From: Microthyrium microscopicum
Lineage: Eukaryota; Ascomycota; Dothideomycetes; Microthyriales; Microthyriaceae
Assembly (NCBI GenBank): GCA_010405405.1
Contig: MU004233.1
Coordinates: forward strand, 1,748,384 to 1,812,383
DNA: 64,000 nucleotides
Reading direction: 5' to 3'
Shown here: positions 1 to 64,000 of the stretch, one piece after another
Layout: the number at the start of each line of letters is the position of its first letter
Position numbering within the stretch: position 1 is the stretch's first letter
The notes under the pieces: model-generated
What the model was told of the DNA's origin: nothing
Databases searched by the model: none
The model's input: only the letters and a program-made list of their open reading frames with translations
Position numbers and translations under genes: made by a program

Positions 1-480
1 TAGTATCTAGTATATATACTCTAGCAATCTCTAATATATAGTCTTAGGCTTATTACCTTAAAACTATTCTACTTAAATATAATATTAAATAGTATCTAGT
101 ATGTATACTCTAGTAATCCTTAATGCGTAGTAATAGAAATTTTATCTTGAAATTATTCTACTTAAATAAGTCATAAAGGATTAGGTAGCTAGTATATATA
201 CTTTAGCAATCTCTACTATGTAGTCCTAGGCATTTTATCTAGATATTCTTCTACCTAAATATAGTGTTAAATAGTATCTAGTATGCATAATCTAGTAATC
301 CCTAATATATACTCCTAGGCATTTTACGTCTAAATTATTCTACTTAAATAGAGCGTAAAAGAGTAGGTAGCTAGTATTTATAACCTAGTAATACTTAATA
401 TATAATAATAGTATATTACTATCTATAACTTTAATATTAAGATACTATATATAGTAAGTAAAATAGACTATTAATAGTTT
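1..480. repeat. Minisatellite, about five ~91 bp units
   Basis: Units begin near 1, 90, 184, 272 and 365, each opening with a variant of TAGTATCTAGTATATATACT and followed by a CTAGCAATC-like stretch and a TTCTACTTAAAT block. The left end is cut by the window edge, so the array may be longer. A 24 bp stretch at 8-31 is the exact reverse complement of 48526-48549 in the large satellite at 48.5 kb, so the two arrays share a core in opposite orientation. The sequence is TA-saturated as expected after RIP. No coding potential is seen. Confidence 0.75.
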
Positions 481-1494
481 ATATTAATATCTTTTATAAT
501 AAGAAAGTATAAGTACCTTTAGCAGTTAGTATATATAAGGTTTCATTAATTAAGGCTTAATAGCTATAGCTTTAGTACAGGTTATATAAAGCTCTAGAAT
601 CATTAGACTTAAAGACTTCTTTATACTATCTTTAACCCTTTTAATTAGTATATATACCCTAATAGCGCCTATTTTAATAGCTATGTACTAACTCTAAGCC
701 TAGCTAGCCTACTTTATCTTCTTAACCTTAGCTAGTAATACTACTACTATACTACCTATATACTATATTACAGCTCCTTAGTACATATAAATTACTTTCT
801 TATATATTAGTTAGCGTTAATATACTACGTATACGCTTACTAAGCTAGTTATAATTTAAAACTTAAAGAATTAATAGTACTAAATTTTCTATCGTTATAT
901 ACTTAATCTATAATTAGCGATACGTTTAGAGTTATAAAACTAATAGTTTTAATAGCGAAGAAGATTAGCAAAAAAATTATAAAAAGATCGTCTATAGTAG
1001 CTACTAATAGAGCTATATTCAAAATAGCTACGCAACTAAGTAAACCTATAATATCCTGTACAAAGAAGCGTAAGCGCCTTAATATAGACTATAATAAAAT
1101 TATAGTAAATAGACTATGTAGCGCTTATATAGAGCTATACAAATAATACCCTTATACGCTTAACTTAAGTATTAATATGTTTTTTTTTTTACTACGTAGT
1201 AGCGTCGTTAAACGTAACTAAGTAGACTATATAATTAGGAAGCTTAGAAACGCTTATAGATAAAGAAGCAAAGCAACCTTTCCTTCTTTGCTAGCAGCAT
1301 ACTAGTTTAGTTGCATAATTTACTAAGGTTTTATTAACTACGCCATTAAAGGTCTCAAAAGGCTAAATAATAGAGGCAATATATAGGAACCTTACCTATT
1401 TACAAAAATAAAGATGTTAAAGGAAGAGTAGGATTTGTATAATTCTTTTAAGCGTTTTCTATAATTAAAGATTCTTAAGATATAGTTTAACCCT
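481..1494. other. No gene recognised
   Basis: AT-rich, RIP-like sequence with stops in all frames. A run of ten T at about 1183-1192 is the only simple tract. Nothing here can be assigned. Confidence 0.5.
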
Positions 1495-2120
1495 TCTATT
1501 AATCTAGATTTAGCGTCGCATTTAGAGGCTACTAGGGAACGGAAAATTAGATATTTAGGTAATAATATATATTAGAAAATAGGTCATAATGAAGTCATTA
1601 GCCAGCAAGAGCTTAGCAATAAATAGGAGAAGAATTAGCATAAATGACTTATAATACAATAGCGCAATATTCTTTATTATTAAGATTACGTAAAAGCTTT
1701 TCTAGATCCTACTACATTGCTTAGAATCTAGGTACCTTTAGAAGATAATATAGAATCTAAACTAGATAGTATACTTATTAAGATTAAAAACGAAGATATA
1801 GACATTATAGCATCTAAATAAAGAGGAAGGATATTACTCAATTTATAGATACAACCTAAATTGTAGTAAATATTATATAGATTCTTTTATATATTAGATA
1901 GTATAGAAATATCGTTAGGTTTAGGTACGCTATATATTATGTATATAAGGTTCTAAATGATGTTAGATAATTGTCTAGAAACGTATTAATAAAATTAAAA
2001 AAATCGTTTAGAAAACATTAGGCAAAAGAATAATTATTTTAAGTAATAGCTAATAGTAGCAATTATAAGTTATAGCCTTAAAGTATATTAAGTTAGACCT
2101 ACACCTAGAAGTTAACCTAT
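1495..2120 (+). pseudogene. Unidentified decayed coding block
   Basis: Read in the frame of codon 1519-1521, about 200 codons hold a protein-like composition (charged and amphipathic, for example HLEATRERK, then RGRILLNLQ and SLGLGTLYIMY) interrupted almost only by TAG, TAA or TGA where Gln or Trp would fit. This looks like RIP of a former gene and not random sequence. I do not recognise the family. It lies 1.2 kb upstream of the large SNF2-like fossil on the same strand and could be a separate gene or part of the same locus. Start and end are approximate. Confidence 0.4.
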
Positions 2121-3315
2121 ACTTATAATATTATATTAAGTCTTATTAGTTAGTCCTCTTACCTATAATGTATCTTTTTAGGTGTTTAGTAACTAGTAGA
2201 GGGATTATTTATAATGAGGCGTTATAGAACGATATCTAATTTCTAACTAAAATTAAAGTAATAATGTAGTTACAATAGATAATATTAATTTTTATAAAGA
2301 GAGTAGATAATAAAAAAGTTACCTTAATCTATAACTATACCTTATAATGCTAATAGATTAGGCTATTATATTAGCTTAACTATTATCTAGTAGTAATCTT
2401 AGCGCTATTCTAATACGCCTTAGCGCTCTACTTTATATATTTAACTAACTTTTTATCGTTACTCTCTATCCTTTTAATATTAACCTTCTTATATATTTAA
2501 AGCTTAGTAACCTAATTACTAACCTATTAGACTGATACTAGACCTAAGAGTTTGTTACTATTAGCCTTTAGAAGGTTCTAGGCTATCCTCCTATTTATTA
2601 AATCTTTCTTTTACCTTATTTCTACCTATAACGTTTCCTTGACTCTTTTATAACTATTGATTTCTTTGTCTATTACTTATTACTTTAACTAATAGTAGGT
2701 ATAATCTAGGTTTATTGCTTAGCTGCTATACTTTTTTATTGTTTAGACTAATAATTTGTTTAAAGATATTTACTACTAGTATAATCCTTATTCTAGTAGC
2801 TTTTAAGGTAAGTTTAATTTATATCCTGCCCTAAAACTATGATACTAACTTATATCTTATAGAAGACTTGTGTTTAATATTACTATTAGAGAACGGTATA
2901 ATTAGCTTTATAAGGTTACACGTAGCCTTAGCGTCTTTCTTTTTAGGAGCGTTATTTTATTATTAACTTCTTACTTAGTCTAGAGCTTGTACTTCTTTCG
3001 TATTATTTTCTATATAACCTACAACCTTTACTTTATAAACTTTATTGTCTTAAATAGTATATATATTATAGGCTCTATTTTATTCTATCTTAACTAACTA
3101 GCCTACTAGTAAAACTAATACTCTTTACTAACTCTATTATTTAGTATATTATTACCTACTTGTCTTACTATATTATGCCCTATCTATTAAATTAACATAT
3201 TGCTATAGCGGAATTCTATTGTATACGTTATCTATACCTTGTGCTATTTAGTCTTGTTAATAAACTACTTTATAATCCTTACTATACTGTAATCCTAATT
3301 TGACCCTACTAAATA
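2121..3315. other. No gene recognised
   Basis: RIP-saturated stretch with short protein-like patches but no frame that can be followed for more than a few dozen codons. No repeat structure was noticed. Confidence 0.4.
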
Positions 3316-6300
3316 TAAGGAAATAGCCCTATACAAGTCTTATAATAAATAAAAGTAATTATAGTACCTACTGGCTTAATCTAGTATACTAATTAATTTA
3401 GATAAGTCTTTAGAATCTACTAATAATACCTTAGATGAAGAAGAAGCATCCATAAGAAATATAAGTAACTCTAGATAGTACTAATCTAAAGAGCAAGACG
3501 ACAAGGATTTAGATAAACTATTTAAAGTAAAAAGCCTTAATATTAAACAAAATAACTATAATAAAATAGAGAATCCTTACTCTTTAGTAAGTCCTAATGA
3601 AATAAATACCTTAGAAAGTAAGAACGTATCTAACGTTAAGAATATATTAAAGTCTACTAACGAAGAAGATATCTTTAACTAGGCGCCTATAAAACTTCCT
3701 CGTAATTTAGTTTTGGAAATAGAAGAGATAAAGTTACAAAATAATGAAAACATTATACTTAACGTAGTTGTAAAGTACTATAATAATTAGTATAGCGAAT
3801 AAGGTTAGTAGTTTCTCGTACTTTGAGTTATAATATATTTCTTAATATTTTAATACCCTAGCTAACTATTATATTAGAGAAAATAGTTAATATTCTTAAA
3901 CTAGATCCTAAATATACTTTTAGTATAGTTCCTAAAAAGGTATTAGAATAGCTAAAAGATAATAAAGCAGGTAGGCTAAAGGATACTACTAGACTATAGT
4001 TAGGTAGTATTAATTATAACTACTTTTGTTATAATATACCCTCTTAGTGTTAAACTAAATAGTATAACGAAAATGCTAAAATAGCTAAGGCTTAAATCGT
4101 TAAGATATATCCTAATAATATCTTTATAAACTCTAAAGAATAATTCCCTATAGATATCGCTAGTAAATTAGATTAGGATAAGCTACTAAAATAATATATA
4201 AAAGATAGTCGTAGAAAAGAGAATAGCTATAACAAAGCTCTAATAATATATTCGTAGGGATTATTATAGAATTGTAAGGAAGTTAAATTAACTATAGTAC
4301 TTTATATTAATCCTTTAGATTTAGATATTCTTTAGGAGTTTATACTCCTATATAGTAAGTAGTATTGCGTAATAAGAAGGAGGCAAATACTAACTATGCT
4401 ATTAGTATAGTATAATAAGTAGATGTACGCTTTTTTATATAACTACCTTATCTATAAATTATTAAGCTAAATTAAACTAAATAGGGGACTAAAGTCTCTT
4501 ATTAAATAGCTCCTAATACTTAAAATTAACTCTAAAGACTAATACTATAAATAGGTAATAGGCAATAAGGATAATAAGATTATAGTGCCTCTATTTAGAT
4601 AAAATAAGCAAAATAGTAAAGAGGATAAAGTTAATAACCTTATAACTTTTGCTTGTATTATTTATAAGCTAATAATCTTATTTCTAGGCATATTTATTAA
4701 ATGTTAACCTATAGACTCTAAAGAGCCTTGTAATATAAATAGAGTAAAGTATCTACTTAGTTATATAGTTACTAACTAGTAGCGTAGTTATATCTTAATC
4801 GTTTACATAGTAGACTAGGTTAGAAACGCTCTAGTATACAAATTTTTAAACGTTATTAACAAAAGACTAACGCTCTTTTATAATAAGAAGAATAAGGAAT
4901 AGCTTAGATTATTAATACTTTATAACCTTTTAAATAATAAGGCATAGGCTATTATATTTAGTATATTCTTTAATTTTACTTAGCATAGTAATAAGGCTCT
5001 TTAAGCTACTAAGGTAGCTAAAAGTTATTAAGAGTACTTTGTTATAAAGGAGATGAAATTTAAGAAATATAAAGAAGCGTATAAAGATATAACGAACGGA
5101 AAAGCTAGATCTAAAAAGCGATTCGTTAAGAATGTTAACTATATTAACTCTATAGACAAAATTTTTTTAGCTTAGAAAAGACTTAAAGTAATTAATACCT
5201 AAAATGTTTAGCGTTTCTAGTATATAGTAATACTAATAACAGAGCCTTAGCCTTTTAACTTTATAGTACAGACTTATAATAAATACTATAAGTATAAAGT
5301 TCTAGAGTTCTTTAGAGTTATTAGTAGTAAGAGCTATAATAAAGATAGGGAATTTCCTAGTTTTAGTAAGTATAAAACTTAGAAGCAACTAACTCTACTA
5401 TCCTATACTATTAAACTTAATAAATAGAAGATTAACTAACGTATACATAAAGAACTTAAAGTAGAGCGTATATATACTAAAAGTTAAGGAAATAATGCAT
5501 TTGCTATAAATATCTTAGATAATAACGTACCTAAGCGTTAAGAGATAATTAGTACTATAGTAGTAGAGTAGGAGAAGTTTAGTAATAATAAGATATTAAG
5601 CCATATATAACTATTTTAGGACTATATAACGGCTCTTAGCCTTAATTATCTTAGCCCAAATTATATTACGTTTGCTAAAGAGGGTGCTTGTTTAACTAAT
5701 CCTTAGCTGTGCAAATTAAGCGTTATTAATATCTTTCCCTATCTAAAGAACGCTACTAATAAGCTATAGGTTCCTAATATTATTAGTAAGTAGAATTTCT
5801 ATATTAAAAGAATATTATATGCCCTTTAAAGCTAGCCTATAACTTTATATTATTTAGCGCTCTTTATTAGAAATACTAGCTAATATATATAACTATATAG
5901 ATGTAGATATTATTCTTCGTTTCTAGAACTTAGAGGTTATATTAGGAGTACTTACTAGCATTATAGGCGCTAGTAAGAGTTTAATAGCTCTTATTGCTAT
6001 TTTCTAGGATATATAGCATAAATATAAAATATATAATAATTTACTATATAAAGAGAATAAGGACTAGTAACAGATTAACTATAATAAGAAGGAGGTAGTA
6101 AACTATAGATTCTACCTAACTAAGGTTATAATGCTACTAAATTATATATATACTTAGATTAATAAAGTAATTAAATTAATCTCCTAATAGAAAAAGGAGA
6201 GCACTAATAATTTTAGTTATTTAAATTTTAAGGTTATACTTTAGTATAGCTAACCTTAATAAGACAAAGTATCTCTAGTACGTATCCTTAATAGTAGGCA

Positions 6301-9300
6301 AGAGAATATAGATAATTAGTATTATAAGACAGAAAATACTAATTTAGTAGCTATATATTAAATTATTCTCTTACTATTAAGAACATTATAAGCTTACGTA
6401 ATTTAGTTAATTATACCTAGTTAACCTCCTAAAATTAATACCCTAGGTTTCTATAACTATACCTTAAATAAGGTATATAGCAAAATAAAGAAGTAAATAG
6501 GAAAGGAGTAAGAGAAAGCTACGCTAGCTTAAAGCTAACAAAATATAGTCTTACCTAGCTCTAAGAACAACTCTTAGGCTTAATCGCCACTATTTAATAA
6601 TGTACGTATAGTTAATAGCTTTTTATAATAGCTTAATAAGGCTAAAGAAGATTTAGAGGAAGAGGACGTTAACATAGTTTTAGATAATAAAGACGATCTA
6701 GAGAAGACTAACTATCGTACAGAATATTACAAAATTCTAGACAAAATGGAGTTTATTTAGCTATTTAAGTATACTAAATTTAAACGCCTAGTCATTAATA
6801 AAAGTTATATAACTATAAAGAATAATATAAATTAGTTATATCGTAGTATATTAAAGTTTCCCTTTACTAAAAATCTTTTACATAAGCTTTTTTTAATTAC
6901 TAGGACGCTCTTTAAGACTTAAATAGAAGATAGGTTAGCGTTAGTAAAGCTATTAACTCCTTAGTAGGTAAAAGGTATTAAATTTCCCTATTAGATTAAT
7001 TAGGCTAATAAGAATAAAGTTATAAGATTCTAAATCTACTCTATGGAACTAATATAGGATCTATTTAATCCTACTTAGGACGATAGAGAGGCAATAGGTA
7101 AGGATTTTGTCTAGATATTTAGTCCTAATAAGAATAATATAAATACTTAATTTAAGAGAGCTTATAAATAAGTATTTAATATTAATAATAAGAAGAATAG
7201 CTTTAAGTAAAGTTATAAGATTAGCATTTAGCTATTACTACTTTTGCTAGAGTAGTTTATCTTTACTTACAAAAGCCTAAGTTAAAATAATAATATTACG
7301 TTATTTAGTAAGAAAATATTATTACTATTTTTGCACATAACGTATACTTATCGTACACTTAATAGCTAAGTAAGTAATAGTAAGCATACAATTATTCTAG
7401 GAGCTAATAAGCTATTATGTCTATAATAATAGATTGTTGTAGATTATATCAACTAGCGCAATTATTATATATATAACCATCTAGCTAACGTATACTAAGC
7501 TAAAGTTTTAGAATTAATTACGCAAGAAGATTAAGAACTAAATTAATTCGTAAAGATTTTAATAGATCTAAGTCTCTAGCGATATAAGCTTGCTATGGCT
7601 TTATTACTTAGAAGTAGAAGATTACTATACGGTGTAAAGCTAAAGAAGAATTTCACTAACAAATTACACAAATTATTACGTATAATAAAGAGCTTAAGCC
7701 TTACAGGTGTTAATTAGCTTAAATTAAGCTAGTCTGTAAGTCGTAAGTAGAAGAGTAGAACAACTATAAATTCCTTAACTACTATTACTAGTCCTATAGG
7801 TAAGTATATTAATACTTTTTTAGAAAGTGGCTAAATATATAGTATTAATTAGTTATTCTTAGGTACCGTAGTTAAGTAAGGGCTTTATCTACCTAAGAGT
7901 TAGGTAAAGATTATAGAATTCCTATTTAATGACTCCTTAAAACTTGCTATACTTACCTATTTATATTAGGACATATAGAAAAATAGCTGGAGTTTTAGTA
8001 TAACTGTAATTAAAAAAGCCTAGACTAAACATTAACCTAAATCTAAAGTCTTAGCTTTCTTTAATAGTCTTAAAAACTAGGGCCAATTTAAGTCTTACTT
8101 TACTAACTTAGGGTTTAAATACTACTTTATCCATATAGAAAATATATAGGCGAAACGCCTTAAAATTATCTAGGAGTATTTAAACAATCCTAATATAACT
8201 AAGTTACTTATCCCTTACGCTAGTTGCTTAATAGAGTTAAATAGCCTCTAAAATAAAAAAGGTAAGTTTAATATAGTTTTATTAAGCTTTATAACTAGCA
8301 TTAATATAGATTAGTCCTAGGCTATTACTTAACTCTTTTATATTAGCTAAGAAAAGATAGTTTATATTTAGTAAGTCCTTCTTAATAACTTAATTAATAC
8401 TTCCTTAGAGTATAGCGCTACGAAGAAGATTAGTTTAGTATAGCTTACTAAGCTAAGTGCCTCTAGCTTTATGTTAAAATTTAATAATATACTAGCATAT
8501 AAGAAGCTAGCCTAGTTTAAGAACTAGTAACAGAAGAAGGATAGGTTAATTATTTTCTTAAACTATAATTAATATTCTTAGGATAAGCTTAAGATTATAA
8601 ACTTTTATAGATATTATCTAGCCTACAAAGTCTTAACCAAAGTAGGTAACATTAGTAATTAGTCTTAGCTATTAGATAACGAGAGATTTTAATACTTGTA
8701 TAATATATAATATAAGTAGGCCTTATATTTTTGTATTAAGATAGCTTACGCTATTTAGTAAACTATTACTAAATCTAATTCTAATAAGCGATTAGCTACT
8801 TATAAGATATTAAAGAAGTCTATACGTACTTATAAGTAAAAGCGTAATGTTAAAGACTCTAATCATAATAAGAAGACAAAGATAGCTTATAATGTAGTAG
8901 TAGATAACGAAGCAGCATTAGAGGAAGAGACTTTTAATAATAAAGGATCTAAAGATTTAGATAGAGAGTCTTCTAATAGAGAAGGGTCTAATAGTAAAGG
9001 ACCTAATAAATTAGATAGAGAGTCTTCTTATAATAAAGGGTCTAATAGTAAAGGACCTAATAAATTAGATAGAGAGTTATCTTATAATAAAGGGTCTAAT
9101 AATAATTCTACCAATAAGTCTAATAGTAAGTTAGTAATATCTAATAATATAGCTATGCCTTAGGGCATAAGCTAGGATGGCTTTAGAAAGATTCCTTTAA
9201 TAAAGCTAAGCTTATTAAGACTGCTTCTACTTACTCTTACAGACTTTTGAGATTTTATAAGTAATAATAAAAAGCGATAAGGTAACTTAACAAAATATAA

Positions 9301-10170
9301 AGATATACTAGGAATAGTAGGCCTTAATAATAGTTCTCTAATTTATTATAGGTATAACTACCTAGAGTACTATTAGAAATAGCTTAGAGCTAAGATAATT
9401 TATAGTCTTAATGAAATTGTTAGCTACTTAATAGATGATAGTTTGCTATTATAAGAAAAGCGCATAGATATAGCCTAGGCAGCTAAGAAAAGTAGTAAGG
9501 ATATTACCTTTAGTAGGCTAGTAGTACTAGACTTAATAGTTAAATAGATCATTAGTTATATTAAGAAAGAAATAGGAGCATTAGACCTATATATACTAGA
9601 TAATAAACTTAAATAAGAGGAAGCTAAAGAGCATAGCTATACTAGCGTAGAAAACCCTATTAATAATTATACTATAAATATTAACGTTTTAGAAGACGAC
9701 TCTAACTATACACTAATTAATATAGAAGGTTAAGGAGTAACAACTTTAGTAGGAGCTAAGTCTATAAGCTAAGACATTGCCTTAGCATTAGTACTATAGT
9801 TAACATTACTTCTATAGGAGGACATAATAGTAAAAACTATTAAACGTGTTAAAGTAGACGTTAATAACTATAGTCTACTAGCTTTATCTCGCTATAGAAG
9901 TTAGAGCTATAGTTTAATAATATCTATAATGCGTTACAATTCTTATAGATCTACACGTTTGGCGTTACTTAGATTCACTAGTTAGCAAGTTAGTAAACAT
10001 ATATTAGCGCTACTAGCATTTATTCTAGAAAGCACCTTAAGTACTAAGTAGGTTTAGCATACTAGCAATTTTGACTTAGATATTTTAATAAATATAGCGT
10101 CTACTACTAATTTACAATTAGCCTCTCGTAAAAAGAGCTAGAAGAGCTTAAAGTACTAAGTTTTTTTATT
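3316..10170 (+). pseudogene. Decayed giant SNF2-type helicase gene
   Basis: SNF2 proteins are DNA-translocating ATPases of chromatin remodelling and repair. From about 5940 to at least 10160 one frame (that of codon 5966) can be followed for some 1,400 codons with RIP-type stops and no frameshift. Motif I (expected GLGKS) reads GASKS at 5966-5980. Motif II (DESH) reads NKSY at 6797-6808. The following T-G-T-P-L motif reads TRTLF at 6899-6913. The C-terminal motif VI, QAxxRLFRxGQE-like, lies at about 8318-8357. Each departs from the family consensus mainly by C to T or G to A changes. An N-terminal extension runs from about 3316 in the same frame, then in a shifted frame from ~3860 to ~5900, so an intron or indel lies near 3.8 kb and another near 5.9 kb. 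The C-terminal third carries 18-residue repeats. The true start and stop are unclear. It is an inactive fossil. Its N-terminal extension is not recognised, and a specific orthologue cannot be named. Confidence 0.65.
8930..9112 (+). repeat. 54 bp (18-codon) in-frame repeats
   Basis: Three clear units with a period of 54 bp, for example GGGTCTAATAGTAAAGG at 8984 and 9038 and a variant at 9092. Each encodes a Ser/Asn/Gly/Lys-rich segment followed by LDRES. The period is a multiple of three and the units lie in the SNF2 frame, so this was a low-complexity linker in the C-terminal tail of that protein. Confidence 0.75.
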
Positions 10171-11234
10171 AGGGCGTAGGTTACTCTAAGTAAGTAGGCT
10201 ATTAGAGGCAGGTAGGATTTTAGCTAAGATAATATAACGAATAATGTTTTTCTATAGCTAAATAGAGCGTATTTATTTAAATAATATTATAAAATATTAG
10301 GGTAAAGAATTATATACTAATTACTTAGTAATAAGGTAAAAGAGTATTAGATAGATAAATTATAGTCTTCTAGCTGCCTTACAAAATAAAGTCCTTTTAT
10401 AATAAAAAGTACTTTATTATAGTAATAGGTTATACTAGAATCGTCCTACCTAGAATTACTATTACTTTATATATACCTAGGTAAGGTTATCTACTTACTA
10501 ATAGTCTATTATATAGACCTTAATAAAGCACTACCTATTAATAAAGTTAAAGTTACTTTAAGCCTCTAAAAAAATAAGTAATAATATAATAATGCTATTT
10601 TAGTTCGTATTATAGTAAAGCTATAATTATACATAATAAGTAAGACAATTTCTAGTTTAAAGTCATAAAGCACCTACCTTACTAAGGCTACTTAATATAG
10701 TATTTATTATAAGTAGGTACCTATATATAACATAAGTAAAGATAAGTAAGATAATAATAGAGTAGTTTAGACTTATACTTACTATACAATTAGAATATTT
10801 TTAATACTAAATAATACTAATTACTATTACTATTTAATCAAAATTACTATATACTTAGTAGAGGCGTTAATACTAAAGGCTTACTACTATATTTATAGCG
10901 AAAATAGTTAAGTGAAGTTAGAGTATAAGTATTAGATCTCTATAGTACCTCTACTATAGATTATAGCTAGCGTACTTAGACTACTTAGGCAACTAAGTAT
11001 TTATCTCCTACGTTAGTACTATAAAATATATATTTAAAATATTAGGTAATATACTTAGGCTAGAAAAGTAGAATAGTAATCCTATATATATAGTATTATT
11101 ATATAGCTACTTTAGCTAATAAATTATCTCTAAGTAGGTATATAGGTATATAGGTATCTATTAAGTATATATTATGCTTATTACCATTATATTAGGTTAA
11201 AATTATAATAGCTAGGAATATAACGTATAGAGAA
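10171..11234. other. Fading 3' part of the SNF2 locus
   Basis: The SNF2 frame can be followed loosely to about 10.87 kb with increasing stops, then is lost. A short run of TAGGTATA-type repeats lies near 11133-11160. I cannot place the original stop codon. No other gene is seen. Confidence 0.35.
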
Positions 11235-11354
11235 GGAGATTAGGATCCTATGCTTAAAGGTAAGCTTACTAAGCCTTAAGCATTAGAGGGGACTAAGCGT
11301 ACCTAGAGATAAGCTTATAGCTTAGCATATTTATAAAAAGGGATAATTTAATTT
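11235..11354 (+). repeat. Shared module M, copy 1 (after SNF2-like gene)
   Basis: Begins GGAGATTAGGATCCTATGCT and contains AAGCTTACTAAGCC, then GGACTAAGCGTACCTAGAG and ATAAGCTTAT. The same ordered blocks occur at 32832-32930 and 62343-62465, all on the plus strand. Two short palindromes (GTAAGCTTAC and ATAAGCTTAT) sit about 50 bp apart. Similarity to copy 3 continues into a TTTATAAAAAG..ATAATTTA tail. It has no coding sense. It could be a conserved 3' untranslated or structured element, or the end of a mobile unit. Confidence 0.7.
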
Positions 11355-12135
11355 TACGTCTTAACTAAATATAATATTAATATTAAGTTAGTATAAATTA
11401 TTATAGATATATAGGTACGTAGGTAAGTAGGTACGTTGCATAAAAGTAGATAGATATATTTAGTATAGCATCTACTATACCCTAAAAATAAGCAATATAT
11501 AGAGCCTTTAGCCATCCTATAGGTATATTTAATATACTTAACTTAGATAAGCGTATTATATTTTAATAGCTTGTAGTAAGCTATCTTCTCTTCTAACTAT
11601 TGTTTTACAGCTAGCTTATTAAACTTAAAATTATATAATAGCATAATTATAAAGCTTACTAGTTTTAGATTAGAGCTAGTTCTTATCTTAGACGCTATCC
11701 TCTTTTGTATAGTATATACTTAGGATTATAGTTTAAGTATAAATATATATAGTATTCTCTCTAATACGCTTAACTAGGTACTTAGTTTTAGAGTTATTCC
11801 TATATAACCTATAATATTTGCTTTCTAAACTACTAGTCTCCTTCTTAACTAATCTATACTATTTTTATTCTATCTTTATTACCTTCTTGTCTATACTAGA
11901 AATAATACTATACATAGTTCCTAAATCTAAATCTAATTTCCATATACGTAGTTTGTTAGCACTATTAACTACGTATAACTATACTTTTAGTACTTACTCC
12001 TCGTAGTACAAACCTTATAGTTAGTAGTTCCACCTATTACTAAGATGCTATTATTACTACCTACGTTAGTAGTATAATATACTCTTAGGTAATAGTTACT
12101 ATACTAACCTTGTTACAATTACTTAATTTAGTAGA
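11355..12135. other. No gene recognised
   Basis: AT-rich sequence with a TAGGTACG-type microsatellite near 11412-11440. A 62-codon open frame at 11818-12006 has a skewed Leu/Tyr/Ser composition and no recognisable motif. It is most likely chance. Confidence 0.4.
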
Positions 12136-13650
12136 CTTAATAACACGTAGTGTCCAAGGGAGCTAAGCTTATTAAGCATTCAACGCAATCTTATCTTATT
12201 TAAGGCTATAATAACTAAGGACTAGCGCTATACTAAAAATTCTAATATGTTGTAATATTAATAGGAACTTAAATTTATTAAGTAATTAGACGACCTAGCT
12301 TATACATTTAAGGAAGTTATTCTCTACAAACTAAAAGAACTAAATAAGTGCCTATATAATAAGTTGCTAGATAAGCTTATAAGCTCGTCGTGTAATAGCT
12401 ATACGTTATAGAAGCAAAAGTTAGACCGCTACTTAGCTATAAAGGGTATATAGAATATAGTATTTACTAGTAATAAGATATATTAGAGGAAGCTACCTTT
12501 AGCGTAACGTCCTATACAAGAATACTTAAATACTTACGTCTATAACTTCTTAAATTAATTCTATAAGCAATACCTATTAATAAACTATACTTATATAAGT
12601 AGTAAGCTAGGGCACATATAGTACGTCTCCAACTAGATTTATTAGGCATTAGAGGATAGGAAGTTTAAATAGGTTACCCCTAAATAGCTAGTATATAGGT
12701 AGTTATTCTATTTACTTAGGTAGTTATTATATTATTAGATTTAATTAGTAGAAATATTATACACGTTACTCTATAACTATATACTAGCAGACCTAAGAAT
12801 AAAACAAGATTAGGTTATATTTAGCCTTAGCTAATATCTTACTCTAGAAATAAAGTTATTTATATACTAAGTATAATACGATATATACTATTAATATTAG
12901 AATATAGGGTTAAGATATTACCCAGACTATTTTACCTAATAAAAAGTTAGCTAGACCTATATAATTAGCAAGAGTACATAATGCTAACTAGCTTACCTAT
13001 ATTTAAATTTATCCGTAGTTACTACATTTACTAACAGACAAAAAAACCTACATATATTAATATATACATTAAATTTTTAATTAATATAATGTCTATTACA
13101 GTATTATCGCTTTTACATACCTATAGCAGGTACCTACTTTATGCTTCAAGATATAAATAATTAGTACTACTACTACTTACAAAACTTCTAGTTACTTACT
13201 ACTAGCTACTGCTACTAGAGGGGAGGATACACCTAATAATAATAGTTACATATTAGAACATAAAATTTAAACTACGCTACAACTTAAAGGAAATAAAGCT
13301 ATATATTCTTAGCTAAATTAACGATTAACTACTTACTAAGTTAGTAAGTACCTAAAGTACCCTATCTATAGCGTTACTTAAATTTTGATTACTAACTCTT
13401 TACTATTAGCATATACGTAGTTTGACTATAATATAGGGTTATAATACTTAGTTAACTACGTAATGTATTAAAACACAACCTACTTAGACTATAAGGTATA
13501 CTTACTTTTAATTAATACTAACCTATATACTTATATTTATATACTAGTTATCTATATTATATCTACCTTTATTAGGAGTTCGTTATTACAATTTAATTAA
13601 GTAAAGAGTTATACAAGTTTAGATAGTTCGTTTCTTCCTTTTATATTACG
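12136..13650 (+). pseudogene. Unidentified decayed coding block
   Basis: One frame (codon 12517-12519; also 13090) can be followed for about 480 codons with RIP-type stops only. Fragments such as KELNKCLYNKLLDKL, QRPIQEYLNTYVYNF and IGLRYYPDYFTQQK have the look of a folded, helical protein. Several CA dinucleotides survive near 13.0-13.2 kb, so RIP is locally lighter. I do not recognise the family. It lies 0.8 kb downstream of module M copy 1 and on the same strand as the other large fossils. Confidence 0.45.
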
Positions 13651-14539
13651 TTATTTTATACTAACTATATATTATTAGTTAATAGTTACTACTAAACATA
13701 ATACTATAAAGCTACTCCCTCTTCTAGTCTTCTACTTTCTATTACCCTTTTTAACTACAGTAGACTATTTATTATATTTATATATATAATTTCTAGCCTA
13801 TCTGACATCCGTTATATTATAAGTCGTACTAGCACTATAGCGAAAGAATCTACCTCTAATAATCGTTCCAATCTAGATATTAACTATAATAACTTAATAA
13901 CTTGCGCTAGTCCCTCCTATAATCCTCACTATTCTATATTATTACCTAATATATAAGGCTAGCTAGTACCTACTATTAATAATAAATACTATTACGCTAA
14001 TTATGTTTATATAAAGCTAATAAAAGCATAGGTCTTTAAACTCCCCTTGCAAAATAATAAGCTATATAGTCATTAACAATATTAGATGCCCTTTAAGCAA
14101 CTTACTTTGCCTAAGTTACGTAACCCTACCAATTTCTATCTATATATTATTAATTAGGTATATTTATTAGTACTTAGCTCCTTAACTAGATATATAATAA
14201 AAGATCTTATTACTAGCATCGCTAGTAAAAGCGTAGTTATATAGAATATATATACGCTAAATTACTTTATACTAGCAACTAGTAGTTATAATTTCTATCT
14301 TACCCTTAGCATGCCTAGGGTAAAATAGATAAGTAATCTATACATATGCTTTATTAACTATAAATATACTAAAGAGTATATATTCAAAGATTTTACTACA
14401 AATACCTTACCCATCGCCTACTAGGGACTTACTACTTACTATTATAATAGCCTCTTTATTTACTATTTACTTATTGGATACAAATAAGGATATAAATAGC
14501 ATTATTATATCTCTATTACTACTAAACAAGTATTAGTAC
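13651..14539. other. Frame uncertain between two coding-like blocks
   Basis: Short protein-like patches occur in more than one plus-strand frame, with local CA retention near 14.0-14.1 kb. It could join the blocks on either side into one gene of about 3.9 kb, because both lie in the same frame class, but I cannot show continuity. Confidence 0.3.
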
Positions 14540-16000
14540 ATATCTTAGGCAGAGCCCTAGCGCACAAAGGCAAAAAGTAGGCAGATAATTAGCAAGAAGT
14601 ACCTAAATAGTTAAGTAATAAATAGCTATACCCTAATGTTTATAGTTAGCAAATTACTAATAACCTATATCTTACTAAGACTAAACTTAAGCCTAAAGTT
14701 AACAACTTTTTACTACTAGAGGCATTACTTAAGCTATATTAATAGAATGTAGGGTAATTTAAGCCCTCTAAACTAGGTAGTTAGAGCAAGAAATATAATT
14801 CTTATTATCTACTTAAATAGATTTACTTACTACGTATTAACTAACTCTATATCTTTAACTTATACTTATAGCTAAGTAATTATACCGTCGCTAAGTTAGT
14901 TACTAAATAGACTAATTTACTATTAGTAGGGTAGACTATATTATTAGGCTATAGAGCGTAGTACTCTATATAGGCTTCATATATGCTTTTTCTTTCTATA
15001 ATGTAGAGAAGTAGAAAGTTATTAATACTAGGATGAATTAATTTTAAGTATTCTATATTCTGCTTAAGTATCCTTAAAGTAACGTTAAAGATAATAAGAG
15101 GATAATATACCTAGCTAATATATACTTTATTTAAGTAGGACTTTTTTAATATAAATAGTACGTATAAGTTATTACTATCTAGTACTATCTAGTTAGTAAT
15201 TATCCTAGGATAAGCATTAGACTTAAAGCTTAATATAATTATACTACGTAGTGCCCCTTTCGTTATTTTATTAATATAAGTATAGCTAACGAGATATATC
15301 CTAGACGTTAATCTAGATAGAAGCATACTAGAAATAAGATATAGTTAGTTTATAATAAGTAGAAGTAGATAAGTTATATTACATAGTTAACACCTACCTA
15401 CGTAGTACTAAACTTAGAACTAAAATAACTATACAATAAAGCCTAAATAAAGGTATATCATAGATCTTAGCTCTTAATTAGTAACAATATTCCTTAATGC
15501 AGTAACATTAATATATTCTCGCCTCTTTAGTATAAAACGCATAACCACTAGGAGCATTAAACCATCTAGCTAACCATCTAGTATTAACCCATATTATAAC
15601 GAAGTAATATAGCTCTTAAAAAGGTAGGTAATATTTATATAGAAGGCTTACTAATTAGTTTTTAAAGTATAGGGTATTATAATATAATACTATTATTTAG
15701 CTACTAAGGTCTATTAAGAGGCATATATTAGCGATTATAGTATATAAACTTTAGGTACCTATATAGGTATATACCTAAGTAAAAGGTAGAGTTGCCTAAC
15801 TAACTAGAGTACGTTTACTTACTTATACTATACTTAGCTAGTAGACTATAGTTACTCTACGTGTTATATATATTAAGCTATTTGCTATTTTTTATATAGT
15901 CTATAGTTACTAGTATTTTTGCTATATATACTACTCTTTTGCTACTACTTTATTAGAGGTTATATATCATTATAGTATTAACTTTAAAGTAACTTTAAGT
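14540..16000 (+). pseudogene. Unidentified decayed coding block
   Basis: Starting around the RALAHKGKK-like stretch at 14551 a frame holds for roughly 450 codons, with segments such as KLILGQINFKYSILC and NLDRSILEIRYSQF and stops that fit Gln/Trp/Arg codons after RIP. It is in the same frame class as the 12.1-13.65 kb block, so one long gene is possible. No family is recognised. Confidence 0.4.
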
Positions 16001-18809
16001 ACTATATAGACTAGAGTAAAGCTTATATTTAGTAGTTATAGTTTAGTAGTCTAGAGTGTAATAGCTTTAGGTAATATATACATATATCTTTAATATATTA
16101 GCTAGTAGAGTACTAGCTACTAGTTAGTAAAGTAGAGGTAGCTTATACTTAAGGTTAGGTTTTTATTATATAACTCTAGAATAAAGAATAATTCGTATTA
16201 GAGTTAAGACGTAGTATACTATAATAAGTTTAATATAGGCTAGTAGATAATACCTAGCTATTATAATCCTAAGTATTATTTAGTAGCGTTAGTTTTTACT
16301 ATAGTAATTCTATATTTCTAATACGTTATAAAAGGAGAAAGGCAACGTAATAGTTATATTGCTCTACCGTCTAATTTTCGTATAATTCTTTAATCTTAGA
16401 TATTAGATTAGCATCATAATATATATATATTCTATCTAGTAGAGGCCTTACTCTTCTTAGGCCTAAGCATAGTTTAATATATATACTTTAAACTTTTACT
16501 ACGAAAAAGGGGTTTAGTTAAAGTAGATTAGACGTTAGTATTATTAGTAATAATAATAACCTAAAACGCTATAAGAACCTTTCTTTTACTATTATAGTAA
16601 GTACAATGTATAATTAGGTACATAGCTAAGCTACTATTATACTAATTATAAGGTTTATATTTCTTTCTAAATAGTTATATTATTCTAGTAGACTAGGTAT
16701 AGAAGAATAAGGATTTAGGTTAGATTAAAGTAGCATATTTATAGGACGTTAGAAGTTAGAATAGAGAGTATATAACGTTTAGCTACTAAATATAATTACC
16801 CTAAGCCTAAATATTAATTAGCAACTATAGTCTACGCGGACTATATAGCTTAATACATTAGTCCGCGCTAGCATAGTTCCTAGCTTGTTAGCTGCCCCTA
16901 TTTTATTAGCTTAATAAGCGCTTAGACTAGGTTAAGCCTAATAGCATCTATATATAGTTATATATAGAGTTTATTAGTTTTGCTTATCTCTAAATTATAA
17001 TACGTATATAGTATATAGTTATCTTATATATTTATATAAAAACCACGTTAGCTAGTTATATAGATATATAGCTTTAGAGAATTAATAATAGCTAATTAAA
17101 TTAAAACGTATACCTTAGCGCAATTAAGTTCTTACCTTCTAAATAATCTTTATAAAGTAGAAAGTAATTAACTCTCTTAATAGGCTATAGGCTATAGTCT
17201 AGCTTACGAATATTAAGGAGTAAATATTATTTAACTAAAGCTATGTTTATACTTAGTCTTAAGGCTTATAGAACCTACTCTTGTGTAAATTATTTATATT
17301 AAGGGTTTAACTATCTCTAGTTAGGTACTATAAAACAATATTAGCGTATCTTTCTTAAATAGACTAGCGTTTTAGTACAAATTTATATAGATTTAGATAG
17401 ACACTTTTAATGTTTAGTACGTAGTAGACTATTTAAGTATTAGATTTAAAACCTACCTATATAGCTATTTAACCTTGCTATCCTTATTTATAATCCTTCT
17501 AATAGATAGCAATACTACATTTTTAGTTATCTAGCCCTAGCATAGATACAACTAGATAAAAAAAATAGTATATTTAATAGTATTAATAATAAATATAGTA
17601 GCAAAGTACTTTATTATAATATACTTAGTTTAAAATACTTATTATAAAGATAACAAATTTTTTATTACTTATAAGGAAAGAATTAGCAACTATAGATAAC
17701 AAAGTATCCTTTAACTATTATTATTATTAACTAATTATGCTAGCTTTATTTAATGTAGCTCTAATAGAGTTACTTTATTTATAAACTCTACTACCTAGTT
17801 ATTATGTTTAAGTCTATATATACACCTATACAGCATATAATAATAATCTTGTATTACTCTTAGTACTACAAATAATAGCATAGAGATTAAATATATAAAC
17901 TTCTATATAACATTATATAGTAAGTTAATTACATTAATACGCTTATAAAATTAACTATCATTAAAGTCTACTATAATTAGAGGGTAGAAGGCTTAACTTA
18001 GCGTAATACTATTTAATATACTACTATTAGAAATTATAAGAATCCTTAAGTTCTATAACTAGTACTCCTTAAGGCTAAGTAGTTTTAGGGTTTAAAAGTC
18101 CTACGTTCTTACTAATAGTTCTATGCTATTAGTTATAAAGTTAGATATTATAACTTTTCATTCATCTAGTATAGTATATAGTTTAATAACTACAATTAGC
18201 GTATTCTAGAGTCCGCTACTCTTAATAAACCTAATATTAAGTAGACAAATTAGCTTAATAGAATATAAAGCTCTTATACAAGTTTTACTTACCTTCTAAT
18301 TATAGTACTAGTTAAAAGAACAACTATATAGCAAAGCTAGTACTTAATATTATAAGCTCTTAGTATTATTTCTATAGCCTATAGTAGGCTTGTTTAGATG
18401 CTATAGTTTATTCTAAGCAACGTATAGCTTATATTGGCCGCTAGGTTAGTATAACTTAACTTTTACTAATTACTTTGCTAGAACTACTAATATAGACTTA
18501 AGCTAGTATATAGCTAATCGCTAATATTTGTTATTATTATCAAGAGGGTTAGACAATACTTTAATAATACTTTATTAAAATTATATTATATTTAGTAAGT
18601 AACTAGGCATTCTATTACTAAATTAGTATTAAGATTTATACTACTCTAAGTAAAACTAGGATAACTTAAAGTTAAAAATAATTTAGTATATATAGTAAAG
18701 GAAGACTTAATATATATAGTTTCATCATCTAAAGTTATAGATGGCGCTAGGTATAGTTCTATACCTTAAGAGTTGCTATAAATATACCTTATATATAGAT
18801 ATTATTAGT
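16001..18809. other. No gene recognised; isolated hairpin
   Basis: RIP-saturated sequence with no frame that can be followed with conviction on either strand. The only distinct element is the GC-rich hairpin near 16.85 kb, listed separately. Confidence 0.45.
16835..16867. other. GC-rich perfect hairpin
   Basis: CGCGGACTA at 16835-16843 is exactly complementary to TAGTCCGCG at 16859-16867, with a 15 nt AT-rich loop. It stands out in an almost purely A+T context and keeps its CpG dinucleotides. CTAG follows the right arm directly, which recalls a Helitron-type 3' end (hairpin then CTRR), but no Rep or Helitron coding sequence was found, so this is only a resemblance. Confidence 0.55.
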
Positions 18810-18898
18810 TAGACTCCCTAATTTAAGGCGAATAGATAGTAGATTATAGTAGCTTAGACCCCCTACTTTAAGGTAGATAGATAGTAGATTATAGTTAG
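18810..18898 (+). repeat. 45 bp tandem duplication
   Basis: Two units beginning TAGACYCCCTA at 18810 and 18855 share TTTAAGG and the stretch ATAGATAGTAGATTATAG. Only two copies are seen and there is no coding sense. Confidence 0.65.
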
Positions 18899-21800
18899 GC
18901 ATAGGCTAGAGGACTATATAGGAATATATAGCTTAATATTGCGCTAGACTATAGCTTAATATAGTCTAATTTAGATTCTATTCTAGTAACTATTAGAGGA
19001 AGGAGAGAGTTAATCTATAAAAAGTTAGATAACTTAATATATAGATATATTTAATATATATATATATGCTCTTAACTTACACTAGTAGTAGTTAATCTAG
19101 AGTCTTCTATTATTAGTAATTAAGAATAAATTTAATTGTTCTTATAGAAAATAGGAGTAAGATTTAATAAAGAGCTTAATTAACGATCTAAGTTAAAAAG
19201 ATTTATATCTAAGTCTAATAATAAAGCTATTAACTATTATAGGTAGTAGCTATTTATAAGCAAAATAGGGTATTAATATAATATTTAATAAAGAAAAGGA
19301 TTAATAAGCATAATAAACTATAATAATAGATAAGTTAGTTTTATAGAGTATAGAATATACTTAATATAAAGATAAATATTTTAAAATAGTATATAAGTTC
19401 TTTTAGCCTTTTCTATTAGCTAGTTATGCCTTCTACCTAGTATTCTTAGCGTATTAATTAGCGTCCTATATACATAGCTTTAAAAAGTTTTAGCCTTTTC
19501 TACAAGTAATAAATAGCTCTAGATCGCGTATACTTTAATACTCCTTATACTCTAGTAAATAAAAAGCAACTATATACGTAATGCTACTTTTGTAGGCTCT
19601 AATATCGTAGCATATATAGCGTGCTAGAATAAGTATATAGCCTTATAAGTATACAATATAAGATAACTACTTAGATATTTATAACTTGATATATATATAT
19701 AAAGTAGTAGATAGCTTTTTTCTTTTAGTATATACTCTAATACTATCTTGACAAGCTACTATATAGTATAATATATATATTTAGGTACCTATTAATATAA
19801 GGCATATAAGTAATACTTTAAAGACTAGTATTTTAAATTAAGGAACCGTAGGTTATTTGTAGTATAAATATAAAAAACTAAACTATTTTTAGAAACGTAT
19901 ATATACTATTTCTACTATTATTTTTGCTTATGATACTTGTTATATTTAAAGCAGACTAGCACTAAATTTTTAGTAATTTTAAACACCTCTTAGCTAATTT
20001 AAGCAATATCCTACATCTTATCCTTCTATTTTTAACAGTAAGTTAGCATAGTAGATAAAAAATTTCTAACTATTTAAGATATACATATAGGCGTTAGGTT
20101 AACATAGTATATAACTTTAGCAACCTTAGAATATTAGTACGTTAGAATATGCTTTAACGATATAAGTTAAATAGAATCAATATTAATAATATATAATATA
20201 CAACTTCTAGCACTAAATATTAAGTTAGACAAGGCCTAAGGGTTAGATATAATTAATATAGACAGCTTTTACTTAAGACACTTATTATATAATTTACTTA
20301 GTTTTTAGTGTTTACGTATAAATTCCAAGGTACTTATATTAAATTTTATCCTACTAGCTGCTAGTCTAAGTCTACTATCATATAAATAGATTATCTTAAA
20401 ATAACTTAATTTATATTTATTGTCTAATCTTTCCTAAAAGGAACTATAACTAAAGTTAGCATATTGTTACGTTTAATAATTATTTTATATCTATATAGCC
20501 TTACCATCTAATATATAGGCTTTTAATATATAGAATAACTTATTAATTAGATACCTCTCCTTGCGCTTAGTAGAAGCAAGGTTTAGTGTAATAGGTAAAT
20601 GTATATTATACTTAATAGTTACTAAATATAACCTAAGTATATATATTTTATATTATTATCTCTAGTATATAGTTATTATTATTACTTACTCTACTTCTTA
20701 TAGGTATTTTGCTATATAAGATATAGTAATTAATATCTATATAATAAGCTTCTATATCGTTTAACGCCTAGAAAAATAAGCTTAGATTCTAACTAGTTAG
20801 TTAGTATACATATTAAAGTTCTAATATTATCTTTATTCATAGGCTTAAGGGTAGGACTTTAGGAATAGATAGGATGCTATATAGACTATACTATACCTTA
20901 AAGTTTTTAGTATAGATATTATCTAGGATAAGTAGTAGTTAGTAGATATAACTTTATTTTTTAATATATAATATAATTAGTATATATACATAATTCCTTA
21001 CTCTTAGCTATACTTTTACTAGGTATTATAAGTAGTATAGATATTAAAATAGTAGTAGTATTATATAATAGAAGGAAAAGTAAGTAATGTTATATATATA
21101 TATATAGAGGTATAGAGTACCCTTTACTATATTAAATACTCTAATAAGAGATAAAGAGTAACTAGATATATATCTATAAAGTACTATACTACTATATACT
21201 TATTAAGTATACTATCCTTATAAGTAAATTATAAGGGAGTTTACGCGTTAGTATTAACTCTATGCTATCCTTAAATTTACTCCTATCTATATACTAGAAC
21301 TATATAACAATTTTTATAGTATTATTATAAGCGTAGTTTAGCATAGCAACTACTTATACCTTATTATTACGCCTATTTAATAGCTACCTAGTATATATAA
21401 CTTCTATAAAGCACTATCTAGATTAGAGCCAAAAGGAGAGGCTTGCATTATAAATAAGAAGCATACCTAACTACTACTAGTAGGCTAGGTATATTATCTA
21501 GGAAAGTAGTTATTTAACTACGTTAGTAGTATATAGCTCTAAATATACGTTAATACAAGATACTAGCTAATTATTTAAAGCTAACCTAATAGGAATTAAT
21601 AAGGCTTTTAGCCTACTACTAAGGTAGTTAGTTTAGTTTAGTATAGAGGAGTTAAGACATAGTATAGTTAGAGTAAAATATTTAGTAAAAGGCTATATAG
21701 TCTAGAATATATAAGTTTATAATAATTTAAGGTATATTATTAAAACTATATAATTTATAAGCTACTAATATTACTAGAGAGCTAATTATTAGTATACTAC

Positions 21801-22055
21801 AATGCTCTATCCTATAAAGGGAAAATACTAAATTAAGATTAAATATACAAGAGTAATATAATATAATTAGGCTAATAAGTCAGTAGGATTAACCGTTTTA
21901 GCGTCGTTAAAGCATTACTAATTTAGACTATAGCGTTAGTAAAGAGAGAGTTATACGCTAAAGATATATTCTATATTCCCTAGATAATAGTCTTGCCTTA
22001 AAAATTTAGAAACAAATATACTACTAGCGCACTAGGAAATTTTAGCTAGCAGCTA
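18899..22055. other. No gene assigned
   Basis: RIP-saturated. Patches of protein-like sequence can be read on the plus strand around 20.1-20.9 kb and 21.4-21.6 kb, but frames change and no motif is recognisable. A TA microsatellite lies near 21093-21108. Confidence 0.4.
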
Positions 22056-22415
22056 ATAGTTCTATAGCTAAGAGTTAGGTAATAGTAGCTAAAGTACTAG
22101 AAAAGGCATAGCAGCCTACCTATTTAGTTTTAAATAAGCCTTAACTAGCTAGGAACCCTTTCTACCCTATAGATTTAAAACTTATAGAACGCACAAGCTA
22201 GTTATAAGTAACTAGTGCCTAACTACCTCTCTTATAATATAGCTACATTATTTATATAGCATTAATATTATATAACGTAAAGAAGGCTAATTTAATAGAA
22301 CAAGCTACTAAGTTAACTAGGTTAATATAGGTCAGCCTATATATAATAATTTAGTAAGAAAAAGGCAAACTTATTAATATTGCGCTCTATTAATTACGCG
22401 TTATTACGTAAGTAA
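22056..22415 (+). pseudogene. Short coding-like block, unidentified
   Basis: About 115 codons in one plus-strand frame with a natural-looking composition (VAKVLEKAQQPTYLVLNKP, then ARNPFYPIDLKLIERTS), interrupted by TAG/TAA in Gln-like positions. No family is recognised and the limits are approximate. Confidence 0.3.
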
Positions 22416-22964
22416 GTAAGGCTTACTACTACTCTCTATTTTATATAGGTATATATAAGTATCTACTTTACTAATAGTAGACTAGTTGCATTGTTTATAA
22501 TCTACGTAGTATATAACTTAATAGGTAATAGAATAATATATTATAATAAGTATTTTTGCATTTAAGGTAACTAAATAAATTTATATACTATTATTCTAAC
22601 TCTTACAAATATAACTAGTTAATAATAGCTTATTATTTCTACGTTAACTTTTTGTTTAAAGTTTAATTCCTCTTATTAGTTATAATATAAGTAAAGACGA
22701 TTAAGTATAACATAAATAGGTTAATTAGGATTAAACGTTATATTAATAGCGCTACTATTTTAAATATTATCCTTACTAGGTAGGAATACTACTAAGCAGC
22801 TATAAGTACGTAACTTGTCTTAGACTATTAACTTTTAAAGTACGCGTTGTTTTAATATTTACTTAACTACTATTTTATATACCTTTATAATAATAAGATA
22901 GTATATTAATTAGTACGTAGTCTAGACGCTATATTTCTAATAGTATTTAGGTTTTACTACTAAA

Positions 22965-23145
22965 TAAATAATATTAACACCCTATTGCTATCCTAGTATC
23001 TACTAATCTTATAGCTTTAAATTTTATATATTAAAATACTAGCTTTATAGCTATCCTTAGCAATAAATTAGAGCATTAATTAGTAATGTATTAATTAATA
23101 TAATACGCAAAGAATATTTAGGTACTACTAGCTTAGAATAGTTAG
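22965..23145 (+). repeat. Direct repeat, left copy
   Basis: Starts AAATAATATTAACACCCTAT and ends with TTTAGGTACTACTAGCYTA. It is closely matched at 23278-23460, with differences that are mostly C/T or A/G transitions. The 130 bp between the copies does not repeat, so this is not a simple tandem array. Confidence 0.7.
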
Positions 23146-23277
23146 GGATTTTAATATAATTAGTCCTCTAGTTATTTTAATATACCTAAGTATAATAACG
23201 TAGTAAGGCATAGGCCGTTAGATAGTTAGTCCTTATAGTATTTTTAAGGAATATAGTATAGTTAAGTATAGAACTTA

Positions 23278-23460
23278 AATAAATATTATTAACGCCCTAT
23301 TACTATCCTAGTATCTACTAATCTTATAGCCTTAAATCTTATACATTAAAATACTAGCTTTGTAGCTATCTTTAGTAGTAAACTAGAGTATTAATTAGTA
23401 ATATATTAATTAATATAATACGTAAAAAATATTTAGGTACTACTAGCCTAAAATAGTTAG
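23278..23460 (+). repeat. Direct repeat, right copy
   Basis: Partner of 22965-23145 (offset about 313 bp). It shares TATCCTAGTATCTACTAATC and the ATTAATTAATATAATACG block. The origin is unknown: a local duplication, or remains of a small element. Confidence 0.7.
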
Positions 23461-23775
23461 TATAGTTTAGTATAGATAATAGCTATAATATAATATATTA
23501 GGGCTAACACTACCCTAGATAGATAAAGGATAAAGTATACCTTATATAGAATTATTAAATTATTAAGGAAAGGTTAGGAAATATATAAAAGCTCTAGCTA
23601 CGTACGTACTTACTAATTTGTCTTTAATTATTAACCATTCTTAAAGCTCTTTAAGATTAATATCTTATTTTATTATTTACTACCTACTTACTAATTTCGT
23701 CTCTACTATTTTATTTCTACCTTATTAATTAAGGTCTTTCTTATAAGTAATTTACCCTTTCTTAATATATTTAAT

Positions 23776-26700
23776 ATGTTTTTAGTTAAATTTAACAAAG
23801 CCTTTACCTATTTAGTAAAGTATTAAGTTATTATCTATAAATAATATTATTGTACTATCATTCCTTTAGTAGTATATGAGCATCTTTAATTAGCCTATGT
23901 CTTAAAACTTACTCCTAAAGTGTAAAAGCATATTAGTAAGCATATTAAGAGAATGTCTAACTTAGCAATACAACTAAATAAAGTTGTTTTTCCTCTTATT
24001 ATTAAACTATTAATTCGCTAACTTAATGCCCCTAAAGCTAATAAATTTAAATATAAATACCTAACCGTAAATAATAACCTAGATAGTTAACTATTTATTT
24101 ATAATTATATAGGTAGTACTAAACGTACTATACATATATACTTTAAGAAATAATATTAATAGAGCAACCCTAGACGCTATAGCTAACTATTAGCTAGCAT
24201 AGAAGATAAAGTAAAGGATATATTCTAGAATAGTAATATTTACTACTAGTCATTTTTTAAACCTAGCAAATAGTAGAGATACTTTATTATTATGCCTATT
24301 TCTAATTAAGATACGCTTAAAACTTCTTATACTACTACTAAGCTACTATTTATAAGGACTATTATAGATAGGCAAAAAGTATTTAAAGATAAGTAGGAAG
24401 AGGCTTTATAAGCGTAAGCAGTAGTTAACGCCTAGCCAAAGAGCTAATTCAAGTTAAATACGTAGCTTAGACGTACTAAGTAGACTTAACATTTTAATAG
24501 ATTTAAATTATTCTAGTTAATTAGTCTAGCTTAAGAACCCAACATAGCTAAAGTTATTTTGATTAAAGCATACAAAGTAATTAAGAATATTATATAGGCA
24601 TCTATAAAATATACAAAGCAAGCTAGTAAGAACATAATAATACTACTTAAGAATAAGGAATTTAGTAGTAGGCTAGTTATCTTTTACGCTAGACATAAAA
24701 GTAATACTATTATTACCTATAGTAAGAATTAGAAATCTATATTTTGCTACATTTAGAGAACTTAGCAGTTATTACCTAATAAGCCTAAGTCTATTAAAAA
24801 AGATAACTACGCTAATACTTAAAAATGCTATTCTCCTTATTAGCTAATATCCTCCTAGGAGAAGCTACTTTATAGCCTTAAGTCTTTACTTAGTAATAGT
24901 TATGTATCTAATCCTAATATTAACTTAGAGTCTAGCTAGGAGAATATTCTATACTAAACTATATTAAACTTTTAGATTTTTCTTCTAGATAATTAAATTA
25001 AGAATAATAACTTTTAAAGCGCACTAGTTAGTAGGCTTGCTATACTTAGAGTTCATAAGTAAAATAGTAGCTAGACGTTAGTATAATATTATACGTTACG
25101 CTTTTTTGCTATTATAATAATCGCGCGTATACTTATATACTATAAAGCTATAGAGATTTATTAGCATAATATTTAAATTGTTATAAAAGATAGAGGCATC
25201 AGCTAAGTGTAGGCTAAAGAACTCTAAATTATACTAGAAACTAGGACTAAAGTACAACAAATATATAGAAAGTTTATAATAGTTGTAACCTTTAATAGCT
25301 AGCTAAGCCTAATAAACTATATTCTTTATCTATAGAGCTATAGTATAGTAGCTAGTTAAAATACTAATTAGGCTAAGTTTATTAAATAGGATAGGGATAA
25401 GCTCCTATTTAGCCTAATATTATTTAGTATAAGTTAGTATTACTCTATAGTTTATAGGACACTAGATTCTTATTAGTATATACTATATTAGGATATCTTA
25501 TTATTACTACTTAATTATATAGCTAATAACTCTCTTAAGCTACTAGTTGAGTTATTTAGAGAACTACTATTAATCTTATAGAATGCCTTACAAGACGACT
25601 ACTTGGAGACTAAAATTAGCTAGAATTTCTTAAATAACCTAGCTAATAAGATAAGTATTAATAGAAGAAGCTAGCTCTTTTAACGCATTATATAAACTTT
25701 AAAACTATACAAATTCTTTATTAATATTAGTAATTTTAAGGACGTAGATAGATCTTTAGGTAGCCTAACTATAACCTTAATTAGTCTTAATAGATCTTTT
25801 AGATAGAACATTGCTTACTTTACTAAGTACCTAAGAGCTATTTAGAAATTTAAAGAAATACTTTTAATATTAATTTATATTACCTCTAGTGCCCTAGCTA
25901 GAAGTATAGAACTTATTTTTGTATAATACGTTAATAGTGCTACTAAGGATTATAGAATTTTTATACATAAAAATACTCTAGTCTTTTTAACTAGATACTA
26001 TAAAAATATAGCTAAGAGTAGCTAGGCTAAACTTATATATTAATATCTTAGTTAAGAGGTAGTAAGCCTATTAGTTTATTATCTCTAGCTTATACTACCC
26101 TTTTAGGAAACTATTAAGGTTTTATACAACTAGCTTCTATTTAATAACCTATATATCTAAAAGCCTTAAGAAGAAGCCAAGAAGCAACGTACATAGACAC
26201 AACAGCAAGCTTCTAACAAGAGGACTTACTAGCAATATTTAAGCAATAATAACAATTCCAATAGTAATAAAGATAGCCAAGATAGCGCAGCCTTAAATCT
26301 ATCTAGTAACAGCAAACCTTCATTATCTTTGTTACAAAGTTTCTCTTAGTCTAATACTTCCTTAGGTTCATCTACTATAAATACCTAAGAAACGTACTTT
26401 AAAAGGGTTAAGAGTTTACTTTTTTAGTTTATAAACAACTTATACTCTACTTTATAAATACACTATATTATAATTAAGCTATTTACTAAGTAGACTAGGC
26501 GTCTTATTAATATACAAAAATAGAAGTATATAGCTATTACTATTACTCATCAAAAGCTTATATTTTACCCTAGAGATGCTAAAAAGTTAATAAAGTATAT
26601 CTACCTACAAAATTACGAACTAGATACTATAGAAAGCGATCCAATAGACCTTTAAGCTATACACACTACTAAGACGGCTAAAGGCATCTATACTAGACAT

Positions 26701-29470
26701 ACATCTAACTATCCTAAAGCAGTTATGTTACATATAGCTAACTTCTATTATATAAGTACTTAATAGCATGCCCTAGGTAGACTTAGTAGTTACGTAACAC
26801 TATAATATAATGCGACTAAGCTACTACTAGTCATCTAGCTAGTATATCTCTAGTTACTCTAATCGCATAGCTAACATAAATAAGCCTCCCGCTAGCAATA
26901 ACAATCGCTATTAGACTTACAGGACGAATTACAATTATTATTGCATTCTAAAGACGCAATCTTCCGTAGTAATTAAGAGTATGTACTAAAAGATGTGCTT
27001 ACTTAAAAGAGTTTAATTCTATATATAATAGGAATAAGTAGTAGTAAGAGTTTAAGTTTTATGCTCCTAGTATACTCTATTAGAGAAGTTATAGTAGTTA
27101 TTATACTTCTTATCTCTCTATGCTAAGATTTATTTAAGCGATATATATTAGCTAGGATTAACTATATTAAGTAGAGCTATACTTATCTATAAGACTAAGC
27201 TTTAATTGTTCTAGTTACGCCTAAGATAGTAATATCTATAGCGTTTTAATTTTTTCTTAATTATTAACGTATTCTTAGTCGCCTAGACTATATTATTATT
27301 AATAAGTATTACGTTATACTTAAGGCTAGAAATAAAGACAACTTATAGAGAAAAGTATACCTATTACTTAATAAGTTAGTAACTCTTAAGGTCTAGTTAC
27401 TTTATCTTACTATAACTCTCTTACCTAGTTAAATAGAGGAATTTAAGCACTTTATTAGCCTTTAAAGTTCTAATATTCTACTATATAAATAAAGAGAGTC
27501 TACATAGTAGTCAAACATTAAGTATTAAGAAATTATATATTAACTAGAATAGTAGGACGACATAGTAGCTTAAATAGTTAATAAGTTACTTAAGTGTTTT
27601 AAAATTGGCACTATACTTATTTACTACGATATAGTTGCTATAGCTAAATAACTAGAGAATCTTCTTAGCTATCTTACCTACTATAAGAATATTAGTAATA
27701 CCTAAGTTAAGTAGCATATTATATAGTAGCTACATAATAGCGAAAAATCTATCTATACTATAACTTCTATAGCTAGATTGGGTCTTTACCTACCTAATAT
27801 TTAGGCTATTCTCTATATTAGTATTATAGTTAATATAATAGCTTAGCTATAAGAAAGTAGCTATAAAGATAGAGATAGCTAGCTTTGTCTATCTATAGTT
27901 ATTTACGTAATATATAGCTATATAGGACGCCTAAAGCAAATAAGCTAATATCTTAAAAATTATTAGAAAGGTTCTTAGAAGATAGATTAACTCTTAATAG
28001 ATTTATTTTTCTTAATAAATAAATATTACAAACAATATATTATAGGTAGCTATATTGACGGCTTTTAGAACATTAGAATTTAGTATAGATTAGGTAAAGA
28101 CGTTCTATATAGCTAATGCTAGCTTAAATAGACTATTACTAATATTAATAAAGAGTTTTAATAGGTTAGCTAATAATAGAAACATAAGATAGATAACGAA
28201 GATTCTACTTCTAGTATAATAGTATTAGATTATATACATAATACTAAGACTAATATTAGTAAGTTAGTTCTTATATCTAATTCCTACTACTATAGTAGCA
28301 TCTTCCTTTATAAGATAAATACTAACTACTATGCCTTAAATAGTTATATAATAGTATCTAGATAATAGTCTTAATAGCTTAGAAGATTTCTACGTAGTTA
28401 ACTCTCTAGTTCTTAGTCTAGATTAGCTAAGATATAGTTACTATGCTCCTCTAGTTATACCTATAATTTTAGAACTAACTTACTCTGAACCCTCTAGCTC
28501 TAACGATTCTAAATTAGATAGCTTTAAGACTAATACTATACTAGACTTATTATCTAGCCTACTAGTATCTATAGCGTAGCTTAGGCTAAACGAAAGTAAT
28601 TAAGCATTGTTTTGTTATCTTACTTAGCATAATATACCTTATAAATTACTACTAATACTAGGCTTATTATTTTTATAATCCTTAAAGACTTTGCTACTTA
28701 GTTGTTCTTTTCTAGTTATCTTACTTATATTCTTTCTATTAACTATATTATTATATACTAGCTTTAAATTTATAAGACTTATATTATTACTTAGTTTTAA
28801 TACTATAACTATTATAAATATATACTAAGATTTTAGTAGTAGTAATCTAAAGCTAGATATGCTTAATTTTTAAATTACCTAAGAAAAGACTAAGGCTACT
28901 AAATAACACTTAAGCTAGCTATATTAGCAAAGCGTAAAGGATAGTAGCCTTTACTATAAGTTAATAAGTTAGCGTCTACATAATTAGGCAAATAGTTACT
29001 TACTTTACTATCTCTTTAGCAAACCCTTATATAATAATTATACTTTAAAGAGCTATAATAAATTTAGGATTTCCTAGGTCTATGCCTTTATTAAAAAGAT
29101 TAGCTCTATTAAATAGGAAGATTATAGTAGATACTAACGTTGCTAAGTTTCTTAATATTTTTATAACAAGTAGGAGCTAAACTAATTATAAAGCTATAAG
29201 TTCTAAAAAACTAGTACTAATAAAGAATATTAGTATTAGTAGCTATTATCTATAGTATGTGCTACTATACTAACGTTAAAATAGGAAAAGGTTTATAAAT
29301 AGTTAGTAGGTAAGATAATTAGTAATAATACTCTATAAACTCTTAATATTAATCTAATAGAAACGGAAATATAGAACTAGTTAGGATAGAAAGTTAAGAT
29401 AGATAATAAGCTAGAAACGTCTAAGATAGCTATAATATTTATATAGTTTACTTCTTAAGTAGTAGTTTAT
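23776..29470 (+). pseudogene. Decayed telomere-linked RecQ helicase
   Basis: Telomere-linked helicases are RecQ-type 3'-5' DNA helicases encoded beside fungal chromosome ends. From an ATG at 23776 one frame runs about 4.5 kb with RIP-type stops and no frameshift. It opens with a degenerate zinc-finger-like segment, then a long N-terminal region ending at about 26.9 kb that includes GRLSSYVTLQYNAT, typical of TLH proteins. The RecQ core follows: Walker A (GTGGGKS expected) reads GISSSKS at 27031-27051, the DE[AC]H box reads NKYY at 27301-27312, and motif VI (QESGRAGRDG expected) reads QESSYKDRDS from about 27850. A downstream block in another frame (about 28.5-29.47 kb) has the spaced Cys/Trp pattern around QRCQVSQYF that follows the helicase in TLH proteins. 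One frame change or intron therefore lies near 28.3-28.5 kb. RIP is lighter at 26.2-27.0 kb. Length (~1,880 codons) suits the family. All catalytic residues are lost, so it is a fossil. Confidence 0.85.
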
Positions 29471-29865
29471 AGCTAATATTATAATTATTATCTATTATTT
29501 ATTATTATTGCCTAGTATTTAAATACTTAATAATACTTAGACTACGTAATATTATATATAGTATCTTGTATTTTTTATTATAGAGCCTAAATAAAATATA
29601 AAATAGGCAAGTTTTACTAGTATATATACTTATAATATTTAGGAGACTCTATAATATTTATAAACTATCTTTACGCGTCTCTATAATAATAATAAAGGCT
29701 ATATTTATATTTTAAAAAGCTATATAGTTAATAAGTTTTCTATACTTCTTCTTATCTTTTTCTTATTTCTTCCTCTCTCTCTCTTTTTTTCTTTTCCTAG
29801 ATAAATATACCTACCCTATCTAAATATTATCTTCTCTTCTTTAGCACTAGGGGTTAGTATATATT
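29471..29865. other. Spacer between TLH and PIF1 fossils
   Basis: About 0.4 kb. A pyrimidine-rich plus-strand stretch near 29745-29800 (TCTTCTTATC..CTCTCTCTC) is preserved and may be a remnant of the PIF1 promoter, where CT-rich tracts are common in fungi. No gene is seen. Confidence 0.35.
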
Positions 29866-30130
29866 TAATATACTAAGCTATTAACTAAAGCTAAGTATTA
29901 TAGTACCGTAATATCTTTAGCTAATTACTAGTATTTATATAAATACTTATAGAAAACTAGCTAAAGATAGAAGTAATATACTATATAGTGGATTACTACT
30001 CGTTCTAAGTCTACTATTATCTTTAGGCGTATTTACTTTGCGCTATTTATACTACTATATTTAGAAGGATTATATTTCTACCTAAAAGGACTTAAAGAAT
30101 AAGTATAATACAGCGAATAATATAAGGGAG

Positions 30131-30760
30131 ACTAGCTATAGCATCCTTAATTAGGATATTTCATAACCTACTACTAACAACAAACTATATAGCCTTACTA
30201 AAGATAACTTTAGAAATAATTTTAATCTTAAAGACATAGAAGAGGCCAGCCATAGCATCCCTAATTAGGATATTTCGCAACCTACTACTAACAACGAACT
30301 ATATAGCCTTACTAAAGATAACTTTAAAGATAATTTCAAACTTAAAGACATAAAAGAAGCTAGCCATAGCATCCCTAATTAGGATATTTCACAACCTGCT
30401 ACTAATAACGAACTATATAGCCTTACTAAAGATAACTTTAGAGATAATTTTAATCTTAAAAATATAGAAGAGGCTAGCTAAGGCCTTTAGACTTAAGACA
30501 TTTTGTAAACTACTAGTAACGAACTATATAGCCTTACTAAAGATAAATTTAAAGATAATTTTAATCTTAAAGATATAGAAGAAGCTAGCTAAGACATTTA
30601 GGATTTAGACATTTCGCAACCCACTAATAATAAACTATATAGCTTTACTAAAAATAATTTTAAGGACGACGTTAACCTTAATAAGGACGTAGATAAAGCT
30701 AGCTAAAGCCTTTAGAATCTAGATATTTTATAAATAGCTATTAATAAATTGCTATATTAT
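30131..30760 (+). repeat. Six in-frame 38-residue repeats in PIF1-like gene
   Basis: Units begin at 30131, 30245, 30359, 30473, 30584 and 30698. Spacings are 114, 114, 114, 111 and 114 bp, all multiples of three. Each encodes a core ELYSLTKDNFKDNFNLKD flanked by an EAS and a DIS motif. They are in the same frame as the helicase core, so they formed an N-terminal acidic/polar repeat domain. Unit 6 is the most diverged. Confidence 0.85.
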
Positions 30761-31637
30761 TATAATAAAGAGGATTTTAAAGATATTAATAATATAAGCT
30801 TAGCTAAGCAAGAGATTCAAACATTAGATCTTACTTAACTTAGTAGTTAAGACGTATATTTACTATATTTAAGTACTAGTTCTAATACGCCTATTCTATA
30901 GTCTTCTTTGCCTTTATATAAGCAAATTTCTTTAGACATTAATACTACTTCTATTAACTTTACTATAATAAATATTAACCTAAAACCTATTTAAGGCAAT
31001 ACTTTGCTTACCTAGGATAATATTAATATAGATATTAATACTAAGAAAAAGAATAATACTATATAGGTTTATTAAATCTTCTTAAGCCCTAAGTAGTAAG
31101 TAATTCTTAATTAAGTTATAGACTAAAGCAAAAGTATTTTTTTTATAGAATTTGTTAGTATTAGTAAGTCTGTCCTACTTTAAGAAATTATTACTAGGCT
31201 CTAAAGTAAGTATAAAAGCTAGAATAATTTTGTTATTATTATAGCTTTAACGGGACTTATAGCTTGTAATATTAGAAGAATAACTCTTTATAGTTTTGCT
31301 AGTATTAGCCTTAGAAAGAGATCTTTAGAGGAATACATTAAGAGTATAGCTATATCTACTTAGGAAAGGTAAGCAAAAGTAAGAGTTTTTATTATTAATA
31401 AGATATCTATAATTAATAGTAATCTCTTTAATAAGATTAAATATATTACTTAGTTAAAGAAGCAGAGCAATCTTTCTTTTAGAAGTATATAGCTTATAAT
31501 TACTAATAATTTCTTCTAGTTATCCCTAGTACTAGAAGCAGGAGAGTAATTAAAGTTTGCTTTTAATACTTAGACTTAAAATTTATGCCTTCTAAATACT
31601 ATTACTCTTTACAAGGTATTTAGATAATAAGATCTAG

Positions 31638-31686
31638 GTATATATATCTACTATTTTCTTAGACTACTTACTACTATTTAAAATAG
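31638..31686 (+). other. Probable retained intron in PIF1-like gene
   Basis: A 49 nt segment starts GTATAT and ends AAATAG. Removing it joins the phase-1 end of the upstream frame (31631-31637) to the downstream frame (codon 31689) and restores a continuous PIF1 reading through the VFRQ..D and EFASMLN motifs. Length and GT-AG ends suit filamentous fungi, and CTTAC near 31668 could be a branch site. Confidence 0.6.
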
Positions 31687-32831
31687 CTTTTAATAGATAA
31701 CTAGAATTCGCTAGCATGCTTAATTAACTACGTAAAGACTATACTAATACCTTTTTAATTAAGGTTTTCTAGAGCCTTAATAGAAACCTTAATTTTCCTA
31801 ATAGCATAGAGCCTACTAAGCTATTTCTAACTTATTTAGAAGTTACGTAGGCTAATTATATATAACTAGCTAGTCTAAGTAGAGGCAGCTATATATTTCT
31901 AGCTAAAGATAGTAGCCGTATTTCTATAGACATACGCTAGAAACTACTCTTTAACTTAATAGTATAATCGTAAATTACTATTAAGGTTAGTACTTAAGTT
32001 ATACTTATAAAGAATTTAAATAATATACTTATTAATAGTAGTATTAGAAAGGTTATTACGTTTATAATAGCATTAGAGTAGGTTAAGAATATAGCAAATA
32101 GTAAGTTAAACTTATTATCCTAAGCCTTAGTTAAACTTACATCTTAGGTCTATCCTAAAGAGATAGTTATTAGTTGTACTTAGAGCTATCTAATAGATCC
32201 TAACGCAATATACCTATTAGTATAATTTTCTTTTATAAATAGTATAAGCTAGAACTACTACTATTAGCCTAAACTCTAGAAGATTAAGCTACTAAATAGC
32301 TAATTCTAGGCATCTTGGCTATAAGTTCCTCTAATTTTAGCTTAGTCGTTATCTATTTATAAAGTATAAGGCTAGACCCTAGATTAGGTAAAGGTAGATC
32401 TTACTTAGATTTTTAAGCAAGGCTAAGCGTATATAGCTCTTAGTTGCGTAACTAGTATAGCAAGATTACAAGTTATAGGATTTTATAATACTATAATAAT
32501 AGTTTATAAGTCAGTTTAAGAGTTTTACGTAGGTTTATTAGATATAGTAGCAGCTAAACCTAATAATGCTCTATATACTTTACTATTAAAATTATTAGTA
32601 AGTAAAAGGAAGAGATAGTTATATAACGTATAACGTTTACTACTACTACTAAATGTACTTATAACGAATTAGACTTAACCTAAAAGGATAAAGACATAAT
32701 ATTATATATAAAGGCTATATTCTTATAGTTAGTTTGGTGTATTATATTTAGCGTAAATAAGAACTATTATATTTATAAATTATACTCTATAGGCTAAAAC
32801 TATACTAGTAATTAGTGTAATATATAGAATA

Positions 32832-32930
32832 GGAGATTAGGACCTTATACTTATAGGCGAGCTTACTAAGCCCTAAGCGCTAGAAAGGAACTAAGCGTAC
32901 TTAGAGGTAAGCTTACAACCTAGGATAGAA
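32832..32930 (+). repeat. Shared module M, copy 2 (after PIF1-like gene)
   Basis: Starts GGAGATTAGGACCTTATACT, continues GAGCTTACTAAGCCCTAAGCG, then GGAACTAAGCGTACTTAGAG and GTAAGCTTAC. It matches 11235-11354 and 62343-62465 in order and orientation. It lies about 140 bp beyond the probable end of the PIF1-like frame. Confidence 0.75.
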
Positions 32931-34985
32931 TATATAAATTAATAAGTAGCATTAGGTTAGAGTTTATATAGAAGGATAGAACTTATTTGCAATTCTATAG
33001 GAATACGTTATATATTTAACAGTAATTACTTTACTAAATATACTACTTCTATTAGCCTAGTAAGAAAGTTAGCTTTTAATATAGCACTATAGACTACTAA
33101 GCTTACAATAATAATAAGCAAATACAACCCTTTACAGCTAGGACTAAGGTTCTTATTATTACTACCATTATAGATAGAGAGAACTTTCTAAGGAGGGCTT
33201 ACGTCTACTATAAATGCTATTAGGTAATCTTATACTAATGCTTAATATAAGTAATTATAGAATAGTAGTAGTAATTACCTTTTATATACTTATAAATATT
33301 AAGATTAGCTAGGTATATTTACAAAGGGCACTTAGGATTAATTAGCTAGTACCTAGAGTAGTATAATAAGAATAAGTTTTTTTATATTAGTATTTTCACT
33401 CATAGAAATACTATTAATCTTAATAACATTTTATACTACTAATATATGCCTTTAATAAACTATTAAACCTCCATTTATTAAGAGCTAATTTATTACTATA
33501 GTAATACGTTTTTCCATTATATCTATATTAACTACTGCTTCATATTCTAAATAGTTAACCTTTAATACTATTAATTTCTACCGCGCTATATAGATAGTAA
33601 ATAAGATTAATAATAGCTTAATATAGACGTTAATCTATATTTATAACTTAAGGTATAATTTAGTCTTTTCGTAGTTTTGCCTAGCATTATAGCTAATAGA
33701 CTAAGTCTTATTAAGATATAGCTATTTATATTAATAGTATCTATTAAGGGACTAATAAAGTTAATATAATGGAGTCTAGGCTTAGTTAGCTAGAATATAA
33801 CTTACATTTAATATAGACCTAAGCCTAGTTAACTAGATTTCCTAGACTATTAGTCTAATATTATTAGATATATAGTAAGCATTTAAGGCGGCTTAGAGTT
33901 ATTATATATTTACGTTTTTATTAAACGAAATTAATTGCTAAAAAGCGCTTATATAATAAATTTGCTTATAAGTAGAAATAGTATAGTTATTATCTTAATC
34001 CTATACTAATAACACTTAGAGCTAATGTCTTATACAATAATTACTAAAATTTAGTTATTATAGTATTAGTAGTACTTACTACTTAAATTAGCTATACTAG
34101 CAACATAACTAAGTATGTTTAAACTATATCGTTTGCCTAAATAAGCTAATTATATATAGTATTACCTTATTAGTAATTTTAAAATAAAATAGTAGTTTAA
34201 GACTAACGTTATAAGTATAAATAGTAAGTAGCTATTACTATGTAGCTATAAATTAGTTATGAAGATATAGTAGGGCCTTCTCCTCTTTATATAGTTTAGA
34301 GTTAACCTATAGGATTTAAAGAGACAGATTAGGCTATACTTAAGTTACAAAATTTAAAGTAGTACTAGTTAAAAGGATAATAGAAAAGGTGTATATGTAA
34401 TAAAGGTAGTAATAAAGCTAATTCATTAAAGGGTCGCTCTCTATAATAATAGTCTAAATATAAAAGGTAAAGATTTCATCTATAACTAAAAAGCGTAGTA
34501 TTTTACGCTTTAATTTAAGTAGAAAGTTGCTTAGAGAGCGTATCTAGGTAACCTTTATTAACATTTTTAGTCGTTATAATTAATATACTTAAACTAAATA
34601 AGGTCTACTAAGAAAATAATAGGAGTTATTAAGGTAAAAAACCTAGAGTATTATAAGGTTTCATAGTTAAAAAGTACTTAATAAGATAGTAATTAAATTT
34701 ATAAAACAAAAAAAAGCCACCTCTATTAAAGTAACTACTATACCTACCTTATGCTACGTATCTAGTAGGAGCTAATATTAACTTTTTTAAGTTATACACC
34801 TTAAATCTTTTTAATTAATTTTATACCTTATACTAGCTACTATAGCTTATATCTAAGTAAGTAAGAGCTACTAGTAAATACGTTAAATACCTACCTAATA
34901 ACCTAATATATTTTCTACCTACTTACTTAGTTATTAACTCATATTCTCTTCTACTAACTCCGCCTCTTAACCTTAATATACTATA
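32931..34985. other. No gene recognised
   Basis: About 2 kb of AT-rich sequence. Weak plus-strand frames appear around 33.1-33.3 kb and 34.0-34.7 kb but cannot be followed. A short imperfect inverted pair (CTAGGCTTAG at about 33776 and CTAAGCCTAG at about 33829) was noted. Confidence 0.4.
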
Positions 34986-35930
34986 TATACTTCTCTCTAT
35001 TAGAGCCAAAACTCTTAAATCCTCGTTTCTTCTACCGTAATAGTAGATCCATATAGTAATATTTAGTTTAATACTAATATAATTAATATACAAAACCTAT
35101 ATAGACCTAATTCTATATCTATTCCCTTTATAATTAGATAAGCTAACTAGATACGTAGTTTTACTAGCAATATTATTTAGATTATAGTTAGCTAGAGCCT
35201 AGATTAGCATTGCTTAAACGTATACAAGCAGCATTTAATTAGTAACTTAGATCTATTCTAGTCAATGTTTAAACACGCTAACTACAACAATATAGAAACT
35301 TCTATCTTCCTACCGAATTAAAAGCTAGACGTTTTCTACCTATTTCTAGTCTTTATTTACGGCGGTCAAGTATACAATATAATTACAAACCTCGTATCCA
35401 AGAAACTATTACAACTCACTAACAACATAACGTTAATAGAGACAACAATAGATCTATTACTTAAGGCCCTATTCTACACAGAGTACCTACAAAGTAATAG
35501 CTTTTATAATATACTAATTAACGCTATTTACTACATAATAGTTAATTATAATCATATACCTACTAGTACTATTTACATTAACGCCATTATTAATCTAGCC
35601 TTATCTATAGTTATTAAGTTATTTTAGGATTTATTTATCTTACAAGGAACAATAGAATAACTAGCTTTTAGTAGTAGTACTAACTAAGAACATATAGACT
35701 TTTAGAAAGGGTTAGCGATAAAGGCTTATTGTAAATTACGTAACAAGACCCTATTAAAAGGATTAACCTAAGTAGTAGATATAGACTTTTATAAATACTA
35801 TATCCATTAAGATAGTAAAAAGTGCTACGATTATTAACAGTTTATTTAGCTTATTATACAGCTAAAATATATAACATTTAAGTTATATAGTACAATAAAA
35901 GATTATAGTTCTACTATACTTCTTTAAATA
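34986..35930 (+). pseudogene. Decayed gene, possibly BTB/POZ-like
   Basis: A frame including codon 35403 is readable for about 270 codons. It has the order seen in fungal BTB/POZ proteins: FLP..KLDVFYLFLVFIYGG, a helical stretch LLLKALFYTEYLQ, then NAIYYIIVNYNHIPT and a C-terminal YYIHQDSKKCYDY. BTB domains mediate protein-protein contacts, often with cullin-3 ligases. The diagnostic N-terminal DSDL..F..H segment is not clearly visible, so the assignment is tentative. RIP is lighter here than in the neighbours (many CA dinucleotides at 35.2-35.5 kb). No relation to the flanking genes can be shown. Confidence 0.4.
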
Positions 35931-35975
35931 TATCTAACTAAGCTATACTTATATAGTATAGATAATAGTCAAGTT

Positions 35976-35998
35976 TACTATATATATATATATATATT
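35976..35998. repeat. TA microsatellite
   Basis: About ten uninterrupted TA units at the left border of the complex duplicated region. Confidence 0.8.
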
Positions 35999-35999
35999 T

Positions 36000-36330
36000 C
36001 CTATATAGGTACCTTGCCCTTCCTATACTATATAGTTAAAAGAGAAACCTACTTCTTATAGTAGTCTACGTAGGTCTTACTATTTAGGATAAGTATACTA
36101 GGAGCTACTTTTTATAGTAGTTACCATAGGTTTTATAGTCTAGGATAGATATATAAGAGCTTTTTAGCAAACGCAAGCTAAAGAATAAACACTAGAATGT
36201 CTATAGGCTAAAAAGGTAGGTACTACTTCCTTTTATAGCTAGTCTAGTAGGTAATAATCCTTCTACCCTTTAGATAGACTCTCTATATCCTCCTTAGTAT
36301 TATATGCTAAATTAATACTATAATATATAG
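36000..36330. repeat. Left flank segment repeated at 38.9 and 41.1 kb
   Basis: The sequence around CTTCTTATAGTAGTCTACGTAGG and TTTAGGATAAG recurs in altered form at about 38930-39030 and 41070-41140, where it also borders duplicated units. It appears to be a dispersed building block of the 36-42.6 kb region. No gene was found. Confidence 0.5.
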
Positions 36331-38760
36331 CTTACTTAATACATTCTTTTAGGAAAATAAGCTAGTTAAAGTTTTATAGCGTACCTACCCTTTCTATAAG
36401 GCTTTTATTTAATTGCTATAAAGGCTAGCTAGACCTTATTAATAAACTCTAGAAGCTATAGCTAGTTAGGATCATATTTTCTTAGGCTAGTAGTATTTAA
36501 GAATAGTAATATTAACTTGCCTAAAGGAGTATCCTTAAGCTTTATAGAATTATCTAGGAAGCAGTAAATTAAGATATTAGTCTTAACTTTTAGTTTCTAG
36601 TAACGATTAATAGCTACTTCTTTTATAGACCTTTTTGATAGCTAAGATCTAATCGTCATTTTTATTATCATCTTTATTTTCTACTTTTAGAATTTATCCT
36701 ATAGCATTAATAGCTTTCTAGGTCTACTTTAAATCTAAGTTTAGAAGATAGTTAATTTTAGGCGTTAGTATCTTTTTTCTAGCTCTTTTAATTTCGTTAT
36801 AGCTACTAGTTCTTACGACTTTCTATAAACGGTAAGGTTAAAGAGTAATAATACTAAGAAATAATACTACTTAAATAGGCTATAGCTAGTAGTAAATAAT
36901 ACTAAACTACTACCTTTTTAGGTAATATATACAGCTATTAGATATTCTTTATCTATTCTTCCTCTCTCTATAATTACTATAAACTAAACCTATAGCCTAC
37001 TTAATATATTCTTTTAAGAAGATAAGCTAGTTAAAGTTTTATAGCGCACTTACCCTTTCTATAAGGCTTTCGTTTAATCGCTATAAAGGCTAGCTAGACC
37101 CTATTAATAAACTCTAGAAGCTATAGCTAGTTAGGGTCATATTTTCTTAGGCTAGCAGTATTTAGGAATAGTAATGTTAACTTACCTAAAGGAGTATTCT
37201 TAAGCTTCATAGAATTAGCTAGGAAGTAGCAAATTAAGAGATTAGTCTTAACTTTTAGTTTCTAGTAACGATTAATAGCTACTTTCTTTATAGACCTTTT
37301 TAATAGCTAAGATCTACCTTCTATAAATAGAAAAGTTAAGAGTAATAATACTACTTAAATAGGCTATAGCTAGTAGTAAATAATACTAAACTACTACTAC
37401 CTTTTTAGGTAATGTGTATATCTATTAGACATTCTTTATTTATCTTTCTTCTCTCTATAATTCTAATACTATTACTTTATCGTAATAGCACTATAGTACT
37501 AAGCCTTAGCTAAGCTACTACGCTTGCTATAAATAGAACCTATAGCCTACTTAATATATTCTTTTAGAAAGATAAGCTAGTTAAGGTTTTATAGCGTACT
37601 TTTTCTATAAAGCTTTCGTTTAATTATTATAAAAGCTAGCTAGACTTTATTAAAAAACTCTAGAAGCTATAGCTAGTTAGGGCCGTATTTTCTTAGACTA
37701 GCAGTATTTAAGAATAGTAATATTAACTCACTTAAAGGAGTATCCTTAAGCTTTATAGAATTATCTAGGAAGTAACAAATTAAGAGATTAGTCTTAACTT
37801 TTAGTTTCTAGTAACAATTAATAGCTACTTTCTTTATAGACCTTTTTAATAGCTAAGATCTACCTTCTATAAATAGAAAGGTTAAGAGTAATAATACTAC
37901 TTAAATAGGCTACGACTAGTAGTAAATAATACTAAACTACTACTACCTTTTTAGGTAATATATATATCTATTAGATATTCTTCATCTATTCTTCCTCTCT
38001 CTATAATTCTAATACTATTACTTTACTATAGTAGCACTATAGTACTAAGCCTTAGCTAAGCTACTACGCTTACTATAAATAGAACCTATAGCCTACTTAA
38101 TATATTCTTTTAAAAAGATAAGCTAGTTAAAGTTTTATAGCGTACCCTTTCTATAAGGCTTTCATTTAATTACTATAAAGGCTAGCTAGACTCTATTAAA
38201 AAACTCTAAAAGCCATAGCTAGTTAGGGCTATATTTTCTTAGGCTAGTAATATTTAAGAATAGTAATATTAATTTACCTAAAGGAGTATCCTTAAGCTTT
38301 ATAGAATTGTCTAGGAAGTAACGAATTAAGATATTAGTCTTAACTTTTAGTTTCTAGTAACGATTAATAGCTACTTCTTTTATAAACCTTTTTAATAGCT
38401 AAGATCTAATTATTATCTTTATTATTATCTTCATTTTCCGCTTTTAGAATTTGTCCTATAGTATTAATAGCTTTCTAGGTCTACTTTAAATCTAAGTTTA
38501 GAAGATAGTTAATTTTAGGCGTTAGTATCTTTTTTCTAACTCTTTTGATTTTGTTATAGCTACTAGTTCTTATAACTTTCTATAAATAGCAAGGTTAAAG
38601 AGTAATAATACTATAAAATAATACTACTTAAATAGGTTATAGCTAGTAGTAAATAATTCTAAACTAAGATAGCTACCTTTTTAGGTAATGTGTATATCTA
38701 TTAGATATTCTTTATCTACCCTTCTTCTCTTTGTAATTCTAATTAGAACCTATAACTAAT
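36331..38760 (-). repeat. Four tandem units of ~550-665 bp
   Basis: Units start with CTTACTTAATAYATTCTTTT at 36331, 36996, 37546 and 38092. Units 1 and 4 are ~665 bp and units 2 and 3 are ~550 bp. The long units carry an extra ~110 bp (around TCTAGGTCTACTTTAAATCTAAG) that the short ones lack. On the minus strand each unit has a readable patch such as TSYGFQSFLIESSQPLQ and NESLIERVRYKTLTSL, so the unit may derive from a minus-strand gene, not identified. A diverged fifth copy of the distal half is at about 41590-41940. Confidence 0.8.
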
Positions 38761-39600
38761 CTAGCGGCAAATCTTTTATAATAATAAAGCTCTTATTTAA
38801 TATTAAATAATATTAATAGCGCTAGATATTCTAAATAGAAAAAAGGCAAGTCTATATCATTATATTAATTATAGAAGAAACTATAGCCTATTAGCTAATT
38901 ATACTTACTTTTCCTATACTATAGTTAACGGGTAGAGCTACTTCTTATAGTACTCTATATAGGTCTTATAGTTTAGGATAGGTACATAAGAGCCTTCTAG
39001 TAAACGTATAAGAGCCTTCTAGTAAATACATACTAAAGAATAAATAATATTTAAATAGGCTACAGCTAGCAGCAAATAATACTAAACAAATATAGCTATC
39101 TTTATAATAGTACCTATATCTAGTAGACTTACTTTATTCTTCTATTCTTACTTTTCTTTATCCTTCCTTTCTCTTTATTCTTCTTCTTTATTCCTCTTCT
39201 TTATCCTCTTTTCTTAACTTTATTAGAGAGGCATTAGCTATTTCGTAAATACTATTATTTAAGTAGCTAGATAGTTAGCTTTAAAAAGGACCCTAAGAAG
39301 ACTCTATCTTTTATAGTAATACTAAGCCTTAGGCAATTTTTTATGCTTGTCTTAATAGAACCTATAGCTAGCTAAATTGCGAAGCCTTTACTAAGATAAA
39401 GCTTTTATTTAATACCTAATAAGGTTAATAGCGCTATAGCTTCTAGATAGAAAATAAGCAATTCTATATAGGTATATTGCCTATAAAGAAAACTATAGCT
39501 TATTAATTTATTAAGCTTGCCTTCTTGCCTTATAGTTAATAGAAAGACCTTAACTATATATACCTAAGTAGTTTAGGCTATATATAGAATATAGTAGAGA
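38761..39600. other. Diverged duplicated segments, no gene
   Basis: Two related stretches at about 38835-38945 and 39430-39545 share a TAAATAGAAAA..GCAA core and an ACTATAGCYTATTA block. A 20 bp doublet, ATAAGAGCCTTCTAGTAAA, occurs near 38985 and 39008. A pyrimidine-rich run (CTTTATTCTTC type) lies at 39140-39210. Confidence 0.5.
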
Positions 39601-39619
39601 AGGTATATATATAGACTTT

Positions 39620-39980
39620 TAGTATAGCTATATGCCTTTTACGCACTTAGAGTCGTAGATGTTAAGTAGTTTAACTATATATTTACTACTAGTAGATTAT
39701 ATAAAGTAGTTACGTCCCTTAAGATTATATGCTTAATACTCTAGTTTTGCTTTACTATATCTTAGCTTCCTACTCTTATACTTTAAATAGGCTTTAGTAT
39801 TAGGTTTTTTAAGAGTAGTAATCTTCTTATCCTTAAGGTAAATACGATCGTAGTTACTAGTAAAAACCTAGCTTACGCATAGCCTATACTACGTATATAG
39901 CCTTACTTTGTTATACTTTTTCTTTTTTACTTTATAGTAAGCATAACCTTATCTCTTTATAGTAGCTATATTAGTCTTAT
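39620..39980 (-). pseudogene. Coding-like block, unidentified
   Basis: The minus strand reads about 100 codons with few stops, including YDRIYLKDKKITTLKKP, YLKYKSRKLRYSKAK and IYDSKCVKG. The lysine-rich composition is unlike the surrounding frames. No family is recognised. It may be the edge of the same decayed minus-strand gene family represented in the neighbouring tandem units. Confidence 0.3.
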
Positions 39981-40158
39981 TCCCTTTAAATACATTTACT
40001 AGCTACTACGAGAAGCCTTTAGAGAAGGCTATACTAGACAACTTAGAGGAAGCTACGACTTATTAACTACTTATTCCTAATACTAGACATTATAGCTAGA
40101 GGTACTTTATATAGCTATCTTTTAATAGCTCTTTACCTCTTCTAGTACGTAGAAGTTT

Positions 40159-40860
40159 GCTAACTTTAACTTATCTTTTAGCAATTTATTTATAATTACC
40201 TCTAAAGCCGCCTCACTTAAAACTTATTTAGAAGGATTAGCTAGTGCTGCCTAATATTAGGAATCTGCGTCCTTAACTGCTCCACTAAGCTAGTTTAAGT
40301 TTAGAAATAATAAACTTACCTAGTTTACTTCTAATTTAGGAAGGTAGGCTCTATTACTAACTTTAACTTATCTTCTAGCAATTCATTTATAATTACCTCT
40401 AAAGCCGCCTTATTTAACACTTATTAGGAAGGATTAGCTAGTACTACCTAATATTAGGAATCCACGTCCTTAACTACTCTACTAAGCTAGTTTAAGTCTA
40501 GGAATAATAAACTTGCCTAGTCTACTTCCAATTTAGGAAGATAGGCTCTATTGCTAACTTCAACTTATCTTCTAGCAAGTCATTCATAATTGCCTCTAAA
40601 GCCGCCTCATTCAATACTCATTAGGAAGGATTAGCTAGTACTACCTAATATTAGGAATCCGCGTCCTTAACTACTTCACTAGAGGTTATTTAGTAAGCCA
40701 TAGAGTGGCGCTACCTACTTCAATACGAACGCCTAGATTTACGAAGCGTCAAGACGTATTGAGACGCTACACTTAGCAATTTGGCTTATCTCGACGCGTA
40801 TTAAGTATTGTTCTAGTTTCTTTAAGTCTAGGAATAATTAACTTGCCTAGTCAACTTTCA
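40159..40860 (-). repeat. Three tandem ~197 bp units
   Basis: Units start at GCTAACTT-type sequence at 40159, 40356 and 40553, with an exact 197 bp spacing. RIP damage declines from the first to the third unit (for example CACTTAAAAC, TATTTAACAC, CATTCAATAC). The minus strand reads EAALEAIMNDLLEDKLKL within a unit, but 197 is not a multiple of three, so a through-running coding repeat is excluded. Unit 3 is interrupted by a foreign insertion (40681-40815). Confidence 0.8.
40681..40815. other. ~130 bp little-mutated insertion in repeat unit 3
   Basis: Units 1 and 2 run directly from CCACTAAGCTAG or CTACTAAGCTAG into TTTAAGT. In unit 3 these parts are separated by about 130 bp. The insert is clearly richer in G+C and keeps CA/TG dinucleotides. 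It has internal inverted pieces: CAATACG with CGTATTG, and AGCGTC with GACGCT. It probably arrived after most RIP had taken place. No clear target duplication or terminal repeat was found. Confidence 0.55.
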
Positions 40861-41068
40861 ATTCAGTAAGGCAGGCTCAAAATATCTCTTTCCATTATAT
40901 AGGCAATATATACATCTTAGACCTTCTTTATCTATCCTTCGTCTCTATCCTTTATCTCTACAATCCTAATTCCTAAACCAGACCACAGAAGCATAAGCAA
41001 GTATACCTAGTTAGATTAACCCTAGAGGCAACTATAGCCTATTTGTTAGCGTCTCCTATACTACACTT

Positions 41069-41455
41069 CAACAGTATATAGCTACTCCTTATAGTAGTAA
41101 TTTACGCTATCCTATAGTCTAGAATAAATATACTAAGGGCTACTTCCTTATACTAGTCTATATATGTCTTGTCTATATTACGGCACTATGCCTCCTAACT
41201 TTAGCTATTACTAATACTAAATGAAATTAATCCTAGAGGAATTTCGCAAGCAAAATATCCTAGTCAGTAAAACGTCTACTATTTCTCTAAACAGTATATA
41301 GCTACTCCTTATAGTACTAGTCTATGCATATCTTTTTAATCATCTACATTACGGCACTATGCCTTCTAACTTTAGCCATTACTAATACTAGATAAAATTA
41401 ATCCTTAAAGAATTTCGCAAGCAAAATATCCTAGTTAGTAGAACGCCTACCCTAA
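41069..41455. repeat. Two diverged tandem units (~170-220 bp)
   Basis: ACAGTATATAGCTACTCCTT occurs at about 41069 and 41291, and ATTACGGCACTATGCC at about 41176 and 41349, each followed by GAATTTCGCAAGCAAAATAT. The first unit has ~50 bp more than the second. No gene was found. Confidence 0.75.
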
Positions 41456-41849
41456 ATAGTATCTACAGTAGGCAATTCATATTAACCTAAGCACTTTCCT
41501 TTTTAGGTTATATATTGCGTCAGGTATAATAGGTTTTAGATAGTTAAATATAGTAGTTAGTAGTTAGGCTAAAATAATAGCTAACACTTCCTTTAATAGC
41601 TATTTAAGCAATACTCTTTTTACTTTTTAGATAACTCTAGCTTTAGATATAGTAATATTAGCTTGCACGAAGCAACATCCTTAAGCTTTATAGAATTGCC
41701 TAAGAAGCAGTAAATTAAGATATTGTTGCTAACTTTACGATTCTAGTAATCGTTAAGTGCTACTAATTGTAATTAACCTTAATAGCTAAATATACCTTAT
41801 AAGAACGGAAAGGTAAAGAGTAATAATACTACTAACGAATACTCCCGGA

Positions 41850-42562
41850 ATAGGCTGCGGCTAGTAGTAGTGAATAGCACTAGACCAATACAGCTACCTT
41901 TTTAGGTAACGTGTACATTTAGCTATTAGACCTGCTTCATCTATTATTAAGTCTACTAAGTTCTCTAACGCCCCTATATTAAGCGCTACCCAGCAGCCCT
42001 ACGCTTATTCTATTAACGTTCTGCCTTCCTTAACGCTTAATAGCTACTATCTCCATCTAGATTTTACTAGCTCTAACAAAAATAGTAGTATAAAAAAGTA
42101 CTACCTAAATAAGCTACGGCTAGCGAAAAATATAGAACAAACACTACTACCTCTTACGATAGGTGCATAGGATACTCCTAGCAAATGCATGCTAAGTAGT
42201 AGTAAATAGTACCAGACCAATATAGCTACCTTTTCAGGTAACGTATACATTCAGCTATTAGACCTTCTTTATCTATCATTAAGCCTACTAAGTTCTCTAA
42301 CGTCCCCTAAATTAAACGCCACCTAGCCCTACGCTCTCTAGATAAAGATAGTAGCCATTCAGCGTTAATAAAGGAAGAACGACTACTATCTTCATCTAGA
42401 TTTTGCTTACTCACAGCCGCGTTCCAAAGATACGAGCTCCAACAAAAATAGTAGTATAGAAGAACATTACTCAAATAAGCTACAGCTAGCGAAAAATGCG
42501 GAACAAACACTACTACCTCTTGCAACAGGTGCACAAGATACTCCCAGCAAACGCATACCAAA
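41850..42562. repeat. Two tandem units, offset ~331 bp
   Basis: AGACCAATAYAGCTACCTTT occurs at about 41882 and 42213, and TTCATCTAGATTTT and AACAAACACTACTACCTCTT recur in each unit. The right unit keeps far more CA/TG than the left, so RIP falls off here from left to right. The 84-codon minus-strand open frame at 42307-42561 lies inside the right unit, has no recognisable motif, and is probably incidental. Confidence 0.75.
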
Positions 42563-43257
42563 AAGGAATACTAGAACGTTTAATATCCTTATTTAGTAAA
42601 GTACGTACAACTATTTAGGTAAGTATTTAGCGTTACCTTTTATAGTTATATTATTCCTCTACCCTTATCTACTATAAGTAATTAACTAAGTATAGCAAAA
42701 AGGTAGTACAAGTACCTAATAGCTTCTATAGTCTTTAGGCTACCCATAAGTGTTAACTTCCAAGGACATTTATTAACTAAACTACGAATTAGCATTTTGT
42801 ATAATAATAATCCAAATATCTACTTTACGCGTTTTTAGTCCTAGATGTTCATCCTCTACCTACATTAGCTTTATTATATTTAAGTAGGTAATTAAGTACT
42901 CTATAATTATATTAAAACTTACGTAATACTAAGGGATGATACTCATCCTATTATTAAAAATACTACTTAATAGCTTACTAGATATTTAAGCGCGCTTATT
43001 ATTTATAACATGCATGTATTTAAAAGTCAATATAATAATGCATAATGCATGTCTAAAGGCACGTTATATACGTTCTAGGCTTTCACCTCTAGGCTATACA
43101 TAATTTAGGGGAACAAGGATATTCTACAAGTTTAGACCAAAATAATTAGCTAAGCAAATAAAGGATACTTTTACTACAAAAGCTAACCCCCCCCCTCCAA
43201 CCTCCCCCCCTAATGTGCGCCAGCTAATAATATTTAGTATCACTTAGCAGTAATAAG
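42563..43257. other. No gene; poly-C tracts
   Basis: Moderately RIP-affected spacer. Two uninterrupted C runs (43187-43195, nine C; 43204-43210, seven C) are highly anomalous in this A+T context. No coding frame was followed. Confidence 0.5.
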
Positions 43258-44300
43258 CATGTTAGGTTCTACTTAGATACTTACCTTCTAAGTAGCTTGT
43301 TGCTTTCAGCTATAAACATCTACAACCTTTAATTCCTTCATCTTCTTATCGTAGACTAAAGTCATAGTGCAAGTAAGCCCTAAACCAACCTAGTATGCAA
43401 AACAGCCACCTTTAGTAAGAGTATAGATTATAAACTTAAGTAATAAAGTAGTAAGCTATTACTAGTTATTAATATTTACATACAGTATAGTAAAGCTAAC
43501 TAAGGTAGCAGAACTTTTTCTATTAGACGTAATAAACGCGCTATAGTCAAAAGAGCAACAATTATTAAGCTACAACCTATACGTTACCTACGCATATAAA
43601 AGCTTTCCCTTTAAGCTAAAGAGGTTATACTAACTATTAACTCGCAAGGTATTATCCTATTTAGCTAAGTTATAGCCTCTAAGAAACACGTCAAACTATA
43701 CTAAATCTATAACTAAGATTTCCTAGGTAATAGTCTTTCGTAGGCCTAATTTGCTAACTATTTTATATAGAGCTAGAAGTTATTCTTTAGTTAGCACAGA
43801 GCATACTAATCGTAGTTCTAGCAAGTAACTAGGCGCTTACATAACTTTCACAAGAAATCAGACTCAGTTAAAGTACTCCGCAAAACTAGACTCCTTTAAA
43901 GGTACTAGCACTATAGCCTTAAAATCCCTAAATGGTAGGCAAGTCTAAATTAGTTTAAACTACTAAGTGTTCTAGAAAAGTTGTAGTAGTAGTAAGATTA
44001 GAGTAATTTATTAGGGTACGCTATATTCCATACTAGGTAAACGCAAGCTATTCTAAGATCTTAAGTTAAAAGCAAACTTATTTTCTTAGAAGAATATACC
44101 CTTTACTTTATAAGCAAAGCCTAAATATATTTGCATAATTTTAGCAAGTAATACTAGATGCGCCAACTTAGTAAGAATTTCCTAAGACGCAAGTAATAGT
44201 GTTAAATCCTCAATTAAGGTATAGTAGAGCTAATTATCTAGTCCTCAAATGCTATATTCTGCGTCGCTATATATATAGCTATTTTCTATATATTTCTCTA
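43258..44300 (-). pseudogene. Decayed hypothetical protein, F-box-like architecture
   Basis: One minus-strand frame (codons anchored at 44158-44160 and 43864-43866) runs for about 345 codons with some 20 RIP-type stops. The order LASQEILTKLAHLVLLAKI, then FAYKVKGIFFQENKFAFN, then RLPSMEYSVP is reminiscent of fungal F-box-like proteins, where a leucine-rich helix is followed by an I-F-x-x-E-N-x-F strand. A C-terminal half with LLELRLVCSVL and CTMTLVYDKKMKELKVV follows. No family can be fixed. Its upstream neighbourhood (44.3-44.65 kb) holds a purine-rich AAAGGAAAGGAAAG stretch that might be promoter-related. Confidence 0.5.
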
Positions 44301-45600
44301 ATGTCTATACACTACCATGTAGGCAAACAACAAGTTATTATATAATATGTATAATAATCTTACGCAAAAGTTTCTATAGAAGGAACGTTAATAGTACTAT
44401 TGTAGCAGGCTTACAATCAGTATCCTAGGCTTTTCCTTACGTTTTAACGCGGCTTCATGCTTTCTTATAACTAAGCTTAGTTAAAGGCTAAGAGTATAAT
44501 TTAGTTTATAGCTCATAAATAGAGGAGCGAGTTGAGCAGGTTAAGCGAGTATACATAATAGAAATAGACGGACCTATATATAGAAAGCAATGCATGCAGT
44601 AGAGTAAAGGAAAGGAAAGAGGAAGGATAGTAGAAAGGTTTAAAAAGGGCCTAACAGTCACCTATTCAAGTTTCGATACGTAATATATAGCATATACCTT
44701 AATTTAAAAACTTAAGCCAAAAATAGAAATTCTATTAGCAAGCTCTCTTAAGACTATTATATATACTTATCTAGCGCTAGGAAAAGATTCATAAACAGTA
44801 TAGATAGGAGTTCATACTAAGCTTTAGGGCGGTAAATAGATAATCTATAATATCTATAGACCTTGCCATTAAAACCTTGCTACTTAATCTATACTACAGA
44901 ATGAAAGTAGCTACTTCCATCTATTTAATTAGATTTTAGTGCAGCGAGTAAAGAATATAGAGTATATGCGTCCATCTCCAAGTTAGGTACCTTAATAGGT
45001 AGATAAGTAAGAAGCAATTATATATATATATAATGTCTACACCATTTAGTGTACAGTACTAAGCATCAATTATAAATATATAAATAGACTAAGAATAAAG
45101 TTATATAGAAAGTCGTAGAGAGTTTAATAGTAGATAATATTACAACGATTATTATTTTTTCCTACTAGTAGCCTAAATAAGGACAATGCTCTAGCATAAT
45201 TCGGTTATTAACTAATATACTATAGTTATTTAGGTCGCTTGAATAGACTAGACTATTAAGAGTAAACGAGCTATATCTTTCTTTAAATACACATACAATA
45301 ATAAATAGAATCTTAACATCGTCCGTCTTTAGTATCTACGAGGTACCGCGTTAGTAGGTACTAAAGTAGTAAAATATTCCAAGTTATATAGTATTTGTAT
45401 ACTTACTTATAATACTATACCTAGTCATACTTTATCCTAGTTATCATTTTAAAGTAGTTTAGAGAAGAGAGGATAATCCAGTTCTCAAAGTCTAAATTAG
45501 GAGATATAGTCATTAGCATAAGGTAATAAGAAACCCAATAGTAGTATGGATAGTTAAAACATACCTATACTAAATCACTTAGAGAGTCTGGCTACAAATG
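44301..45600. other. No gene recognised
   Basis: Mildly RIP-affected. A purine-rich tract at about 44600-44635 and a TA run at 45020-45030 were noted. No frame could be followed on either strand. Confidence 0.4.
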
Positions 45601-46760
45601 TTATAGACCTTAAAGAGGTTTAATCCTATTATCAACACTACTATATTAGTATATAAACGTCTAATACTAAGTAGAAACTCATACCTGCATACAGTTCTTA
45701 AAGGCTAAGATCATAGTATTAGTCCTCCTTAAGCAGGTATAGCCAACTACTAGGCAACGTATCAACATATAGAGGCATATCTACTAGTACTTAAATAAAA
45801 TTATCCTTTATGTCAGACTCGCTAGATCTTAGCTCTTACAACACGTCTAGTAAAAACATAGTATATATTCTTAATTTCATTATATCTTCGTCTATAACGC
45901 TATGCCGCCTCGCGCGTTGCACAAAGTCAGTATCCCTTTTCCTTTACTATCCCGTAGCTAAATCACGACACTAGGCAGTTTCGTACAGGCGTAATACTAC
46001 CAGTCCTAAACGTATTAGTATTGTTAAGTCTAGCACTAGACCTAGATCCCAGCCAGCTTCGCGAAGAGGCATAAAAGTTAAATTGTCGCTATATACGTAC
46101 ATATAACTAGTAGCATTGCGTATAATTATTTAGCAAAGAGCCGTATAAAAATCGTACTTTAGTATCTTACTATTAACGAAAATAGCAGAAGCAAAGCTTT
46201 TGTATAATTAATGCTATTAATGTAGATTACCCTTAAAATAAGATAATTACGCAAGTTTGTTGTATAAATGCATAGCATTATAAGCTACAGGTATAATTAT
46301 TAAATTACGACCTATATAATGTACCTCTTCTAGTACTTAGTTTAAACTAGCCCCACATATAAATAGGCAGTACTCCTATAGACCGTTATTATTAGTAGCA
46401 AGGAAGCAAGACTCCTTTCTAGGCTAGATGCAACTACGCCACATGAGATAACCTCCTATACATTTTTTAAGGCCATATAGTATTTTGTCGGTTTAATTAG
46501 AGAAATTGACCTTAACTCCAGCCAAGGACGACAATAGACCAGTTAGAGAGTGCAGAAAAAAGTCTATATCTCTCTTTACTAAAGCTACGAATAGCAGTAT
46601 TATAACGTGCCCATCGTAGGGATAAAGCGTCCAGCCGTGAGACGATATAAATAAATCAGCAATATACCTATTATAATTGTTAATTACACTATATACCGTT
46701 AGGGTTCAACTCTAGCTATTTAACCTACTACAACTAAAAGACAGTTTGCGGGCTAATACT
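45600..46760 (-). pseudogene. Long decayed frame, unidentified
   Basis: A single minus-strand frame (codon edges 45875, 46058 and 46631 agree) holds for about 380 codons with RIP-type stops only. Readable segments in order are SSHGWTLYPYDGHV, SLAGVKVNFSN, EEVHYIGRNLIIIPVAYNA, YVYSDNLTFMPLREAGWD, RARRHSVIDEDIMKLR and SWLYLLKED. Composition and Trp/Gly/Pro content look like a soluble globular protein. I do not recognise the family. RIP is moderate compared with the plus-strand fossils to the left. Confidence 0.5.
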
Positions 46761-47529
46761 ACGCTCTAACGCACTAGGGAGTTCCAACACTAGAAGTAAC
46801 ATAATGTTGCAAATATACTATTAAAGAGTTAAAATGAGCGAAAACATGTAGATCCTAAGGATACAGAGTTTAATACTTATACCATCTATGCCAAACTAAA
46901 CCTTAGAGTTATGTAGTAGATTATCGCTCAACTAATCTAGCGATTAAATAAGTTATTAATTCAGAACCAGTAAAATTCTTAGCTTCTTAGAGGGCAATAG
47001 CATCATAATAGAGCGATTAACAAAGTTATATAACCAACCAAGTAGATATAATCTTCGCTACTAGATTTAATCCGCATCATTAATTGTTTACAGGTCTAAC
47101 GTTAGAGACTACTATTTTAATTCCTTCCGTAGTAGCTTAGTCGGCCTTTCGTCAAAATTAATCTAAAAGTTAGCTATAAACTCTAGTAGATGCTTAAAAA
47201 TATAGACTAATAATTGCTCTAAGAAATAAAGCTATGCTTATCGTACTACTATATCCTTCCCTCCTAGAACTCTTATCGTAAGGACGCCTAAAAATTTCTA
47301 GTCATTTGGCCTACTACTACTATTTATAATAACGTCCATAAGCGCTTTAAATGAATCCTAGCCTAGAATAGGGAAGTCCGCCTACAATACTTATTAACCC
47401 TATTTAATCTTTTTCGTAGCGATTTTCAATATTTTAGCGCTAATCACGCTATTAAGGTTACTATATATAACTTAATTCTATACACCTTAGGCATACCTTT
47501 AGTACTTAATCTAATTCTAGCAAAAGGAA
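46761..47529. other. No gene recognised
   Basis: Mildly RIP-affected spacer between a minus-strand and a plus-strand coding-like block. Nothing can be assigned. Confidence 0.4.
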
Positions 47530-48000
47530 AATATAGCTAGTTAATATTCTACGGACGTTACATTATCTAAATATAAAATGCCATACTACTCCAATAGCTA
47601 AATTGAATTAACTTCTATAGCATTAGCTATATTAGATTAAGAATACTCTTTATCTAGTTTATTATCTATTATACTTAGGACGGAATAGGGATTAGAGGAG
47701 TTTCAAGCCTCTAACAAGTTGCTATCGTTTTAGGTAGCATTACTTAGCTTATTTAAGTTATTCTAACTTTTAAATTCGTATAAAATCTTTAGTAGAATAT
47801 TATTAAAATACTAATAGCATTCATTATTCCGCATTAATTCTAGGTCGGGATTCGTTATTACCTAGCTCTTATACATATTAATAAACGTAGCCCTTACTTT
47901 TTAAACGCGCTATAAAAATTAGATATAGATACTTTTAGAAACTTGCTACATAATATAGCAATATATATGCTTACCTTAATTAAGTTAATAATACTTAGCA
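47530..48000 (+). pseudogene. Short decayed frame, unidentified
   Basis: The frame of codons 47581, 47701 and 47830 reads about 150 codons with few stops, including KMPYYSNS, GLEEFQASNKLLSF and RINSRSGFVITQLLYI. It is leucine-rich and helical in appearance. No family is recognised and the limits are approximate. Confidence 0.35.
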
Positions 48001-48525
48001 GTATAATTCTAGTATGCGTCTAAATTAATTTTGCGTATTAAGGAAAATAGCTAATTAGGATTTTACTAGTCTAATTCAACTTAGCTACGTTATCTCGTTA
48101 GCAATATTCTATCTAGACGTTTTTATTACACTTATATACTTTAGAATCTAGTCTTTTAAAGGATGTTATTATATTTAAGAACTATCCATTACACGATAAT
48201 ACGTATATTATATTTATACTAAGAATAAGAGTAAAAGTTAGATATGCTTACAAGTATAGGCTTAGGATACAAGTTTTAGTTAATCCTAAAACAAGTATAG
48301 CTAGAGAAGAAAGTAATAAAGGAGAATTAAAGAAGTAGATATAGAAGGCTAGAGAAGTAATAAACAAAACGTTAAATTCCTTAATTATTAAATAAGGTTA
48401 TAGCTAAGCAATTGAATACAAGCATAAAATAATAATAGTAAGATTTATTACTCTAGTATAGCAAGAAAAGGAAGCTAAAGATATATTTAGTTAGATATAT
48501 AAATACATAGAAAACGATTCATATA
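48001..48525. other. No gene recognised
   Basis: AT-rich transition into the satellite. A purine-rich plus-strand stretch lies near 48310-48360. Nothing can be assigned. Confidence 0.4.
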
Positions 48526-49600
48526 GAGATTGCTAGAGTATATATACTAAACCTTAAATATTTTACTACTAGTTTTATTTAGTACTTATTCTAAGTTTAT
48601 ATAAGTATATACTAATATTTTAGTTTAAATATATTTATATAGGGATTACTAGAGTATATATACTAGACCTTAGATATTATACTACTAGTTTTATTACTTA
48701 CCCTAAGTTTATTTTATATAAGTATATACTAATATTTTAGTTTAAATATATTCGTATAGAGGTTGCTAGAGTATATATACTAGACCTTAAATATTTTACT
48801 ACTAGTTTTATGCCTTGCCCTAAGTTTATATAAGCGTATACTAATATTTTAGTTTAAATATATCCGTATAGGAGTTGCTAGAGTATACATACTAGACCTT
48901 AAATATTATACTACTAGTTTTATTACTACCCTTAGTTTATATAAGTACATACTAATATTTTAGTTAAATATATTCGTATAGAAGTTACTAGAGTATATAT
49001 ACTAGACCTTAATTTTTTTACTACTAGTTTTATTTAGTACTTATTCTAAGTTTATATAAGTATATACTAATATTTTAGTTTAAATATATTCGTATAGGGA
49101 TTACTAGAGTATATATACTAGACCTTAAATATTGTACTACTAACTTTATACCTTGCCCTAAGTTTATTTTATATAAGTATATACTAATATTTTAGTTTAA
49201 ATATATTCGTATAGGGGTTGCTAGAGTATGCATACTAGACTTTAAATATTATACTACTAGTTTTATTACTGCCCTTAGTTTATATAAGTATATACTAATA
49301 TTTTAGTTAAATATATTCATATAAGGGTTACTAGAGTATACATACTAGACCTTAAATTTTTTACTACTAGTTTTATTTAGTACTTATTCTAAGTTTATAT
49401 AAGTATATACTAATATTTTAGTTTAAATATATTCGTATAGGGATTGCTAGAGTATGCATACTAGACCTCTAATATTATATTACTAGTCTTATTACTTACC
49501 CTAAGTTTATTTTATATAAGTACGTACTAATATTTTAGTTAAATATATTCGTATAGAAATTGCTAGAGTATACATACTAGACGTTAATAACTATAATAGC
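48526..49600 (+). repeat. Ten-copy satellite with higher-order pattern
   Basis: The TGCTAGAGTA or TACTAGAGTA core starts at 48531, 48647, 48764, 48876, 48986, 49102, 49219, 49329, 49445 and 49561 (spacings 116, 117, 112, 110, 116, 117, 110, 116, 116). Units differ in a diagnostic segment: A has TTTAGTACTTATTC, B has an added TTTTATA, and D has the shortened TTAGTTAAA. They come in the order A-B-C-D, A-B-D, A-B, so higher-order duplication is evident. A 24 bp core at 48526-48549 matches 8-31 in inverted orientation. Confidence 0.85.
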
Positions 49601-50378
49601 GCTAGGTCTACTATTATTAATATACTATTTATAGATCTTAAGTTCCTATAAAATAAGTATATACTAATATATTTATTTAAATATCCTATATATTATATTA
49701 TAAATATATAGTAAGATATTTATTTATATATATTTAAATAGGTCTTACTAAACTATATAGATTAATAGAGCATCTTAGCAACTTTAATTTTTATCTAGCT
49801 ATACTTAATATTTACTACTATACTATAGTATATTTATTTATTATACGTACCTAGTATATATTTTAGTTATATATATATACGTTTAGTATAAGTTGCAATA
49901 TATCTAGTATTTATCTAATCTATAATCTAAGTAATACTAACCTAGTACTAATACTACTAAACGAGTTTCTAGAGTTATTATCACTAGATCCTATATACGT
50001 ATTATTGCTAGCTTTAACGTCTACATCTAAGTACAATTAGAGCAAAATTACTAACGAGCAAACCTTAGTACTAGTAAAGTTAAAGAGCCTAATTCTGCCT
50101 TACTTCTAAAAGAGAAAGTCTATAACTTTCCCCTATATAACATTTCTCTATATATAATAGGCGAAGATATAATATATAGTTTAAGTTAAATAAATACTAA
50201 GAGTAACTCAAATATAGAGCAGTAGGTTATTAAATTCATACCTAGTAGAATACCTAGCTTTAAACTTACGCTATATTCCTACGATTAAGCACTACCCGCA
50301 AATAGACTACGCTAGTCTATATAAGAGATAACGTTACAACAGAAGTAGTAATAGATTATAAATAATAACGTCTTTAGT
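49601..50378. other. No gene recognised
   Basis: AT-rich spacer between the satellite and the three-copy gene array. Slightly richer in G+C at 49.96-50.12 kb. No frame could be followed. Confidence 0.4.
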
Positions 50379-51039
50379 ATAATAGATCTAATCGTTTAGA
50401 GAGATTATAGAAAAAGGTAGGATTATAATAGGTCGCTATTCCTAGTTGTATATTAATAGAGTATTAAAAAGTAAGTACGTTAATATATATTTAGGTAGTT
50501 ACATTTATGTTATTTAAGTTAGTCTAAGTACTCTACTTTAGCTTATACCCTTTTCTACTAAGTATTATATTTCTAAATAATATAACGCCTAGGCTTATAG
50601 ACTAAGCTTTACTATTTCTATATTGCTATAACGATTATTCTTTTACTTAAGTTCCGCTTGTTCTATTCTAAGCTAATTCTAAGGCTATTATATTTATATA
50701 AGGCCTATAGTAAGTATGCATAACCTTACTAATAGATATAGCTTTTAGCATTAGCTACTTTCTAACTTCTAGCTATAAACTATAATTAGAAGTCAAGATA
50801 TAAACATACTTAAGATACTACTTCTTAACCTCGCTTAATAATGTACACCCTTTTTCTTTAATTATATAAATCCTAGCAAAGTATCTACTACATAATACAT
50901 TATAGCAAAGTGTCTATTTATCCTTCCTTATACATTATAGCCTTAACTTCTAGCTATGGACCTAAGTTTAGACCTATAGTAATATTATAATACTACTTCT
51001 TAACCTTACCTAATAATATATACTTTTCCTTTTCCTTAA

Positions 51040-52330
51040 GTATATAAAGAGTAAAGTAGTATATACTACTTCTAAAAGGTTTATATTCTACTATTTGCTA
51101 AACGTAAACTGCCTAGCTTAGGAATATATTTACTAGCTTTAGTACTAGACGTTTTATAAGTTTGTATACTATATTTTAGTAATATTTTAGATTATGTCTA
51201 GGGTTATAATATATATTAATATATAATTATATTTAAGAGTCTTAGGTTAGAGTAGGAATGAAAGAGTAGAAGTTAGTATTATCGTCTATTAATACATTAA
51301 TACATATAGAAGTAAACTTAAGATACTTTATCTTCTTATTTAGAGTATATAAATACGTCTCTAGTTTATTATATTTATATTCTAGGTTAAGTAGGTCGTA
51401 GGAATGTAGTATTTAGTACTAGCGCGCTAGGACATCCTTATTATATATTGCTTTTATATAGATGCTATTAATATCTAATTTAGGTCCTAGCTAACTCTTT
51501 ACTAGGTCTAAATTATAAAATAGATCTTCCTACTAGATAAAGACTTAAATATTCTATATTAGGTATCTATTAAGCGTAATCTTATAGTATTACTAGATTA
51601 TACCTTTAATATAGTCTAGTTATTATTAAGCAAAAAGTAGAAAGGTTATATTCTATAAACTCTAAAACATAGAAGTAATAGAGAGCGCGTTAAATATACT
51701 ATTAGTATTATATTTAGAGTAAAAGTAAAATAGTATTATATATATAGTCTTACTACAAACCTTAACGTTAGAGTCCCTATAGAAATCTTAAGTAATAGCG
51801 TATCCTACTTTAGCTATAGTAATTATATATTTAGTAGTTACAAGTTTAGTAGCTATAAGTTTAGTAGTTATAAGTTTAGTAAGACTAACCTTATTACTCT
51901 ACTAAAGGTACTTCTTAGTAATAACAATAAAAATAATTCATATAATAGTCTCTCTAAACTTATATTATATCTAATAGTTAATAGCCTTTATAAATAGTAG
52001 ACTCTTATTAGACTCTTCTAGGTTTAGCTAGCTAATTTAGGAATTAGAAAATAGAGAATCTTATAGAATCTAATTAAAATATATCTATTAATTATTTATA
52101 GGTTAGAAATATACTTCTATAAAGATAGCTAGTTTATGTTTACTCTATATAATATATTAGTATATTATATCTTAGATTTTATAAAGATATTCTAATAAAT
52201 ACAACTTTTATATAGTACTAAATAGCGTAATTAGGTTCATTATAATTATACTAGTAGTATAATAAGAGCTAAATAAGACATTATTAGTAAAGGTTTTCTT
52301 TTAAAAGCTAGTACGTTATTAGAATTAATT
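51040..52330 (-). pseudogene. Unidentified gene, tandem copy A (decayed)
   Basis: Minus-strand gene fossil homologous to the better preserved copy C. It includes the Thr/Lys/Leu/Val six-residue repeats at about 51835-51885 (GTTTAGTAGYTATAA or ACAA repeats on the plus strand). RIP damage is heavy and no long open frame remains. No family is recognised. Confidence 0.5.
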
Positions 52331-52959
52331 AATAGTAATAATAAGAATCTATAAAAATTTTAATATTAGGACGATAGTAATTACGACGCTCTTCTACGTC
52401 TTCATATTAGGTAGGAGGATAAGTTTAGAGAAAGCTAGAGGGTTATCTTACTACTTAGTATAGAAATACTCTAGTAGTCTTTAGCCTATTATTAATTTAA
52501 GTAGGAGTAAAGCTAAATAACCTTTTTCTAGTAATATTATTAAGTAAAGCATTTTAGGTACTTAATCTTAGGCTACAAGTTAGTTTATTTTATATATAGT
52601 AGTAGCCTTCTCTAGTTTTATTAGTATATCTTAGTCTAGGCAAGAGCCTTAAGTTAAGTTATCTTAACTTTTTATATCTCTATCTAAGGGTTTTCGCTAG
52701 TTAGCACTATAATCTTACTACTCTTAGCCTAGATACTTACGATACTACTCCTTAACCTTACCTAACAATATACATACCTTCCTTTCCTTTAATTATATAA
52801 ATCCTAGCAAAGTATCTACTACCTAATACATTATAGCAAAGTATTTATTTCCTTATCTTAAGACATTATAGCCTTAACTTTTAGCTATAAACTAAAGCCT
52901 AGCGGACCTATAGTAACATTATGATACTACTTCTTAACCTTACCTAATACTATATACTT

Positions 52960-54250
52960 TTCCTTTTTCTTAAGTATATAAAGGATAAAGTAGTATATAC
53001 TACTTCTAAAAGGTTTATATTTTACTATTTGCTAAATACAAACTACTTAGCCTAGAAATATATTTACTAGCTTTAGTACTAAATATTCTACTAGTTTGCA
53101 TACTATATCTTAATAATATTTTAAATTATATTTAGGGTTATAATATATATTAATATATAATTGTATTTAAGAGTCTTAGGTTAGAGTAGTAATAAAGGAG
53201 TAGAAGTTAATAACTCTATCTATTAATATATTAATGCGTATAGAAGTAAACTTAAGATACTTTATCTTCTTATTTAGAGTACGTAAATATATCTCTAGTT
53301 TATTATATTTATATTCTAGGTTAGGTAGGTTGTAGTAATATAATATTTAGTACTAGCGCGCTATAATATTCTTATTATATAAGGCTTTTATATAGATACT
53401 ATTAATATCTAATTTAGGTCCTAGCTAACTTTTTACTAAGTCTAAATTACAAAATAGATTATTCTACTAGATAGAGACTTAAATATACTATATTAGGTAT
53501 TAGTTAGGCATAATCTTATAATATTGCTAGATTATACCTTTAATATAGTCTAGTTATTATTAAGCAAAAAGTAGAAAAGTTATATTTTATAAGCTCTAAA
53601 ACCTAGGAGTAGTAAAAAGTATATTAAATATGCTATTAGTATCGTATTTAGGATAGATATAAGATAGTATTATATATATAGTCTTACTACGAACCTTAAT
53701 AGTAGAGTCCCTATAGATATCTTAAGTAATAGCGCGTCCTACTTTAGCTATAGTAGTTGTACGTTTAGTAGTTATAAGTTTAGTAATTATACGTCTAGTA
53801 ATAGTAACTGCATTACTTCTAAAAAGGTAGTTATTAGTAATAATAATAGGAATAATTCATACAATAGTCTCTCTAAACTTATATCGTATCTAATAGTTAA
53901 CTACCTTTATAGATAGACTCTTATTAACCTCTTCTAGGTTTAGCTAACTAGTTTAGGAATTAGAAAATTAAAAATCCTATAGAATCTAATTAAAATATAT
54001 CTATTAATTAGTTATAGGTTAGAAATATACTTTTATAAAGATAGCTAGTTTATATTTGCCCTATATAATATATTAGTATATTATGTCTTAGATTTTATAA
54101 GAATATTCTAATAAATATAACTTTTGTATAGTACTAAATAGTACAATTAGATTTGTTATAATTATACTAGTAGTATAATAAGAGCTAAATAAGACGTTAT
54201 TAGTAAAGGTTTTCTTTTAAAAGCTAGTACGTTATTAGAATTAATTAATA
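52960..54250 (-). pseudogene. Unidentified gene, tandem copy B (decayed)
   Basis: Same gene as copies A and C. The six-residue repeat zone lies at about 53757-53797 and is shorter by roughly one unit. Copy B lacks the leader present to the left of A and C, meaning beyond the gene's 3' end, so the duplication breakpoint was downstream of the gene. Confidence 0.5.
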
Positions 54251-55015
54251 GTAATAATAAGAATCTATAAAGGTTTTAATATTAGGAGGGTAGTAATTAC
54301 GATTTTTCTATACGCTTTTAAGTCTTCATATTAGGGAGGAGGATAAGTTTAGAGGAAGATATAGCGTTATTATACTAGTATAGAAATACTCTAGTAGTCT
54401 TTAGCCTATTATTAATTTAGGTAGAAGTAAAGCTAAATAACCTATTTTTATTAATATTATTAAATAAAGTATTTTAGGTACCTAATCTTAGGCTATAAGT
54501 TAGTTTATTCTATAAGTAGTAGTAGCCTTCTCTAGTTTTATTAGCATATCTTAGTCTAGGTAAGAGCCTTAGCTTAATTTATCTTAACTTTTTATATTTC
54601 TATCTAAGAGTTTTTACTAGTTAGTACTATAATCTTACTACTCTTAGCCTAGTTAGAAACAGGATAGACTATAATAGATCTAATTATTTAGAGAGATTAT
54701 AGAAAAAGGTAGAATTATAATAGGTTGCTATTCCTAGTCGTATATTAATAGAGTATTAAAAAGTAGGTACGTTAATATATTTAGGTAGTTATATTTATAT
54801 TATTTAAGTTAGTCTAAGTACTCTACCTTAGCTTGTACCCTTTTTTGCTAAGTATTATATTTCTAAATAATATAACGCCTAGGCTTATAGACTAAGCTTT
54901 ACTATTTCTATATTACTATAATAATTATTCTTTTACTTAAGTTTTACTTATTCCATTCTAAGCTAATTCTAAGGTTGTTGTATTTATATAAGGCCTATAG
55001 TACCTAAGTATGCGC

Positions 55016-55056
55016 AACTTCGCCGCGCGGTTATCAGCTCCTCTTGCTAGCGGACA
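55016..55056. other. GC-rich unmutated patch inside copy C
   Basis: Between GTATGCGCAAC and ACAGCTTTT copy C holds about 30 bp including CGCCGCGCGG and CTCTTGCTAGCGGA. Copy A has a shorter, A+T-rich sequence at the matching place (about 50717-50750). Adjacent bases to 55.2 kb also keep more CA/TG. It looks like an insertion or repair patch acquired after RIP, or a region that RIP missed. Confidence 0.5.
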
Positions 55057-55319
55057 CAGCTTTTATCATTAGCTACTTTCCAACTTCCTATTACAACTTC
55101 CAGCTATAGACTATAATTAGAAGTCAAAATATAAACATACTTACAACACTACTTCTTAATTCGTAATCTAGCGAAATATATACTACCTAAGAAGCCTTAA
55201 CTTCTAGCTATAGACAAAAGGTTAGACCTATAGTAATATTACAATACTACTCCTTAACCTTATCTAATAATATACACTTTTCCTTTTCCTTAATTATACA
55301 AAGGGTAAAGTAATATATA

Positions 55320-56600
55320 TAAAGGGTAGAGTAGTATATACTACTTCTAAAAGCTTTATATTCTACTATTTGCTAAACGTAAATTGCCTAGCCTAGGAAT
55401 ATATTTACTAGCTTTAGTACTAGACGTTCTATAAGTTTGCGTACTACATCTTAGTAATATGTTAGAGTATATTTAGAGTAATAATATATATATAATAGTA
55501 TTAGAGTTAGAATAAGACTAAAGTTATAGACAGTACTCCAAACTTTACCTCTATCTACTAATACGTTAATACGTATAGAAGTAAACTTAAGATACTTTAT
55601 CTTCTCGTTTAGAGTACGTAAGTACGTCTCTAGTCTATTATATTTATATTCTAGGTTAGGTAGCTCGCAAGAATACAGCATTTAGTACCAGCGCGCTAGG
55701 ATATCCTTATCGTATATAGCTTTTATATAGACGCCGTTAATACCTAATTTAGGTCCTAGCTAGCCCTTTACGTAGTCTATATCTAAATTTCAAAATAAAT
55801 CTTCCTACTAAATATAGACTTAAATATACTACACTAGGTATCTATTAGGCAAAATCTTATAGTATTGCTAGATTATACCTTTAATACAATCTAGTTATTA
55901 TTAAGTAATAAGCTAAAAGGTTATATTCTATAAATTCTAAAACATAGGAGTAGTAGAGAGCGCATTAAATATGCTATTAGTATCGTATTTAGGATAGATA
56001 TAAGATAGTATTATATATATAGTCTTACTACAAACCTTAATAGTAGAGTTTTTATAGATATCTTAAGCAATAGCGCGTCCTACTTTAGCTATAGTAGTTA
56101 CACGTTTAGTAGTTACAAGTTTAGTAGCTACAAGTTTAGTAGTTATAAGTTTAGCAAGACTAATCTCATTACTTCACTAAAGGTACTTCTTAGTAATAAT
56201 AATAGGAATAATTCGTACAATAGTCTCTCTAAACTTATATTATGTCTAATAGTTAATAGCCTTTATAGATAGTAGACTCTTATTAACCTCTTCTAGATTT
56301 AGCTAGCCAATTTAGGGATTAGGAAATAGAGAATCTTATAGAATCTAATTAAAATATATCTATTAATCGTTTATAGGTTAGAAATATACTTCTACAAAGA
56401 TAGCTAGTTTATATTCGCTCTATATAATATATTAGTATATTATATCTTAGATTTTATAAAGACATACTAATAAATACAACTTTTATATAGTACTAAATAG
56501 CGTAATTAGGTTCGTTATAATTATGCTAGTAGTATAATAAGAGCTAAACAAGACGTTATTAGTAAAGGTTTTCTTTTAAAAGCTAGTACGTTATTAGAAT
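55320..56600 (-). pseudogene. Unidentified gene, tandem copy C (best preserved)
   Basis: One minus-strand frame reads about 420 codons with RIP-type stops. From the N-terminal side it has a helical segment (KLAIFVEVYFQPIND), then FRETIVRIIPIII, short TTKLVA-like repeats, IYIILSYIYPKYDTN, GPKLGINGVYIKAIYDKD and a 76-codon stretch that is still open (55451-55681) with CELPNLEYKYNRLE and FTSIRINVLVDRGKVW. The protein is not a transposase or helicase that I recognise. Three tandem copies suggest a former dosage-amplified or unequal-crossover locus that then attracted RIP. Confidence 0.55.
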
Positions 56601-57015
56601 TAATTAATAGTAACAATAAGAATCTATAAAGGTTTTAATATTAAGAGGGTAGTAATTACGATTTTTCTATACGCTTTTAAGTCTTCGTATTAAAGAGAAG
56701 GATAGGATTAGAGGAAGATATAGTATTATTATATTAGTATAGAAATACTCTAGTAGTCTTTAGCCTATTATTAATTTAGGTAGAGTAAAGCTAGTAACCT
56801 ATTTTTATTAACATTATTAGATAAAGCATTTTAGGTACCTAATCTTAGGCTACAAGTTAGTTTATTCTATATATAGTAGTAGCCTTCTCTAGTTTTACTA
56901 GTATATCTTAGTCTAGGTAAGAGCCTTAGCTTAATTTATCTTAACTTTTTATATCTCTATCTAAGGGTTTTCGCCAATTGGCACTATAATCTCACTACTC
57001 TCAGCCTAGTTAGAA

Positions 57016-57329
57016 ACAGAATAGGCTAAGTAAGTACTTACATACTAGACCCTAGAGTAGAAAGTGCAGTCATGTAGACTTTGCGCCGTATTAGACATAC
57101 ACAACTTAATAAGAGCCTAAGAGGACTCTATAAGTATTTCGTAATCCGCGATACATATCCAGGATAAGTTAGGCCTAGCAAGCTCGCCGTCGTTTTCATT
57201 TCCTGACTAAAAGGCCAACATCTAGTCCCTAATGACCTAGATTACCTGCAGGTGTAGTTTATATAAGAAAAGGGGCAGAGAATAAGAAGTCGCCCTCACC
57301 ACAATAACCTACTTCTCATTAAAACTAGG
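57016..57329. other. RIP boundary region
   Basis: Directly right of tandem copy C the base composition changes abruptly to a mildly affected state, with frequent CA and TG. No gene was found in this 0.3 kb. Confidence 0.5.
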
Positions 57330-57831
57330 TATTATGTATACGTCGACGCTCTTAACCCAATGTATACTTATAAAGTCCTATATACATTTAAATCTAATAT
57401 ACTAATTCGCTATATTAACTAGGCAGCCCTAATTATAAGACAATGCGCCATGTTTCTAACTACACAGTTAAACGCCTATATAGAGCCTAACACGTTCTCT
57501 AAGATCGCCCTAGCGTTGAACGTATTCTATAAACTCCTAAGCGTAGTCATAAGCAAACATACAGTTAGAATAGAATTCTACAAGCAATAGGATATAGATA
57601 GATTTAGCCTTACTCAAATCGGCCGTAGTAAAGGTAAAACAGGGCTAATCCAATACGTCAACATTAGTATCTATATATAAGCTAATAAACTCGTTTGCTA
57701 TAAAGAGAAAGTTCTATGCTTCGTGTCTAGCTTACTAACAGACGTAGAGTAGATTAAATATATCAATTTACAAGCAGGTAAGGATTCAAGTACCAAACCA
57801 TTAAGGAAACCAAGAGGGATTATCGTATAAT
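57330..57831 (+). pseudogene. Short decayed frame, unidentified
   Basis: The frame of codons 57336 and 57573 is readable for about 165 codons with only four internal stops (all TAG or TAA, fitting Gln/Trp) before TAA near 57829. Segments are DALNPMYTYKVLYTF, IEPNTFSKIALALNVFY, IEFYKQQDIDRFSLTQIG and YKEKVLCFVSSLLTDVE. No family is recognised. The composition is normal for a protein. Confidence 0.45.
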
Positions 57832-60420
57832 AGCAAGTAGTAAGCAGATACGCGTCAACTAATTAAAAAGTATCCTAGCTATTCAATTCAGTCAATAAGT
57901 ATTAAGCCGCCAAGATAAGAAAAGCACTCTATATATATCATGTTTCATATCTCGCCAGGCAGTCTAAAAAATAGTAATGCGCTAGGTTTAATTATAATAA
58001 AGGGTTCTAGCTTTAGAACCATGTCGTTCCTAGCTCAATTAGTAGAATTAACAGTAATATTGTTTAGGTAATGAGTAGACGCCAGCGCAAACATATAAAT
58101 CAGCATAGTTTCAGCTATAGATAAATTCATAAAAGCCTCAATGTAGGTACTTTAAGTTATAGGGTATAGTAAAAGAACTCAGAATAAGTTAGAGTCTAGT
58201 ATAGTATAAAAGTAATACCTAAGGTATTATAGTATACAGCGTTCGCTATAAAGGGTTAGTCACTAAGATATTTAATTTACCTAGTTAAGCAAATAAGTAA
58301 TTAGCTTACATAAAAAGAATACGAACGAATATGCCGCTACTAAGCACAAAGAAAATAATAAATAAAGAAGGCAAAGAAGAGAAAGGAAAGTATGTATTTT
58401 CATAAAGCGCAAAGAATAATAGTATTACAAGGAGGTATAGCCTAATAGGCATTAATTAGTCCGTTACCATAAGGCTTATATCCACACATCTAATTAGATA
58501 GTAAAATAGGCGCCTAGTACATAGCTTACCTAGCATTACGAAATTAGCATAGACTAGTACAGAACAAGCGTAGCCCATAATAGGCATATCTTCATTTCGC
58601 AAAAAAGAACGGCTAAACACCATTCGCTTAGCTTTTTATACAAGTACCTAGTATAGCGATTTTTAAAGAAAGAGATCAGAAAACAGAGCCACACGCGTGT
58701 TCACTAAGCCAACGGTTTTATATTTTAAATAATAATACTTAATATATATAGGCTATATTTAGACCCATCCATCATCGTCATCTTATAGGTTTTCAAAGTC
58801 TGCGTCTATAATAAGCAAAGACTAGTAGTTAACGAAGGTCAAGGATAGTATACTATCCAAAGTATAGAACCTAGCATAAAAACGACAGTCTTCCACCTTA
58901 GTAGTTATATCGTTAATATACACAATTACGTAACTAGTAACTATTGCTCCAGACCATCTACAGTCTATAATACATTCCCAAGAGCAAGGCATATATAGTA
59001 TAGAAGTAGTAGTTACTTATACAGTTACTAGAACGCTAGTAACTCCGCGGCGAATTAATCAAATCAGGTCCAACAGAGGTTAATATGCTCTAAAGGATAG
59101 TAGACGAAAGAATATTACGCAGACTAGGTATAAATTCAACGTATATCATATTGAATACAAAAGGGGTAAGTGTACACTTTCAAGCAAGGCGCGACTAGAT
59201 AATGTTCCACATACTAAGAACGACCTATATATTAATGCAATCCAATAGTCATCCAAATATAACGCAATATATATATAGGTAGACGCAATTGCAGACATAT
59301 CATTTAACAAAACTATAAAGTTAGTAAATTCTATAACTTCATCTAGCAGTAAACAACCTTAGATTCGTAGTTTCAAACCAAATTCTCAGTAATAACCAGT
59401 TATAGTAATACCCAAATAAGCCTAAACATTATTTCCCACACCATAGCCTTACGAAAGTCAGTCTCACAGAATATTAAAATTGTACTAGGCCAGAAGGCTA
59501 ATAGCACCCCACAGGCTACAATTGCGGTCGCCCCAAATTACATTAGAAATAAGTAGGTGGAGACCTTTAGACCTACCAATATTAATAGCATCAAGCAAAA
59601 GTCGACTCAGCTAGCTTGCTACATTACTATCGATGGGGTTGTTATTAATAATAATAGCAAATTAGCTTTCTTCCAGCAAATATTTCCACGCCTCACAACA
59701 AGTTTGCTTACTAACTTAAAGTATAGAGTTAATTTTTGTAGTTATAGAGTGTAAGCTAAACCATTGTAAAAGCCACGGAACATTAAAATCTTCCAAGGGC
59801 GTAGTACAGAGAAAGAAAGTATTTACTTTAGTTATTATTTAGATCAATAGCGTAGTATCAATAAAACAATACTTATAGATAAGATTTCATATTTCGCCAG
59901 GAATTCGGTCAAAATGAACCACAAATACTACAGAATTTATACAAGTCATAGTGTTCATAGCTATTAACGTACGTCAAACATGTAAATGTATATCCATCAC
60001 AATTATAATAAATTCTCCAAAATTGACAGCCTAATTACTAAAATACAGGACTAAACTCTATTTGCCTAGGTCGTATTTTTATAGTAAGCAAAACAGCACA
60101 ACAACGAATATAGGGAATAGGTATATAAAGTAATAGAGAGAAGATTACTAAAATTATAAAAGAGGGAAAGGAAGTTAAGGATTACGTTGCTATCTAATAT
60201 TTATACTACCGTCAGAATCGGCACAACATAGAGTTTAGTTATAATTTAGCGTTATGTACAGTATAGGCCTTAATTGGTCCATTATTATAGGCAGCCAAGC
60301 CAATCAGGCCATGAAAATAGCACTAGCATTACTTAGTCTAATACGAAACAAGCTTAGCGCAAAATATACCTATCGCTGCCTTACTTTATATCAAGCCACT
60401 TAGACGTTCATTAACCCACC
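57832..60420. other. Mildly RIP-affected spacer, no gene assigned
   Basis: About 2.6 kb with scattered open stretches. A plus-strand frame around 59491-59754 is open over 65 codons from a GTG and extends upstream with one stop (QKANSTPQATIAVAPNY before it). It has no recognisable motif and could be a remnant exon. Segments at about 57940-58650 and 59870-60400 look distantly related: both have TCATATYTCGCCAGG and, later, CTAGCATTAC with ACAAGC. This suggests an old duplication. Confidence 0.35.
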
Positions 60421-60541
60421 AATGCTATTATGTAATTCTTCAAGATTTCTTTTAGCTATATCATGTTCATTTAAGGCACTAACTTAGCAAAAGTCTAGCT
60501 AAACATCTTTTACAGTAACGCGTAAATAGTATTTGGTATAT

Positions 60542-62196
60542 ACTATTCCAGAGAACATATCAGATAAATAATAAAACTCTAGCTCGCCGTATATTATATA
60601 TCAAACGATTTATAAAAACAAGACTACAGGGCAGGCTAACAAGCATATTAGCATAGCTCCTTTGAGGGAAAGTATCCCTTCAAGCAAAATACAAAAAACA
60701 CTCAATAATTATATTACAGTTCTAGGCACGCGTAATACTACTCCCCTCAACGCCCATATACTATTCAGTTTTGAGACAGATATATCTCAATTTACCTATC
60801 ACACTATAGTTATAAAGTTGTCCAAAGCTTCCAAGATATTAAATAACCGCTTAGAAATATACATAAAGATAATGCAGGCTTATCATAACATTAATAATGC
60901 CAATATAGGAAATCCAATATTACAGAGTCAGTATTGTATTATAACAGTTAGTCAAATAGCCACAAATAGTATTAACGGCAAAATTAACGCCTCTTCATTA
61001 TTCCTAAAAACTTCAAGGCTCATTAGGGGAGGACGTCAAGTACGTCTCAATCTTAATAAACTCACTAATTACTACTTATTTCCAAGCAAGATTGTCACGC
61101 TTCGTAATAAGAATGCGTCAAAAAATTACTTTTCAGTAACGAAGATTCTAAATCCGCCGCAACAGCCATTAGTCCAGTCTACCATACTTAATCTCGATAG
61201 CATCAATAACTTAACTAGCCATAGGACAAGTACCAGCTCCCAACCTATTATAACTCTTATCGCATTCAGGCTATATTTAATAGACGCAGACCTAGACTTT
61301 ACGCCCTTAGTTACTCTATTAAAGGCTACTAAGGATATCAACGCCAATTTCATTATACTAACAAGACCCTTTATCAACAGTAACCACCCTCTAGTGCGTA
61401 CCAGCGACTTTAACCTCCCTATTAGATATCTACACAACCCTAGTACTATAAGTCTCAAGGACCTTTTTCGCGCCTACATAACTACACCGCTTCAAGAACT
61501 AGTCAACATAATACTAAATATCCAGATCATTATATATCCCTCTATACGCGATACAATTACCACGGACGTAGTTTAGCTTCAGGATCGGTTTACGGATCCT
61601 TATATTATACTTAGATTACTAAGGCAAGTCCAAGTAGGGTCAAATCCTATTATAGTCAACATAAATGAAGTACTAGTCAGTATATCATCACAAGACGCCT
61701 TACAGCAAATACGCATGTCTAAAGTAGCAGGTAGATTACTACACAAGATGCAACCAGTTAAACGGGCATATCAAGAAATTATTAAACAACGTACATTCTT
61801 TCCAGTATTTCCACCCTTAGAATGCAAACTTTTGCAAACCACATCTAGGGAACTACCATTTACTTAATCAGGTCCAAATTTAGATATTACACATCTAGCA
61901 CTAGGAGACTTCATCCCCACTAAACCCAATATCCTTATAATACTATTATTATTACTATCACTTGCTAAAGTATTATACATTACCTTATTATAATACTAAT
62001 ACAAGCTAACACCGCTTAAGTTATAGACGACGTTTTATATATTAATTCAAGATTTGTCTACAACAACCACAGCATAGGAACATACGCGCGCATAGTTCTC
62101 AATCTACTAGTAATATTAGACATAGATCCAAGGGCGGATATAAAACATAGACATATTATTAGCAAAAGGTACAGAGTAGATATCATTAGACTATAA
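60542..62196 (+). pseudogene. DNA polymerase alpha subunit B (POL12-like), decayed
   Basis: The B subunit tethers primase-polymerase alpha and is built on an OB fold plus an inactive phosphoesterase fold. Frame 60662-61573 is open for 304 codons. It shows ALSKASK-type and NPILQSQYCIITV segments, GKINASSLFLKTSR, a LFPSKIVTLRNKNASKNYF strand pair, and LTRPFINSNHP at 61358-61390, which is the ILTGPFID.HP motif. The same frame continues through TAG 61574 and TAA 61865 with FFPVFPP at 61796-61816 and DITHLALGDF. After a ~50 bp stretch near 61970-62025 with intron-like traits (GCTAAC, AG) the frame shifts by one and carries GTYARI at 62077-62094 and YRVDIIRL to a stop at 62194-62196. Upstream the frame is readable to ~60542, with stops at 60569-60574. 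The far N-terminus is not found. This is a duplicate, mildly RIP-hit copy, since the essential gene should exist elsewhere. Confidence 0.85.
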
Positions 62197-62342
62197 GTTA
62201 AGCAAGAAAAAACACTAATTCCAACAAGCTATACATAACAGTTAATCAATAAAAGCAATTGCGCTAAGTATTATATATAAACAATAGATAACATAACAAG
62301 ACCAAAGTTACTAAATTCAAAGGTATAGAAATTTTAAAACAA

Positions 62343-62465
62343 GAAATCAAACCCTATGCTTATAGGCAAGCCTACCAAGCCCTAAGCGTAAGAAAGGACT
62401 AAGCATACCTAAATATAAGCTCTCAGCCCAGTATGTTTGTAAAAAGTCATAATTTACAGACTACG
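62343..62465 (+). repeat. Shared module M, copy 3 (after POL12-like gene)
   Basis: Reads CCCTATGCTTATAGGCAAGC, CCTACCAAGCCCTAAGCG, GAAAGGACTAAGCATACCTA, then ATAAGCTCTCAGCCCAG and a TTTGTAAAAAGTCATAATTTA tail. It is the least mutated copy, matching 11235-11354 and 32832-32930. It lies about 147 bp beyond the stop of the POL12-like frame. Confidence 0.75.
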
Positions 62466-62579
62466 AGTTTTTAAAACTAAGAGGCATACTCTATACTCCT
62501 TTTTGCGTAGTAAAATAACTATTCCAATAGTTTGTACCATAAAGGTATATATACATCTATTACGCACATGAACCAATCA

Positions 62580-63830
62580 TTAACCAAAAACTCAATAAGG
62601 TAAGTAGGTAGTTATTACTAGCTTCCACGTCTAAAAAACACTAATGTTCCTCCTACCAAAATAGCCCTCCAACCAATCCGCTTTGTTTATAGAGACTTCT
62701 CTAGCTAAAAGCTTAATAGTAGTCTCATATTAATAATAACGAGACATATTATTAACGTACATAATAATATACGCCTCTACATCATACATCATACTATCCT
62801 TATCAAGCATTTTGCTACAATCTACCACGCACTCCCAGAAAACTTTAGAGTCAAAGATATCAAACCACTTTTCCAACATCTCATCCTTTGTAGCTTACGT
62901 TTTACTTTCAGCCTTCTCCAAGACCTCACAGCCCAGCTCTTCCATTTTCATTTTCCAAATGTAGTATATAGCTACAATATATAGTGTAAAAGTCTACTCC
63001 AAAACCAATAGGTACTCATATAAGACTTAAGCAAAATAAAAAATAGGCGCATGCTAGGTCATATCCACTCATACAGCGATAGATAGGGTGAACGCTTCCC
63101 TACCTTTAAGGCAGCGTTCAAACGTAAAACGATCTTGCATGCCTAGCATACATAAAAAATCTTCTTGCCAAAGACATCCAAATTGTCCCAGAGAACTACT
63201 AAGAACATTTTATAGAGTCATGCCAGGGTAATATTCCATTAAGCCGCATATACTACAACCCATAATAATGCAATTTATCACCATAAAATCGGAACAACCT
63301 TATATCATGGCTTCAACCTGCTCCATAACGGGTTTAGGCTTTAGACTAGGATACTATATTCTAGTAGCAAAGAGCCTAGTTCCCACACTCTTATAGCATC
63401 CAAAAAACAGTTTTCCCACCCAAGCAAAGTCCAACGTTTAGACTCTAGTACTCGCTATCCAAGGTACCACTCTACCAAACTCAAGATCACTATCGCTAGT
63501 AATAAGCATATAATCATTCTTAGTAAACAAAGCATGTTTTAAGTCCGCGCGCGTTTCTCTACAAACCTACAATATGCTTAAGATTCAATACTACTACGTC
63601 CAATTTTGTACGATCCAGTTAGTCTTTAACATATATAGAAGACTATCACATATTATATACATATTAGCTCCATCTAGTGGATTTATAGTGTCTTAAATAA
63701 GTAATAGAAGTAAGTCATCACTCCTTTTAACCATCAATTCGTATATACACATTTTTAATTCCGCAGGCAGAACGCTCAAGAAAGAGCTTTTTTGTACAAC
63801 TTCGCGATATATTTTCCGCGATAAATAACG
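62580..63830 (-). pseudogene. Decayed F-box-like hypothetical protein gene
   Basis: A single minus-strand frame (edges 62580 and 63750 agree) runs for about 410 codons with roughly fifteen stops, all explicable as CAA/CAG/TGG to TAA/TAG/TGA. Near the N-terminus, SFLSVLPAELKMCIYELMV is the classic start of fungal F-box-like/2EXR-type proteins (LP.E.R..IYE). It is followed by VCRETRADLKHALFTKNDY, the usual second motif. A C-terminal part with EKWFDIFDSKVFWECVV follows. The role is unknown; F-box proteins usually select substrates for ubiquitin ligases. RIP is mild. It faces the POL12-like fossil tail to tail, with module M between them. Confidence 0.6.
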
Positions 63831-64000
63831 GACATAATATAATTAATAAATGCAATATAACTAATATTTAAATCTATATCTTCAATTTATAGCGGGCAGC
63901 ATATTTTCTGCCAATTCCCTAAGGCTTGCAAGCAAATTAATTAATTCCAAGGGGTTAATAGAGGCAGGTCGCGAAGACGAATTACGTATATAGTTAACTA
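63831..64000. other. Upstream of the F-box-like fossil; nothing seen
   Basis: Short mildly RIP-affected end of the window. No start codon in the right frame for the minus-strand fossil could be fixed here. Confidence 0.4.

Follow-up and report, generated by a model that had tools for sequence, protein, structure and literature searches.

What kind of sequence recurs, in a single orientation, behind relics of unrelated genes in a 64,000-nucleotide stretch of DNA (hereafter, the window)? A preliminary description of the window had noted three such blocks and suggested for them either a shared 3' regulatory or structured element or a mobile unit with varying cargo whose right end they form. We found the blocks to be homologous copies of one non-coding module of ~160 bp, all on the + strand of a heavily mutated window. 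The module is most likely ordinary mobile scrap. Our preferred, though tentative, reading is an old, short dispersed repeat in gene 3' flanks, probably non-autonomous and mobile, lying beside intron-keeping copies of PIF1 and POL12, with repeat-induced point mutation (RIP) later altering them all.

The module and its RIP-mutated surroundings

Copy 1 occupies approximately 11193..11350, copy 2 approximately 32790..32927 and copy 3 approximately 62298..62456, all on the + strand; each lies where it had been noted but is slightly longer than first described. A weaker match to copy 2 extends copy 1 left to 11170, and a weaker match to copy 1 begins ahead of copy 2 at 32765. The right edge of copy 2 (32927) is uncertain, and no similarity to the other copies was found past it. 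The left shoulder of copy 3 is strongly diverged, and its match to copy 2 begins only at 62335. Comparison of the window with itself by blastn (word 9, no low-complexity filter) aligned 11193-11329 with 32790-32927 (E = 5e-23), 11247-11350 with 62353-62456 (E = 4e-18) and 32842-32926 with 62351-62434 (E = 4e-12). Under a RIP-tolerant matrix the three pairs scored 133.5, 113.6 and 94.9, against a maximum of 42.8 in 8000 comparisons of regenerated sequences with the same dinucleotide statistics. Both analyses bear out the homology and common orientation of the blocks. The motifs quoted for them proved to be composites: GGCAAGCTTAC is exact in no copy, the copies reading GGTAAGCTTAC, GGCGAGCTTAC and GGCAAGCCTAC at that place, while AAGCCCTAAGCG is exact in copies 2 and 3 and GGACTAAGCGTACCTAGAG in copy 1 only.

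When the window was compared all-against-all with tolerance for RIP, the module was the only dispersed family above threshold, tandem clusters aside, and sequence flanking it scored no better than regenerated sequence. A profile built from the three copies turned up no further one in the window at E <= 10. Separately, blastn reported a weak inverted pair (5801-5892 / 29638-29552, E = 4.5e-5) that falls below the all-against-all threshold. RIP-tolerant patterns detected the module in none of the viral contigs or prokaryote genomes searched, and for copy 3, the sole copy tried, matches in plasmids and phages covered at most 29% of its length and look like chance. No published description of the module was found in the text available to a literature search conducted independently of its sequence.

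A core of ~80 bp is present in all three copies (11250..11329, + strand, in copy 1 coordinates). The three copy pairs differ there by 2, 4 and 4 transversions per 80 columns, versus 6/60, 10/57 and 15/57 in the left shoulder (Fisher p = 0.074, 0.022 and 0.0007, for pairs that are not independent), and this stronger conservation of the core is unlike freely decaying scrap. Match limits vary by pair, with copies 1 and 2 matching further left, copies 1 and 3 further right, and copies 2 and 3 in the middle only. A one-base indel in copy 2 argues against a coding frame common to the copies; between-copy differences by codon position (4/4/8, 3/10/5 and 3/9/7 for the three pairs) do not settle the coding question. 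Since the transversions and the indel are not products of RIP, the copies must have diverged before RIP or apart from it.

The signature of RIP itself is widespread. In 24 of 32 two-kb bins, (CpA+TpG)/(ApC+GpT) was 0.18-0.36 and TpA/ApT was 1.58-2.00; at 57-64 kb the signature was weaker and strand-biased, with CA kept and TG lost. Within the PIF1 relic described below, C>T/G>A alone could account for 39 of 76 differences from PDB 7otj, and the opposite changes for 4 of 76. This count covers 122 positions, in three ungapped stretches picked from a single alignment, and stops can enter it only as forward changes; leaving out the 7 stops gave 35 forward and 4 reverse of 69. By its CpA/TpG depletion, its TpA excess and the C>T/G>A changes in the PIF1 relic, the window is RIP-mutated DNA, and on this signature it looks like ascomycete heterochromatin; its host would be a filamentous ascomycete.

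Gene relics upstream of the copies

PIF1 and POL12 are normally single-copy housekeeping genes. Upstream of copy 3, the conserved part of a broken copy of POL12 (DNA polymerase alpha subunit B) spans 60575..62196 (+), with OB and phosphoesterase domains (Pfam DPOA2_OB, 6.7e-26; DNA_pol_E_B, 7.6e-15; PDB 8b9a_B, 4.6e-29) and a C-terminal tail read by eye. Its stop, likewise placed by eye at 62194-62196, lies 102 bp from the left edge of copy 3, and the 147 bp noted previously was reproduced from this stop to 62343. Upstream of copy 2, the conserved part of a broken PIF1 helicase copy spans 31076..32543 (+; Pfam PIF1, 2.7e-8; PDB 7otj_A, 6.7e-19; 8xak_A and 5o6b_A, 4e-27). The last residue aligned to a solved PIF1 ends at 32543, 247 bp left of the edge of copy 2, and the stop is not placeable. 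Pfam and PDB matches accordingly confirm the PIF1-like and POL12-like genes that had been named at these two places. Origin of the PIF1 relic from a Helitron helicase was rejected, because nuclear PIF1 chains are its closest relatives and the alignment to them extends into their C-terminal part.

Frame jumps in both relics are interpreted as introns. The candidate in the PIF1 copy (31638..31686, +) is 49 nt long, runs GT...AG and has phase 1 on both sides, without a clear branch site; that in the POL12 copy (61970..62019, +) is 50 nt long, with a GT start, phase 0 on both sides, a branch-like GCTAAC site and an unusual AAG end. With a candidate intron, read by eye, in each gene, retroposition was rejected, and the relics are therefore probably DNA-level copies.

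A coding-like relic also precedes copy 1 (9701..11060, +), with low-stop frames at 8669-9475 and 9281-9769. It had been called SNF2-like, an identity that did not hold up: Pfam searches of both strands and PDB searches of the + frames returned no SNF2 match, and although a few motifs are readable by eye, no search backs them. Matches of this relic to unrelated proteins in PDB (E 0.44-0.5) were taken as chance.

PIF1 and POL12, the two profile-detectable genes, are each followed by the module in sense orientation. Random placement reproduced this arrangement in 69 of 2,000,000 trials, a comparison framed after the fact on two genes. This unexplained association of the module with gene ends appears to exceed chance. 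Since the two verified genes are unrelated, and the flanks score no higher than regenerated sequence, gene duplication was rejected as the source of the module, in agreement with what had been argued at the outset.

Mobile-element and RNA features

Checks proposed with the preliminary description were carried out within the window for a matching left end and for target-site duplications, and neither gave a clear positive. The RIP-tolerant all-against-all comparison detected no matching left end in the window, where short ends would escape, and no target-site duplication was consistent between copies 1 and 3, in AT-rich sequence that gives many chance matches. Inverted arms of 22 nt (82%) surround copy 1 and were equalled by 14/600 random windows; those around copy 2 (19 nt, 79%) were equalled by 179/600, and copy 3 has hardly any (525/600). 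The right arms of copies 1 and 2 do not correspond in position, and in a small control, inverted repeats of at least 12 nt occurred in 9 of 12 windows and of at least 19 nt in 2 of 12. The arms, good in copy 1 only, were not taken as terminal repeats. An internal dimer at a shift of 49-50 is not claimed: copies 1 and 2 scored 20.4 and 21.6 (background 95% level, 19.3), and copy 3 scored 16.7 at a different shift.

A hairpin followed by CTRR-T, the canonical Helitron 3' end, was found on the + strand in none of the three copies; on the minus strand it occurred in two of three, but also in 135 of 456 background windows. Pfam scans of ~45 kb of each strand found no Helitron Rep domain, in DNA where RIP decay hides proteins. 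Pol III A/B boxes were found in none of the three copies on either strand with up to two transitions per box; the scan was strict, in that none of 456 background windows matched, and boxes might be masked by RIP decay.

Rfam gave no match in the whole window at the gathering threshold, and in 62200-62600, searched with E up to 10, it gave two matches far below gathering scores; a tRNA or other known RNA was rejected. Folding of the minus strand gave a mean z of -1.45 (P = 0.012 for three random windows), compared with P = 0.19 for the + strand. With other extents, the three copies gave z values of -1.58, -0.44 and -2.30 on the minus strand and -0.43, 0.29 and -2.23 on the plus strand. Folding of the alignment gave z = -5.2 (minus) and -2.7 (plus), measured against shuffled columns in which dinucleotides are not preserved. 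Together these values are weak evidence for structure on the minus strand. A covariation test, which has little power with three sequences, found no two-sided change among 33 pairs, and 500/500 shuffles were as good.

Origin of the module

We infer that the module moved on its own; its three copies lie at unrelated sites, with flanks lacking similarity above regenerated sequence. It would be an old dispersed repeat of ~160 bp, non-coding and probably mobile as a non-autonomous element, with copies that came to rest in gene 3' flanks. PIF1 and POL12 would be DNA-level, intron-keeping copies now within a repeat-rich block, and RIP would then have mutated the entire block, genes and modules alike. 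Against this short-element reading, the copies yielded no demonstrable common terminal inverted repeats, consistent target-site duplication (copies 1 and 3) or Pol III boxes. Free insertion, moreover, does not predict sense copies behind both genes, and the reading therefore needs a preference in insertion as an added assumption. The same arrangement also fits a mobile unit that took whole genes, introns and ~100-250 bp of 3' flank, with the module as its right-hand end and PIF1 and POL12 as cargo, which we regard as unlikely while giving it serious weight. Copying would have turned the genes into repeats and exposed them to RIP, accounting for the duplication and death of housekeeping genes in the window. 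The apparent DNA-level copies with candidate introns agree with this, and so does the contrast between conserved core and variable shoulders, which would suit a terminus. Fungal Helitrons that have captured genes and keep conserved 3' ends are described in the portions available of PMC4289320 and PMC5148889. Against this reading, a common left end (short ones aside), the + strand hairpin with CTRR-T and a Rep domain were not detected in the sequence scanned for each, PIF1 matches nuclear chains, and fungal Helitrons seem less prone to gene capture than plant and animal ones (PMC4289320, available portion). The fuller version, in which a fungal unit copied replication genes entire, with introns and 3' flank (PIF1, POL12 and perhaps another gene), the module being its right end and the cargo killed by RIP, is doubtful.

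Quite doubtful, too, is a native 3' element (a terminator, RNA-processing signal or small RNA gene) copied along with the genes. The sense-orientation link, which beats random placement, the better conserved core and the minus-strand folding signal speak for the shared regulatory or structured element first suggested, but covariation does not, no Rfam family matches, and no verified gene end precedes copy 1. We know of no precedent for a 160-bp 3' element common to unrelated genes. That the three blocks are debris of one longer repeat, such as a truncated retroelement tail or solo LTR, with gene proximity a coincidence, is improbable; old, diverged and short blocks with limits varying by pair are in keeping with it, but no longer homology occurs elsewhere in the window, and random placement would rarely put copies behind both genes.

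As an ordinary short element, the module would be another repeat decayed by RIP, one that prefers gene 3' flanks. If it marks a gene-carrying unit, it would show how essential single-copy genes duplicate in fungi that punish duplication by RIP, and it would provide a handle for finding all such events genome-wide.

Among the non-autonomous short elements of fungi are MITEs and SINEs. The module resembles them in being short, non-coding, dispersed and near genes, but differs in that common terminal inverted repeats, a target-site duplication or Pol III boxes are not demonstrable in it. With fungal Helitrons (Helitron1, Helitron2/FoHeli), as far as the available portions of the reports describe them, it shares a conserved 3' end, variable sequence to the left and possible captured genes; it differs in having no + strand hairpin with CTRR-T, no 5' partner and no Rep domain in the scanned parts. 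Helitron2/FoHeli has an asymmetric terminal inverted repeat and an ATTTT or CTCCTGT end (PMC5148889, available portion). The window as a whole resembles the RIP relics in AT-rich regions of filamentous ascomycetes in that CpA/TpG is depleted, TpA is in excess and dead genes carry stops and C>T/G>A changes, and differs from them in containing copies of PIF1 and POL12 rather than transposons alone.

Three module copies and their conservation

We have confirmed three copies of a non-coding module of ~160 bp with an ~80-bp core, at about 11193-11350, 32790-32927 and 62298-62456. Their common orientation, reported in a preliminary description, was borne out by a sequence check and by blastn comparison of the window with itself (word size 9, low-complexity filter off, E up to 1e-4), which recovered all three pairs (E of 5e-23, 4e-18 and 4e-12). 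An all-against-all comparison of both strands was performed with 300-bp queries against 2-kb pieces, using a transition-tolerant matrix (C/T, A/G) with C and G weighted. Of 159 raw hits scoring above 46, five entries were left after overlapping hits were merged and pairs within one known tandem cluster were removed, and three of these were the module pairs (scores 133.5, 113.6 and 94.9); regenerated sequence reached no more than 42.8 in 8000 comparisons. The module is real. A profile built from the three copies detected no further one anywhere in the window (E up to 10).

Alignable sequence spans 11170-11329 and 32765-32927 for copies 1 and 2, 11194-11350 and 62299-62456 for copies 1 and 3, and only 32825-32927 and 62335-62435 for copies 2 and 3. 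Divergence was measured by transversions, a change type outside repeat-induced point mutation (RIP; C>T/G>A). The core (11250-11329) carries 2, 4 and 4 transversions per 80 columns in the three pairs, whereas the left shoulder carries 6/60, 10/57 and 15/57 (Fisher p = 0.074, 0.022 and 0.0007, the pairs not being independent). At the right shoulder, 13 of 20 columns differ by transversion between copies 1 and 2, which are thus not homologous there as aligned.

Other repeats were also found. The all-against-all comparison returned a weak inverted match (score 47.6) between tandem arrays at 1-404 and 48517-49684, which have periods of ~89 and ~116 and short inverted stretches in common, and a 148-bp imperfect palindrome at 33736-33883 (score 46.6, barely over the reporting threshold), about 0.8 kb past copy 2. 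Two dispersed segments of ~90 bp match weakly in inverted orientation with 75% similarity (5801-5892 with 29638-29552; blastn E 4.5e-5), a pair that fell under the threshold of the RIP-tolerant comparison. At 50806-57012 a ~1.9-kb unit is present three times head to tail, its copies being 85-87% similar, with 44 transversions per about 1775 aligned columns in both pairs counted. Repeats related to one another, with 69-93% similarity, form a complex cluster at 36000-42600.

Gene relics and the RIP setting

GC content per 2 kb is 22-34% across the window, TpA/ApT per 2-kb bin is 1.25-2.00, and (CpA+TpG)/(ApC+GpT) ranges from 0.18 to 0.92, being at most 0.36 in 24 of 32 bins. This dinucleotide pattern is the signature of RIP, and the host is presumably a filamentous ascomycete. 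On the plus strand of 57-64 kb the loss is one-sided, with TpG lost and CpA retained, and it looks as though mostly one strand was mutated there; per 500 bp, CpA counts are 27-46 vs. 3-13 for TpG, with an abrupt shift at about 57000.

The predicted PIF1-like and POL12-like genes before copies 2 and 3 were both upheld. The POL12 relic, a broken DNA polymerase alpha subunit B gene, matches Pfam DPOA2_OB (6.7e-26), DNA_pol_E_B (7.6e-15) and PDB 8b9a_B (4.6e-29); a longer query in another frame had no PDB match at E 0.01. Its C-terminal tail and stop (62194-62196) were read by eye, and a candidate intron at 61970-62019 has a GT start, a frame change with phase kept and an unusual AAG end. It contains the sole open frame of at least 130 codons in the window (304 codons), which probably survives because RIP was one-sided at 57-64 kb.

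The PIF1 relic, a broken helicase gene, matches Pfam (2.7e-8) and PDB chains 7otj_A (6.7e-19) and 8xak_A/5o6b_A (4e-27), its alignment to solved PIF1 chains extending to 32543. Of its 76 differences from 7otj in three ungapped stretches (122 positions), C>T or G>A changes by themselves could produce 39 and the reverse changes 4, stops being countable forward only; with the 7 stops removed, the counts are 35/69 and 4/69. A candidate intron (31638-31686) again has a GT start and a frame change with phase kept. Directly upstream of the domain, at 30132-30793, lies a 114-bp repeat in four to six copies, which in one frame has few stops and would give a 38-residue repeat.

The SNF2-like gene proposed before copy 1 was not recovered by Pfam on either strand or by PDB with plus frames, the Pfam search being relaxed to E up to 10 for 9401-11202 and 11351-15001 on the plus strand. 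Pfam scans took in about 45 kb per strand (about 3-36.5, 42.5-48.5 and 58-64 kb on plus; about 3-22, 24-36.5, 42.5-48.5 and 57-64 kb on minus) and gave no families besides those of PIF1 and POL12.

The module follows both profile-detected genes in sense orientation, with a gap of 102 bp after the POL12 stop and of 247 bp after the final PIF1 residue in the alignment. When three modules were given random positions and strands, this was reproduced in 69 of 2,000,000 trials within 300 bp and 173 within 500 bp; accepting modules up to 500 bp before or after the genes, whatever their strand, gave 2898 of 2,000,000. The association with gene ends exceeds random placement, in a test that is post hoc in framing and rests on two genes.

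Structure, termini and origin of the module

Core folding z scores for copies 1-3 were -1.92, -1.05 and -1.37 on the minus strand (P 0.012) and -0.37, -0.32 and -0.82 on the plus strand (P 0.19), with P values referring to the mean over three random windows. At the extents in the preliminary description they were -1.58, -0.44 and -2.30 (minus) and -0.43, 0.29 and -2.23 (plus). Alignment folding gave z of -5.2 (minus) and -2.7 (plus) against column shuffles that do not preserve dinucleotides. Among the three copies no base pair changed on both sides, and 500 of 500 letter shuffles matched the observed pairing and covariation. No Rfam family or tRNA was matched. Pol III boxes were absent from all three copies in a strict scan (background 0/456).

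We consider that the simplest reading, plausible if tentative, is a short non-autonomous repeat sited in gene 3' flanks and fossilised by RIP. Inverted arms flank copy 1 (equalled in 14 of 600 random windows) and less clearly copy 2 (179/600), with none notable around copy 3 (525/600 as good); control windows held inverted repeats of at least 12 nt in 9 of 12 cases and of at least 19 nt in 2 of 12. The proposed check for target-site duplications found none consistent between copies 1 and 3. RIP-tolerant patterns found no relatives in viral contigs or prokaryote genomes, as expected for a fungal element. It is unlikely that the module is instead a native 3' element, as was one earlier suggestion; its sense placement behind two genes would suit that role, and the lower core folding scores are those of the minus strand.

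The other suggestion, the right end of a mobile unit, would make the module part of a gene-carrying unit, which we regard as rather doubtful. The pattern of a canonical Helitron 3' end was matched by two of three copies on the minus strand, as it was by 135 of 456 background windows, and by none on the plus strand. In PMC4289320, gene capture is described as seemingly less likely in fungal Helitrons than in plant or animal ones, which disfavours such a unit. PMC4289320 and PMC5148889 describe fungal Helitrons with gene capture and conservation of the 3' terminus, making these elements the closest published parallel to a cargo unit among the literature examined.
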